Made by a program: the position numbers and the translations under genes
Assembly: GCA_037892935.1 (NCBI GenBank)
Contig: JAYXKI010000015.1
Span: 434,001 to 498,000, forward strand
Direction: 5' to 3'
DNA length: 64,000 nt
From: Phlebopus portentosus
Taxonomy: Eukaryota; Basidiomycota; Agaricomycetes; Boletales; Boletinellaceae
The notes under the pieces: generated by a model
The model's database searches: none
The model's input: the letters and a program-made list of their open reading frames with translations, nothing else
Told to the model about the DNA's origin: nothing
Part shown: one piece after another, positions 1 to 64,000 of the stretch
Numbering within the stretch: position 1 is the stretch's first letter
How the letters are laid out: each line of letters opens with the position of its first letter

Positions 1-1330
1 TACTTTGTCAGGCTAGCCAGAGCCCTTCCGAGTCGTTTCCCCGAGTTCCGCTTCGTTCCGCTCAAAGAGACCCAGTTCTGAAGGTTTCGCACGTATTCTG
101 ACCTTTCTATATGCGTCCCCTTTAATCCATTATGCTCTCGTTCCAGACATGCTTAGTATTGTTCCTTTTGACCTATGTGTCCCTTAAACCATTCATATGC
201 GCTCCTCTCCTTTGTAGATAGCGATATGCGTTCCCTTTTCTTTATGACGTAGGTTCTCTGACCACTGGGAGGCTCAGCCTTGGACGTTTAGTATAAATAT
301 AGCACGACTCTCGTAGTAGAAGGACAGCTTAGTTGGAGCTGAGTGGGAGCTTAGCTTACAGTTCTCACATCGTCTCAAAGTCCCTCGACCTCTAGTCTAC
401 TTGTTCGTAGTGGACTCTCTCGTCTCTAAAAGTCTAATATACGATATTTCGTATTCTGTACAGTCGATCGGTGATCTCTCTTCGCAGCAGAGCCGTTCGT
501 ACGTTTGTATAGTTCGCTGTGATCGTACAAAGGCTCCTCTTACTTCTCTCACCCGAACCAAAACCTCCTTACGTGTTTCGAACCGTTTCGCCCGGTTTTG
601 CTCGTAACCCAGTTACTCTGCGTGCCACTCGCATTCGGTCTCACAACACCTTCCCCTCTCCAGTGTCATCAGGAAAGGACACCATATCACCCCTTTCCTC
701 TTGACTTTCCACTCTCTGCTTCCTCAAGACCAGCCCGGTGCTATTCTGCATCGTTTCGATCGGAAACGGTCGGTTCCATCATCCCACACATATCCTTCGA
801 TTCTCTCAGTCCCCTTCCGTCATCGTTTTGCACCTCCATCCCTCGCATCACATTTCGACACACTCAGCAATTGTCCTTCGTCCATCATATTGCGTTTCGA
901 ATTGTTACGCCGCGTTCTGACACTTTAGACTACGAGTGAGATCGGCTGCAGTCGCTTTCCAGTGGGTTAGCACAGTCGTTTAGTCACGTTCGGGTTGGTG
1001 GTTCGACTAGCGTAGCTTAGTTAGTTTAGTTCTTGTGCCTTGAGTCAGTCGGCTTTAGTCCAGAGCTCGCAGCTGAGCCGGAGAGTCGATTTAGCCTTCG
1101 CACCGCCACCATCGATCTCGGGAGAAGACTACCCTCGGAATTCTTCCTCGAGCACTTCCCTCATATCCCCGGTTCTCACCAAGCCCTTCCATTGTATATC
1201 CCTATTTCCCTCCACTCCTTCGTGCCCTTAGCTCGGGTGTAATTCTCTGCTGACTGCTTGAAGGTATTCTAGGGCAGCCCCTCGAACTATACACTCCCTG
1301 TCCGGCATCAGAACGTCCACAGGAGTTTCA
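1..1330 (+). repeat. 5' LTR of element 1 (partial, first 299 bp missing)
   Basis: Position 1 aligns to 10407 in the downstream LTR, and the two copies run to TTTCA ends at 1330 and 11736 without indels. About 27 differences are visible over 1330 bp and all are transitions, many at CpG. Open frames of 60-113 codons inside the LTR have no support as genes. The same LTR occurs a third time as a solo copy at 56145-57773. Confidence 0.95.
292..299 (+). promoter_or_regulatory. LTR TATA box (TATAAATA)
   Basis: A TATAAATA box lies in a conserved block of the LTR and is the likely U3 promoter. It is repeated unchanged at 10698-10705 in the 3' LTR and at 56736-56743 in the solo LTR. Transcription would start some tens of bases downstream; the exact R boundary cannot be read from sequence. 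Confidence 0.6.
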
Positions 1331-1332
1331 AG

Positions 1333-1350
1333 TGGAGCCCCCGGCGAGGG
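1333..1350 (+). other. Primer-binding site of element 1
   Basis: Two bases after the LTR end, an 18-base stretch starts TGGAGCCCCCGGCGAGGG. A TGG start next to the LTR is the complement of a tRNA 3' CCA end. Element 2 has a near-identical site (TGGAGCCCACCGCGAGGG) at the equivalent place, so both probably use related primer tRNAs. The tRNA itself is not identified. Confidence 0.7.
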
Positions 1351-1449
1351 GGATTTCACTGTCCAACCATTACGAATACCCTGCCAAATTCGTCTAGCAG
1401 ACGAGTTACACGTAGCCAATCCGCTCGAGTCCCTGTAGAACATCAGGTT

Positions 1450-2526
1450 TTGCCGCCGACTCGAAGGCCTAGGATTGTCAATCGCAACATACGTTCCGCT
1501 GCGGAAAACGCGGAACACAGCGAAACACCCTTGCGACAATCCGTTAGCGCCATTCCTTCCAACACCGATTCCCTAGATCATTCCCCATCTACCATCGCCG
1601 ATTCAGAACTCCCCAACCTCTCATCCATGCCAGCTTCCACCCCAGGCTCACCAAACAGACCAGCTAGCCCGCCTACCAATTACCAACTACCTACCGGAAC
1701 TCAACAGATCTTAGCCAGCAACGCAGCGATAATAGCTCGTCTGTCTGCTAACGCTAACATATTACAACAACTTACAAATCGACAAACTGCAATGGCGTAC
1801 CAACCGCCCTCGCGTGGGGACAAACGTGCCCCAACGTTTGACGGCTCAGAACCAAAGGAACTCCCTAGATTCTTCGAAGACGTTGCAGAAATCGCAAGAC
1901 AGGCCGTGTGGAACGATAGAGATCACGTCCAAAAGTTCCTGTACTATGCGAAGACCGACGTCGCGGAACTTTGGGAGACTACCGACAAGATTAACGACCC
2001 GAACCCTGATGTGGAGATGGTGAAGAGAGAGATTATAGCTCTATACCCGAGTCTCACAGCAGGGAAACGCTACTCCAAGGGAGAACTGGAGCATTTGGTC
2101 GTAGAACGGGCGAAGAAAGGGATCAAGAACCGAGAAGACCTAGGCGAATATCATCGAGAATTCGTCAGGCGCTCTAAGTATCTTATAACAAATGGAAAGA
2201 TCTTGGAGTCCCAAGCTGACGAGATGTTCCTGATGGGAATTACAGGAGACCTTAGAGAGGCGCTCATTCGTCGTATCGAGATCAAGCTACCAGACCACGA
2301 TTCGTCTACGCCTTACAAGATTAAGGACGTGCTCGAACATTCGAATTTCGTGCTGGGAGGAAAGATAGTGGGCAGTTTCAGCAGTAACTTTCCACCCCCA
2401 GCTACCGGAGAAGCTTCGACAAGCATCGTGAAGAAGGAAGAAGTGGATTTGGCCAAGGTAATGGATACGTTGAAGAGTTTTCAGGTTACACTCGACGCCC
2501 TGAGCAAGGGGAACGTTCCGCATTGA
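1450..2526 (+). pseudogene. gag: gag capsid region of element 1
   Basis: This encodes the Gag capsid part of a fungal Ty3/gypsy element. The first about 110 residues are Pro/Ser/Thr-rich. A globular part follows, from about 1793 (YQPPSRGDKRAPTFDG), of the kind seen in agaricomycete Ty3 Gag, with the FDG..P...FF start. The frame is open upstream of 1450 without an ATG; 1450 is a TTG and the first in-frame ATG is at 1627, so the start is uncertain. It ends at TGA 2524-2526. The next frame (nucleocapsid-protease) is in the same phase six bases later, so this TGA is most simply a nonsense mutation of CGA inside one gag-pro ORF. Element 2 keeps the equivalent ORF uninterrupted. Confidence 0.85.
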
Positions 2527-3843
2527 CCAGGGGTGGAACACAGCGAAACTCCGCGAAACCCAGTTTGCAACTTCTGCGGCGAAGCAGGACACTATATTCA
2601 ATCGTGTACGAAGGTTCTCGAGTACATCCAAGCTGGAAAGTGCGTTAGGAGCCAGGATGGAAGGATTGTGTTGCCGAACGGCGGTCTCATTACGAGGTCG
2701 CTACCAGGGAACAATCTCAAAGAACGAATCGATAGCTTTCATGCTAAAGCCCCGGCGACACACACAGTAGGGATGGTCGAGTCGGTCACGCCTGCATATA
2801 GCCATCAAGCTGGTCCAGCATACGCATATAGTCACGACGAAGAAGATCAGGACGAGCAGGAAAACTATGACATCGAACATTTGGAGATTTTGATTAATGA
2901 GGCGAAGAAGAAGGCAGCTGGTGGACGAAGAATGAAGCCCGATGGCGTAGAGATCCCTAGAGTTCAGCCTCATAAGAAGGCGCAGGCGAAACCGCAGCCC
3001 GCGCCACCGAGTGGCGCGCGGCCCTCGACAAGGTCACTCCAGTCACCGCAGCAGGACGACATTACCAGGAAATCACAACCCCAGTATAAATACATCGTAC
3101 CAATAGAAGACTCGAGCGCAGTCTCCAACGTTCTGACTCGTACCCTCGATACCCCTATCACCATCAGCCAATGTGAACTCCTCTCAATCGCCCCAGACGT
3201 TAGGAAACAGATGAAGGAGTTGACGACGGCGAAGAGATACAACGCAGCAGAAGTCAAATATGGTGAGGTCGTGGATGATTCACTTACGTTACAAGTTGGG
3301 CGTTTCGCGTCGGATCAAGTCGAAACAAGCGAAACGCTTTCGACAGAAGAAATACTGGCGCTCAGTGGACAAGGCGTCGCCGCAGAGGCATCCATGCCTC
3401 TCAGGACCGTTAGCGCGTTGGTTGAAGACACCCTGGAAGTCGAATGCGTACTTGACCAGGGAGCCATAGTGTGTCTGCTCCGCGAAGACGTATGGGAGAA
3501 GCTTCAGATACCCCTATCCCCTGACAAAGGAATGATCCTCGAGACAGCAGACGCAGCTAGGTCATCTACCATTGGCATGATCTCTAACGCGAAGTTCACG
3601 ATAGCCGAGATTGACGTTTCGCTCCAAGTGCAAGTCGTTCCGAACGCTCCCTTCCAGGCTTTGTTGGGGAGACCGTTTTTCGCTATTATGGAGTGCAAAA
3701 CGAAGGATTACACGTCAGGTGACCAACATATCACCTTAACGGACCCGAACGATCGCAGAAAGCAAAGCAAAGTGGCCACCGGAATTCGAACGATCGCGCG
3801 AGGACCACTTCCAAAGGGTTTTCCGCAAGCATCGAGGAACTGA
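2527..3843 (+). pseudogene. pro: Nucleocapsid zinc knuckle and aspartic protease of element 1
   Basis: This continues gag in the same frame after the TGA. A CCHC knuckle (C-x2-C-x4-H-x4-C, starting CNFCGEAGH) lies near 2568-2610 and would bind RNA in the particle. After an acidic and Pro-rich linker comes a retropepsin-like domain with LDQGA near 3450-3470, in place of the usual D-S/T-G. Further on is a flap-like segment and the LLGRPFF motif near 3660-3680. The active-site Asp is kept, but the Ser/Thr of DSG is replaced by Gln, which may weaken the enzyme. The frame ends at 3843, overlapping the start of pol in the -1 frame. Confidence 0.85.
3816..3822 (+). promoter_or_regulatory. -1 ribosomal frameshift heptamer (G GGT TTT)
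   Basis: In the gag-pro frame the codons read AAG GGT TTT, which is the X XXY YYZ form G GGT TTT. A -1 slip here leads into a frame that stays open through the gag-pro stop at 3841-3843 and into pol. The position, about 20 bases before the stop, and the direction both fit. I did not model a downstream stimulatory fold. Confidence 0.6.
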
Positions 3844-6800
3844 TTGAGAGAAATCGGCGAGATGAGAATGGTAGTAACCAATTGCCGGTTCAGGTATTTT
3901 CCTATGATTTCGAATTTATTTCACACATGATCCCATCTCTTTTCAACCAACGGTTGCCTTATTTATTAAACAAAAATTGCTATACTACTGACAAAGAAGA
4001 ACGGTCATATCGTTCATGTGTTTTAGAAACCCCAGAAGAAGAAGACGCGGCGGTAATGGCTTACAAACGAGTAGCGCAGAAAGTCAGGCCGATCCCGGGA
4101 GTCCTTCCAGAAGAGTACAGGATTGTTCGAAGGCAGCATCCAGATCCGTTGAGAGGGATGCCCGAGATGCCAGTTGTACCGAAGCCGTTCGAACCCACAG
4201 GTCGTGTAACCGCCGAAAGGATGGAAGCACTGAAGATCGACGAGAATACCTTTCTGTGGCCGGCGGAGAGGTTATTAGTGAAGAATCTAATTATGTTGCA
4301 GGAAGAAGCGTTAGCATGGACTGAATCCGAACGCGGAACACTCAATCCGACGTATTTCGACCCGATACGCATCCCCACGATACCGCATATACCGTGGCAG
4401 CACAAGAGCATTCCAATTCCCCCGGGAATTCATGACAAGGCCCTCGAACTTATTCGAGAGAAGATTCGCAACGGGGTTATTGAACTGTCGAATTCGTCGT
4501 ATCGATCCAGATGGTTTTGCTTAGTAAAGAAAGACAAAGAAACGTTGTGATCCATCATCGACTTGCAGGATCTTAATGCGGTTACGGTCAAGGACTCGGC
4601 AGTACCACCGAACGTCGAAACGATCGCGGAGAGCAGTGGTGGACGAGCTTGTTACATGGAGTTGGATTTATTCGTGGCATTCGACCAAAGAAAGCTGGAC
4701 GAACAATCTCGAGATCTTACTACGTTCCAGACACCCTTGGGAACATTTCGAATGACGGTTCTACCAATGGGATACACTAATTCCTTGCAGATTATGCATA
4801 ACGACGTGGCCTTTATCCTTCAGGACGAGATTCCGCACGTTACGAACCCTTTCGCAGACGATGCGCCCGGTTTAGGTCCGAAATCGCGATACGAGTTACC
4901 AGACGGTTCGTACGAGACCATACCGGGAAACTCCGAGATTCGTCGTTTCGTGTATGAGCATATATGCGATGTGAACAGAATTTTGCAGCGAATGAAGGCC
5001 ATAGGAGGAACGTTTTCAGGAAAGAAGTTGGTTCCGTGTGTGGAGTCAGCCGTATTCGTGGGACACAAGTTGACATACCAGGGACGCGAGCCAGACGATT
5101 CGAAAGTACAGAAGATACGAGATTGGCCGCCATGTAGAACGCTGACGGAAGTCCGAGGATTTCTGGGAACGGTAGGAGTCCTTCGGATTTTCGTCAAGGA
5201 TTATTCGAAACTCGCTCGCCCATTGTACCGCATGACAAGGAAGAACCAGATTTTCACGTGGACAGACGAAGAACAGAATGCAATGGACGAACTAAAGCAA
5301 GCCGTTATTCTTTGCCCCGCGCTGTGCGCAATCGACTACGCGTCGGATAACGAAGTAATCTTGGCAGTAGACTCGTCTATTATTGGAGTTGGTTGGTATT
5401 TAGGACAAGAGCACTCGGATGGAAGGCGAAGGATCAATCGATTCAGTTCTATTAACTGGAATCAGACCCAGGCATCGTATTCACAGCCGAAAATCGAGTT
5501 ATACGGCTTATTTCGGGCACTGCACGCGATGCGACTGTATCTCATCGGAGTCCGGAATCTAGTAGTCGAAATGGACGCAGCATACATCAAGGGGATGATC
5601 AACAATCCCGACCTGCAGCCCAATGCGACCATTAACAGATGGATCGCAGGTATCCTTCTCTTCAGTTTCAAGCTCAGACACATCCCAGCAGCCGATTTCC
5701 GATGTACCGATGGATTATCCAGACGAAGAGCAACTGAAGAAGACCCCCCTCCAGATGAAACGTACGAAGACTGGGTAGACGAAATGTACAGTTTTGCGAT
5801 AGAAGAGCCGGTTTCGACATACCAAGTAGTGCAACAGGGCGGAACACCTAGCGAAACAGCGACAGAGAACCTATTTCCTTCTACGGAATCCGCGAGAAGG
5901 AAGGATAGCCACTTAGATGACATCACGAAGCTAATCACGCATCTCACACGCCCAGACAATCTTAGCGATAGTGGCTATGCGAAGCTAATCAGGTACGCAG
6001 CTGACTTCTTCGTGAAGGGAGGCCGTCTGTGGAGAAAGGCGCGCAACAGCCGGCACCAAGTCGTAATAGAAGCGAAACGCAGGTGGGACCTGGTCAAGCA
6101 AGCTCACGACGATCTAGGACACAAAGGAATTTTCTGCACTCGAATGCGACTGCTGGAGAGATTTTGGTGGCTGTCCTTAGGACAGGACGTGAAGTATTTC
6201 GTGCGCACCTGTCATGAGTGCCAGATACGCCAGACGAAGAATATTCTTATCCCACCGAACGTACCGGAGGTAGCCCCTCTGTTTCAACGCATCCATATTG
6301 ACTCGAAGGTCATGCCGAAATCGAGTGGATTCCGGTATATCGTGCATGCGCGTTGTTCATTAACCACGTATCCCAAATTTAGACTTCTTCGTGAAGAAAC
6401 TGGTAAGACCGTAGGCCAGTTTATCTTCCAGAACCTTTTGTGTCGATATGGAGCATGCCCCAAACTCGTTACCGACAACGGCACACCATTCGTTGCCACG
6501 CTAGATTACTTGAAGACGCGGTATCACATCAACCACATTCGAATTTCGTCATACAACTCACGCACAAATGGATTAGTCGAACGCAGACATTTCGATGTAC
6601 AGGAAGCCTTGATTAAAGCTGCAGACGGTAATGACAAGCGTTGGAGTGATCACGCTGACTCGGTATTTTGGGCAGAAAGAATCATGATCAACAGAGCAAC
6701 AGGAATGTCCCCGTATTACATGGCCCATGGAGTCGAAGCAGTTTTGCCTTTCGACCTCACAGAAGCAACATACCTGGCACCGCCGCTCGATTCGCCAGTT

Positions 6801-7265
6801 ACGACATCGGAACTCATCGTAATACGTGCGAAACAACTCCAGAAACGTCCAGAAGAGTTGGATCGCGTTGCGAAACTCGTCATGAATGCAAGGCATGCAT
6901 ACGCGAAGCAGTTTGCCGAGGTGGAGAAGCATAGAATCAAGGACTACGACTTTCAGCCAGGAAGCCTCATACTCTTGCAAAACACGCGCATCAAGATGGA
7001 ACTCAATCGTAAAACGAAACCCCACTATTTAGGCCCCTACGTGGTAGTTCGACGCACCCAAGGCGGTTCGTATATCATCGCCGAACTCGATGGAGCGGTT
7101 TCGAAACTCCGAATAGCAGCGTTTCGCCTGGTTCCATACTTCCCGCGTTCGCATTTGACCGTTCCGGTGACCAAGCTCATTGGATCGGACGAAGATGACG
7201 ACATACCCGAAATAGAAGATTCGCCAGAGAAATTCCCTGACGATGAGTCCCAAAATTCCGATTAA
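3823..7265 (+). pseudogene. pol: pol of element 1: reverse transcriptase, RNase H, integrase
   Basis: This encodes the enzymes that copy and insert the element. The RT palm runs from about 4390 to 5200, with the DLFVAFDQ motif A and FADD in place of the usual YIDD or FLDD. RNase H covers about 5340-5730 (AVDSS, KIELYG, EMDAAYIKG, DGLSRR). Integrase has the H-x-H and C-x2-C zinc site near 6100-6225 and a D, D-35-E core (HIDS 6295, TDNG 6471, NGLVERRH 6566), then a GPY/F-like tail (LGPYVVVRR) near 7030. A TGA at 4548-4550 breaks the frame just before RT block A, where Arg is expected (element 2 has LRLVHDLQ). All domains remain readable, so it is a recent inactivation. Confidence 0.92.
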
Positions 7266-7711
7266 ATCATTCATTTCCCTTCATATATGCTCCTTACTTA
7301 TTTCCGATTCTCTCTCTCTCCTCTGATCAATTCTAATCTTCCAATTCTCCTTCTATAGTTTCGTCTCTGCTAGCGTGATCCACAATAGGATCTAACGCGT
7401 GTACTTTTACTTAATACGCAGTTCCACACGGTTTCGCCGTTCAAAACAGCGGAACGATGGCGAAACGCCTCATTTCACTTCGTATCAGTTTCCTTTCATC
7501 CTATTCCTTGAATTCTTTGATATATTCTTCTAGCCTTCACTCAGTCTCGCTCGATCGCACGAAAATTCACAAAAACCGAAACAAAATCGTATAAATTAAC
7601 TATAAAAACAACTATGTACAGTACAAGTTATTTTTCTTTTTCTTTTGTCCTTTTCTTTTTCTATTTTACAAAAGTCCGACCAGGACATAGAGCATATGCG
7701 ATGATTATACT
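7266..7711. other. Convergent spacer between pol and the antisense gene of element 1
   Basis: This 446-bp non-coding stretch lies between the pol stop and the stop of the gene on the opposite strand. It contains a cluster of GTTTCG, GCGGAAC and GCGAAAC words at 7427-7466 and a T/C-rich run at 7628-7670. It must hold 3' ends for two converging transcripts. The matching spacer in element 2 is 439 bp and also T-rich. Confidence 0.6.
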
Positions 7712-9979
7712 CTATTCCCGAGCCCTACCTTTCCCCTTCGACTGACGAACCCTCTCCACTTCCCCTCTATCTTCCTCTTCCTTGTCTTCACCTTCCCCCG
7801 TCTTCACCCCAGCCAACTCGAGCAGCAGACGATGATCTGCGTGCGCCTGTGCTACGAGGACGCTGAATTCGTTCAGCATCCGGGACAGGACCTTGTCCCG
7901 GTGATCCATCCACGCCAGCATGAACTGCAGCTCGGATTCCCTGACCTCCCGCTGCAGAGCTTCATGCTCGATGCGACCACCCACTGATCTGGCCGCCAGA
8001 GCTGTGACTTTCTGGCGTTTTGCTTCCCGATCGCGTGCCTCCCGAGCTGCCTTACGCTTCGCGGCTACAGCCCTGCCTTTCGTGGCTAGACTACAGCCCT
8101 TCGCCTGCTTCAAGCACGGAGCACAGGTCCTCTGCGGAAGACCCATGCAATCACGGCCACGCTTCTGGCACTGGTTGCACGGAACCCGATGATGAACGCG
8201 CCCATCGCTCAATCGTTCGTCGTCGTCGTCGTCATTATCGTTGTCGTCACCACCAGAACCACCACCATTAGCCGGAATCCTAGAAGGACCAGCCTCAGGT
8301 TGAGAAGACGCTCATCGTGCCGGAGAAACGCATCTCGCTTGCGTTTTGACAGTTTTGCGCGGAACAGCAGCAGTACCGCTATTGTTGTTGTTGCTGTTGT
8401 TGTTGTTGCTCGCGGTATTGAGAGCCTGAATCTCTTCAAGGCTTGCGTCCACCTCAAACGGCTCATTCGCCTCCATTCCCACATCACCGATATCCATTCC
8501 GCCGTCGCCTGGACTCATGACAACGGAGTCTTCTCCCCGATGACCAGGAGGAGGACTCTCAGGACTTTCCTGAATCGCAGGAGTCTCCTCGTCCGAGTCC
8601 ACCACTTGCCGAACACCACGAACGCGGCGAGTCCCTGCATCCAGTCGTCGTCGCATGTTGGCCTCGATTTCGGCAGCCATCCGGGAGATTTCGGCGCATT
8701 GAGCAGCGCGTTCTTCTTCTTCTCGTCTTTCACTCTCGCGAAGCTCAATCTCGAGCATTGTAGGTTCGAGTGAGGTTAAGGGTGTAGAACGGCTAGCCCC
8801 CTCCAAACGTTCTGCTCCGGTTTCGAGCGTTTCAACCGGTTCCGCGACCTCTCCGTCCTCAATCGTTTCGCCAGTTTTGACCTGAAGAGGAGCGGAATCA
8901 ACCTCCATTGGACTATCGACGTCCTGAGGCAGCATTTGATGTTGCTGCTGTTGTTGTTGTTGCGGAGGAAATGGTTCAGGCAGCATTGGTTGTTGCTGCT
9001 GTTGTTGTTGCGGTTGAGAGAAAGGTTCAGACAGCACTTGTTGGGATCGTTGTTGTTGCTGTTGTTGTTGTTGCGTTTCGGATTCCTGAGCACGAACGAG
9101 TTGATAGAGCCGACGACGAAGGATGGAATAGCCGTAGTATTCCCAGAGGAGCCGGACCGTTCTCAATTTCACCCTGTCAATGCGAAGGATGTGCCCTGCA
9201 CGAAGGTGTCGTTGCTCGATATCCTCCCAATATTCGAACGCTTGCTGTAGGAAGGATTAGATGGAGATGATAGACAAGAAGAAGTACCTACGTGACTCCG
9301 GACAGCTTCGTCTCGCGTGTAGTCCGTGTTGCCGGTGAACCTCGCCATTTGTTGGAACTTGGAGCTCTCCATTCTCACGTTCTTGAGAGCCTTTTCGATG
9401 TCAGGGCGCGGTTTCGGGAACATTGGAGGGAACGATTCGCCCAAGAAGAACCCACAAGTCGAATCGAACGAGGCAGGATGGAATGGAACCCTGCGTCTGC
9501 GGAAGAAAGCTCGTCGTTTGGTCTCCATCCTGGCGTAAAATTCCCGTCGATCGTAGTACAGCATCCGTAGGAGAGCGTCCGTGTCGCAGTAGTTGGAGTA
9601 CGCCATCTCCGACCAGACTTCTTTCGTTCCTTTGGGATGGACTTGCTCCAATGCTTCCTTCCATGCCTGTCGAATTTCGTTAACAAAAATTCTTGATTAG
9701 AGTGCGTGGTTTATGCACCGTGGTTGCCTTCCACCCATCCATCAAAGATTCCATCACCGGATTCGTCAACCACCGAACCGTCATCGAACCTGTAGGTGCG
9801 ATCCATTCGACCAGTTTTGTCTTATCCGGCAGAATTACCGTCGTGACGCCATGGTCTAGTTCATCCATTGCCGACCTGGCCAAGGTGACGTCTGCCTCAA
9901 ATTTTGCGACCGCTGCCTTCCAGTCGTCATCGGAGTTGATGGGTCCCAAGAGCGCGACGATTTCTTTGGAAGTGAACAT
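7712..9979 (-). CDS. Antisense accessory gene of element 1: coiled-coil protein with Zn2Cys6-type cluster (one internal TGA)
   Basis: Three exons read on the minus strand: 9979-9719, 9666-9292 and 9244-7712. Both introns (52 and 47 nt) are GT-AG and phase 0, giving about 722 codons. A TGA at 8314-8312 follows a CGA and interrupts exon 3. The N-terminal half has no family I recognise. Next come several poly-Gln runs (8930-9085), an acidic/Glu-Arg helical stretch, and Asn and Asp runs. Near 8175-8085 is a cysteine block spaced C-x2-C-x6-C-x7-C-x2-C-x6-C, the exact spacing of fungal Zn(II)2Cys6 DNA-binding clusters, followed by a basic, then coiled-coil, segment. In Gal4-type factors the cluster is usually N-terminal; here it is near the C terminus. 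A DNA-binding role is inferred from spacing only. Confidence 0.75.
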
Positions 9980-10107
9980 GTTGGAGAATGAAGAAGAGAT
10001 GACAGCGGAAGAAAATTTGGATGCGACGTGTTATGCTTCGAAACTCCCACGCATCGGATTGAGATGGGAGTGACCGCGGACGGTCACTATTTCATGAACC
10101 CGGGAGA
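9980..10107. other. Region between antisense gene start and 3' LTR
   Basis: This 128-bp stretch must contain the promoter of the antisense gene and the plus-strand priming site. A perfect 7-bp inverted repeat (GTGACCG...CGGTCAC) lies at 10070-10087. A short purine run (GGGAGA) just before 10108 is a weak polypurine tract. No clear TATA box is seen for the antisense direction. Confidence 0.4.
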
Positions 10108-11736
10108 TGAAGAGTAAGTCTGAAGCTTGGGAACGTACGGAGTCGTTACGACCAGTTCCGCGGTGTTCCGACTGGTTTCGCTCGGTTTCGACTGGTTTCG
10201 CTCGAACGAGTAGACTTAGCAAGAATGCCATAGTCCAGATGGCACGTGCACCGTTCTTTGATCGGCCATCAAGATGGGAGAATCACGGCATCGAGTTTGC
10301 ACGTGTCGATCACAAGTCTCCGGACCTCGGATCCGCATTCCAGACAAAGAGATTTGACCCTGCAACCTCGTCCTCAGTCCCTCTCCTTTGTTAAACATCG
10401 CAGACTTACTTTGTCAGGCTAGCCAGAGCCCTTCTGAGTCGTTTCCCCGAGTTCTGCTTCGTTCCGCTCAAAGAGACCCGGTTCTGAAGGTTTCGCACGT
10501 ATTCTGACCTTTCTATATGCGTCCCCTTTAATCCATTATGCTCTCATTCCAGACATGCTTAGTATTGTTCCTTTTGACCTATGTGTCCCTTAAACCATTC
10601 ATATGCGCTCCTCTCCTTTGTAGATAGCGATATGCGTTCCCTTTTCTTTATGATGTAGGTTCTCTGACCGCTGGGAGGCTCAGCCTTGGACGTTTAGTAT
10701 AAATATAGCACGACTCTCGTAGTAGAAGGACAGCTTAGTTGGAGCTGAGTGGGAGCTTAGCTTACAGTTCTCACATCGTCTCAAAGTCCCTCGACCTCTA
10801 GTCTACTTGTTCGTAGTGGACTCTCTCGTCTCTAAAAGTCTAATATACGATATTTCGTATTCTGTACAGTCGATCGGTGATCTCTCTTCGCAGCAGAGCC
10901 GTTCGTACGTTTGTATAGTTCGCTGTGATCGTACAAAGGCTCCTCTTACTTCTCTCACCCGAACCAAAACCTCCTTACGTGTTCCGAACCGTTTCGCCCG
11001 GTTTCGCTCGTAACCCAGTTACTCTGCGTGCCACTCGCATTCAGTCTCGCAACACCTTCCCCTCTCCAGTGTCATTGGGAAAGGACACCATATCACCCCT
11101 TTCCTCTTGACTTTCCACTCTCTGCTTCCTCAAGACCAGCCCGGTGCTATTCTGCATCGTTTCGATCGGAAACGGTTGGTTCCATCGTCCCACACATATC
11201 CTTCGATTCTCTCAGTCCCCTTCCGTCATCGTTTTGCACCTCCATCCCTCGCATCACATTTCGATACACTCAGCAATTGTCCTTCGTCCATCGTATCGCG
11301 TTTCGAATTGTTATGCCATGTTCCGACACTTTAGACTATGAGTGAGATTGGCTGCAGTCGCTTTCCAGTGGGTTAGCACAGTCGTTTAGTCATGTTCGGG
11401 TTGGTGGTTCGACTAGCGTAGCTTAGTTAGTTTAGTTCTTGTGCCTTGAGTCAGTCGGCTTTAGTCCAGAGCTCGCAGCTGAGCCGGAGAGTCGATTTAG
11501 CCTTCGCACCGCCACCATCGATCTCGGGAGAAGACTACCCTCGGAATTCTTCCTCGAGCGCTTCCCTCATATCCCCGGTTCTCACCAAGCCCTTCCATTG
11601 TATATCCCTATTTCCCTCCACTCCTTCGTGCCCTTAGCTCAGGTGTAATTCTCTGCTGACCGCTTGAAGGTATTCTAGGGCAGCCCCTCGAACTATACAC
11701 TCCCTGTCCGGCATCAGAACGTCCACAGGAGTTTCA
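10108..11736 (+). repeat. 3' LTR of element 1
   Basis: The 1629-bp LTR starts TGAAGAGTAAG and ends GGAGTTTCA, so it has TG..CA ends. It has the same length as the solo LTR at 56145-57773. Near its left end (10130-10210) is a dense cluster of GTTTCG and TTCCG words. The four bases after it are ACGG; the matching target-site copy lies outside the window. Confidence 0.95.
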
Positions 11737-14141
11737 ACGGCGAGACGGACAAAGATCCAGAGTGAAAAATTCGGCAATATCACAGTGGAGGAATATTTCC
11801 AGAAAAGTAAGTCATCCGTGGATCGAATAGGAATCGTGCTGACTATCGCACAGAGTTCCACATCACACTCCGCCACGCAGATGACCTGCCCATGGTGAAT
11901 GTCGGGAAAGAGGGCAAGGACATTTTCGTACCAGCCGAGCTGTGCAAGATTGTACCAGGGACCCTTTTCGCGGGTGAGCTGAAGTCTGGGGAGAGTGCAG
12001 CCCTGTGTGCTGCAAACAACAAGACGCCAGCCGGTCACGCACAGACAATCACTATCAAGGGTCTCCGTCTCCTAGGCTTCGAGGAGGGCACACCTCCGAT
12101 GGTCAGCTTCGGAATCAAAATCTCGACAAATATGGCTGTTGTTGCGGCTCGCGTTCTCCCCGCACCGTTGGTGATTTATCCTTCGGGCCGTGCACAAATT
12201 GTCAATGGATCTTGGACAGCGCGTGGCATTCAGTTTGCGAGGCTTGCAGAGCTTAAACGCCTTGCAGTTGTGGTCTTAAAGGATGGGAATATAGAAGAGT
12301 CCGACAGCTCGCTCGAGGTGCAGGTGCACGAGGCGGTGAAGGCTCTGATTGGAAAATGTCACGCACGTGGAATGAACGTCAACTCGGACTTCATCATGCA
12401 GGTCCTGCAGCTCCGCCATCCGAGTCGAGAGGATCCATACCATGATGAGGATGTGGACAAAGTATCAAGGTTGTTCGAATCGCTGCCAGGCAGGCCCCAA
12501 ATGGTTCTTGCCCTCATGTCAAACGAAAATAAGCACATCTATGCGGGACTCCACCAGTACTTTGACGTCAGCCAGGACTTCCAGTCTGTGATTGGCCTCA
12601 TCGAGAACATGCTCGACAAGGAGGGCCACGATCAGTATCTGCCGAATCTCGCGCTCAAGGTTAACACAAAGCTCGGTGGGGTCAACCATCGGCTGGAGCC
12701 TGCTTCTCTGAAACGGCTGGCAAACACGATGGTGGTCGGGTTCGATGTGATTAAGCCGGGTGGGAATGCGGTCAAGGGCGCGCCTGGTATCGCAGCGGTC
12801 GTGGTGTCGTGCGACGTGAACTTCAGAAAGTGCCATGCAAGTGTCTCCCTTCAGGGAGTAAAAGAAGAGGTGAGCTCTCATTTTTATACTATTATGCAGG
12901 CGCCTGATGCAGCTATTCATAGACAGTTGAAAACTTACGTGGTATGATTCTGGAATGCTTACAGAACTACCGTCAAAGCATGGGCTCGTTCCCTGAACGG
13001 ATCCTTATATTCCGTGCCAGTATTTCAGACGGCCAGCATGTGCGGGTAATGGCCACCGAGATCAAGCAGCTGAACGAAGCATTCGGTGAACTGAAGAAAT
13101 ACAAACTGAAGTTGACTTACATCACTTGTAGCAAAGGTCATCAGACTTGGTTCTACCCCAGCCGCAGACGATCCTAAGTTCGAAATGCCCCTATACAGTT
13201 TCTTGAGTTGCTGTACGAAAACACTGGAACTTGCATATTCCCGAGGCTGCCCGTCAAACAAGTGTCGATGATGTTGACGACCGTCAGTGGTGGTCACTAG
13301 TTTGGCAAACATTTGCATGGCAGCCCCATTGACTCTGAGCTTCGAAGTCTTCGTGATCGGACTGTGGCAGCCTGGACTTCACTGCGGAAACGGGATATAA
13401 GCTGGAAGGCTAGGTCGCTGGCGATATGTGGTGGAGGTCTGTCATTTCGTTCGTGCTGGTCATGGATGAGGCTGAGACAACGGTATACACGCATCTCCAA
13501 TTCGTTAGGTGATTCAGCCTTTCCTCTTTGATCGTTACAGAACTCCTTTAGAGACAGCAGAGCTTTTGCAGGCGTAAAGATCCAGACAACAACTTGACGG
13601 CAAGGTTGAGGACTCACAGTTCATAAGCTGCTGGATCTCCAAAGCTCGATCAAACGTAGGTACGTCGTACATGAGATAGAGTGAAAGGATATGAAAACGT
13701 GTACATCGTTCGTGAGACTCGATAGCTATTGGTCCGTTGTCTTGCTGAATTGTGAAACCGTTGCGTACAGCTCGAGAGCAATCTCTGGCAAATGCCCGAG
13801 TCTCCGTGAAGTCACTGAAGTTCATCAGACGCATCCTGCACATCACGACGACTGACAAGACCTCGTGCTCTATGGTGGGAACGAGCATAGACCAGGGCAT
13901 GATGAGCATTTACGACTACAATTTCTCTTTGCAGGCTCATGCAGGCATGCAAGGTATCGCTCGTGCAGTTCACTACACCGTCCTCCATAATGACAAGAAG
14001 TTATCTCCCAACACTCTACAGCAAGGCATCAATGAAATCTCATACCTGTGGTCAGCATCAACGAAGGGTGTGAGCCTGAAACTGCCAGCCTACTGGCAAG
14101 TCAAGCATGTGCAAGGTGATGTCACCGGTCGAGGGCAGTAA
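11737..14141 (+). pseudogene. Argonaute gene remnant (PAZ, L2, MID, PIWI), interrupted by element 1
   Basis: Argonaute proteins bind small RNAs and silence targets, including transposons. The first visible exon (to 11806) holds ITVEEYF of PAZ; a 47-nt intron (11807-11853) follows, then the end of PAZ (LPMVNVGK, PAELCKIVPG). MID and PIWI run to about 12930 and include KLGGVNHR and GFDV with the first catalytic Asp. A 1-nt frameshift lies near 12932. In the next block the expected RDG is RAS, so the second catalytic Asp is lost. After an insertion of antisense SAC3 sequence, the C terminus resumes near 13850 with GTSID and ARAVHY (third Asp and His kept). The N-terminal part is missing because the retroelement sits at 11736. 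Non-functional. Confidence 0.93.
13190..13830 (-). pseudogene. SAC3/GANP-family gene fragment, antisense inside the Argonaute remnant
   Basis: On the minus strand two frames resemble the SAC3/GANP domain of the mRNA-export (TREX-2) factor Sac3. From about 13816 I read TRAFARDCSRAV, FTIQQDNGPIAIESHER and RFHILSL. After an intron-like gap (near 13608-13563) come SLKEFCNDQRGK, SPNELEMRVYR and HDQHERND. The frame then slips, and a last recognisable bit (MQMFAKLV) lies near 13300. An intron is retained, so this is a DNA copy, not a retrocopy. It replaces the part of PIWI between the 'FYPSR' block and the GTSID block. Confidence 0.75.
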
Positions 14142-14790
14142 GGAGGTGAGGATGGGGAAGGAGGGATGTGACTTGTGTGAGTTGCGAGTTGCAAAGTCAA
14201 CTTTGTCATGTGCAACAAAAGGGTAAGACCGAAAAAAAAAGACAAGATTGATGCTCCCCATGTTCACAAGTCCTAATGATAACAAACAAATCTTGATAAA
14301 ATTGAACCTAAATTTATATCATTATAGCACTTTCTAAAGCTGCCTGATGTAAACAAAGCAAGCTCAGAAGGTCAGCATAACCAGAAAGTACTGTACTATA
14401 TTTAAGGTGTTATTTAACTCTATCATGTGATTGTGGGAAAGTCTTCAAAACTCGAATGTGTACGCATCTGTTGCTCTTACTCTTAGGAGGTGTGTATTTG
14501 GGTAGGTCATGTAACCCATGACTACAACTAGCTTTGTACATCATCTACACGAGATCCGTATTAAATTGCAAATGTATAACCAGCACTGGTTTAGCACGGA
14601 CCATCTAGATGAAATAGGTTGTACATACATATAGATATGCATACATGACCTACATCTCTATGTGTAGGCCTGCATATATTTACTCTCTGCTTTGTTAATA
14701 GGCTCTGCTGCCTCAACAGTTAGAAATTTTGTTTTCTGCTTTCAGACCAATTTATAATTATATTTGATTAGAAATTATCAAAATACATGC
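14142..14790. other. Non-coding AT-rich stretch
   Basis: About 650 bp with no credible frame, repeat or promoter. It lies between the Argonaute C terminus and the Hsp70-derived mosaic. Confidence 0.5.
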
Positions 14791-14794
14791 AAGC

Positions 14795-15035
14795 TTAGCA
14801 GATGGTGGCACCATACACAACAGTCTCATCTGGGTTGATAGACTTGCATGGCTCCTTGCTGTTGAAGAAGTCAGGCATGAACTTGACAATTCGGGGTATA
14901 CAGGTGGAACCATTGATGAGGATGATCTTGTGTACATTGGAATTGTCTATCTTGGAGTCCCGGATAATCTTCTCAACAGGCTCAAGCGTAGAATGGAAGA
15001 GATCCTGGCACAGCTCCTTGAATCATTGTCGGCAT
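14795..15035 (-). pseudogene. Hsp70 ATPase-domain fragment (second copy, end of mosaic)
   Basis: Reading minus, [15 protein letters not shown] leads into [18 protein letters not shown] and then [13 protein letters not shown]. This is the end of the Hsp70 nucleotide-binding domain. In a normal Hsp70 it comes before the substrate-binding domain, but here it comes after it. The fusion point is near 15025, directly after a TYADN motif. It is a degenerate second version of the segment at 15875-16100. Confidence 0.88.
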
Positions 15036-15201
15036 ATGTCAAGAAGATCTCTGACTTCTTCATTGGGACAGTTATATTATGCTTGATAAATGCAGTCATG
15101 ACACTGCCAGTGGTCTCGATACCAAGCAACAGAGGAGCGACATTGAGCAAGAAGGGGTCTTGGGTCTTCTCCGAGGTGTCGCCCTTGAGGATAACAGCCA
15201 A
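15036..15201 (-). pseudogene. Hsp70 substrate-binding-domain fragment
   Basis: The minus strand reads [18 protein letters not shown], then [17 protein letters not shown] and [13 protein letters not shown]. This is the start of the Hsp70 peptide-binding domain (normally ..APLSLGIETAGGVMT..). It begins near 15201 and is fused at about 15030 to an upstream part of the same protein, so the order is permuted. Confidence 0.9.
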
Positions 15202-15499
15202 TAATCTTGTTCGCTTGGAGCAAAATGATCTGCCTGGCGACCCACACTATTTGACTGAGTTTGGCCCCAGTCTCCTCGCTCTGGGGAATGCCACACAGAG
15301 ATCAGAGACAATAACACAAAGCGAAAGCGATACGACATACTACATGTTTATTCATCACTATAGAAGCCGGCATTGTACAGAGGAGTGACAGAAAGATTGA
15401 GACAAAAGCCTGCATAAAATTGGTCAGAGTTCAGATATGAATATATAGGTTGGGTATGCACTCAAATAGGGCACTAGTCAGACCTGGAGACACACCATA

Positions 15500-15874
15500 G
15501 ACATCTTGTGCAACGATAGCTGTCAGTTGAAGATGATATAACCATGTTGATACTGAAGAAAGACGTCCATATGCTTATTGTACCAAAGATCTATATGCTT
15601 TCCGGTATCTTGAATCACATATTGCACTTGAGGGTATTCTCTCGATCCATTCTGCACGAGCTCTTATAAGTACGCGATATTGTACGGAGTCACTGTCAAA
15701 CAATTTTAAATCACACATCAACCAAGATGCTCTTCCTACTAACCTCTTTCTTGGTACGTGAGAGGCATTATGATGCTCTTCAGTGCGGCAACTTTGTCCA
15801 GTTCCAGATTTGGGTCTCCAGTGATGACAGTATGTGCCAAAAAATCAATACATTTCTCTATCAAGTTACTATGT
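15500..15874 (-). pseudogene. RNA polymerase II largest subunit (Rpb1) fragment
   Basis: The minus strand from 15874 reads [20 protein letters not shown], then after an intron-like gap [29 protein letters not shown], and finally QLSLHKMSM near 15505. These match consecutive conserved blocks of Rpb1 (NLMGKRVDFSARTVI, VTPYNIDRLQELV, NRQPSLHKMSMM). Two in-frame stops are visible. The fragment is joined on its upstream side directly to Hsp70 sequence (GNPDEAVAD) near 15875. Confidence 0.88.
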
Positions 15875-16634
15875 AGACATCCGCGACAGCCTCATCTGGG
15901 TTGCCAGACCTGCATGGCGCCTTGCTGTTGAAGGAGTCAGAAAAGAGCTTGACAATATAGAGGATATGGGTGGAACCTCCGACAAGGACCATCTCGTGTA
16001 CATTAGACTTATCAACCTTAGAGTCCCAGAGAACCTTCTCAACAGGCTCAAGCATAGACCGAAAGAGATCTTGGTATAACTTCTCGAATTGTGCATGGGT
16101 GATTGAGATGTAAAAGTTGATACCCTCATAGAGTGAATCAATTCCAATGGTCATCTGTGCTGCTGATGACAGTGTACGCTTTGCACGCTTGCAAGCAGTA
16201 CGGAGTCAGTAAAGAGCACAAGGGTTCAATGAAAGATCTAAGAAAATCAGTGTCAATACCATGATCATACGCTATCGGAATGACTTAAATTACATACCCT
16301 TCTTGTTCTTGCACTTGAACTCCTGAATAAAGTGGTTTACAAGGTGATTGTCAAAGTTCTCATCACCCAAGTGACTATTGCTGACAGTCGCCTTAACTTC
16401 GAAGATACCCTCCTCAATGGTCAAGAGTGATACATTAAAGGTACCTCCACCAAGGTCAAAAATGAGGACATTGCACTTGCCTTAGAGCTTCTTGTCAAGA
16501 CCATACATGATAGCAGCCACTGTGGGTTCATTGATGAGTTAGAAGAAGTTGAGGCTAGAGATAACACTGGTGTTGCCTGACATTGCGAGTTGTTAAAGTA
16601 AGCAAGAATAGTGATGACAGCCTCAGTGACAGTG
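15875..16634 (-). pseudogene. Hsp70 ATPase-domain fragment with retained intron
   Basis: The minus strand reads [51 protein letters not shown] and [20 protein letters not shown] intron of about 65 nt (near 16235-16300) follows, then [47 protein letters not shown] and NPDEAVAD. It is cytosolic Hsp70 (Ssa type). Frameshifts and stops are scattered, for example a stop after DKKL. Because an intron is retained in the expected position, it was duplicated as genomic DNA. Confidence 0.93.
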
Positions 16635-16759
16635 CTGTAAAACAGTCATGAATGAGGAGGATAAAGCAGGGATGGAGATGATTTGTAGGTGCTGAGGGTG
16701 AAAAGAGTGGCATGACAGTGGTGGCAAGAGACAAAGAGGACAACATGTCAAAATGAATC

Positions 16760-17690
16760 TAAGCCCGTCAAATACTGGCACTGGCCTATGTAGATCTATG
16801 TAGATTTACATAGTTCTATTATGCAAATCTAGTCCAGTTCTTGTATATCAACTCTCAAAACCTAATCAAACACCATGTCAGCTAGACAAAACTATACAGA
16901 CATTTATGTTAGGTGATCTACACAGAAATGCATATATTTGTGTACCTAATGTACCTTGTTCTACACAAATTTTCTGTGTGATGTAAGACAGATTTTTGTG
17001 TAGATTTCCTTATCTTGGGTACATTCAGCTACACAGGCATGTGTTAAGGATCTCCAATATGCAGTGATTGATTGCTATTCATAACTATGTACTAATATTG
17101 ATATAGAATATCATCTATATGCATTTATATATTACTATATATTACTAGTCATATATTGACTATGTATTACTAATCTCTATCCAGTAATATAGACAGTTTA
17201 CCACTATAAACAACTATATACTTCTTTAAACTATGGACTATAACTATTTATTAGGATCTATACAGAGATATCAGACAATATACTACTATTGATTACTATT
17301 TATATCTATGTAGTATATGTTACTATAGGATATCATCTATATGCATCTATATATTACTATATATTACTATATATAACTAATCATATATTGACTATATATT
17401 ACTAATCTCTATTGCTATCTAAATACTGTTATGAATTGCTCACCACTATAAACAGCTATATACTTCTTTGAACTATTACCTATAACTGTCTACCAGGCCC
17501 TATACAGAGGTATCAAACTATGTGATACTATTAATTGCTATTCATATCTATATACTATGCATTACTATAGAATACTATCTATATGTATCTATATATTACT
17601 ATATATTACTATAGTATACTATGCACTACTATGAACTACTATGGTGTTATAACTCACTATCCATTAATAACTCAAATGGACTGATTTCCT
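16760..17690. repeat. AT-rich satellite, about 235-bp units
   Basis: The stretch is dominated by TATATATTACTATATATTAC-like words. A longer period is visible: blocks starting near 17058, 17291 and 17531 repeat the same succession (ATCATCTATATGCAT, the TATATATTACTA run, ATATTGACTATRTATTACTAATCTCTAT, then CCACTATAAACARCTATATACTTC). That gives two full units and a partial one. No coding potential. Confidence 0.65.
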
Positions 17691-17719
17691 GATGTGAGCC
17701 GAGCGATGAATACGAATTA

Positions 17720-18562
17720 AGTGACGAATCGAGCGACGAGTACGAGTCCAGTGACGGGTATGAGTCTAGCGCAAGCTCTTCGTTGATTTGTAAGCTGCCT
17801 GGCAAAGCTGGCAGACCTGGGAGAGGGGGCTATAATCTTCAGGCTGTATTGCGCAACTATGGCTGGAGTACAAAGAGCTTCGAGAAAAAGAGAGTACGTG
17901 ATAATCCTCCATCTGTTCCTAAACGGTTCTAATCGCCAGCCTGTAGGAATACATTTTCAAACTTATTGACAAACACCTCGACACTGGACTGTCGTTCATA
18001 TATCAAGACGATGAAGCGGTGCAGACTGTCGTCGATGCTGTAAGTACTCTATGTTGCTCTACATATAATCAATGGCGGTCATTTAATCGGTCTTTGATAG
18101 GCCACAAAGCACTTTCCTCAGTTCAAGGATTTCAAGAACGCTTGGCCAATATTGGACTTCTGCAAAATGCGTTTGAAGTATACCGCTAGCAGATCCAGGC
18201 GAAAAGCTGAAAGACTCGCTGCAGATATGTTTGACGCTCAGCAGGTGAAATTCAGTTTGTTTCGCATTGTCGATGCTTCATTAACGATGAATAAAGAGTA
18301 TTCGGAGGCATTCCTGTCGCTGCGTGCGCTCGTGCCGCGCATGATTATTATAGAGTCCTTGCTCGTTCGACGTTACCTCGAATTGAGTACGAATGTTTTT
18401 ACGCAAACTCATGAAATATATTCTCTTGAGAACAACATTCTGCGATCGCGGGGATGTATCATAAATATATATGGATATTATCTGATACAAGCTTACGACG
18501 GTGTAGTACGTGGAAGTCCGAGTGAGAAGTCGATAGCAATTGAAAGAGATCGATTTACATAG
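17720..18562 (+). CDS. Orphan fungal gene X1 (GRPGRGGYNLQ family)
   Basis: At least three exons: one ending at 17893, then 17947-18039, then 18101 onward to the stop at 18562. The introns (17894-17946, 18040-18100) are GT-AG. The N-terminal exon has short acidic Ser/Asp/Glu/Tyr repeats and then GRPGRGGYNLQAVLRNYGW. Later exons give a charged helical domain (YIFKLIDKHLDTG, FPQFKDFKNAWPILDF) ending in a basic stretch. I recognise this as a hypothetical protein type repeated in agaricomycete genomes near transposons; I know no function. The start codon is not certain, and the last about 60 residues may be intron read-through. Confidence 0.55.
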
Positions 18563-18624
18563 AACAAATATTGGAGGAAACAGACAAAAGATCAAGAACT
18601 TCGCTCATCAGATACCCCTTCAAA

Positions 18625-19080
18625 TCAATGCAAGCGCTTCGTAAACTCCGCCTTCTTTGGAACTCCTTTACGTCGATGCCGAAGTTCGGCAAATCTAGGA
18701 TTCGAAGGAACTTTGTCAGCTCCCGAATCAATCTGGGAACGTGAAGCTCGCCTTTTCATGACATAGTCCACAAGTTCTCCGTCGTCTGGGCACAAGTTAA
18801 CATATGGCCTTGTTTCACTGGCCCCCCTCCTCATGATCAACGCATCACCATAAAACACCTTTCCGATGCTCGCATTTCGCGGAAGCCGTTTGTGGTTTTT
18901 AAAAAATACTGTAAAAAGATGAACTTCTCGGGCGGTCCAAAGAACAATAAAAGCATCGTGGATATAAGGCTGTAGAGCCATATCGTCCAGGACAACTTCG
19001 GCTGACGGAAACATGACCCCGTTACCGACGCACGTAGGAACACCGACATTACATGGCCTTGTCGTTCGAGAGGAATACAA
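18625..19080 (-). CDS. Orphan fungal gene X2 (FTVFFKNHKRLPRNASI family)
   Basis: This is a minus-strand frame of 151 codons. It reads PTCVGNG, then a LDDMALQPYIHDAFIVLW block, FTVFFKNHKRLPRNASIG, GDALIMRRG, VNLCPDDGELVDYVMKRR and a basic tail. The layout matches an uncharacterised agaricomycete family that recurs in repeat-rich regions. A possible first exon (start near 19193) with a GT-AG intron exists, and its last codons (GIPVIQVVFLSND) look in-family. The joining frame, however, is off by one near 19045, so the gene may be broken. Function unknown. Confidence 0.5.
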   Translation of the reverse strand: MYSSRTTRPCNVGVPTCVGNGVMFPSAEVVLDDMALQPYIHDAFIVLWTAREVHLFTVFFKNHKRLPRNASIGKVFYGDALIMRRGASETRPYVNLCPDDGELVDYVMKRRASRSQIDSGADKVPSNPRFAELRHRRKGVPKKAEFTKRLH

Positions 19081-19249
19081 CCTGGATCACAGGGATACCG
19101 TCGGGCCCTGAAAAAGATCAGTATGCCGTTGCAGATCTAGATCATACAAACATGCAGACTCACTTCTATTCTCAGATCTGGACAAATACGCGAAATCGGC
19201 ATTATCAAAACGGTGTTCGGTATTTCAATGGATGACAAGACGAATGAAA

Positions 19250-19850
19250 TCGAGGGCGATGTAGATGAAGTACGGAGATGAGTGGGCGACCTTTTATCAT
19301 GACGAATGAACCGTTTTTTTTTCGAGTCTTTTTTTCTTTTCTTTTTGTATCAGGGTCGGGATAAAAAAGATATCAAAGACTCAGAAAGAGATTGATCATA
19401 AGTAGCTAGTCTCGAATGATTGCTTTGAACTACATGACACGAAAACGAGGCATTGATGAAGTAGTCTAACCAGAAGTGTAAAGGCATGCAGAGTTCATAT
19501 TGCATCGTACCGATCGACGATCTGATCGGGATCCAGAGATGCATGCACACTTGGTATGCAGCTCACTCGCGATCGCTTGATGCAAAGGCCTTGCTTTCAC
19601 AAAGAGCGATTTATTTTGAAGACACAGCTTTCTCGTTTGACGTAAAGGCTTTGTTATCACAAAGAACAATCCAACTTGAAGATTGTCTAGCGAAATGGTT
19701 TACTTGGCCCAGACAAGTTGAGTCTCAATTTCTTTCACATGTGAACGACATTCGGGTGCGTAAGCGCCTCTGCTATCTATAAAGGATACTTTACACCAGG
19801 TCCCGCTGGAAATCAAATCACTCGAGGCTTTCTGGTTGAGTAGTGTATAC
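19250..19850. repeat. Non-coding region with a two-unit direct repeat
   Basis: Most of this 600-bp stretch has no credible gene. A degenerate direct repeat of about 55 bp lies at about 19576-19684; both units contain AAAGGCYTTGYTWTCACAAAG. The short frame across it reads as a repeated KALLSQR motif, but there is no other support for a gene. Confidence 0.4.
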
Positions 19851-19851
19851 A

Positions 19852-22166
19852 ATGGATTCGGTTATGGAAGTTGACGAGCATAGAGCTCCTGCCTCCACAT
19901 CCGCAGTCTATTCCGCAGTCATGAGATCTGTTCCGCAAGCTGGCTCAAACTCTCGCGATGCCACAATTACATCTAACAACTCAGTCTCAGTGCCTCTTCC
20001 TAATGCAAGCGTTCCCGAGGGCAACGCTCCTGCCTCGGCCGCTCTTAGAGGGGAAGCCGGTCCTACTTCGACTGATGTTCGAGAGCGTGTCGCTTCCTCG
20101 GCTGCTCCCGGTGACGAGATAGACCCCCCCCGCAACCACTGGGACTACTGGGAGCAAGAAGACACGAGATGCTTCCAACAATGAGGATAACGCACCACAG
20201 AATCAAGTGAGTTTTCTGTCTTTCTTGAGCCTTCCTCTATCTCTGAGTATTGTTATAGACTCCTCAATTCACATTTTCAATGGCGAGAGACACAGTACCT
20301 CCGCAAGTTCGCTTCTCGATACCAGCGATAATTCCCATGTCTCGCCAGGTAAGAGCTCTGCCTTTGAACCTATAAGCTGATACGAGGATATTCAGGTGGA
20401 AGACAGTACAACATTTCGCCCCGAAAAGTATTTCAGAAGCATCGGAGGTCGAACGGGCTTGACGGCCATAGGTGATGACCGCATCGTAATGGATAAAAGA
20501 CAAGTTTCGGAGGAACAAGACTGCGTAAGTTGCTGCCTTTTCCGCAAAACAGAGCTTAACATAATCTCACCTGTAATAGGCACGTGTCTTGGAGAAAGAG
20601 CTTCAGAAAACTCAAAGACAGTTGCAGCAAGCGAAACGCCAACTCTTGGAAAGGGAGGAAATACGAGTGAGTTATGTGCAGCTTATCGAAATAAAGCTCA
20701 CCACTGATTCGCCTGACATAGGCGCGGGGCTTGGAGGCACAGGTTACTCGGACACAGCAACTGCTTGCAGATGTGAGACGATCATTTTTTTTTCTCATTT
20801 TCTCCCCTAACTCACGGCCTCATCGGACTTAGTTCAGGTTTGAGGGCGTCCAAAGAAGCGAAGGACATTTTTCAGTACGTAGATCCGATCAGGATGTATA
20901 CACCATTGCTGACTTTGTCTATTGCTACTCAGAGCGGCCAAAGTCCTACAGACGGATGAGGCGGATGGACGGACATACGTACAAATGCGACGCAATGTTG
21001 CAAGACGCAATATGCCTTTGAGAACGTGAGTTTCATATCTGCTTAAGTCTTCGCCTCATTCATCTGATAGAACGTGAAGTCGCCAGACAATAACTGGTTG
21101 ACGGGACTGGAAGGAATACTGATGAAAACTCCGAGGAAAAAGACCAAAGAACATAAAACACTCTGCGTGAGTTACTGAGTTAATGATCGCATACTACGCT
21201 AAAAAGCAATTGAACCATTCCAGGCATTCGTAAGATATGCTTTTCAGCAGAAGTTTCCCAAGACCCCTAAAGAAACGGATTTCGAGCGCCACATACTGGC
21301 CGATGTTGACGATGTGAACAAATACGAGGTCGGCGAGCATACTGGCCCAGTTACCGACGACTTGCATATCGATGCTCTCAGCGGTCGATCTTCAGAATGG
21401 AATCGTCGAATCATCGACATCCTGTATCAGTGCATCCTCGACAAGCTGAATGTGGACAAGTTGGCAGATGATCAGGAGCAGATGTTCCGATCTCTGGTTT
21501 GCAAGAAGCTCCTTCGCGTGAAGGCCCATTGTAGGGCATCCCTGCAAAGACCGATGATAGACGGCAAGTTTGAATCCGAGGAGGAAGCCATTGCACGTCG
21601 CGATGCCCAGAAGAAGCAGAAGAGCAAGCAGGATCGACACAACATGAGGCAACATACTGTGAGTCGACCGTTAAGAGCTGTCTCTTATAAAGAACTCACA
21701 TAAGTCATAGATCTTCGATCAGCACATTAAGACCTGCAAAACCAAACTAATGGTGCTCCCGGAACCAGACAGGGATGTCTCGCCTTGGAATTTCCTTTAC
21801 AATGTTTTGATGGCATACGGAGTTGAAGGAATGAGTTCTGACAAATCAGAGGACTCGAGTGTCGGAGCGAGAAGAAAGATTTATCACGTCAAAGTTCTTG
21901 CTTGGCGCAAGGATATCGACAAGTATTTGGACTTCATCGATGCTCACCATATAGATATCGTTTCCAAACGAGGCACACCTGGGAGGACGGATCGTAGGCG
22001 CGACCACACCTTTGCGAGCGATCGTGGAGCAAAGCCCGAACTTCCAAGGTCTTTCTATGATGAAATGTGGTTGGACGGGCCAGCACCGAAGCAAGCAATG
22101 ATAAAAATGACTGTCTCCAAGAAAAATTTCGAATGGCTTAGAATCTTTGACACTCAAACGGAGTAG
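19852..22166 (+). CDS. Orphan multi-exon gene X3 with central coiled coil
   Basis: About eight or more exons. The ATG at 19852 starts a Ser/Ala-rich exon. Short exons then encode VEDSTTFRPEKYFRSIGG (20397-20524) and a coiled coil (20580-20668, rich in LQKTQRQLQQAKRQLLE). A larger exon (21224-21658) contains PKTPKETDFERH and IIDILYQCILDKLNVDKLAD. The last exon (21711-22166) contains PWNFLYNVLMAYGVEGMSSD and KVLAWRKDIDKYLDFIDAHH and ends at 22166. The C-terminal 'EGMSSDKSED ... YHVKVLAWR' arrangement is a hypothetical protein type common in agaricomycetes. Exon 1 is out of phase with exon 2 unless a C8 run at 20124-20131 is a one-base indel. Function unknown. Confidence 0.6.
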
Positions 22167-22169
22167 ACC

Positions 22170-22890
22170 GGATATATTCATGTTATTCAATTGACGTGTA
22201 TGCACATATGATGATCAAATAATAAAGAGAACAATGATTTGAAAATAGGGACGAGTCTGACAGAGGAAGAGAGATTAGTGTAGCGCGATCTCGCAGCCTC
22301 AAGGCAATTAAATGACTACCTGAGTTTGAGAGGAAGAAGTTGTTTTGAAGTCATATGCATGCGATGCATATCACAAAGCAAAGGACAAAAGCAGCCTCGA
22401 GGCGATTAAACCGCCTCGCTGCGAGAATTGCATGATGTGACTCCAGATAGAAAGGAAGAACTTGTTTTTGGAGTCGCGAGGTGCAAGTCAGGGGGGAGAG
22501 GGGTAAGGGACAAAAAGAATTGTCGACACTTCAAGGCGATTAAACCGCCTCGCTGCGCATTAATATTGCTAGAGAGGAACTATGTTGTGATCAAATCTCT
22601 TTTTATCGGCGACATCCGCATCACATGCTAGATATGCTGTGATTCAGACCCGCGGCCGATTGGAATGACTCGGAGATTTTCACTTTCTTTACTTCTCCAT
22701 CTTCATAAATGGCGGGTCACTTATATCTCGGTATCTCTCAACGGGGGCCCTGGTTTAACTTGGGCTTCCTACTGTCGACGAATCGTCGGAGACGCGATTG
22801 TATTGGGATTTCGTTTGAGCCTTATGCGCAATCTTGATCGCTTTCGGTCTATATCCCCAAACCCAGCTGGAACACTCCCCCGGTCACTCC
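22170..22890. repeat. Intergenic region with degenerate direct repeats
   Basis: Between X3 and the first Plavaka copy, a word close to CGATTAAACCGCCTCGCTGCG occurs at about 22406 and 22539, with a weaker version at 22300. Each is followed or preceded by similar AGGAAGAA-TTGTTTT blocks about 130 bp apart. No gene is supported. The 3' part presumably carries the promoter of the transposase gene at 22895. Confidence 0.4.
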
Positions 22891-22894
22891 TCCA

Positions 22895-25800
22895 ATGCCC
22901 CGAGTGAGCAAGGAGGTACAGAAAGAGCTCTGCTCGTGCAACTCATGCTCACTTCACCTGAATTCCAACGGTCGTCGTGGTGTTTATCGCCCAAGATATG
23001 CCCACGAAGCACACCAGTTACGCTCTCGATACTGTTCTTGCCCCTATCCACTTTCCGTACTGCCCTTGAATAGAGTTAAGCGAGGCAACAAAAATGTCAC
23101 GAGTGACCCCGTTGCCTTTGATGAGCTTTCTGTGTCTAGAGACAATGTCGACAGCGACGTACATATGAATGACATTACCGACGCAGACATTGACATGGAT
23201 AGGAATCTCAATGCAGATATAGTTATGGTTGGGATCAATGATTCATCTGGAGACGAAGCTGGCGATATAGTCGAGGACATTGACACGGAGGCGCACGCTA
23301 CGACTAGCTCGGAAGGTGGAGGGAATCCAGACATGATACGGACCATGAACCATCCGCGTGAATTTGACAATGGTCCGTCTTTCCCGCATAATGTGTTCTT
23401 ATCGATTATTTAACTCGTATGGCGTATATAGGTCATTATTTCGATTGGCCTACTGCCTCTGATCCTGAAATCGCCCAGACTGTCATGTTTATATCGGTGT
23501 TCTCGTCCCTCGTTTGGGGACTAAGCCGAATTTCTTCCGATGTGCTGTTGCAGCTATTGAAGGTCTTAATGTATGCAGCCCTGAGGCGAAACGAACCGAA
23601 ACATGATGCAATGTTCTTTACGAATGTAATTCCAAATGACTCGCGAACCATTCACTCGAAGTATCGTCTCACCGGAGGCACAACCGTATTCGCCGTTTGT
23701 CCCATCTGCCATGCTACATACAAGCCGGAGTACAAAGCAAAGTCTATCTATCCAGAGAAATGCACATATACTCCGTCTGTTGGAGGAGAACAGTGCGGCG
23801 AGCAACTCTTGAACGCAGGCAATAAAGAACCGATCAAGAAGTTCGTTTATAACTCTGTACTGGATTTTATCGGTGGGCTAGTTTCTCAGGACTGTACCGA
23901 GGCATCTCTGGATAAAGCCTGCGACAATTTGCGCCGTTCTTCGAGTGAGAGCTCTTCGCCGACTCGAGGTCCTTTCGAAGCTGAGTTCCTGCGAGATTTT
24001 CGTGGTCCTCGGTCTGACGCCCCCTTTTTTGAAACGAGCGATGAATTGCGGCTCGCATTTGCTTTGTCAGTCGATTTCTTCAATATCGAGGGAGTCCGAA
24101 GCACCGCTGCACATGTTTCATTCGGGGTTATTTCACTTGTTTGTCTCAATCTACCGGAGGATGTCAGATACAAGCACGAGAACATGTTTCTAGCCGGAGT
24201 AATTCCAGGTCCTGACGAACCTTCGCTTTCAGAGATAAACCATTATCTCCTTCCACTCATCGAAGAATTTCTGGAACTGTGGGATCCCGGGGTTCGTTTC
24301 GCACAAACGGCATCTGCCCCACGCGGACGTTTGGTCCGAGCTGCCATCGCCGTCATTATATGTGATCTCCCTGCTGCTCGAAAGGTGGCCGGACTCCTGT
24401 CGCATGCCAGCACTGATTTCTTCTGTTCCTTGTGCAAATGCCCCAAGTGGATGATACATCGGATTGATAGGGACTTCAAGAGACGTGACCCCTCTGTTCT
24501 TCGGAGACAAGCATTGGCGTGGCGCGAGGCTACTTCACGCGAACGGCAAGACACAATCACGGACAATTATGGTGTTCGATGGTCTGAGCTTTGGCACCTT
24601 CCTTACTGGGATCCGTCAAAGCAACTCGTCGTCGATCCAATGCATTGCCTACTGCTGGGTTTGGTACACACTCACTTCGCAACCATTTTTCCTTTGACAT
24701 CCAAGGCGACGAAGGAGCCTGCTCCAGTACCACCGCCATTCGTGTTTAATTTTGAAATACCATTCGAAGAAGATGAACCGATTGAAGACTCTCACGATGA
24801 GCCCGACGACGGGCTCAGCAGTGAGCCGGGCAATGAGCCGATCGACGAGACGCGCGACATTCCTAGGAATGATGGCGATGGTATTACCTTGACTAGAACC
24901 AACGTGCGCGACGCTTTGCAGCTTCGCAAGCTATTGCAGCGACCGGTGCATGGGCAGGACTTGCAAGAAGAAATGACGTATCTCGCAAATCAGTTGGTAA
25001 AAAAATGCAAACCCGCCCTCCTGTTCGTTTGGAAGTCGTTAAATTTGGACGAGTCCACGTTAGTCCTGGGACAAACAATACGAGGAGCATGTCCAGGGAG
25101 TGATTATATCAAGATGGACTTCGCTTGGGCACTCACTGTTTGGGTACGTGAACTCTTTCTGAGAACTGAGCCAGGCTCACATTTTATCAGCGCTTTGCAC
25201 AGCCCTTACAATCTAATGAACCGGCGATCAAGTTAACGACGTTCGAGCTGTTTAATCACGTCCGAGATGTCATTAAGCGCACTTCGAGACCAACTTGGTT
25301 GCGCCCTGTACCGTACAATTTTGGCTACACATCTGCCGGCAAGGTCAAAGCGGATGAATGGCGAATTCTCAGTACTGTATACTTACCGGTAGCGCTGGTT
25401 ACATACTGCTTTTACTCCAACGAAGTCGACGGTGCGCACAAAGAACGTCTACAGGCTGTTGTAGATAATACGATGGATCTAGTGCAAGCCGTCACAGTTC
25501 TTTTCAAGAAGTCAACAAGCGAGCGAGAAACTACAGCCTATAAGCAGTACATTTGGAAGTATGTTATGAGCCTCCCATCAATCTACCCGAATGTTAGATC
25601 TGTCCCGAACATGCATATGGCAAAGCATATTGCCGAGTTCCTGCCGCTTTTTGGTTCAGTTTATTCCTGGTGGTCATTTCCGTTCGAACGCCTCATCGGG
25701 GTCCTTCAGAGCTTATCGATCAACAACAAGCTAGGTGGGCCTGTTTTCTTTTATTATGTCTACTTCATCCCTTTTTGACCGAGAGTTGCATAGGCGAAAT

Positions 25801-26851
25801 GGAGGGCACAATCCATAATACTTTTGTGGCTACGTCTAGACTAAAACAGCGGCTTTCGCGACCCAATTGTCCTCTCGGCGTGCAAGCCTGCTTAGCGGTC
25901 ATTGACGGCGCATTGATGCAGAGATCCGCGCTCTCGTCTGAGTCAGTGGACTCAGATAAAAGCAACATGCCTGCTGAATTTCCAAAACTCGACATCGAGA
26001 TGTTGAAGACGCGTCCAGACGATAGGATAAAGAGGTGTAAATGGAATAATGTACAATACTCTATTCACAGCTCCCATGAAGGGAACAGCCAGATTCTGTT
26101 CCGCCCGATGTACTCGACTGATCTGGTTCCAGCCTACTGTAAGGGTCACGCGCATGTATATTCGATTTCCTTTTCTTTTTCCTTTTCCTTTCCTTATCGT
26201 CGTCATCTATACCCGTCCGAACATTCTTTAACCTTCTCCGTTCACTCCGACGTCACATGGTCTCTTAGTTAGTTCATTAGTCATTCCCTATTACTTCACT
26301 CCGACACTCCTCCATGCTTCCTCCAATCCGTCCGACCATATGACCTAACCCTGAACCCTATGACATCACATTCCTTTCCTTAGTCGGTAGTCTTTTCCCA
26401 GGCTCGTAGGGTATATAGGTAGCTAGTCTCCCTGTAGAGGCCCCTTGCCTCGACATTCGTTAGATCTCCGGCTATACACTTGCTTTGTCTCTACGTCGAT
26501 GCTCACTCCTTGGATTATCTGAGGGGCTGGGTTCTCTTGCTTATTAAGGTTGTCTCTTAGTTAGTAGGCATCGGCGATGCGGGCGTTAGGCTGTCGCCTA
26601 ACACCTACATTCGAGACATTGAAGAGGGAGACGTACCCACGTTCGTCGTCCACCGCCTCCAACCTGCCGCCGATTTGCAATTCGATGCTTTCCACAGATA
26701 TCCCGATTTTCCTGCCGTCATATATTCGAAAGATTGTTGTTCTGTACCAGAAACTATCGACGGCCGTGCGGTGCAGGGTCATTTCGCTGCCTTCCCTCTC
26801 AGGAAAAGAAATGTTGTGGTGCTTAGTCTGTTGAATTATTCTTTGGACTAA
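22895..26851 (+). pseudogene. Plavaka/Tnp2-type transposase, copy 1
   Basis: DDE transposase of the CACTA-related Plavaka group. The exons, 22895-23372, 23432-25143, 25191-25734 and from 25794 on, are joined by GT-AG introns of 59, 47 and 59 nt. The N terminus has a Cys/His-rich part (ELCSCNSC...RSRYCSC) and an acidic linker. Next come a hydrophobic helix (IAQTVMFISVFSSLV), KKFVYNSVLDFIGGLV and the core blocks DELRLAFALSVDFFN, LVCLNLPEDVRYK, NMFLAGVIPGP, RAAIAVIICDLPAARKVAG and GVRWSELWHLPYWDP. VVDPMHCLLLGL carries a likely catalytic Asp. The C-terminal part (MHMAKHIAEFLPLFGSVYSW) follows. A probable LTR-like insertion splits the tail at 26138-26570. The reading resumes with GVRLSPNTYIRDI and ends at TAA 26851. 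Intact up to the insertion. Confidence 0.88.
26138..26570. mobile_element. LTR-like insertion in the transposase tail
   Basis: About 433 bp of pyrimidine-rich sequence starts TGTAAGGGTCACGCGC and ends near AGTAGGCA, and contains GGGTATATAGG (near 26408) like an LTR promoter. Coding homology stops at its left edge and resumes at its right edge. The flanks do not show a matching 4-5 bp duplication, and the transposase residues on the two sides partly overlap. Solo-LTR identity is therefore likely but unproven. Confidence 0.4.
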
Positions 26852-26921
26852 TTCGCCTCTGGTATATATTGTCTCTCTTTCCCCCATGCAGTTCGAAACA
26901 TCCATTAGATTTGACTAACTA

Positions 26922-27043
26922 CAGGTGGGTAACAAAAGTGTTCATCATCCCTGGTTTAGGGATTTGCATGCTTTATATGGCAGTATAAGCGTCAGATAAC
27001 ATCTCGCCAACTTCCTCATGTCGACACCTTTTCTACCCACCTG
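26922..27043. mobile_element. 122-bp MITE, Tc1/mariner-like, TA target site
   Basis: The ends are inverted repeats: the left end CAGGTGGGTAACAAAAGTGT matches the reverse complement of the right end at 17 of 20 positions. It is flanked on both sides by TA (26920-26921 and 27044-27045), the target duplication of Tc1/mariner/pogo elements. The interior is AT-rich and non-coding. It lies 70 bp after the end of the Plavaka copy 1 frame. Confidence 0.75.
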
Positions 27044-27045
27044 TA

Positions 27046-27410
27046 TTTAGTTGTTCATTTTTTAATCTGCCCCTCTTGAAAAAACGGAGGAAGCTTTAGT
27101 TCAGAATACAAAAATCCCACGGTCCCTGTTTAGGCTCGTCGATCACATTTTGTAATTGACGTGCCATATGCGATGATCAGTGTCCGGCATCTCCCGCAGA
27201 TCCTATCTAGGTATGACGATCTCATTATATGATCGACATGCCATACTTTGACCATCAGCAGGTCGCAACTGACAACCTTTCACACATTTTAATCTATCAA
27301 ATGGGCCTTCGTTCAATTAAATTTCTGCTCCTTTTGTTTCTCTGTGAATATACTCTAATAATGGATAAGAAATTGTGGCTGCGAGAAATGCCTTTCTATT
27401 TTTCTATCTC
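27046..27410. other. No feature recognised
   Basis: About 360 bp of AT-rich sequence with no supported gene or repeat between the MITE and orphan gene X4. Confidence 0.4.
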
Positions 27411-27411
27411 G

Positions 27412-28063
27412 TAGAGCGAAGGGTGTAGCACCAGGACGTAACGATTGGAATAGTGTGACAAAGATCGAAGATTACTTCCGGATTCGCTGGTCGCGGCTGT
27501 TCCAGCGCGAGGAAGTGCATAGCTCTGTCCAACATTGTTGCTCTCTTTGCGTCAATAGTCCTCAAGCAGAACTCATCTACATCCCGGAACACTCTTTGAT
27601 CACTCACGATCACAATTCAACGAGAAGGATACTTCAGATTGAAGCTCATCCATGGTAAGCTACACCAATCATTCGATCTTGCGCCTACATTAACGATTCT
27701 AGCAGACGACATTCGATAACCGCACGGACGATCAATTCTTCGATTCCAGTCGCCTTCAAATGGTGAGCCATAACCTCACGCATTTTTTCGGCGACTCATT
27801 AGCTGTCAGGTATATGAGAACAGAGAGGTCCGGTACTTCGTCTCGTACCAAAACATTGACTTCGCGATGGAAGACGTGGGTATGGGTGTGGTTGAAGAAG
27901 TTCGCCGTTTGGATCTGCGCCGCGAGGGAAGCTTGGTGAAGAAGCTATATCGGGGAGCAAAGGTGAGTTTCGATGCTTGATTGCAGTTCCGTTGGTGACA
28001 AATGGGGAACATTCCCAGAAACGTTTTGTCAAATTCTTCAGTGCCATTTCATCCCGCTTCTGA
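27412..28063 (+). CDS. Orphan multi-exon gene or remnant X4
   Basis: Four candidate exons (27412-27654, 27706-27762, 27810-27962, 28019-28063) are separated by GT-AG introns of 46-56 nt. The last three join in phase and end cleanly at TGA 28063. They encode TTFDNRTDDQFFDSSRLQM, then YENREVRYFVSYQNIDFAMED, VVEEVRRLDLRREGSLVKKL and a basic end. The first exon (IEDYFRIRWSRLFQREEV) does not join in the same phase, so it is misjudged or the gene is damaged. I do not recognise the family. No signal peptide or membrane segment is evident. Confidence 0.45.
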
Positions 28064-28261
28064 GTCCCATATGTCTGAGTTTAGTTTGATAGTTGCATAA
28101 CCGTCTGTGCCCTCAAAGTGTAGTCTAGCCTGAGCCTTTCTGTGAATAAACCTGAATATTTCAGTCATACGCTATTTAACTTGACTTTACCACGACGCTA
28201 TACACTTTCTCTATCGTGCGAGAATCGAGCCTAGGGTGCACGCGATGCAATATTCCGTCTT

Positions 28262-28526
28262 GAAACAAGGTCCAGCTGAGCAATTTGCGCAAGTATAAGC
28301 ACAAGCACAAGCACAAGCACAAGCACAAGCACTGTTCCCTTGCAACATGTGTCCTCGGGTTTTTAGTTCAACGTACCGGCTCCGGATGCACAAGAATATC
28401 CAGTTTGTTTCCATTATCTCAAAAGAGAAAGATACTGACTGCCTTCAGTTTGAATAAATACCCTTGTCCGGTGTGTGGTCGAGCGTTCGGCAGACCTAGG
28501 CAACACGATAATCACCTGTTTGTCCA
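28262..28526 (+). CDS. C2H2 zinc-finger gene Z1 (partial)
   Basis: Two exons are clear. The first encodes a Gln-Ala dipeptide run and a zinc finger (FPCNMCPRVFSSTYRLRMHKN). After a 46-nt intron (28403-28448) the second (28449-28526, 78 nt) encodes YPCPVCGRAFGRPRQHDNH. The donor sites fall at the same place in each finger (after ...CA), exactly as in Z2 at 30391. No start codon or third finger is evident, so it is partial or decayed. It is likely nuclear and nucleic-acid binding by family; targets unknown. Confidence 0.55.
28297..28332 (+). repeat. Hexanucleotide microsatellite (AAGCAC)6
   Basis: Six perfect AAGCAC units lie in the first exon of Z1. In the zinc-finger frame they encode (Gln-Ala)n; another frame gives Lys-His. 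It sits where Z2 has its 21-bp heptad repeat, just N-terminal to the first finger. Confidence 0.85.
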
Positions 28527-28679
28527 GTAAGTCATTGACTTCAATTTTGTCTTACGATGGTAGCGTGGACGAAAGCATTTGACTTCGATTCGGAACACAA
28601 TATAAGGTATGCAGGTGTTACAAGCAATTTCTCAACTTTTACAGATGTCTGACTCATTATTTCCCCTCTATTCGAGCAA

Positions 28680-29057
28680 ATCAACGCGGCCTCGAGGGTC
28701 GTTCTTGACTTTTCCGGTCTTTCCTATGCAGATTTGAACTCAATCGAAATAGTAGAAAGGAAAGAGACTTACCTTGGCACGCTTTTTCTCTTCCTCTCTC
28801 TCCTTTCTCTCTTTCTTCTCGTGCTCCTTCAATGTCTTCTTGAACACTTTTCTATAGTGCCCGCCGAACTTCATGTGACTGTTTTTCGCCTCGAACGATA
28901 TCGATTTTTTAGTACAATGACATCAATCAAAGTCATTTGTGTTCACTGACGCAGTCCCCTCAAGGTTGATAGGAGCGCCCGCAGCGACTGCACGGCGAGC
29001 AGCCTCACGTTGAGCCTCCTCCCGCTGCTTCACGGCCTTAGACATCGTGTTGCCCAT
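28680..29057 (-). CDS. MGxxxSK small-protein family, copy A
   Basis: The minus-strand exon 1 (29057-28947, 111 nt, 37 codons) starts MGNTMSKAVKQREEAQ, continues with an Ala/Arg-rich helix and ends at a GTGAAC donor. The Gly2/Ser6/Lys7 pattern fits an N-myristoylation signal. A second exon encodes EAKNSHMKFGG and a long Lys/Glu-rich basic helix, then a GTAAGT donor near 28769. A normal AG acceptor before exon 2 is not visible, so this copy may be damaged. Two paralogs lie at 38193 and 48729, each with a 37-codon first exon. I do not recognise the family; membrane attachment is inferred from the start motif only. Confidence 0.55.
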
Positions 29058-29249
29058 CTTGTACTGGATGCGATATAAGGTTCGACGATTGGAGATGAAG
29101 GGGGCTCTGGTGTGTGCAAAGGACGAATCGAGCTGCTAGGAGCTGAACCACGTACACGTGTCTGGCCTTTGAGTGCCGGTGTCGTCAGTTAGACAGTAGT
29201 AAGGTGAAGTAGTAACATGATTTGTCTATGACTTACGCGGCTAGGTTTT

Positions 29250-29640
29250 GTCTTTACTTCCTGACGAGTTTCTCTTCAGTGTATCTGGAACAGGTGTGCT
29301 GATCGTGCAGTGGTACAGGATGACGACGACAACAGACACGCAACATAGAACTGCGCAGCGAGCTGCCGAATCGGGACAACGTGCTCAAGCATACATGAAC
29401 AAACAAAATTGTATAACTAGACACGACAATATCTGTGTGCTCTTTCCTCGATCTCTTCATGAGCAAAGGAGTACTCTGTATGATTACAATTCACCGTGCT
29501 CAAACTGAAAAGATCTATTCAATATGTTCTATTTTTAGACTTATCTCGCTAGGGCCGAGATGCGGCAAGGACGGCAATTATATCAGCGAAATCTGTGATT
29601 GTAATCAACGGGCTTTCAAGTGATGACCAATCCTCCATGA
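29250..29640. repeat. Upstream flank of copy A, homologous to 38530-38790
   Basis: The flank 5' of copy A contains CTGCRCAGCGAGCTGCC near 29350 and ATGTTCTATTTTTAGA near 29522. The same two words, in the same order and similar spacing, occur 5' of copy B (about 38577 and 38750). The duplication that produced copies A and B therefore extended well beyond the coding part. No gene is supported here. Confidence 0.45.
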
Positions 29641-29989
29641 TTCCATCAAGAGTGCTTTGCTTTTATCAATAAATTGGTCGTGTGATCAATCTCATCCAAC
29701 ACAATACAACAGAATTTCAATTACAATTTATATGGGAATTTGTTGGTCACGTGATTCAAAATTTCAAATCCCTCGTCCCGGTCGTATCGAACTGGACGCT
29801 ACGAAGTGCAAACAGGAGCACTTGATCAGGTACTGATTTCTTCTAGCAACAGCAAAAAGCCTTGCATTTGCAGCCAACTCTCGTACTGCACCACCACCAG
29901 ACTGCTTCTAGCCCTCCAGCCTTCAACTCTTCATCGTTTTCCTCGACAATTGATATTCTGGCTTCTTTTGACTCAATCTTTGTAGTTCT

Positions 29990-30365
29990 TCGGCGTCTCG
30001 TTCATCTTCTGAGTCTAAATTGAGGTCTGAGTTCGCATCGCAAAACCCTTCCTCTGTGAGTTTTTCCTCTTCTCATTCGAGCATTTCTATCTTATATCTA
30101 CTTCTGAAGCTCTCGTGAGTCGTGTTTAATCTTCGGTCTGATTTTGTCGCCATTCACATTAACTTCTTTCTCTTTTGATCTAGTACGTCTGCCGTTCATC
30201 TTCCGAGTCTAAGTCGAGATCTGAGTTCGCATCGTAAACCCCTTTTCCTCGTCTTGTTCGAGTATTTCTATCTTACATCCACTTCTGAAGCTCTTGTGAG
30301 TCGTGCTTAACCTTTGATCTGATTTTGTTGCCATTCACGTTAACTCCTTTCTCTTTTGATCTAGT
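29990..30365 (+). repeat. Tandem duplication, about 182-bp units
   Basis: Two adjacent units each run from GTTCATCTTCYGAGTCTAA to CTCTTTTGATCTAG (about 30000-30182 and 30194-30365). They share GAGTTCGCATCG, CTTCTGAAGCTC and ATTCACRTTAACT blocks at the same spacing. They lie directly upstream of the Z2 start codon and probably form duplicated 5' UTR/intron sequence, since both end in a good acceptor (TGATCTAG). Confidence 0.75.
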
Positions 30366-30390
30366 GCATCTCTTGACATCTTCTGAAAAG

Positions 30391-31300
30391 ATGAACAACT
30401 TCAATCTCCTTGATGGGCAGTATGGAGCACAGGTGCGTTTTCAAGTCTGATAGTATGCATTTCAAAGAAACTTATGATTCTGTATCCATGTTTTTGCCTA
30501 CTTGAATTGATATTCCGCTCAGGTGAACAATTTGCTTCTGTTGCAGCAGGCAGCTCTTTTCGTGGAGGCCGGAGGTCAGGCTGTCGAGGTCGAAGGTCAG
30601 GTTGTGGAGGCCGAAGGTCAGGCTGTTGAAGCCGAAGATCAGGCTGTGGAGGCCGAAGGTCAGGCTGTCGAAGCCGAAGGTCAGGCTGTCGAGGCCGGAG
30701 GTCAGGCTGTCGAAGCCGAAGGTCAGGCTGTCAAGGCCGGAGGTCAGGCTGTCGAAGCCGAAGGTCAGGCTGTCAAGGCCGGAGGTCAGGCTGTCGAAGC
30801 CGAAGGTCAGGCTGTCAAGGCCGGAGGTCAGGCTGTTGAAGCTGAAGGTCAGGCTGTCGAAGCCGAAGGTCAGGCTGTCGAAGCCGAAGGTCAGGCTGTC
30901 GAAGCCGAAGGTCAGGCTGTCGAAGCTCAAGTGCCACAACCAGCTCCAGCCGAATTCCATTGCATCTACTGCAACGAAGTTTTCGGCAGGGCATATACTC
31001 TCAGAATGCATATGAACATTCAGTAAGTCTCCATTCTTTCCAACATAAATTTCTAACTTCTTTCCAGCAAAAATAAATATACTTGTGAGCATTGCGGCTG
31101 AAACTTTACCAGAGCACACTCGCTTGTCAATCATCAATTCGTCCAGTAAGTATATTTTTCACTCTAATACCAAATCGCACTCATAGCTTTTCAGCACGAA
31201 TCAAAAGCTATACACCTGCACACATCCTGGTTGTGGCAGGACGTATCAGCACGACAGCTCGAGGCGTGGACACGAACGAGATGTGCACGGTGGGAATTAA
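30391..31300 (+). CDS. C2H2 zinc-finger gene Z2 with heptad-repeat linker (one TGA)
   Basis: Four exons: 30391-30432, 30523-31022, 31068-31145 and 31195-31300. The introns are GT-AG and all phases agree. Exon 2 carries 17 copies of a 7-residue GQAVEAE-type repeat and finger 1 (FHCIYCNEVFGRAYTLRMH). Exon 3 carries finger 2 (YTCEHCG...FTRAHSLVNHQ). Exon 4 carries finger 3 (YTCTHPGCGRTYQHDSSRRGH) and ends at TAA 31300. A TGA at 31099-31101 interrupts finger 2 after HCG, where Arg or Lys is usual. Either this is a one-base inactivation, or the protein stops there. The family suggests nucleic-acid binding; the repeat would form an acidic, extended or coiled linker. Confidence 0.7.
30574..30930 (+). 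repeat. 21-bp minisatellite, 17 units, coding heptads
   Basis: Seventeen in-frame copies of a 21-bp unit close to GGTCAGGCTGTCGAAGCCGA lie inside exon 2 of Z2. Variants alternate (E to K and E to G at fixed positions) in higher-order pairs in the middle of the array. This points to unequal exchange of two-unit blocks. Confidence 0.92.
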
Positions 31301-31489
31301 ATACCTGCTTCGAGCCGTCTCGGAATAATCAAGTCTCTTTGATTTGCTTGATAATTGTTTTGTGGTGTTGTTTTCAACGTCGTATCTTGCTTTGCCTCTG
31401 TACACGCGTAAATTGTTGTCCGATCGATTTGGTAGTCATACGACAAGCAATAATGTAAATTTGGTCTATTATCATTCTTGCACGTTCGC

Positions 31490-31565
31490 AGTCTACGTTG
31501 ACAGATGTCAATGATGGGATACCTCAAGCTCTACAAAAGTCTGTTCGACCCGCCTGTCGTGCTCG
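31490..31565 (+). pseudogene. Short Rpb1 remnant
   Basis: The DNA from about 31495 parallels 32222-32276 (ATACCTCAAGCTCYACAAAAGTCTG shared as shorter blocks). It reads NDGIPQALQKSVRP, matching the GIPQALQKSGRP block of Rpb1. Nothing else of Rpb1 is recognisable for the next 400 bp. Confidence 0.6.
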
Positions 31566-31969
31566 ACAAGCTCGACGTGTTCACGTGATGCATTTCACGT
31601 GCCAACGGACTTGCAATTATTGAATTAAATTCGCGATCGATTCCTCAAAGTCGGTCACTCATGATCGCAAAGGGAAAATGGTGTTCAGTTCGAAGCTGAT
31701 GCTTAACTGCTCAATCTGATGAAGCCGATGGTTCAGAGCCACCCAAGTTCTCAAACCGGGACAATGGTGATTATGGGCACGTTCGGCCACATATTCGGAA
31801 GAAGTGTTGTTTCCGCGAGACAAGAGGTCGAAGAGTGATGACGATTGAGAGTTCAAGGTAGCACTACTGGATAAATGTCCCTTCGCGGCCGTCGAGGACT
31901 TAAACCTTTTGAGAAAAATCTCGGACACTGATCTTGTTTTACTAGTATTCGGGCTATCAGAAGAATACG

Positions 31970-32487
31970 CGCGTCCAGGCTGTATGATTCTTACTATTCT
32001 CCTCCAGTTCGTCCGAGCATTTCCACCGATGGTGGAGCCTTGCGCAGTCAGGACGAATTGACGTTCAAGTCGGACGCCATCATAAAAGCGTCCGCGAATG
32101 TATGCAAATGTGATGAGGAAGGAGCTCCGGTCCATGTAATATCTGAGTCTGAGCAGTTGCTCCAGGTAAGCAATCAGATATGTGGTAAGAGACCGCTTAC
32201 CATGTTATGTCCAGTTCCACGTCGCCATATACATGGACAACGACATTGCTGGGATACCTCAAGCTCCACAAAAGTCTGGCTGATCCGTCAAAGCTATTTG
32301 CGCTCATTTACAGTAAAAGGCAAGGAGGGTCGCCTGTGTGATGACTTGATGGAGAAACATGCCGCTTTTTCGGCACGTACTGTCATCACCGGAGGCCTGG
32401 ACTTTGACGGAGTTGGCATGTCGAAGAACATGGCCATGACTCTCATGTACCAAGAAAGGAGGAGCGTCTTGATTGACGTTCTTGGGT
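31970..32487 (+). pseudogene. Rpb1 fragment with retained intron
   Basis: This reads PPVRPSISTDGGALRSQDE, IIKASANV, EEGAPVHVISESEQLLQ, a 49-nt GT-AG intron (32166-32214), then FHVAIYMDNDIAGIPQA and QKSG. A stop and a one-base slip follow, then GKEGRLCDDLMEK and FSARTVITGGLDFDGVG to about 32440. These are consecutive blocks of the Rpb1 clamp/active-site region. The sequence after the last block (GAGGAGCGTCTTGATTGA) matches the intron-like tail of the Rpb1 fragment at 15.6-15.7 kb, so both come from one genomic source. Confidence 0.88.
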
Positions 32488-32489
32488 AG

Positions 32490-33800
32490 TCTAGAAAACT
32501 ATGTGATCAGAAGGTATTCAAATTAAGATCTTGCTGTCGAGCTCACCTGCGATGCGTTGACCGTAAGCATTGGAGCTCTGGAAACTTCTTTTTGACCTAT
32601 CGTAATGAAGTATTGAGTGATTCACTAAAACTCAGACGGTAGGAATGGCACTTACACGCCTGATTGCTTTCTTCAGAGCATCTCCATCTTAAAATGATAT
32701 AGCCTGAATTGTATCGAGGTACTTATTGATCAAACGATGGATATATTTCTAGCATAGGAAGAGTCAGACTGATACAAGTGAAGGGAGGGGTAAACTTACC
32801 TTCAGTTTCAAGAAGCTCGTCTTGTCCCAACCGAAGTCCCCAGGCGCATTCTTTAAGGACTAGCCGCCCCTGTTCGGCATTGCGGCCTCACCAGAAGATT
32901 TCGAAAACAGGGATGAAGATGATGATGATGAAGATGTTGTTGACTCCACATCTGAACTATCATCCGCGTCCATTTGGTCCGGCATATCCACATCTGAGCT
33001 ACCGGTAGGAGAATCGGCAGAATACGAGCATGACTCTTCTTCTGAATCATCTCTTGTCAGAGGTGCGTCTTGCGGGTCGCTGCGTTCTCTGCGAATGCGA
33101 ATAGAGTTGGGAGGTATGATGAGGCAGGATGCGAAAGGTTGCCGATTACGGTCAACTTTCTTTTGCGCTTGTAGGAATATCGCCATAAATAACCTACCAT
33201 GGCCTTACCAAAGAGCCAAAGCTGGCTATTGTCTCTGACAAAAAGACAAATGAGCCTTCACACCAGGCAGTGGGACAATGAGTCCAGCAAGCGGCCAGAG
33301 AGCACCAGCTAAACCAGGACTCCTTCTGTAATGTACACATCCCCACATGAGAGCTCTAGTTAAACCAGAGCTCCTGCTATCTGCCAGGAGACACATGTGC
33401 GCGTACGACAAGTAGATGGTTTGGTCATCGGCTGGCACGCGATCGTGATGCGTTTTAGGACAGTGATTTTGATCATGTGCTGATCGATTCTTTGTAGGGG
33501 GGACAATGAGCTAGCCTTGACTGCGGATCCTCGACTTTGACCACCACGAGTGTATTTAAAGGCCAGATTCTGGGATGGCCTTGCACCGCAGCCATAGTCT
33601 TTGTTTGACTGGGACAACCAACTTCAGAAAGAGAGGAAGTGCGATTTAATCGTAAATTCCTCAGACTCTGTCGCTTGGATCCCACACTCCCTCACTGCTT
33701 GAATCCCTAATTCCTCAGACCCGTTTGCCACTTGGATCCCCTTCTCCCTCATTGCCTGAATTCCTAGTTCCCCAAGTTCCTCATTATTTGGATCCTTTGA
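32490..33800. repeat. Gene-poor stretch with a small tandem repeat at its end
   Basis: No gene is supported over 1.3 kb. A minus-strand frame (33186-32860) has a Ser/Asp/Glu-rich composition and could be an exon remnant. At 33655-33790 two to three degenerate units of 54-65 bp repeat CTCAGAC..TTGGATCC..CTCCCTCA..TGAATYCCTA just before the start of Plavaka copy 2. They could be transposon subterminal repeats. Confidence 0.4.
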
Positions 33801-33804
33801 GCAT

Positions 33805-36800
33805 ATGACTCGGCCTCGCAAAAGCAAACCAAATACGATGAGACAGAGCGAGGATGACGGATCAGTGCCCATCCGAGTTCGCAATGCCGCACCAGAAATC
33901 ATATACCGACCTCCCGACTCTGATGAGGACAGTGCAGAGGTTCAAGAAACGATTACTAGAGAAGCTGACATGGAAGTGGATGTTGAACGTCGCCCGGAGT
34001 GCATTAACAATGGTTTGTGCTTCCTGAATGATGCTTGTTTCTTGTCTCTTATCTCTAACGAACGAAATTGGCAGCACCTAATCTCCACTGGCCTGTTGAT
34101 GATGAGACCGGCATTGCCCAGATCGCTCTGTTTATTTCGATGTTCTCGTCCGTTTTCTTCTCTTTGAGCCGGTTCTCGTCCGACATATTGTTGCGGTTAT
34201 TGAAATCTTTGGTTGGAATCACTTTGAAGTCCAGCATCTCGGAGAACCAGGTCAATCAAATAATGGAAAACATTCCAATAGACTCCCGAACAGTGTGCAG
34301 CAGGTTCGATCTTTCTGGAAGAACGACCGAATATGCCGTCTGTCCAAAGTGCAATTGCCTGTACGAGCCAGAGAAGAGAACGACACATGGCCCTCAAGCA
34401 AATGATTCCCCCTATCCAAAGTTGTGCTCCAATAGAGCAACACCTAGCAGTGAAAGGTGCGACGAACCACTCCTAGGCGAAGATAATCAAAACCCAGTGA
34501 AGAAGTTTGTGTATAACTCGGTAGTGGACTTCATTGGCGGTCTGGTTTCTCGGCAAACAACTGAACGCTTTATCGACGATTCATGTGACAAGTTGCGATG
34601 TGGTGAAGGCACGGAGATGTGTGGCCCTTTTGAAGCTGATTTTCTGTTGAACTTCTACGGTCATGAACGGGGGGTTTTATTCGTGGAAAGAGGCAGCGAA
34701 TTGCGGCTTATGTTCAGTTTGAACATTGATTTCTTCAATAAGGAGGGAGCTCGGAGCAGCGCAGCCAGCGTATCTTGTGGAGCTATGACATTGGCTTGCC
34801 TTAATCTACCGGAAGATATAAGATACAAAGACGAGAACATGTTCCTGGCTGGGATCATCCCGGGGCCGAAAGAACCAAAGCCTGCGGAGATCAATCATTA
34901 CCTTTCTCCGCTCGTGAAGGAGTTTCTTACCCTCTGGGATCCAGGAGTCCACTTTTCGCAGACAGCGTCTACTCAGCATGGTCGTTTAGTGCGAGCCGCG
35001 ATCGCCCTGGTGGTTTGCGATCTTCCAGCTGCAAGGAAGGTCACCGGCCTTTATTCTTTTCATAGCAGGGATTTCCTTTGTTCAAGTTGCTTATGCCCAA
35101 AGAGTGCGATGGGGGATGTCAGCAGAACTTACGAGGAGTGAAATGCTTCTACTATGCGAGAGCATGCAGTGTCCTGGCTAGTCGCTAGCTCGGAGAAAGA
35201 GCGTGATGATATGGAGAAGCGAACTGGAGTGCGATGGTCCGAACTTTGGCGGCTTCCGTATTGGGATCCGACAAAGCAACTTGTAGTCGATCCGATGCAT
35301 TGTCTCCTGTTGGGACTGGTGCAAAATCATTTCACGATGATTTTCCCTCTAAAAGACAAAGTAGCCGACGCCCCTTCCATGCAGCCGCCATATGAGTTTG
35401 ACTTCAGGCAGATGTCATCAGACGGCAAACGGGTACCCATTGCGGGTAAAATGTATCCTATCAAAGAGTCTGACGCTCAGGCTGTGCAGTGCATTCATAA
35501 AATGCTCTTGCAAACGATCGATGTGAAGCAGCGCCTTGAGAAACAACGCAAAATCGCTCTGCTATTCGTTTTGGACTCGTTGGGTCTTGGGACGGGCATA
35601 AACGATCCTATGGGAGAGAGTACAAAGCAAGAATACGCTGATGCTCTCACCGAATGGGTAAGTAGTTTTGCTCATAAGCTGAATCTTCCTCACATATTTT
35701 CGATTAGCGCTTCCAGAAGCCGTTGAATTCCCCCATCAAGTTAACGACAACGAGCTTAATGAAGCACATACGACACATTATAAAGATAACGAAAACACCG
35801 TCTTTCGTCCACAAAGCCCCCCACAATTTTGGCAAACGTGGCTCAGGAATAATCAAGGCGGGTGAATGGCGAACCCTCTGTACAATACACTTGCCGCTGG
35901 CCCTGATTTCGCACTGCTTCTATAGCCCCGAGATTCAAGACAGTGCATACAGAGAGCGCTTCCTCAAAGCCATAAACCATACAATGCATTTGGTACAAGC
36001 CATCAAAGTGCTTTTTAAGGAGTCGACAAGTGCGAGCGAAATTGAACGATTTCGCTATTATGTTACAAGCTATATGGGTAGCCTTGAGGAAGTACATCCT
36101 GGAGCCAAAATTGTACCCAGCATGCATATGGCGACGCATATCCCCGAATGCGCGAGGATGTTTGGATCAGTTTATTCGTGGTGGACGTTTCCATTTGAAC
36201 ATCTGATCGGGAGACTTCAGAACATTCAGACCAGCTCTAGGACAGGCAAGCAGTTAATTCTCACAATACGTACTACGGCACTGACCGTTTGTTGTACAGG
36301 TCAATTCGAAGCCACGATGCTCAATACTTTTATTGCGACATCTAGGTTGGCACAATGGTTTTCCCGAGACGGTCAGCCACCTGGCATCGAAGATTGTCTA
36401 GCAATCATCGACGACATGCTCGCTGAAGATTGCGAAACTCCTAAATGGGATGGTAGCATCTTACCTCCTGTAAATCTAACAGAAACTCCGGAGGTCATGC
36501 ATGTTCTGCAAGCGTACTCGGACAGACTCGATTCCAGGTGCAAGTGGAAGGGTGCTCAGTATGACGTCCGCAATCGTCATGAGGGGAACAGCCAGATTAT
36601 TTACCGTCTGAAGGACGGGATTAGGTTGGCTCCAGGATTTATCGAGTACATAGTCGCCGGAGACAACCCTCTTTTCATCGTACGCCCTCTCCTCCTGACG
36701 AGCGACGATCCTTTCAACAAGTACCCGGATGCCCCAATGCGGACGTTTTTTATACCGCATCCTCAACCCCCGCTCGAAGTAGTCAATTGCCAAACTATAG

Positions 36801-36868
36801 TCGGTCACTTCGCCTCTCTTCATCTTGCAGACAATTTCTATACGATCATTCCTCTATGTAAAATATGA
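33805..36868 (+). pseudogene. Plavaka/Tnp2-type transposase, copy 2
   Basis: Exons are 33805-34012, 34075-35657, 35708-36245 and 36300-36868, with introns at the same codons as in copy 1. The last intron begins GC (GCAAGC) instead of GT. Conserved blocks: IAQIALFISMFSSV, SELRLMFSLNIDFFN, LACLNLPEDIRYK, NMFLAGIIPGP, LVVCDLPAARKVTG, GVRWSELWRLPYWDP, VVDPMHCLLLGL and MHMATHIPECARMF. The C terminus is complete. The only defect seen is a TGA at 35139-35141, just after the Cys-rich block (FLCSSCLCPK), so it is nearly intact. Confidence 0.9.
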
Positions 36869-37755
36869 AATTGGAATGTGATTATCCCTCGAGCAGGTCT
36901 GGAGAGGCCATTATGTAGTCACTTTTTGATAACCTACCATCGTTCAAATAGAATGGTTCTTCCCATTTTTGGCATATTGTAGTACTTCAGGGTTGAATAT
37001 CGTATTGCTGTAGGTAGATTTGAGCAAGATGATGCTGACGAGAAATCTACAAACATACTCGATGAAGCAGGACAGAAGTTTGCCGTTAAGGTGCAAACTA
37101 CTGCCCACAACCCGCTTTTGTGCGGACGCCGCAAAGGGTCTTGTTGGCCTCAACCCATGTATCATCTACTAACTATTTATCATTCTTGAGCAGTGATAAG
37201 GGTCAGGATAGAACTTCGAGGCGTAGCTGAGGATCATCAAAAGTTACGAATGTTGAAGATTTCTCAGACCTCCACATCACGAATGTGTCCTACCTAGAAC
37301 TTCCGTATGTTTTCTCGTCCAAAACTTCATGCCCTCTTCTATCCTGGGCACTCCTTTAGGCTCTGGTGAAGACGTACTCCCTCTGCATCCGAATCTGAAT
37401 GATTCACTTGGTGCGCTGTTTATTACTTTTATGCAACTATGTAATTTCGACACGGACGTCAATTGAGTGTCTTGCCTTCACTATACAAACCAAATGACCA
37501 CTTCACTTTGCCCTTCAGGCGCAATGAAACAAGCGAGTTTATGTGTCATCTTTCAATCAGGAAGCTTCTAGGCATAGGAGGCGAAAAGGCTGCGCATAAG
37601 GTATGTGTTCCCTCATCGAGCAAGAGTAGATCATGGAAAATCTTCTTTTCTTTTTAGGTGGATACAATCGACTTTGATGCATGACATTGCATAGAAATCA
37701 CTATTTGTACAGTTGTCGTTGACTGGGTCCACAATTCAAGCAGATTACTGTTCTC
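36869..37755. other. No gene recognised
   Basis: Some frames are open over 60-70 codons (for example a plus-strand run near 37020-37160), but none shows a domain or a splice pattern I trust. Confidence 0.4.
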
Positions 37756-37759
37756 AGCC

Positions 37760-38193
37760 AACTACATGACCGATGTCTTCTCCCTCAAGAAGATCGACAG
37801 CCCCACGCCTATCGTTCCTAATTTTCGCAATCTTCGAGAGAGAAAAAATCATGAAATCACTCTGAATGCAAGGTATAAACAAACCTTTTGGGCTTCTTTC
37901 TTTGCCTTCTCCGCCTTCTTTGCCTCCTTTCTTCCCTTCTTCTTCACTTTCTTTGTCTCCTTTTTCTCCGCCTTTCTTGCTGATTTCCTCATACCAGCAC
38001 CGAACTTCATTTCTGGGTTTTTTGCTTCATACTGGGTTATGTTCGTTTCAGCTGAAGAATCACAGAAACATGAAATGCTCATGATACCCGTGCCTTCACT
38101 ATCGAGCAGCCTACCGGCCGCCATTGCAGCTCGCGCAGCCTCTATCTGAGCATCCTCGCGCAGGATCAACGTTTTCGAAAAGATCAAGCCCAT
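37760..38193 (-). CDS. MGxxxSK small-protein family, copy B
   Basis: The minus strand starts MGLIFSKTLILREDAQ at 38193, continues with EAARAAMAAG and gives a 37-codon first exon as in copies A and C. At the expected donor the sequence reads ATGAGC instead of GTGAGY; the alternative GTATCA donor five bases upstream would change phase. After an acceptor (AACCCAG) comes YEAKNPEMKFGAGMRK and a Lys/Ala-rich basic helix (AEKKETKKVKKK). A third exon near 37860-37770 shares RKL.T.GVGLSI with copy C. The frame reads straight through the first intron, so a longer product is also possible. Function unknown. Confidence 0.55.
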
Positions 38194-38199
38194 ATCGTT

Positions 38200-39665
38200 C
38201 GTCCTGTTGAATGTTGTAGTCGACAGGGTACAGGAGCGATGATGGAGTGCAGAATAAGTCAGTAAGGGAATCCATGTTTGATGGGGTAAAGCTAGCCAAA
38301 CTCACTTAGTACTTGTATGACTACTGTAAATTTTGTAGCCCAAGGGGTACAGCAGTAACGACGGGCGCAGGCAGAGGCGTATCGCGTCAGTCGCAGCAAT
38401 CAGGATAGTTCTGGTGAGACTCGCCTTTGGGAAGGACAGGAGTAATCCACGGATTGCTTCTGGATATTGTAGTCCGAAAGAATATGGCCGAGGCTGTAGA
38501 GTCAAGCTGAATCAAGACAGACGTACAGTAGTCGGCGAAGTCGACGAGACACAGTACGCAATGTCCCGTGTCGGTCTGCACAGCGAGCTGCCAAATTTGG
38601 ATGGCATGCAAGCAGTATCAAGAAAGAGGCTAAATTCAGCGTGAAGTTGTTTTTCTTTGTCCTTTTTGACTTCGTGATGATTGCATATGAGTGTTGAGCG
38701 GTATGCGTGTACAGAACATTTCATATTGAATTTCCAGGTTATTCAGTATAATGTTCTATTTTTAGAATTTCACAATACTATGGCTGGACTGCGGACAAAT
38801 CCCACTCACTAAAGTGCAGTATCTGCTATCTTACCATAAATCGATGAATATTAATAGACTTGCTTTTTAGTTACATAATAAATTGGGCAGAAAATAGAAA
38901 ATACTTCATCACGTGAGCTAGACTTGTCCGCGATGGCCTTTCCTGCGGTATAGAATGTGGCATCGCATACGGTAGAAATTCTCATAGTGCATATCTAGGA
39001 TAACGTATAGCTCTTGGTGGAAACAAAACCCCCTTGGTATGCCAAAGTAGTTTGTCAGCCTATTGCATCAATTTGAGACGGGAACCGACGGTATGTATAA
39101 TGAGAAGTCATCACAAAGAACTGCAAGGTATTATATCGGATTACATCAAGTCTGCCGAGTATTATGGCAAATTAGAGAGCTCATATTCGGTTATGTGCCA
39201 ATATAATCGCCATACTCGGTTATAACCTCTTGTAAAGTTTTGTGATGATTTTCTGCTGTAGTTCAGTCGAGTCTTTCGTGAATTAAGGTGAGATGCAATC
39301 TCATATTACTAGAGCGAGTCGCTGATCAACTTGCCTTTTAGTGGCCTATTCGTGGCCTATTCGTGGCATTGGCTGGCTGGTACCGACACGACTAGCCTTG
39401 CTCTCCGCAGATTCTGCTTATTTGTTGATAAGGTAATAAGAAGGGCAACGCCCAGTCGAGTCATCTAGAAAACAGTGCAACGGCCCGGAGCTTCCGGCGA
39501 GACAGGGAATTATGTATGCAGTAACTCGAAGTCGACGCCATGATCAGCCGGAATATGCCGTCGCCCAGAAGACAGAAGATCAGCAAAAAATTCTGCCCTA
39601 TAAAGTCTGGTACTGAAGGGCGCAATTTCCTCTTCTCTCCTCTATCACATCACATCACAGCTCTC
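38200..39665. other. Non-coding stretch
   Basis: Apart from the flank shared with 29250-29640, I see no gene. A triple GTGGCCTATTC-like direct repeat lies near 39353-39385. Confidence 0.4.
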
Positions 39666-39669
39666 CGCT

Positions 39670-40025
39670 ATGTCTTATCCGTGCGGTGTGTGCCTCAGGA
39701 CGTTCCCTTCGGCGTCTGCTTGGAGCGAGCACCGCGCAGGCCAGTATGTATACTTTACATACTTCATAGTGCAAGAGTTAACCTCTACTTAGTACAAGCC
39801 AATATGAATGCAGGCTCTGCGGCCATCGATTCACTCGGTCGAGGAGTCTTTGTGACTATATACTTTACATACAGTTCATTTGTTCTAGCTTCCTTCAGCT
39901 CTGATGATCTCAGCTCACATAACACAAGCGGTGGAGTGAAAAGACATAAATGCCACATCTGCCGTGCTGCTTATGCTAGTGAGAACACGTGCCGGAGGCA
40001 CAAACGTAGTGTTCACCGTGTGTGA
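39670..40025 (+). CDS. C2H2 zinc-finger gene Z3
   Basis: The ATG at 39670 opens finger 1 (MSYPCGVCLRTFPSASAW, with His in SEHRAG). The donor at 39744 is again placed after ...CA, as in Z1 and Z2. After a 49-nt intron, finger 2 reads YECRLCGHRFTRSRSLCD. After one or two further introns finger 3 reads HKCHICRAAYASENTCRRH, with KRSVH before the TGA at 40025. Finger 2 lacks a clear His pair, so its exon end or sequence is doubtful. It is the same three-finger, intron-per-finger design as Z2 but without a repeat linker. Confidence 0.6.
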
Positions 40026-40084
40026 TGAGCTTGCAATCTCATCTGTTACGGTTTTAAAAGTGGTCGTCGGAGCGTGTTCGTTGC

Positions 40085-40205
40085 TGAATATGATGTCTGT
40101 TGGCTCTGCTCGAGATCCTTCGTTACTTTCTTCGTTGCTGATTGTTATGTCTGTTGCCTCTGCTCGAGACCCTTTGTTACCTTTGTTGGTGTTTGCTCGT
40201 TGATG
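40085..40205 (+). repeat. Two-unit tandem repeat, about 57 bp
   Basis: ATGTCTGTTGGCTCTGCTCG near 40091 recurs as ATGTCTGTTGCCTCTGCTCG near 40148, with similar following sequence (AGAYCCTTYGTTAC). It is non-coding and lies 3' of Z3. Confidence 0.6.
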
Positions 40206-40379
40206 ATGCCGTTATTGTTCTTTCAGGTACTAACAAGTATATTGTGTTGTTCGTCACAAATAGTATACGGTGACACAAGTACTCGAATCCACGATCCTTG
40301 ATATCGAATGTTTTAATGCTCTGTCTCTCGATGAAAGCCCTATCAATGTCGTCTTCTCCAAAGCAAAAAATGCATAAGA

Positions 40380-40831
40380 TCATCCATCAAATTCCAAACT
40401 GCAGACGACGCCATCATCGTCTTCGATGAACGAGTATTTCTGTGCTCTAAGTGCCTTAGCTTCTTTCTCTGCTTGTTTGCGAGCAGCGTCGGATGAGCTC
40501 TTGTGTTTACTCTTTCGGGGAACACGAGAATAGACCTCGCTTACGAATACGTGCGCGTCTGGTGTATTTGGCAGCCCGTATGCGTGGAGAGAAGAGAAGA
40601 GCGATTGTGCAGACTTCGCAGATGACGCTGGGTTGAGAGCCGCATTAGCAAAGATTCCATGCCCTTCGGTGAGCGACGAGACGTACCTGATGCTATAACA
40701 TAGTCCACGATAGTTTTGTCCGATAGACCGAAAATCTGTCGAGAGTTCTCAGAACTAAACCGTACAATGAGAGGCCAAGTATTACTCACTCGGAGAGCAT
40801 TGTCACTTATGTATTGTTCAAGGTCTGCCAT
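40380..40831 (-). pseudogene. Prp2-type DEAH RNA helicase, N-terminal fragment with introns
   Basis: Three minus-strand exons join in phase. Exon 1, 40831-40790, reads MADLEQYISDNALR. Exon 2, 40735-40687, reads IFGLSDKTIVDYVIAS. Exon 3, 40627-40380, reads SSAKSAQSLFSSLHAYGLP, EVYSRVPRKSK and a Lys/Ala-rich helix. This is the N-terminal region of the Prp2/Cdc28/DHX16 splicing helicases. The frame stops at TGA 40382-40380, long before the helicase domain, and nothing of that domain follows. A fragment copied with its introns. Confidence 0.75.
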
Positions 40832-41214
40832 AAGCCACACAATAAGCAGCCATACGTTTCACTGAATATTGTGTCCACTGAGTCGACGAGTCTAGGTAGA
40901 ATGCCGTTAAGGAGGTTGATGCAATCAGAACTTGAAGTGAAAGTCGACTCTCTGAAGATATTGGTGATCGGCTCGCCGATCTCCAAAATAGTAGCGACCC
41001 TTCAGTAAAGATTTGCTGCTACAAAGTTCTTTCTTCAAATTCTTGACCTTCCCTGCTCCCCAAAAAATGCAGAGCGACGATGTGATCTGGTCGGTTATAA
41101 ACACACAGTTTTGTTCTTACAAAGTCAAGTGCACACCATTTACCTCTTAAGAAAGCTTTGAACAGTTTCTCAGCTTACGCTTTGTAGGACCAACGCACAG
41201 AACTTTTGCAGAAA

Positions 41215-41470
41215 CGAGTATAATGTCACTGGTTTCTGCAATAGACAGTCGTGTCCTCTTGCTAATTCGCGATATGCTACGGTACGCGAGAAAGAGGGTC
41301 AGTGGCTAGCCATATATTGGAAATTGAGCTCTGACTGGATATCTTCCATTAGGTGTTCTGTATCTATACATGAAGACGATAGAACGCGCATGTCCAAAAC
41401 ACATGTGGGAGCGGATAAAGCTGTCGAACAACTATACTATGGCTTTACAGCAGGTACATGCACCAGTCTC
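41215..41470 (+). pseudogene. Possible LSM1-like fragment
   Basis: A short frame reads SLVSAIDSRVLLLIRD, resembling the Sm1 motif start of Lsm1 (..V.AID.+VLVLLRDG). A GT-AG intron may follow (about 41293-41352), then GVL. The rest does not match. Weak, recorded because it fits the pattern of housekeeping-gene fragments around it. Confidence 0.3.
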
Positions 41471-41632
41471 AATTCCCGAGTGACGATTGCTGAACTTATT
41501 TCATGACAGATTGACAAAGAGCTAATCTACTGGCCAAATTTCTTAATACATAAATGCAAGCAACGAGTGACGAAGATTACTCAATACAAATCTAATCCAA
41601 GAGTAACCTGGCCGTTTTTACTCAAGTTGTCG

Positions 41633-41788
41633 ATGCCAGACCACTCGCTGAGCTACATTTACGATGCTCTCCTTGTAATCTGGCGGCTGGTCATCAATAT
41701 TTTCTTCAGAGAAATCCGACCGCGTGGCACGTATAACATCCCAAAGAGTGGCCCTGTCATTCTTGTTGCTGCTCCTCATGCTAATCAG
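41633..41788 (+). pseudogene. Glycerol-3-phosphate acyltransferase (Sct1/Gpt2-type) first-exon fragment
   Basis: From ATG 41633 the frame reads [37 protein letters not shown] and LVAAPHANQ, then a GTACGT donor at 41789. This is the N terminus of fungal glycerol-3-phosphate acyltransferases, including the membrane helix and the start of the acyltransferase domain (PHxNQ). No second exon follows, so the fragment ends at the intron. Confidence 0.75.
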
Positions 41789-42320
41789 GTACGTTTGATT
41801 TCCTTTAACCACAAACGACATAAAGGACCACAGATGTTCATAAGTCCTCTAATTTGACATGATACTCGGTAAACTTGACATAATCTGCCATAATACCGTC
41901 CGATCGACAGTAAATAGAGCATCCTGTTATAGAAATAAGAAATATCAATATTCGCTGATCGCACAGACTTATCTGTAGACGCCACTCTTGTGAAAATTCA
42001 TGTTTATGATACATTGGTATTTTACGCCATATAGGGTCCAAGTTGTCATATTTTTCGATCCTCAGGTCCATACTGAAATTAAAGATTTTAAATTGCTCTA
42101 TTATGTTATATAATATAAGCTTATATATATTGGGACTACAAGTAACAGCACGTGATGGATATACTAGTAAACGCCTCTCTGGCAGTGAGCTTTCCATCGT
42201 ACACAATGGAGCTCACCTTCGGCCTGGATTTAACCCAGGCCGTCTTTGTTCGAAACCCTTAGAAATGCGGTTTAACTGCATCTCCGGGGTTTCAGCCCGA
42301 GCTCTCTAGAACGCAGCGCC

Positions 42321-44305
42321 ATGGTATCCATTCGCGAGGATGCAAAAATCGAAGTGTGCGTGTGCTCGATTTGCATGCGAGACGGTAATGTCGACGGAAG
42401 CTATGGAGCATATCGATGGATACCAGAACATAACGTGCATCCTTTACATTCCAGAGCGATGGAGTCAGTCATGGCAGACTTGACCGTGGAGGATGCGTCC
42501 AAGACCTCGACGGATCCAGTTATGGAGGCCTTGATCTCACCAGATCTCGCCATGCCAGGCTCGACATATGCCCAGTCATCGTGGAACCGGTTTCAGCAGA
42601 CTTAACATCGACAGGGTGGCATTTAGCATCAGTTGGACAGCCTGAGAGCATGCAGACGGACGTTGACGAGCTCATGGACGTCGATGAGTCCATGAACGTT
42701 ACCAATGCCACCGACCATATGGATTTCTCGTGTTGGGAAATGCGCCTTGGCCTGCAGATGCATTGAGAGAGGCCGTTTCGGGTCCTCCCGATATCCCAAT
42801 ACTGGAGTTTAACAATCGTAAGTAGTTTCTGTTACTTCCCTTTAATGACGTTCATTAACAACGTGAAAGATCATCGTTTCAGTTGGCCAACGTCAGATGT
42901 ACCAAGAATAGTGCAGACAGTCATGTTTGCTGTTATGTTCTCGTCTTTGATTTTCTCGTTGAGCCGAAAACCATCGGATGATAATGAGATGTGTAGTGGA
43001 ATCTGTACTGAAAGCAGGAAACCTTGTTTGTGGTTACATCCCGAAAGATTCCAGGATGATCCGCTCAAAGCACCGCCTTGTAGGTGGTGTGACCGTCTAT
43101 GCTGTTGGCCCCGAGTGTCATGTTATATACGACCGCATTCCTGATGCCAAACGTATGACTCGCCCCAGGTCTAAAGCTGCTGCCGAGCTTCCCATCCCGG
43201 AGGCAATCTATCCACAGAAGTGCTCAACACCAACACCATGAGGGAGAGCCTGCAAGAGCGGGCTATGGCATTCCATCAATTTACCGATCAAGAGGTTTAT
43301 TTGTAATTCCGCCATAGATATCATTGGAAAGCTAGTTGCACGGGCGACTTTCAAAGCTTTTATCGATAAGCCCTGTGATGATCTGAGGTATTCGCGGGTA
43401 ACGGAGAGTCACAAACCTTTCCAAGCGGACTTTCTCAGGCAACTTCCAGGAAAGGAGCTGGCATCTTTTTCATTGAAAGTGGCGACGAGTTACGCCTCCC
43501 GTTCGCCTTATCTCTCGATCTTTTCAACGTCCAGGGAGGGACGGCTCGTGCTGTTGTAGCTCTCGTCGTATGTGACCTCCCCACTGTTGGGAAGGTCGCA
43601 GGTCTTCTCGATCATGAAAGCATTAACTTCGTCTGTATCGCTGTTCCCTTTGACATCGAATGCAGCTTTGGAACATCCACCTGAACCTCCAGCATTCACC
43701 TTCGATTTCGAAGAGATTCTGCAGCATATCTCGCGCATGAAACAAACTACTTCCAAACCAACTTGGCTGGGATCGGTTCCACACGAGATCGGTTCCATAT
43801 CCTCAGGGAAGATCAAAGACGACGAATGAAGAAGAACTTTATGTACTATTTACTTACCACTCGCTCTGGTGTCTTATTGGTAAGATTCAAGATCCCGCTG
43901 TTAAGCAACGCTTCGAATCCGTACTGGAACATACAATGTATCTAGTGCAGGCAGTCACGACTGTTTTCAAGTCATCGATCAGCAATAGCGATATCGTCGT
44001 CTACGACAAACCTATTACAGAATACGTAAATAACGTCAGAATGGTCTACCTAGCCGCTTCCCAGGTCCCGAACATGCTTATGGCCCCAACGTATCACAGA
44101 GTCCTTGCCTCTCTTCGGTTCCATATATTCCTGGCGGATTTTCCCATTCGAGCGTGTCATTGGATCTCTTCAGAAGCTTCCAAATAACAACAAGCAAGGT
44201 AAAGTCAGATTACTCTGCGAGAAAAGATTCATCTTCTAATCAAAGACTATCTAGGATAACTTTAGGGAACATTGTATAACTATTTCGTCGCTACATGTAA
44301 GATAT
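42321..44305 (+). pseudogene. Plavaka/Tnp2-type transposase, copy 3 (heavily decayed)
   Basis: The N terminus (VSIREDAKIEVCVCSICM, YRWIPEHNVHPLHSR) parallels copy 1. Then FSWPTSDVPRIVQTVMF and MFSSLIFSLSR appear near 42880-42970. After many frameshifts and deletions, fragments remain: VALVVCDLPTVGKVAGL-like near 43555-43610, TYLVQAVTTVFKSS near 43935, VPNMLMAPTY near 44065 and LYNYFVAT near 44275. The middle with the DPMH block is missing. It is the oldest of the three copies. Confidence 0.8.
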
Positions 44306-44309
44306 ATTA

Positions 44310-47130
44310 AGATTTATTGCTTTGGCCATCGGAAGTTGCGACAGTTGAGACAGAGCCTGGCGCTGAGGAAGAGTTGCTCGACACTATGTAATACCTGCTT
44401 TTGCCGGTCTGTGATGTCAAGGGAACTATGGGCGATCCTCCAGGAAACTTGGAAAGAGGAACTTCATTGGGCGAGAAATTCGTATCCGAAGAACCTCGAT
44501 CATACGAGTCCACTGCTCTCACGTTCCAATGCTCGTGTTCCCTGCGACTTCAGATCCGCAGTAGGTGACGACCTATAGACAGCATTTGACTGCAATGTCA
44601 TGCTTTTCTCTATCACGACCGAACCTACGATGGGAGGCGATAGAGATTCGCTTACGTGCTTGCCTTCTCGATTGCGACCACGAGTACTATGGCCTCACGT
44701 CCGTCCGATTGAGCACTTCGTTCAATGAAGTATTCGCTGGTCTTCCGGTACAACTGGGCACACCGTCCATAGCGAATCTCACGTCCGGTATGTGCATCAC
44801 CCAGTGCCCCACCAATGCCTAAACCAATACCGATACCGCCAACGGCGAGCGGGGGATATCGCGACTATGGTGAATTGCTACCATCTAACGGAGAGTTCGC
44901 TCCACTGGCAATGACCGTGAATGGGACCTACCTCGTTCCGCGCTGATCTGGTGAAGAAGCGTGAGAAGAATTATGAGTGCGAGAGCGTCCTCGGCTCTCA
45001 CTCCAACTTTCCAATCCAGACTGCGAACCCAATCGCACAATGGACGAGGATGTGGCGGAGCCGGAGACTGGTGAAGCACAGCCAGAATGACCACGCGGCA
45101 ATATTTTGGGTGAAAGTAATCCAGCATGTAAAGCAGGCGATTCTGGAGGGGAGCGCATTCGTGCATGTTCTTCTTGATGCGCGGGACTGATTCTCGGTGT
45201 CGGAATTGCAAGAGTGGGTGATGAAGGCACAAGTGTTGCCGCAATATCAAATCCTGGTGATGATGGCAAAGAAGTGATGGTGATCTGCAACCACTCTCAC
45301 ATCTCAAAGACGCTATCCGCAGATTAACCTTGGGCTGAAAATCAGGTGATGGCATTCGGTCGCAAAGTAAATCCAGCTGAGAAGTTTGCGGACTCGGAGC
45401 GGCCATTTGCGTTAAATACAGCTATCCGCATGCAGTCCTCCCCTCTTTGTCCTGCATGGTTATGTTGAGTGACAGAAATCGGCACGTGTCAGGTTGCCGC
45501 CAACGGAATCTTCGTGAGTGTCTGCCAAAATATCATCAGGATATTCAAACTCTGCCTCGTTCGTAAGTCCTTCGGAGCTAGGATCGCTACCAACAGTGCA
45601 GCTGATCAGATGTTGAATCCAAATAATTTTCAGTACTGAATTGATGCGGGTGCGAACGCTGGTACGAGCCGAGCCCAAGTTCAGATGAAGATGCAACTTC
45701 GTCGTACCCTGTTTGCATGCGGAAACGAACCGTATCGCCTTTGTCCAAGGATAGACATTTCCATTGGACTGTGATAGACAAGTTCCCCTGCTTCCGTCCC
45801 GCGTTCACAATGTTCAAAGGCATCAGTCGGACCAACACTGATATGTTCACCATTTCCATAACCGCCGTAGCCATAACCATAGCCGGAAGATCCAACAAAC
45901 ATTCCTCCATTACCAATTCTGTGATGACCTTGATAAGTGCCACTACTATGAACGATGCCGGGGCTAGAGGGCAGACTCGGCAATGGAGAACCGCCCCTAT
46001 ACAAGACTCCATATTTGTTATCTTCCGTTGCACCGGTCTTAAGGATAATCGGTGCAGTGGGTGCTATTGTCACATGCTCGCGATCTAGGGCTATGCTTGA
46101 GCGACTCCGGTTGGTCTCACTCACATGCCCACTGTTGCTTCCAGATCCAGAATATGAGCTTGCAGAGGCGCTATTGCATGAACGACCTGATTTGTTACTC
46201 CCAGTTGATGAGCGTCGGAGGCATGGTCGATCTGGATAATGCGACGAGAGCAAATGGCGCACGTTCGGTTGATGAAGTTCAAGGGCGGATTGATAATCTT
46301 ATAGACTCGAGGATGATAATCTTCTGGACGGAGGCTTCATCTCAATCACTTCATCTTCGGCCTCAGCCTCTATTTGGGAGTCGTCCTCTGAATTGGAATA
46401 TCCTCCGTCCATACCAGTGCCAACGTCTTCATAAAGCCCATCTTCGATATCTTCTGCATAGCTGCGTTATTCCCAAAGGACAAGGTCAATGAAAGATAAA
46501 CAAATAAAGGGATCAAAAAGACGCTCACCCATCATCATTATAGGAAGACCTTGATTGACCGCCTGTCGAAGGTGACATCGGTACAGAGCCACTGTCGATT
46601 GCTATACACTGCTCGACGATCGCGTTGGAACTGATATGCATCTTTGTGGGGCCGACGCAGGAGCAGACGAAGCTGCTCTACTTTCACCAATTTCGGCCAC
46701 TTCATGCGTGCTTGCTCCATTGCTTTCCGGATCAATCAGAGGAGCTGGACTCATGTACGGAGATGCAGAATTTGTAGGTGCTCCTGGACTGCCTCTTGCA
46801 TAGAACATCATGTCGGCGAGGTTATTCGACGCGCCTGTCCGTTGATTAACTGAAAGAGTGCCTGAGTTTGGCTGAGGTACTGCTTCAAGCTCGTGATTCG
46901 CTGGGACGAGAGCTACTCTCTGAGGAGAGACTCGAGTCTTCGGAGCGCCACCACATTTAAAATGTGGGAGAATGTTGGTATCGCTCTTCGTATTCAACAG
47001 GGGTCCGCCCGGCAGACAACGAAGTGTGATGTTCCTCTTGCCAGAGCGACTCGGAGCTATCCTTCGCTTCATGGTGTTTGGAATTGTGATAATCGGTAAA
47101 TTCGCTGCTCTCAAGCCATGGAACATTATC
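44310..47130 (-). pseudogene. Decayed Ser/Pro/Gly-rich gene, unidentified
   Basis: Several minus-strand open stretches have a consistent disordered, Ser/Pro-rich composition. 47126-46602 has MFYARGSPGAPTNS and SPYMSPAPLIDPES. 46490-45681 has an acidic YAEDIEDGLYEDVG run, a stop after SSSSL, then Ser-rich and GYGYGYGGYGNGEH. 45690-45465 has LGSARTSVRTRIN and EFEYPDDILAD. 45290-44928 has SPPESPALHAG and GRSRTHNSSHASSP. They probably belong to one multi-exon gene interrupted by stops and slips. I do not recognise the family. Confidence 0.4.
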
Positions 47131-47279
47131 GAGCTTAATCAGAAGCAGGCCATAACTGAGGGGTGTTTCGTATCATGTCGATGTATCTGCATTTCAACAT
47201 ATGCAACCTTGTTCATCATGCATCTGTCATACTGTACGTACTGTAAGAGCCGCGATTGGGGCTACGCGCTGACCGCATG

Positions 47280-48015
47280 AGGTCATCCGGTTGCACTTTT
47301 GATTGGACAAGCTTCGCATGTACAAATGATCAGAACGATGCGCTCATATAGTACGTGTCGTTCTCCGTCAAAATCCGGTCCCAAAGAGCCACTCGTATAC
47401 CTTGCTTCACCAGGAATAAGCTTTATTTTCACTTTATTCTACTTTGACAATGGCCTCTCATATCTCCGTGCTTCGTTTCTTGCGTCTGCGTAAACTTGCT
47501 TGGATTGAAATTGGCATTGTCGTTAATAATCAAACCAATCTTGAAATCATCCTCAGGATCTGGCGACGCCGCATTAGATCATTCTTCAAGTTTCAGTATT
47601 TTCTTTTGATCGGTTAATTTTATCAGATGCTCCCGTCCCTGGTAATTTCGATGAGGCTGATCGGGACTCATCAAAGTCAGTTTCGGTGTCAGGTAACCGT
47701 GGAATTATTCAAAGGATGGAAACCAAGAGTACAGTACGTGTCGGTCGAGGTCGTGGAGGTTCGGTCCGGTCGGGTCGGGTCGTCAAGAAGGTCATCTCTT
47801 GGGACCTCGTATAGTTGCGCTAAGCTTCATATCCGGGCGGTATACGATATTTGTCTCCGCAGATGACCAGGGACTATATTTCTATCACAGCCTAGTATGG
47901 TGCTCTTAATGGACGCAAATGATTGTCTACGACTCTTGGGCAAATATCCGGAAGAAGAGCCAGTGATACCTAAGGAAATAAATTCTTCAATGCAATATTT
48001 CATTTATACAACGCT
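47280..48015. other. Mostly unassigned; possible RGG-type remnant
   Basis: A plus-strand frame near 47630-47815 reads PVPGNFDEADRDSSKSVSV, then VRVGRGRGGSVRSGRVVKK. It has an RGG-like composition but no start, end or splice sites that I trust. Nothing else is recognised. Confidence 0.3.
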
Positions 48016-48029
48016 TCGTTGACTTTACT

Positions 48030-48729
48030 CGGCGAGATCGACAGTACCACCCCTGACGTTCTTAACTTTCGGAATCTGTTCAGGAAAATTAAAAAAAAGC
48101 TTGTATCTGTAAAACTATATGAGAGAACTCACCTTCTTCCCTTTCATCCTTTCTTTCCTCTTCGCGCTCTGCTTCTTTCTCTCCTCGCGCTTTTGCAATC
48201 CTACCCCGAACTTCAGGTCGGGATTTTGCTCTTCAAACTATTTCCTCGTCAGATCAACCCGCCTTCTCTGAAAGTTTGAATCCAAAGGCCAAGTGCAAAT
48301 CCTCCCTAAGCACCAATGAAATACTTTGCCTGCTGCCAGAAGAAAATGGCGACCGCACCACCAATGATACCGGCGATGGAACAAGCAAGAACAAAAACAC
48401 CGCAAAAAAGAAAGGCGAACAGGTCAAAGAAGGTGTTCTCGTGATGGAAGGAGACGAGATGAGCAGATGGGTACTTGAAAAACGGGATGATGGGACTGAG
48501 GACAAGCCGATTGTACTCGACAATGCAGACGAACACATAAATTCCGACCAGGAAAGTGAGAATGATATGGATATGGAAGAAGTAGCTATGTACAAATGAA
48601 AATAAAGATGAAACTCACCTCTCCTGTTCCCAGCTCATCCACTGGCACTCCAGCCACGATTGCGGCTTGCGCACCATCCTTCTGCACACCTTCGCGCTGG
48701 ATTGCAGTCTTCGATAACTTCACACCCAT
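48030..48729 (-). CDS. MGxxxSK small-protein family, copy C
   Basis: The minus-strand exon 1 (48729-48619, 37 codons) starts MGVKLSKTAIQREGVQ and ends at GTGAGT. The next family exon (about 48225-48130) reads FEEQNPDLKFGVGLQKREE followed by a basic helix and a GTGAGT donor. A third, near 48085-48020, reads RKLRTSGVVLSIS as in copy B. Between exons 1 and 2 lies about 390 bp, against about 55 nt in copy B. That insert holds a separate minus-strand frame with hydrophobic segments (next entry). Gly2/Ser6/Lys7 are conserved in all three copies. Confidence 0.55.
48306..48597 (-). other. Hydrophobic membrane-protein-like frame inside copy C
   Basis: On the minus strand a frame reads HIHIILTFLVGIYVFVCIVEY, then IIPFFKYPSAHLVSFHHEN and FFDLFAFLFCGVFVLACSIA with GGAVAIFF. 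That is two likely transmembrane segments. It occupies the expanded first intron of copy C on the same strand. It may be an inserted exon from another gene or an alternative C terminus for the MGxxxSK protein. Not recognised. Confidence 0.35.
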
Positions 48730-48959
48730 TTACAGAGAGTATCATTTGCGATCTGCGTAGGTTTAGTCGAATAGGAGGCGACCAAATAAATGCGACATAT
48801 TGGATGTGCCATTGAGCAAAGTTCGTAAATTTGTGGCGATCATACGACAGGAAATGTTTACTCACTTCTATAGTGTCCACAAGTTGTCTTGTGCGGATTG
48901 TGATCAGCATAGGCAGCGAGCTAGAGGCAAGGGGGCACGACGTTAGGCAAGTCACGTCG

Positions 48960-49404
48960 ACTCAAGCGCGCATTTACCAAATTCGGCCAGCGCCTCTCAC
49001 TTCACTCTGAAATACTCTTATTTTGTCTTATTCGACTGGTTTTGTGCATACGATGAAGTATCAAACCGTTTCTCAATCACACAAGCAACAATATGACACT
49101 CATTTCTCTTAATCGTCTCTAAACTTCATTGGACTACGTAAAAAAGTTATGTACATGGATTTGAACCAATAATCAATGATCAAAAAATCAACAAATTACA
49201 TATCCTTGATCTAATGGCCCATAATTCGCTTTATTAGAGATAGTAGTACTCTGTGTGTTTGTTGCCGTCGATTAGTAGTTATTTCAAAAAAATGGCAATA
49301 AAAACGGAAAATAACAGATCATGTGGTTAACTCCTCGCAATCGGACACTTCCGCTGAGTGGAGTTCACTTACATGTATAATTTGTATTATAATTTTAGTC
49401 CCGG
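48960..49404. other. AT-rich spacer before element 2
   Basis: No gene or repeat is recognised. The last four bases before element 2 are CCGG, the candidate 4-bp target site. Confidence 0.45.
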
Positions 49405-51243
49405 TGTAGTGCGCTGCACTAACCTGTACCGGTCCAGCGGCACAGGCCTGTAAGGGCTGTACTCCCCTATGCCATACCCAGGACACCCCGCGTACTATTG
49501 TCAGCAAACCAGCCTTCGCCGCCGTTACCCTTAATACAGCCTGGTCAGCGGCCGCCGGACCTTCGGCGGCCTAGGAACAGCACCTACACCGCCACCGCCG
49601 CCGATCATACGAACCGGCAGCGACGCCTCCACTCCTATCTTATGATCACCTTGTTCCCCCTTCGACCAAACCCTAGTTCCCCTTCTCCGGCCTCTCTCAA
49701 GAACGGTTCCGCCAAATCCGGCAACTCCGGGCTTCGGAAACGCTCACACAGCGGCTGGACACGCTGCGGTGGATGTATATCGCGCCATCGCGGAGGTGTA
49801 TGCCCGCCGCCGCGCCAGCCGGGTGAACGATAGCCAATCTCAGGTCCACTTCTTTGATTGTTTCATATTCTTATCATCCCACATTGTACGCCGAGCGCGG
49901 TAGCGCGCCCGGCGGCCGTCCGTATATTCCCCCTTTTAGTTTTATTCGACCCCTTGGTGTTTCAGATCCATATAGAGCGCACCCTGACCGATCCAAACGG
50001 CCCCGACGTTCGACACGACGTACCAGCACTCCACCGTTCCGATTGGGGCGCCCCTAGGTCTTGGTGGCTTGGCGGCGCATCTCAGCGGCGGCCCCCGCCA
50101 TTGCGGCGCGCCTGTCACGCCTCGCCGCCTGCCGCTTTTAGTGATATTTCTTATCAAGGACTCATAGTATATATAGAGAGCATGTATCTATCCTAAAAAG
50201 CAGCAGATATACACTCTAGAACGCAGCTACCAGAGACCAGCCACAAGCAAAGAAGCCTCCTTCAAGAAACCAGTATATACAGAGAACCAGACAGCCGGAT
50301 CGGGCGAACTCCCAGTCACGTGCCCTCGCCGATCCCGTCCTGACGGCGTGGCCCCCGATCTCACAGGATAGAAGCCGCTGAGTTCATTCGCCGCCCTGGT
50401 CATCTCCCTCCTGCACAGCTGTCACTCGTCTAGTAATTGCTCCGGGGACTTCCCACTCATATCTGCATCGCCGTCCCTCTCTCTCTAGCCTCCGCCGCCG
50501 CTCGGTCCTGAACATTTGTGATTCTTCCTCAACGCCTCGATGCAGCCGTCACTCCTCTAGTAATCAATCCCGCGGTCTTCGATTTCTCCCTGCACCTGAC
50601 GCCCCTTTTGTGTTTCGTCGCCGCTGCTCGGTTCAGATCGTTTGTGATTCTTCCTCAATGCCTCGACGCAGCCGTCACTCTTCTAGGCATCTGTTATACT
50701 TCCTCGACGCCTCGACACAGCTGTCACTCTTCTTGTGTTCGCCGCTACCGTCGGCGCCGGCGCCCCTTTTCGACTGAATCCAGTCTCCCACTTCTTGCCG
50801 CCTCCGCCGCCTCCGCATCGTTCCACCGCCGACACTACTCCCCTTTCAAGTGGTGTCGACTCTCTCTCTCCCGCATCTTCTCTGTGTCGTTCCGACGTCA
50901 TCTCCCCGACTACCAGGCGGAATTGCACTGGTGCGAACCTCCGCCAGCGCCGCACCCAGTCCGCCGCTGCGACCCCTTCGCCGGTTCAGTCGGACTCGGC
51001 GATCCCTATACAGCCGTCGAGGCCCGGATCGCCGCAGCGAGTTATTCGAAGGCGCGGCGGATCTGCCTAACGGCCAGATCCTTGTGCATCTGAGCTGAGT
51101 GTCGCTTCTGAAAGCCTGTAGGTAGTCTGTAGATCTGGTAGGACCTCCCCTTTTTCCTCTCGACACCTTTGACATCGCCTCCCTGTGGTTGAACGCCGCC
51201 GCCGCCGCCTTTGTCCCTATCTAGGAGAGTCTGATAGTCTACA
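49405..51243 (+). repeat. 5' LTR of element 2 (1839 bp)
   Basis: The start TGTAGTGCG is fixed by the repeat at 63919 (82 bp visible there, nearly identical). The end at 51243 (..GTCTACA) is set by the PBS three bases later and by the analogous arrangement in element 1. A TATATATA box lies at 50168-50175. The downstream half has C/T-rich 'GCCGTCACTCYTCTAG' direct repeats near 50540, 50670 and 50720. Confidence 0.8.
50168..50175 (+). promoter_or_regulatory. LTR TATA box of element 2
   Basis: TATATATA in an otherwise GC-rich LTR, about 760 bp from its left end, is the likely U3 promoter. Confidence 0.5.
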
Positions 51244-51246
51244 TTC

Positions 51247-51264
51247 TGGAGCCCACCGCGAGGG
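51247..51264 (+). other. Primer-binding site of element 2
   Basis: TGGAGCCCACCGCGAGGG, three bases after the LTR, differs at two positions from the site in element 1. The shared site supports both LTR boundaries. Confidence 0.7.
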
Positions 51265-51943
51265 AGGTAAAAAGGTGTCGTTCTAACTGATCTCAGGCCC
51301 TTCCAAGGGCACGCGATACTCACTAAGGCTGCAAAGAAGGGCGGAAAACAGTCAAACAGCCTCAGCCACAACCGCCGGCCAACCATACCATTATTCTACA
51401 CTCTTTACAAGAGGCCGAACAGAAGAACCCCGTCCCACCGCACCCAGATCTCTGTCCGCGCCGAACCACCGATGCGCGTCCATCGCCGCAGATGACCCAC
51501 CCACCTGGTGTCCCAGAAGAGCATCTATCACTCCTTTTACACGCAACCCACCACCTGGCAAAAGCGCAAGCACCGCCGCCGCACGCTCTATATCGCCTAT
51601 AATTCCCCCTCGCTTCATCCACGTTCCTAAAGACCTCTGCGAATCCGAAATTCGCCCCAGTACTCACGTTCGTGTCCCCGGCGGCATCGAGGACCTGTCA
51701 ATATCCCTCCAGGAACCTCCAGCCACCGGTCCCATCGAAACAGACCTCTTCTCCGACATAGACAACCCCCCAGATATCCACCGCCGCACCGGCCTACAGT
51801 TATACTCCGCCGAAGAAGAACAGGAGGACGACGACCTTTACGTCCCCGACTCCCTTGTACATGGCCACGCAATCACCCCCGACTCTCCACTAACCCCCGT
51901 CGAAGAAGAGCGATCGGCAAGGCTCTCCCCACTCCCCCCTCTT

Positions 51944-54502
51944 ATGCCGCCGACCCCAGCTCAGAGGCCGCGGCTCTCCCCAATTGACAACACCCAACCT
52001 CCCACCCCCAGTACACCTCCTAAGATGGCCTCTATACCAACAATGACCAGCACCCATACCGGCATTCCCGCTGCGCCCCCCGCAGCCTCAGGACCGACCC
52101 CGCTGCCCCCCCAACAGCCGTCCCCCGCCGCACCAGCCTATGCCGCACCAGCACCACCCCCCGCGGGCGCCTTTCCCCCTCTTCCAGACCTCAGTGACCC
52201 AGATACCCATCCATTAAGCGGTCCCAACCCATCAGTGCCAGGAGCTACAATGCCCTACCTGGGAGACCGCCGCGTGCCGAAGTTCAACGCCTCCGGCGAC
52301 CCCACGGAAATCCCCATCTTCTTTAACAGAGTCCGGCTATTTGGACAAAGCGCCGGCCTAACAGATGCGCAAATGATCGCTTGGGCAAGATGCTACGCCG
52401 ACGCTAAAGACGATCAGCTATGGTGCAAAAGGCCCGAAACGAGAGGAAACGACTTTATGGCATTCAAAGACGCTATCCTAAAGTACTACCCAAACGCTAC
52501 GACCCAGTACACACTCGGCGACCTCCACAACCTTATTAACATAAGCCGCAACCAAATTATGCTGAACACCGCCGCCCTCGGCGAATACCATAGGAACTTT
52601 ATCACCGTCTCCTCGTATCTTATCAACGCCGGCATGCTATCAGAGTTCGAACAGAAGCGTATGTTCAGAGAAGGCCTCCACCCGACGCTAAACAGAGAGC
52701 TGGATCTTAATTTGCGGTTTGTCAAGCACGACCACCCTACCGGCGTGCCCTGGGACATTGACACAGTTGTAAGAGAACTAGAACGCATCCTAACCGGCGG
52801 CCGCCTCACAACCGCCGACCAACCACTGATGTATGCGGCGACAGCGGCCATGCCCACCTATACACAAGTTACGACGTACACGCCACCGCCGCAACCCGGT
52901 GCTCCGGCCTACGGAGTCATCAACCAACCCCAGGTCAAGCAAGAAGAACCGTGGGTGTCCCTCCTAATCCAGGAAATGCGCGCCCTCCGTGAAGCCACCG
53001 AGAAGTCAAACTGCCGCGCTCCGCCGCCAACCGCAGGAGCCCCGCCGCAGCCCCGACAAGCCAGATTTAACGGAAAATGCACCGTATGCACCAGTGTAAC
53101 GCACTCTACCCGCAACTGTCCCACCAAGATCTCCCTGATCCAGAGGGGAATCATGCTCGCCGACGCCAAAGGGTACCTGTACCCCTCCAATGGCCGACTT
53201 CCTCAGGGAGAACCGGGGATGTCGGTACTGGACAGGATTAATAAGCTCTTCATAGAGAATCCAAACTACGCACCAGTTGGCGTCCAGCTCCCCATTCAGC
53301 CCATATCTGACACGCCGCCAAGGATCGCTCCGCTGAGGCAGGATCCTACATATCAGGGACAACCACCGACTCAACAATCCATGTATCAGTCACACCCTCC
53401 ATCACAGGAATCTATGTACCAGGGCCTCAACCGGGCACCGCCTCCCTTAGCCTACAATACAAATCCGCTGAACGGCCTGCTGCCGCGAATCCAGGAATCG
53501 AACTACTTCGAGGCTATCACCCCAGAAGACCCCCCAGACGACGATGCCTGCGACGGAGTCGTGCTCCTTTTTGAACAAGAAGAATCCACCGAACAACCGC
53601 AGAATGCCTTTGCCGCTGCCGGAAGACGGCCAGGCCCCAGAGAAGTTTTCGACGGAATCGAAATCCCCACCAGAAAGCCGCCTCGAGACCCCAACCCGAA
53701 ATGGGGAGATAACAGCAAGAAAGGGAAACCACCCGGACAATGCCCGGCCCCGCCGCCGATGCCCTCGGCACCGCACAGGGACGACGCGGCAGATCCGAAG
53801 CCACAATACCGAACCACCGTACCAGCATACGATGACGCCGCGGTATCAAACGTTTTCGACAAGATTCTGGACTCGGAAGTCACCCTGCCGATCCGAAGCC
53901 TGCTCGCCGCCTCTCCCGAAATTAGAAAGAAGTGTAAAGAATTTGTCACGGGGCGCCGAGAACTAATTAGGGAAAATCCTGATCACGAGATGGCAATGTA
54001 CGCCTCAATCCTGAGGCCCACCTCGCCGGTCAACTTCGGCGACGAAGATCCATCCGTCGCCCCGCCGAACATCCCCCTTCGCGAAATCGAGGTCTGGCTC
54101 GATGATAAATTCGAAGTAAAGGCTTTGCTCGACTCGGGGTCGACGTTTATCGCCGTGCCAAAAGAGGTATGGAAGGACCTCAGCTCCCCGACGATAATGA
54201 GCCAAGCAATCACAGTAGAAACCGCCGACAGACAAACCTCACACTCGGCGGGACTCATCCCTCGCGTCAGACTCACCATAGGCGCCTTCTCTATTGTTGT
54301 CCAAGTCCAGGTCGTCGAAAAGGCCCCCTTTCAGTTACTATTAGGCCAGCCGTTTTTCGTACACACTAGGGCGCAGGTCATAGACGAGGCCGACGGCGAA
54401 CAGACGCTATACCTTACTCATCCCGATACGAACGAAACCATGTCGATCCCGACGATTCAGCGCGGCGCCGGGACAGAAAAACAGCGCCCCCCTGGACAAT
54501 GA
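51944..54502 (+). CDS. gag: gag-pro of element 2 (intact)
   Basis: One open frame of 852 codons. A Pro-rich N terminus is followed by the Gag capsid part (RRVPKFNASGDPTEIPIFF from about residue 110, and LGEYHRNFITVSSYLIN). The CCHC knuckle (CTVCTSVTHSTRNC) lies near 53085-53125, with a Pro/Gln-rich linker after it. The retropepsin domain has an intact LLDSGS near 54123-54140 and LLGQPFF near 54340. The frame is open upstream to about 51285 without an ATG, with plausible protein composition, so a non-AUG or spliced start is possible. The stop overlaps the pol ATG (ATGA). Element 1 has the same ORF broken by TGA. Confidence 0.9.
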   Translation: MPPTPAQRPRLSPIDNTQPPTPSTPPKMASIPTMTSTHTGIPAAPPAASGPTPLPPQQPSPAAPAYAAPAPPPAGAFPPLPDLSDPDTHPLSGPNPSVPGATMPYLGDRRVPKFNASGDPTEIPIFFNRVRLFGQSAGLTDAQMIAWARCYADAKDDQLWCKRPETRGNDFMAFKDAILKYYPNATTQYTLGDLHNLINISRNQIMLNTAALGEYHRNFITVSSYLINAGMLSEFEQKRMFREGLHPTLNRELDLNLRFVKHDHPTGVPWDIDTVVRELERILTGGRLTTADQPLMYAATAAMPTYTQVTTYTPPPQPGAPAYGVINQPQVKQEEPWVSLLIQEMRALREATEKSNCRAPPPTAGAPPQPRQARFNGKCTVCTSVTHSTRNCPTKISLIQRGIMLADAKGYLYPSNGRLPQGEPGMSVLDRINKLFIENPNYAPVGVQLPIQPISDTPPRIAPLRQDPTYQGQPPTQQSMYQSHPPSQESMYQGLNRAPPPLAYNTNPLNGLLPRIQESNYFEAITPEDPPDDDACDGVVLLFEQEESTEQPQNAFAAAGRRPGPREVFDGIEIPTRKPPRDPNPKWGDNSKKGKPPGQCPAPPPMPSAPHRDDAADPKPQYRTTVPAYDDAAVSNVFDKILDSEVTLPIRSLLAASPEIRKKCKEFVTGRRELIRENPDHEMAMYASILRPTSPVNFGDEDPSVAPPNIPLREIEVWLDDKFEVKALLDSGSTFIAVPKEVWKDLSSPTIMSQAITVETADRQTSHSAGLIPRVRLTIGAFSIVVQVQVVEKAPFQLLLGQPFFVHTRAQVIDEADGEQTLYLTHPDTNETMSIPTIQRGAGTEKQRPPGQ
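54486..54502 (+). promoter_or_regulatory. gag-pol overlap with possible -1 slip site (C CCC CCT)
   Basis: Near the end of gag-pro the codons CGC CCC CCT give a C CCC CCT heptamer, and the -1 frame is open from there into pol. The stop TGA and an ATG in the pol frame overlap as ATGA (54499-54502), so termination-reinitiation is an alternative. Element 1 also needs a -1 shift. Confidence 0.5.
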
Positions 54503-57500
54503 CGTCCCAGCGGCGTCCGCCGGAACATATGCGGCGTATACCCCCAACCATACCCGACGCATATGTGCTCCATCACGGCCCGGCGACTGTAAATATCGCC
54601 TTCAGTCCCCGCACCATAGATATCTCCACCTCATTTTCTGATCGATCCGCCGAAAAGGGTTTCACAGCCCAGAACAAAGCCCAAAAACATCCAGCCTTCT
54701 TCATTAACTCTATTTTCGACGATGAATCACTCCCCGTACGCAACCGAATACCCCGCTCCAACAGCACTCTTAATACCAAGGCCGCTCAACCGGCCGGGCA
54801 CGCCTACAAGTACAAAAAGGTCGCCCAATGAACCAAACCTATATCGGCAACCCTTCCAGAGGACTACCACATCATACGCAAATCACACCCGCAGCCGCTC
54901 ACAGATCTACCGAAGCTCCCTATCGATCCGCCGGAGTTCATTCCAGGACGCCACTTTACACAAGAACGCTTCGACGCCCTAGACATCGACCCAACTGGTT
55001 TCCTCAGTGAGGAAGAAAAGAACCTCGCCTACTGGACCCTTCTACAACATGAAGACGGCCTAGCTTGGGATGAAACAGAAAAGGGCTCCCTCGACTATCA
55101 ATACTTCGCGCCGGTTCTAATTCCTACTGTCGACCATACGCCGTGGGTAATGAAAAACATCCCTATTCCGCCGGGGATCTTCAACGAAGTGGTTCGCATA
55201 ATCAAAGACAAAATTAACTCCGGCGTCTACGAGCCGTCCAATTCCTCTTACCGCTCCCGATGGTTCTGCGTTGTTAAAAAAGATGGAAAATCCCTTCGGC
55301 TTGTACACGATCTCCAGCCACTCAACAAAGTCTCCATACGCGACCCCTCTGTCCCTTACCCCACAGAACACATCGCCGAGACCTTCGGCGGCCATGCCTG
55401 CTACACCACACTCGATCTATTCGTCGCCTTCGACCAGAGAAAGCTCGACGTACGATCCCACGACCTCACAACATTCCAAACACCTCTCGGCGCGTTTCGC
55501 CTCACCTCGATTCCTATGGGATACACCAACTCGCAACAAATTATGCACGCCGACGTCACGTTCGTCCTCAAAGATGAGATACCCCATGTCTGTATCCCAT
55601 ACATCGACGATATTCCTGTAAAAGGCCCTAAATCCTGATACGAGCTCGCCGCCGGAAAATACGAAAGCATTCCGGGGAACCCGAACATCCGCCGCTTCAT
55701 CTGGGAACACCTCAACGACGTCAACCGCGTCCTCCAACGCCTTAAAGTAGTCGGCGTCACTGTCTTGGGTAAGAAACTCATCATCGCCGCACCAGAAGCA
55801 GTCATTGTAGGACACACCTGTAATTACGCCGGCCGAGTCCCAGACGCATCCAGGGTCAAGGCGATAATGGATTGGCCGCCGCCGCGGGATGTCCACAATG
55901 TTCGGGCATTCTTAGGTACGGCCGGCGTCCTTAGACACTTCATGAAGAACTACGCCAGACTATCCGCCGGTCTCAACAAACTACTCTGCAAAGACCAGCC
56001 CTTCCTATTCGACGAAGACGCCCGCCGATCTATGGATCTACTAAAACATGCCATAGCATCCTCCGGCGCCATTCGTTCTATTGACTATAAGTCAGGACAA
56101 CCTGTTCATTTCTGTGTAGACTCCTCCGTTCATGGCTACGGCGCTGAAGAGTAAGTCTGAAGCTTGGGAACGTACGGAGTCGTTACGACCAGTTCCGTGG
56201 TGTTCCGACTGGTTTCGCTCGGTTTCGACTGGTTTCGCTCGAACGAGTGAACTTAGCAAGAACGCCATAGTCCAGATGGCACGTGCACCGTTCTTTGATC
56301 GGCCATCAAGACGGGAGAATCACGGCATCGAGTTTGCACGCGTCGATCACAAGTCTCCGGACCTCGGATCCGCATTCCAGACAAAGAGATTTGACCCTGC
56401 AACCTCGTCCTCAGTCCCTCTCCTTTGTTAAACATCGCAGACTTACTTTGTCAGGCTAGCCAGAGCCCTTCCGAGTCGTTTCCCCGAAGTTCCGCTTCGT
56501 TCCGCTCAAAGAGACCCGGTTCCGAAGGTTCCGCACATTTTCTGACCTTTCTATATGCGTCCCCTTTAATCCATTATGCTCTCGTTCCAGACATGCTTAG
56601 TATTGTTTCTTTTGACCTATGTGTCCCTTAAACCATTCCTATGCGCTCCTCTCCTTTGTAGATAGCGATATGCGTTCCCTTTTCCTTATGACGTAGGTTC
56701 TCTGACCGCTGGGAGGCTCAGTCTTGGACGTTTAGTATAAATATAGCACGACTCTCGTAGTAGAGGGACAGCTTAGTCGGAGCTGAGTGGGAGCTTAGCT
56801 TACAGTTCTCACATCGTCTCAAAGTCCCTCGACCTCTAGTCTACTTGTTCGTAGTGGACTCTCTCGTCTCTATAGTCTAATATACGACATTTCGTGTTCT
56901 GTACAGTCGATCGGTGATCTCTCTTCGTAGTAGAGCCGTTCGTGCGTTCGTATAGTTCGCCGTCATCGTATAAAGGCTTCTCTATCTCCTCTCACCCGAA
57001 ACAAGACCCCCTCACGTGTTTCGATCCGTTTCGCCCGGTTTCGCTCGTAACCCAGTTACTCTGCGTGCCGCTCGCATTTGGTCTCGCAACACCTTCTCCT
57101 CTCCATTGTCGTCGGGAAAGGACACCATATCATCCCTTTCCTCTTGACTTTCCACTCTCCGCTTCCTCAAGACCAGCCCGGTGCTATTCCGCATCGTTTC
57201 GATCGGAAACGGTCAGTTTTATCGTCCCACACGTATCCTTCGATTCTCTCAGTCCCCTTCCGTCATCGTTTCGCACTTCTATCCCTCGCATCACATTTCG
57301 ACACACTCAGCAATTGTCCTTCGTCCATCTTATCGCGTTTCGAATCGTTACGCCGCGTTCCGACACTTTAGACTACGAGTGAGATCGGCTGCAGTCGCTT
57401 ACCAGTGTGTTAGCACAGTCGATTAGTCACGTTCGGGTTGGTGGTTCGACTAGCGTAGCTTAGTTAGTTTAGTTCTTGTGCCTTGGGTTAGTCGGCTTTA

Positions 57501-59617
57501 GTCCAGAGCTCGCAGTTGAGCCGGAGAGTCGATTTAGCCTTTGCACCGCCACCGTCGATCTCGGGAGAAGCCTACCCTCGGAATTCCTCCTCGAGCGCTT
57601 CCCTCATATCCCCGGTTCTCACCAAGCCCTTCCATTGTATATCCCTATTTCCCTCCATTCCTTCGTGCCCTTAGCTCGGGTGAAATTCTCTGCTGACCGT
57701 TTGAAGGTATTCTAGGGCAGCCCCTCGAACTATACACTCCCTGTCCGGCATCAGAACGTCCACAGGAGTTTCAGCGCCATCTTGTTACAGCTCGGCAAAA
57801 ACGGCGAAAGGGTCCCATCTCGTTTCATGTCCGGAACCTGGAACAACAGAGAACGAAACTACTCCCAGGCGAAGCTAGAACTCTTCGGCCTCTTCAGAGC
57901 TCTATATGAGGCGCGCATATACCTCGTCGGCATCGATCACTTTTTCGTCGAAGTCGATGCCAGCTATATTAAAGGCATGATTAACAACCCAGACCTCCAA
58001 CCCAATGCCACTATCAATAGATGGATCGCCGGCATCTTACTTTTCAATTTCACGATCATTCATATGCCGGCGCCCAAACACCTTGGCCCAGACGGCCTAT
58101 CACGCCGCGGCGCCGCACAAACCGATCCGCCGCGAGACGAAGGCTTCAAAGAATGGATTGACCATCAATACTCCTTCCTAAACCAAGACCTTTCCGACAC
58201 AGTCTATACCCCAAACAGCGAACCCGTACAACTCCCCAATCACAAAGCCTCCCAAAAAGGATTCAAAGACCTCGATTCTATCAAGAAATTTCTCGCCGCC
58301 CCATCCCGCCCCGCCGATCTTTCAGATGCCCAATTCAAACAGTTCGTACGCCGAGCCACTCGTTTCTTCCTACAGCACGGTGAACTCTACAGAAAGAACG
58401 ACAAAGGTCACGCCGCACTCGTTATTCCGCCGGAACACCGGATTTCCATTATCAGAACTGCCCACGACGAACTCGGCCACAAAGGCTTCTTCTCTGTCAG
58501 AACAACGATCCAAGACTGATTCTGGTGGCCAGGAATGCATCAGGACATCAAATGGTATATCAGAACCTGCCACCAATGCCAAACGAGGCAGTTTACGAAA
58601 ATATATACTACGCCGCAAAGCCCGACGCCTGCGCCGCTATTCACCAGGGTGCATATAGACGTGATGTTAATGCCGCCCTCCGGCGGATTCAAGTATATCG
58701 TTCAGGCCCGAGACTCGCTCACCGGATACCCCGAATTCCGAACGCTGCGCAAAGATAACGCCGCCTCGACAGCACGCTTCGTTTTTGAAGATATTTTGTC
58801 AAGATGGGGATGAGTCGAGGAGATCGTAACCGACAACGGCACCTCATTCTCCAAGGACCTACCCTGCCTTCTCGCCAAATACAATGTCCGGCACATCCGA
58901 ATCTTGCCGTACAACTCAAGAGCCAACGGAATCATTGAGCAGCGACACCGGGACCTTAGAGAAACCCTAATGAAGCTCGCCGATGCAAGCCCAGACAAGT
59001 GGTCCCAGCATATATACCACGCCATTTGGGCTGAACGAATCACGATCCAACGCCGCACAGGCTATAGCCCATACTTTATGGCCCACGGCGTCGAACCAGT
59101 ACTCCCCTTCGACCTCGCCGAACAGACGTACATCTCGCCGGCGGTCACCTCCAAGATGTCTGACGCACAACTCATCGCGGCGAGAGCAAGGGCACTCCAG
59201 AAACGACCCGAGGACCTCCAACGAGTCAAGGAATCCGTCATCCAGGGACGCTTCAAATCCATACAGGACTTCGAGAAAACCCACGCCGCAACAATTAAGG
59301 ATTACAATTTTGCCCCCGGCTCACTTGTGCTGGTCCGGAACTCCCAGATCAAAAATGAGCTGAACAGGAAGACAAAACCGAAGTACCTAGGGCCCATGAT
59401 TGTTGTGTGGCGAACCAAAGGAGGATCCTACGTTCTCGCCGAAGCAAACGGCGCCATTTCAGCACTTCGTTACGCAGCATTCAGAGTTATCCCCTACCAC
59501 GCACGCACTCGAATCATCAACTCAGTCGAAGACCTCACTCAGAAATCCACGCCGGAACTCGACAACCTAGCACAAGAGACTGCAGCGGATGACCTAGATG
59601 CCGAATCCAACTTATGA
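54499..59617 (+). pseudogene. pol: pol of element 2, split by a solo LTR and four TGA codons
   Basis: The N-terminal part has stops at 54829-54831 and 55636-55638. The RT has DLFVAFDQ and an intact YIDD near 55600; RNase H begins at CVDSSVHGYGA. The solo LTR (56145-57773) splits RNase H. It resumes at 57778 with the KLELFGL and EVDASYIKG blocks and DGLSRR. Integrase: HDELGHKG zinc site with TGA at 58517-58519, CHQCQ, HIDV, TGA at 58811-58813, TDNG, NGIIEQRH, then LGPMIVVWR near 59388; stop at 59617. At three of the four stops element 1 has Arg or Lys in the aligned place (GPKSR-YEL, ERFWW, AQKVRP). Catalytic residues are otherwise kept. Confidence 0.93.
56145..57773 (+). mobile_element. Solo LTR of the element 1 family, nested in element 2 pol
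   Basis: The 1629-bp copy runs TGAAGAG...GTTTCA, identical in length to the 3' LTR of element 1. It is flanked by GCGC at 56141-56144 and 57774-57777. Removing the LTR and one GCGC restores the RNase H reading frame (..GYGA then ILLQ..), which proves the 4-bp target duplication. It arose by LTR-LTR recombination after insertion. Element 1's family is therefore younger here than element 2. Confidence 0.97.
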
Positions 59618-60056
59618 AGATCCGCCGAAGCCTCATAATCACCCTCTCCCTTATATACACATTCCCCAAGTCACCTATTCGGACCCGCCGCTATCTTCAC
59701 ACTCTCCAATCATCACTCAAATGACTGCGGCGAGACGCCGAGTCACCCCCTTCCACATTTTCACCTTACTCAAGTCATTCTTTCAGCCCCGGCGCTATTT
59801 TTAGGGCGCCTATCCTCCCTATTTCATTCCAGCCCATCTCAATCTTACATTCCCTGATCTCACAAAGAACCATCCTCACAAGAAAAACATTCGGCTTGTT
59901 ATTACAAGCCACTATAGTACACAAGAAAAAGAAAAATACAATATTTTTGTACTTTTATATTTTTCCTATTTTTTTTAATTTTTTTTTCGGCCCAAGGGCA
60001 CTTCATGGTCGCCGAAGACCGCGAGCCGACGCCGTTTGCGTCGTTTGGCTTGCCGC
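59618..60056. other. Convergent spacer between pol and the antisense gene of element 2
   Basis: A 439-bp non-coding spacer, nearly the same length as in element 1 (446 bp). It contains A-rich then T-rich runs (59921-59990) that could serve as 3'-end signals for both converging transcripts. Confidence 0.55.
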
Positions 60057-61704
60057 CTATCCACAGCGTTCACCCTGGGCCTTTTCCTCCACCCCCCCAC
60101 CCGCACTCTCTCCCGCCAACGTCGACTCCATCCCCTCCAGCTGCCGGCGGAGAGCGAGGACCTCCTGCTGTGCCAGGAAGGTCACGTCCGACTCCAAGAT
60201 ATCGCACCGGTGGTGTGATACCCGGCACGCCTGGCACAGGAGCGCCGGCGGGCGCCTCATGCACATCTCCCCACGCCCGATGCACCGCTCGCACCCCGGC
60301 GACACGAACTCGAGGAGGCGGCGGCTCTGACCCCTGGGGAGCCGCCCGACCCTCTCGAACTCCCAACCCCCCTCCTCCCTCTGAATATTATAGTCAGAGA
60401 GTGTCAAGAACAAAATTCAAGACAGCACTCACCGCCCCGTCCCTTCTTTCTGTCGCCTCCTCTTTCACCCTTCCCCCACCCGAGGCTGCCACTCCCGGCG
60501 CTCTTGCTCGTTTCGCCGGCGGCTCGACCACCGGCTCACATACGTGCTTCGGAAGGGGAGGCACCTAGAAATGAAACATGTCAGTGAAGAATAAGATCCA
60601 GGATATAAAACACACATCGACATATACCTCCTTTCCACTCGACCTTTTCGCTCGCGTTGACCCCTCATCAGACTCAACCTCAAGAGTAATGGTCTTTCCC
60701 GTGACCGTCCCCGAGCGTCCCTCTCGCGTCACTCGACCACTCTCCCCCTTGAGCGTCTCGCTGGACGAACCCGCCACCTCAAGACCAGGGATCGACGACC
60801 CAGGAAGAGTAATCGTCTTTCCCGTCGCCGGCCTGGCCACGGGACGCGCCTGCACCTTCGCTTTGGTGCTCGTTTTAGGCGCCGCGACCTAAGAAGATAT
60901 TATCAGAGACAGTAAAAAACAAAATTCAAGACAACGACTTACCAGGTTCCCCGCCTCATCACGCCCTGAGGACCTACAGAAGGCCTCGACGACCTCCGGG
61001 CCCCCAACTCGCAGGGTGGTGAGCGTCTTGAGGAAGGAGGCTTTCGCCTCCTCGGCCACCTTCGCCGCGCTCCGCTTCGCCTCCTCACGAGCCTCCTCCT
61101 CCCGGCGCTTGGCCAGCCTCTCCGCGACGCGTCGGAGGCAATTCACCTCCGACTGGGCGGCCTTGTCCAACGCCTCGGCGGCGTCTTTAGCCTCCCCGGC
61201 GGCCATCCGCACCACCGTCGCCCGGTTCACCAACCACCTTCCCGCGCAATAATATTCGGGCTTTTCAGCCCTCGCGTCGTTGGATAGCGTGGGGAAGCGC
61301 TCTCCAAGCCCCTTCTGAAAAAGTAAACCAGATCGTCAGCTCACACGGTTATTATCAAGGGAATGCAAATTTACCAAGAGCCCATCGAGCTCATCAGCAG
61401 CGGGCCCCTCATCGTTTCGGGCCCGCTCGATCCACCCCCTCACCGCTGTAATGGCCGCCCACACGACCGCGTCCAGTTCTTCCCCCCCCTCCCCCCCCTC
61501 CCCACCCTCCTCCTCCGTCTCCCCCTGCGACTCCGGCGGGACCTCTTGCCCGCTGGGGGCCCGCGACATCCCGCCCGCGGCAGGAGCCCCCGTCGCCGCC
61601 CCGGCGTCCACCTCCATCTGGTCGGAGGGAGCCTCCGACCCCTCCCTGCTGTTGTTGCTGCTGCTGTCGCTGCTGCTGCTGACGCTGAGAATCGTCGGCG
61701 CCAT
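60057..61704 (-). CDS. Antisense accessory gene of element 2: five-exon coiled-coil/Zn2Cys6-type protein (intact)
   Basis: Minus-strand exons are 61704-61375, 61314-60943, 60888-60628, 60564-60433 and 60380-60057. All four introns are GT-AG (50-63 nt) and all phase 0, giving an open frame of 472 codons plus stop. Exon 1 is Ser/acidic with a Glu/Gly run. Exon 2 is a long Ala/Glu/Arg helix, likely coiled coil. Exons 3 and 4 are basic and Thr/Ser-rich. Exon 5 holds a cysteine block spaced C-x2-C-x6-C-x8-C-x2-C-x6-C (starting CERCIGRGEMC), which fits the fungal Zn2Cys6 cluster, then a short coiled coil (LAQQEVLALRRQLEGME). It shares position, strand, phase-0 introns and the C-terminal cluster with the gene at 7712-9979, but little other sequence. 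Function unknown. Confidence 0.8.
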
Positions 61705-62845
61705 GGTGGAAAGAGGAAAAGAGAAACGGGGAACTCAGACACGAGTCCCCGTCGTCTATATCCTCGCCGCACCTAATTCAAACTCCGATTTCAGCCCTCC
61801 ATACACGTGACCTCCCCGCCCCCTTTTTACCAATCAATTACCAAATCCTCCCCACTGCTCCGCCGCAATCTCCACTCAAATTCCACAAACCCCTCGGTGA
61901 CTCCCCCCCCTCCAAAACTCGCCGGAACAATCCGCCTAACCCCGCCACAACACAGCCCCAACCTTCCAGACCCCTGCCAAGCCGGCCGATACAACATTCT
62001 ATGCCGATCCCCCCCGCCGATCATCAAATATCGCCGCACACCCTACCCTAGCCGTACCTACACCCATTAACAAATCCTCAACCTATATGCTACGACCTAC
62101 ACCACCCTAGTTAACTACCAGGCGTCCCCGACTGGTTCTCGGACCGCCAAAAGCCCGCCGAATTGTATTTCCGATGTACCACTACCCCTGACTACAAGGC
62201 CATTGTATCCATATCTGGTACTAGATCAAGATCATGATATGACGACACCTTCCATGATTAACCATTTAAACTTTACTTCCGAACTCCCTTCTAAATCGAA
62301 GCTCGTCCCTCCGACGCCCCGCCTATATGAAACTCCTTCGCCCAGGCCCCCTTCTATTCGAAGATCGCTTCGCCCCACGCCGCTACAGGCCACCATACCC
62401 GAACTACCGGCAAACCAGCCTCGCCACGAGCTTCCCATCCCACTCACTCGTCCTGCCGATGACCTGCCTATACGAAATTCCTTCGCCCAGGCCCCCATCC
62501 CATTCGAAGTTCGCTTCGCCCCACGCCGCTACAGGCCACCATACCCGAACTACCGGCGAACCAGCCTCGCCGCTAGCCTCCTATCCCACTTACTCGTCCC
62601 GCTGATGATCCGCCTACACGAAACACCTTTGCCTAGGCCCCCTTCCATTAGAACACTACTTCGGCTTTCGCCTATATTGGCCCCTACACTATAATACTGG
62701 CAACTTCACCTCACCAAAAGCCGTCATACCCTCCGGCCAACCCGGAAAACACTCGCCGAAAATATATAAAGCGGTCGGCGACCTACTCACCGCCCCCAAA
62801 ACATCTACCCTACAGATTACGAATACCATCGGCGCTCCTTACAAC
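61705..62845. repeat. Intergenic region of element 2 with about 145-bp direct repeats
   Basis: This region lies upstream of two divergent genes. Two full units and a partial third begin near 62331, 62476 and 62622 (CCTTCGCCCAGGCCCCC, then CGCCCCACGCCGCTACAGG in units 1 and 2). A 163-codon frame crosses them, but it only reflects the repeat. These could be tandem regulatory blocks. Confidence 0.6.
62763..62770 (+). promoter_or_regulatory. TATA box for the extra sense ORF
   Basis: TATATAAA lies 76 bp before the ATG at 62846, in GC-rich surroundings and directly after the 145-bp repeats. It suggests the downstream ORF has its own promoter rather than being read only from the LTR. Confidence 0.55.
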
Positions 62846-63793
62846 ATGCCCCAGCTGGTTCCCAGCCTCGCCGAAGCGTTTCCATTCGCACCGGCGACAC
62901 CACTACTCCAAGTCCCGCACCCAGTCCACTTCCCCCGCCATGCCCAACACCTTTTAGATTTCAACTTCGCCCAATTAATCACACTTCCCGGGCACCCCAT
63001 GCTCCTGTACCCATGGCACCCTGATTACACCGCTCTACCAAATATTCTCATCGCCGCCCTTCGCAGTTTTCAGCACCTCTGCCCCGACACGGCGACTCTA
63101 ATCTTCCTGCTGTACATTTGGGCCTCGCCGGATGCCCAGCAACTCCTCTGTCAAGACCTATGCCTCTCCGGCAGAAACTGGGGATCATTTTGCGACCTCC
63201 TCGCTGACGCTTTTCCTGCGGCGATGCCGTTCCCCGCCAGACACGTCCCCGCGATGCTTCAGATCATCCCCGAACTCTTCGCCAGACACCATCTGACACC
63301 TGCCTACAAAGCGACACTCGTTTGCCGCATCCGAGAAACGCTCCGCATCGGCGGCGCCCTCACTACTATCCCCATAATTCTCGGCGCGCCTCTCGGCGAT
63401 GGCGTACTACCCAATGCCCCCCTCGCCATCCTCAGAGAAGGGCCTATTGCACTCGAAAATGCTGTCATTTACTCCGACGCCGCCTCAGAACTATCCCACA
63501 ATGCCATAATCCAAGTCTTACGCCTCTTCGACCAGCGCGGCGACGATGATATACGCGACTGCGCCGCCAACGTCATCGCCATTATACTCCAAGCACAACA
63601 GTATTCGCTCTCAGCAATCGCAGCCGCCCAGGACATCGAAGAGCACCTCGCCGAGCTTCGGGAATCCATTGAACATCACCCATACCTCAACAACGTACCT
63701 CAACAAGATGCGGCGGACAGAGCCAACCCTCCACCGCACACCGCCGCACCAATCCACGCTCCGCCGATGATCGATCTCACAACCGAAGACTAA
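62846..63793 (+). CDS. Extra sense ORF of element 2, 315 residues, unknown function
   Basis: A single uninterrupted frame lies between the antisense gene and the 3' LTR. It is Pro/Ala/Leu-rich with many predicted helices (for example TATLIFLLYIWASPDAQQLL and IIQVLRLFDQRG). It has no signal peptide, clear membrane helix or zinc motif. The C terminus is Pro-rich and ends PPMIDLTTED. The hydrophobic-acidic IDLT core next to acidic residues looks like a SUMO-interacting motif. In Ty3 elements extra ORFs at this place are sometimes env-like, but this has no secretion signal or fusion-protein features. Not recognised. Codon use (GCC/CGC-rich) matches the rest of element 2. Confidence 0.65.
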   Translation: MPQLVPSLAEAFPFAPATPLLQVPHPVHFPRHAQHLLDFNFAQLITLPGHPMLLYPWHPDYTALPNILIAALRSFQHLCPDTATLIFLLYIWASPDAQQLLCQDLCLSGRNWGSFCDLLADAFPAAMPFPARHVPAMLQIIPELFARHHLTPAYKATLVCRIRETLRIGGALTTIPIILGAPLGDGVLPNAPLAILREGPIALENAVIYSDAASELSHNAIIQVLRLFDQRGDDDIRDCAANVIAIILQAQQYSLSAIAAAQDIEEHLAELRESIEHHPYLNNVPQQDAADRANPPPHTAAPIHAPPMIDLTTED

Positions 63794-63909
63794 TCCAGGA
63801 GCAAGTCACAGACATACCACCCAGTTACATCACAACCCCCGCTCAACTTCGCCTAAAAACCTCCCCTACACTACCCAGCATTTTTTTTAATCATTTTTTT
63901 TACTTCGTC

Positions 63910-63918
63910 AGAAGGAGA
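63910..63918 (+). other. Polypurine tract of element 2
   Basis: AGAAGGAGA immediately precedes the 3' LTR start at 63919, the expected place of the plus-strand primer. Confidence 0.7.
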
Positions 63919-64000
63919 TGTAGTGCGCCGCACTAACCTGTACCGGTCCAGCGGCACAGGCCTGTAAGGGCTGTACTCCCCTATGCCATACCCAGGACAC
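63919..64000 (+). repeat. 3' LTR of element 2 (first 82 bp)
   Basis: It matches 49405-49486 with about one difference (CGCCGCAC against CGCTGCAC), again a transition. The LTR continues past the window and should end near 65757. Confidence 0.95.

Follow-up and report, generated by a model that had tools for sequence, protein, structure and literature searches.

Introduction

That LTR retrotransposons can carry accessory genes in antisense orientation is a long-standing observation, and the accounts cited here assign such genes no function (PMC7264820, PMC11963269). Among plant Ty3/gypsy elements, the antisense reading frames termed aORF-3R are described in Retand (TRP28), Grande (gene23) and RIRE2; according to these accounts, they lie between pol and the 3' LTR, are kept in most copies and are suspected of DNA binding, with their function given as unknown (PMC7264820, PMC11963269). 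In the ascomycete Botrytis cinerea, brtn is the antisense gene of Boty-like Ty3/gypsy elements (PMC7264820, PMC8365987), and HBZ of HTLV-1 is described as a regulator encoded on the antisense strand and expressed from the side of the 3' LTR (PMC7264820, PMC11963269). VANC proteins are reported as the anti-silencing proteins of VANDAL transposons in Arabidopsis (PMC5735166, PMC10398659). Among the papers listed by searches of the open-licence PMC literature, none, as judged by its title and the beginning of its abstract, describes an antisense gene for a zinc-cluster protein in an element of a basidiomycete.

Organization and Relatedness of the Elements

The window, a 64,000-nucleotide stretch of DNA, belongs to a 38.4 Mb genome of a fungus described as a bracket fungus, and the proteins of its elements match Sanghuangporus. 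The window contains members of two Ty3/gypsy families, E1 and E2, both of which have an antisense gene that lies after pol and ahead of the 3' LTR. An antisense gene homologous to that of E1, on the strand opposite to pol, also occurs in a third family, E3.

The 5' LTR of E1 begins at G000:C15:433702, 299 bases before the window, and its part inside the window (positions 1-1330, plus strand) was 98.0% identical to positions 10407-11737 over 1331 bases. The gag-pol reading frames (1273-7265, plus strand) include DUF4100, aspartyl protease, RT, RNaseH and integrase zinc domains, and are followed by the antisense gene (7712-9979, minus strand) and a 3' LTR of 1629 bp (10108-11736, plus strand). 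E2 has CCGG on both outer sides and a 5' LTR of 1839 bp (49405-51243, plus strand), 97.0% identical to its 3' LTR, which starts in the window (63919-64000, plus strand) and ends at G000:C15:499757. Its gag-pol reading frames (51287-59617, plus strand) are split in this copy by an E1-family solo LTR (56145-57773, plus strand) with GCGC at either side, and its antisense gene lies at 60057-61704 on the minus strand. An extra sense-strand reading frame occurs between the E2 antisense gene and the 3' LTR (62609-63790, plus strand); it had no stop in 12 of the 17 rows spanning all 394 residues.

The first-pass annotation had treated E1 and E2 as unrelated elements, a view ruled out by their common domain order and by the identity of their RT-integrase pieces (45-68%) and protease pieces (31%). 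The stretch after the 5' LTR is also similar in both, and the pols of E1, E2 and E3 are 45-73% identical. The gene-bearing elements are read here as a Ty3/gypsy lineage in Sanghuangporus.

Structure, Retention and Selection of the Antisense Genes

The E1 gene was predicted to have three exons (9979-9719, 9666-9292 and 9244-7712) separated by introns of 52 and 47 nt, and the E2 gene five exons (61704-61375, 61314-60943, 60888-60628, 60564-60433 and 60380-60057) separated by introns of 60, 54, 63 and 52 nt. All six introns are in phase 0 with GT..AG borders, which bears out the earlier description of spliced minus-strand genes with phase-0 introns between pol and the 3' LTR. Both modelled E1 junctions are spanned by P0002, an independently annotated protein of S. 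weigelae; the annotated first exon of P0001 (S. sanghuang) differs from the E1 model. Transcription of the gene probably starts on the side of the 3' LTR.

In the window, the E2 gene is intact and the E1 gene is broken, because exon 3 holds one in-frame stop, ahead of the cysteine block. Intact copies exist for both families, and counting the copies that keep the gene open, as the first-pass annotation had proposed, gave 14 of the 30 examined for E1 and 6 of 30 for E2. The reading frame was held in all three exons in 30/30 E1 copies, and 17/30 E2 copies had a frame slip, 11 of these 17 in exon 1. An antisense gene lay opposite and downstream of E1 pol at 49 of the 50 listed places, a count confined to E1, with 50 places scored among 638 candidates. 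Relatives of the E1 protein occur in S. weigelae (78%) and S. baumii (63%), and relatives of the E2 protein are likewise found in other Sanghuangporus species. The earlier suggestion of a conserved antisense accessory gene thus holds, with E3 and these species as further carriers. Two outcomes named there as counting against it, the lack of any further element with the gene and a cysteine block that varies among copies, did not arise. A chance origin of the antisense frame was excluded by the phase-0 GT..AG introns, the frame kept in copies and the relatives in other species.

Coding constraint on the gene is modest in E1 and not demonstrable in E2. Intact E1 copies had 95 nonsynonymous changes against 122.2 expected after correction (z -4.6, ratio 0.53), for comparison with a ratio of 0.18 in E1 pol. 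The within-genome figures for E2 were 61 against 66.2 expected (z -1.1, ratio 0.80). When all usable copies were included, selection was weak in both families, with ratios of 0.76 (E1) and 0.78 (E2).

The Six-Cysteine Block

Near the end of each protein lies a six-cysteine block, spaced C-x2-C-x6-C-x7-C-x2-C-x6-C in E1 (8179-8093, minus strand) and C-x2-C-x6-C-x8-C-x2-C-x6-C in E2 (60293-60204, minus strand), as the first-pass annotation had read it. Zn(II)2Cys6 clusters (PF00172) follow the pattern CX2CX6CX5-12CX2CX6-8C, which was present in all seven proteins tested (E1, E2, E3 and relatives). When each of the seven was shuffled 100,000 times, this type of spacing was never reproduced, so it is not a product of composition and a chance origin of the block was ruled out. 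Conservation among copies was high, with five cysteines kept in 29/29 and the sixth in 28/29 E1 copies, and all six in 26/26 E2 copies. Among the E2 relatives, the block is missing from P0009 (S. vaninii) in its annotated form, and P0006 is out of frame at this point.

The block occupies residues 570-598 of 724 in E1, 395-424 of 472 in E2 and 445-474 of 577 in E3, a C-terminal position that departs from the N-terminal cluster usual for Zn(II)2Cys6 proteins (PF00172). A plain Gal4-type assignment could not be upheld: the last E2 exon reached 12.7 bits against the PF00172 profile, under the curated cut-off of 21 bits, no match was obtained for those proteins of E1, E3 and relatives that were scanned, and none of the 60 listed genome matches to PF00172 fell at the listed antisense-gene places. 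Comparison with solved folds in the PDB gave no match; of the two AlphaFold models, that of E2 is poor overall (pLDDT 56.6). The coiled coil proposed after the block was borne out as far as a long helix, which follows it in both models, subject to the quality of that for E2. The antisense protein probably carries at its C-terminal end a Zn2Cys6-like module with adjoining helices, which may bind zinc and DNA.

Family-Specific DNA Words

Short words that differ between families are present at high density in E1, E2 and E3, as revealed by synonymous shuffles keeping both protein and codon usage. CGNAAC occurred 21 times in E1 RT-IN, against a mean of 9.0 and a maximum of 17 in 500 shuffles, and 30 times in E3, against a mean of 14.9 and above all 500 shuffles. 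In E2, CGGCG exceeded all 300 shuffles in 4/4 coding pieces. Enrichment was not reciprocal: CGGCG was not enriched in E1 RT-IN (2 vs. 6.5 expected from shuffles) or in E3 (16 vs. 12.5, with 77/500 shuffles reaching 16), nor was CGNAAC in E2 gag-PR (8 vs. 6.8). Blind ranking of words in gag-pol placed CGAAAC as the top 6-mer of E1 (z 6.2) and CGGCG as the top 5-mer of E2 (z 9.2), compared with a best z of 3.4 in host ORFs; it did not single out CGNAAC in E3. A second word, AACTC, was also enriched in E1 (z 5.1), without explanation.

CGNAAC recurs at 10-bp steps in the LTRs of E1 and E3. Six such sites lie in the E1 3' LTR at 10145-10200 (minus strand), 166-221 bp upstream of the antisense start codon, and three further ones at 10981-11006 (minus strand); the solo LTR in E2 pol has kept the six phased sites (56182-56237). 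Genome-wide there were 719 phased triples, compared with 4 for the reversed and 1 for the GC-swapped control pattern. Triples of the E2 word numbered 693 vs. 328 for the reversed control, only about twofold. CpG transitions at the words relative to other CpGs gave mixed results.

CGNAAC is common to E1 and E3, with homologous antisense proteins, and CGGCG belongs to E2, with a different one. This link between protein and word is correlational, a co-variation over three families and two words in which all three families carry the antisense gene. The DNA-binding regulator of the element envisaged by the first-pass annotation gains support from these family-specific arrays, as regards its putative targets; its binding is a prediction.

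Discussion

We give an about even chance to the proposal that the antisense Zn2Cys6-like protein binds the word arrays of its own element, activates transcription from the LTR and protects the element from silencing. The observations behind it are a gene kept in copies, with its cysteine block, and words that are enriched by family and, in E1 and E3, phased at 10 bp. The spliced gene, probably read from the 3' LTR side, would yield a protein with a Zn2Cys6-like, presumably zinc-binding module, which would return to the DNA of its own element through the family word, CGNAAC for E1 and E3 and CGGCG for E2. Its targets would be the words arrayed in the LTRs and spread through the element body, pol included. 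Occupied sites may then drive LTR transcription and may keep silencing off the element, a positive sign of effect being, like the pairing of protein and word, our interpretation of the sequences. Self-recognition is favored because homologous proteins share a word and a different protein has another.

The antisense protein could instead be a real accessory factor acting elsewhere, in RNA or gag binding, export or assembly, with a host factor binding the arrays and driving the LTR. Host binders are plentiful, since at least 42 of the 60 listed genome Zn2Cys6 matches exceed the cut-off, and the antisense block itself falls under that of Pfam. However, this explanation, which we consider unlikely, by itself accounts neither for word enrichment inside pol coding sequence nor for the joint difference of word and antisense protein between families. 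Somewhat less likely still, the protein may bind its own arrays as a repressor, limiting copy number or silencing the sense promoter. Self-limitation is a known retroelement strategy, and the antisense gene is closely preceded by the largest E1 array, at a distance of 166-221 bp from the start codon and within the LTR that doubles as 5' LTR, yet words running through the body and pol exceed the needs of a promoter operator.

A long spliced frame, a cysteine block kept across copies and species, and the corrected z of -4.6 in E1 make it very unlikely that the antisense transcript, rather than the protein, is what matters, by pairing with genomic RNA and feeding small-RNA silencing or regulation. 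Roles of this kind have been considered for the antisense transcripts that other elements make (PMC7264820), and selection on the E2 protein was not demonstrable within the genome. Weak selection in E2, modest selection in E1, and stops or frame slips in many copies (17/30 E2 copies with slips, 11 in exon 1) would also suit a single capture of a gene for a host transcription factor, followed by decay that is still in progress, with the words as a compositional quirk of the elements. We regard this as the least probable explanation, given a gene present in three families with pols 45-73% identical and at 49/50 listed E1 pol places, and words that are phased at 10 bp and beat shuffles keeping protein and codon usage.

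Comparison With Known Systems

As far as the accounts of plant aORF-3R go, E1 and E2 share with it the antisense position between pol and the 3' LTR, and E1 the presence of the gene in most copies (49/50 listed pol places). The family-specific words of E1-E3 also recall the family-specific tandem repeats described in Retand. Unlike aORF-3R as described, the fungal protein comes from a gene spliced at phase-0 introns and has a six-cysteine block at its end in place of TRP28, and the fungal words enter pol coding sequence and are 10-bp phased in E1 and E3. The likeness to brtn, a gene reportedly described by Zhao et al. 2011, is one of layout: an antisense gene added to a Ty3/gypsy element of a fungus, in that case an ascomycete. 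HBZ, a bZIP protein of a retrovirus, is alike in its antisense regulator layout, as outlined in its accounts, and homology is not implied.

With Gal4-type Zn(II)2Cys6 domains (PF00172), the fungal proteins share the six-cysteine spacing and the order of cluster then helices. CGG is the usual half-site of this class and is contained in the E2 word CGGCG. The proteins differ from PF00172 in the C-terminal position, in scoring under the Pfam cut-off or not at all, in matching no PDB fold and, for E2, in the few basic residues trailing the block (2/30).

In VANC, as its published descriptions have it, a protein encoded by the element likewise has as its partner a short word, one that abounds in the protein's own family, differs between families and stands in same-orientation arrays. 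VANDALs, in contrast, are plant DNA transposons with VANC words mainly in non-coding parts, and binding and methylation loss were measured for VANC, whereas the fungal likeness lies in words and genes. Tentatively, and at rather less than even probability, we suggest that mushroom LTR retrotransposons may have their own self-recognition, an antisense zinc-cluster protein reading a private word across the element, synonymous pol positions included, and sheltering the element from silencing by CpG methylation, where word and protein would diverge in step from family to family; this would be an independent retrotransposon parallel of plant VANDAL/VANC. New here is the abundance in each family of a short word of its own, in excess of synonymous-codon shuffles and with no reciprocal enrichment, a private word found in pol, phased near one helical turn in the E1 and E3 LTRs and matched by family to the antisense protein. 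If each protein binds its own word, a fungal retrotransposon would possess a system for recognizing itself, and DNA words would then be under selection inside retroelement coding sequence.

The Elements and Their Relationship

The window covered C15:434001–498000. The E1 element started 299 bases before the window and ended at position 11736, with LTRs of 1629 bp, and its two flanks, compared for a target duplication, had no match. The E2 element extended from 49405 to C15:499757 on the same contig, with LTRs of 1839 bp that were 97.0% identical and with CCGG on both sides. Within E2 pol, a solo LTR of the E1 family (56145–57773), bordered by GCGC on both sides, was inserted at a CGGCGC site; the 4-bp duplications of the solo LTR and of E2 were both of CpG-containing sites. 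The first-pass annotation had described the two elements as unrelated, a view that was abandoned. Both had the Pfam domain order DUF4100, aspartyl protease, then RT and RNaseH (RT scores being slightly below the cut-off), the region after the 5′ LTR was alike, and identity was 45–68% in the RT–integrase pieces and 31% in the protease pieces. The last pol piece of E2 had no Pfam match, yet was 50% identical to the integrase part of E1. Judged by these sequences, E1 and E2 are related families. An open frame on the minus strand of the window's host part (30472–31158) contained 21-bp units repeated in tandem (30478–30989; 17 overlapping register copies).

Antisense Genes: Copies, Relatives, and Constraint

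The spliced minus-strand gene between pol and the 3′ LTR comprised three exons in E1 (9979–9719, 9666–9292, 9244–7712) and five in E2 (61704–61375, 61314–60943, 60888–60628, 60564–60433, 60380–60057). Copies were sought in the genome (38.4 Mb, 23 contigs), and the E1 gene proved to be widely kept, in line with the conserved accessory protein that the first-pass annotation had proposed. For E1 pol, 50 of 638 candidates were scored and listed; 49 of these places had the antisense gene downstream on the opposite strand, and in no case did it share the strand of pol. Splice sites were intact in 28/30 E1 copies (one with a changed site, one incomplete) and 26/30 E2 copies (the other four incomplete). 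The whole gene was intact in 14/30 E1 and 6/30 E2 copies, fractions that are biased upward because the 30 loci per family were the best-scoring of 94 (E1) and 34 (E2) match rows. All three E1 exons had lengths that were multiples of three in 30/30 copies, and the window's E1 copy contained one in-frame stop, other copies being intact. In E2, 17/30 copies had a frame slip, 11 of these in exon 1, with possible sequencing errors among them.

A third family, E3, carried a homologous antisense gene, so that the expectation of further elements with the gene was borne out. Two places (C6:1482690 and C1:2062123) matched the E1 antisense protein at 33%, each with a pol on the opposite strand that was 70–73% identical to E1 pol. 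The E3 C-terminus shared with E1 the six-cysteine block, followed by an ATxGRA stretch; over 134 aligned codons, identity was 51, 51, and 35% at codon positions 1, 2, and 3, a pattern as would be expected of coding sequence.

Expected nonsynonymous counts were obtained under a scheme that preserved the mutation spectrum and the CpG context. Nonsynonymous changes were 95/180 in 14 intact copies of the E1 gene (122.2 expected; z -4.6, ratio 0.53) and 48/170 in eight copies of E1 pol (115.8 expected; z -11.5, ratio 0.18). By these ratios, constraint on the E1 gene is real, but looser than that on pol. The E2 gene showed no constraint by this within-genome test on six intact copies (61/102 vs. 66.2 expected; z -1.1, ratio 0.80). 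Wider sets gave ratios of 0.76 (29 E1 copies) and 0.78 (26 E2 copies).

The antisense proteins matched annotated proteins of the Hymenochaetales Sanghuangporus sanghuang, S. weigelae, S. baumii, and S. vaninii, and on these matches the host is presumed to be Sanghuangporus or a near relative. The E2 gene draws its sequence support from the S. weigelae relative, which keeps all six cysteines and has 46% identity across 94% of the query; counting against it, the block was absent from the relative P0009 (S. vaninii) as annotated, and the relative P0006 was out of frame at the block.

Exon 3 of the E2 gene (60888–60628, minus strand) encoded TGKTITLEVE, identical in letters to a ubiquitin stretch and partly kept in relatives (TLTGKTITL and TLTGKAVIL, in S. 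weigelae and S. vaninii); polyubiquitins matched with E down to 2.3e-8. These letters may reflect chance, capture, or mimicry. The antisense gene and the 3′ LTR of E2 flanked a second accessory frame (62609–63790, plus strand; first Met 62846), which lay head-to-head with that gene. It was stop-free in 12/17 full-length rows of the genome, had no Pfam match, and ended in MIDLTTED, which resembles a SUMO-interacting motif.

The Cysteine Block

The first-pass annotation had proposed a Zn2Cys6-type cluster. The spacing fits Zn(II)2Cys6 in E1, E2, and E3 and chance is excluded, but Pfam profiles called the block in none of the three families, and the E1 model matched no solved fold. At the sequence level, the E1 and E3 blocks are homologous, while the E2 block is only suggestively similar to them (E 0.0017 and probability 16% in a 32-column profile comparison). 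K or R made up 12 of the 30 residues after the block in E1 and 2 of 30 in E2. AlphaFold predicted long helices after the block in both, with pLDDT 70 in E1 and 56.6 overall in E2 (about 90 in the helix).

Private Words

Each family was dense in a short word of its own. CGNAAC had 79 sites in the window part of E1 vs. 26.7 expected from order-1 shuffles, and 38 in 36 kb of the host part; CGGCG had 188 sites in E2 minus the solo LTR, with 11–24 per kb in every part, and 30 in the same 36 kb. With protein and codon usage fixed, CGNAAC was found 21 times in E1 RT-IN (mean 9.0, maximum 17 in 500 shuffles) and 30 times in E3 coding pieces (14.9 expected; above all 500 shuffles). CGGCG exceeded all 300 shuffles in E2 gag-PR (41 vs. 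18.7), RT (9 vs. 2.2), RNaseH (12 vs. 4.2), and integrase (11 vs. 3.5). Exchanging the words gave no enrichment: CGGCG in E1 RT-IN (2 vs. 6.5) and in E3 (16 vs. 12.5, reached by 77/500 shuffles), and CGNAAC in E2 gag-PR (8 vs. 6.8). Blind ranking of gag-pol placed CGAAAC as the top 6-mer in E1 (z 6.2) and CGGCG as the top 5-mer in E2 (z 9.2), compared to best z values of 2.8 (5-mers) and 3.4 (6-mers) in six host reading frames, which are putative genes; it did not single out CGNAAC in E3. Among E1 5-mers, AACTC was first and CGAAA second; AACTC/GAGTT occurred 25 times in E1 gag-pol (1273–7265) vs. 10.8 over synonymous shuffles (z 5.1).

In E1 (1332–11739), same-strand CGNAAC pairs numbered 9, 6, 3, and 3 at 10, 20, 30, and 40 bp, every other distance up to 60 bp having at most 2; CGGCG had no preferred spacing in E2. 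The largest E1 array, six sites in 10-bp steps (10145–10200), lay in the 3′ LTR, 166–221 bp ahead of the start codon of the antisense gene, and recurred in the E1-family solo LTR. An E3 locus had four sites in 10-bp steps (L076:559–594), with the antisense start codon about 1 kb downstream. Genome-wide, the phased triple occurred 719 times vs. 4 for the reversed pattern and 1 for a GC-swapped control. The first 100 places, on contigs C1 and C2, formed 25 clusters, of which 15 had a match to E3 or to the E1 internal part no more than 12 kb away; five others had the full E1-LTR spacing signature, one a partial signature, and four were unassigned. Arrays at C1:3945730 and C1:3955876, about 10.1 kb apart and with no nearby E1 internal match among those listed, are perhaps the LTR pair of a further family that shares this word.

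Comparison With Known Systems

Protein and word co-varied, both being common to E1 and E3 and both different in E2. The association is a correlation across three families; the block is probably a DNA-binding module. C-to-T type changes at CpGs outside the words occurred in element copies at roughly 3–6 times the rate at other C and G. Of activation, anti-silencing, and repression as possible outcomes of word recognition, activation with anti-silencing would be favoured, because this excess fits methylation of the elements at CpG.

Excerpts of earlier papers already describe antisense accessory genes in plant Ty3/gypsy elements (PMC7264820, PMC11963269) and an antisense gene in fungal Boty elements (PMC7264820, PMC8365987). 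A C-terminal zinc-cluster protein with private-word saturation was not found in titles and abstract beginnings of the open-licence papers listed. Against these partial sources, the antisense accessory gene is of a known kind, and the zinc-cluster protein with private words appears to be a new variant. In pairing a protein with a dense private word, E1–E3 resemble the Arabidopsis anti-silencing VANC proteins and their VANDAL elements, as excerpted from PMC5735166.
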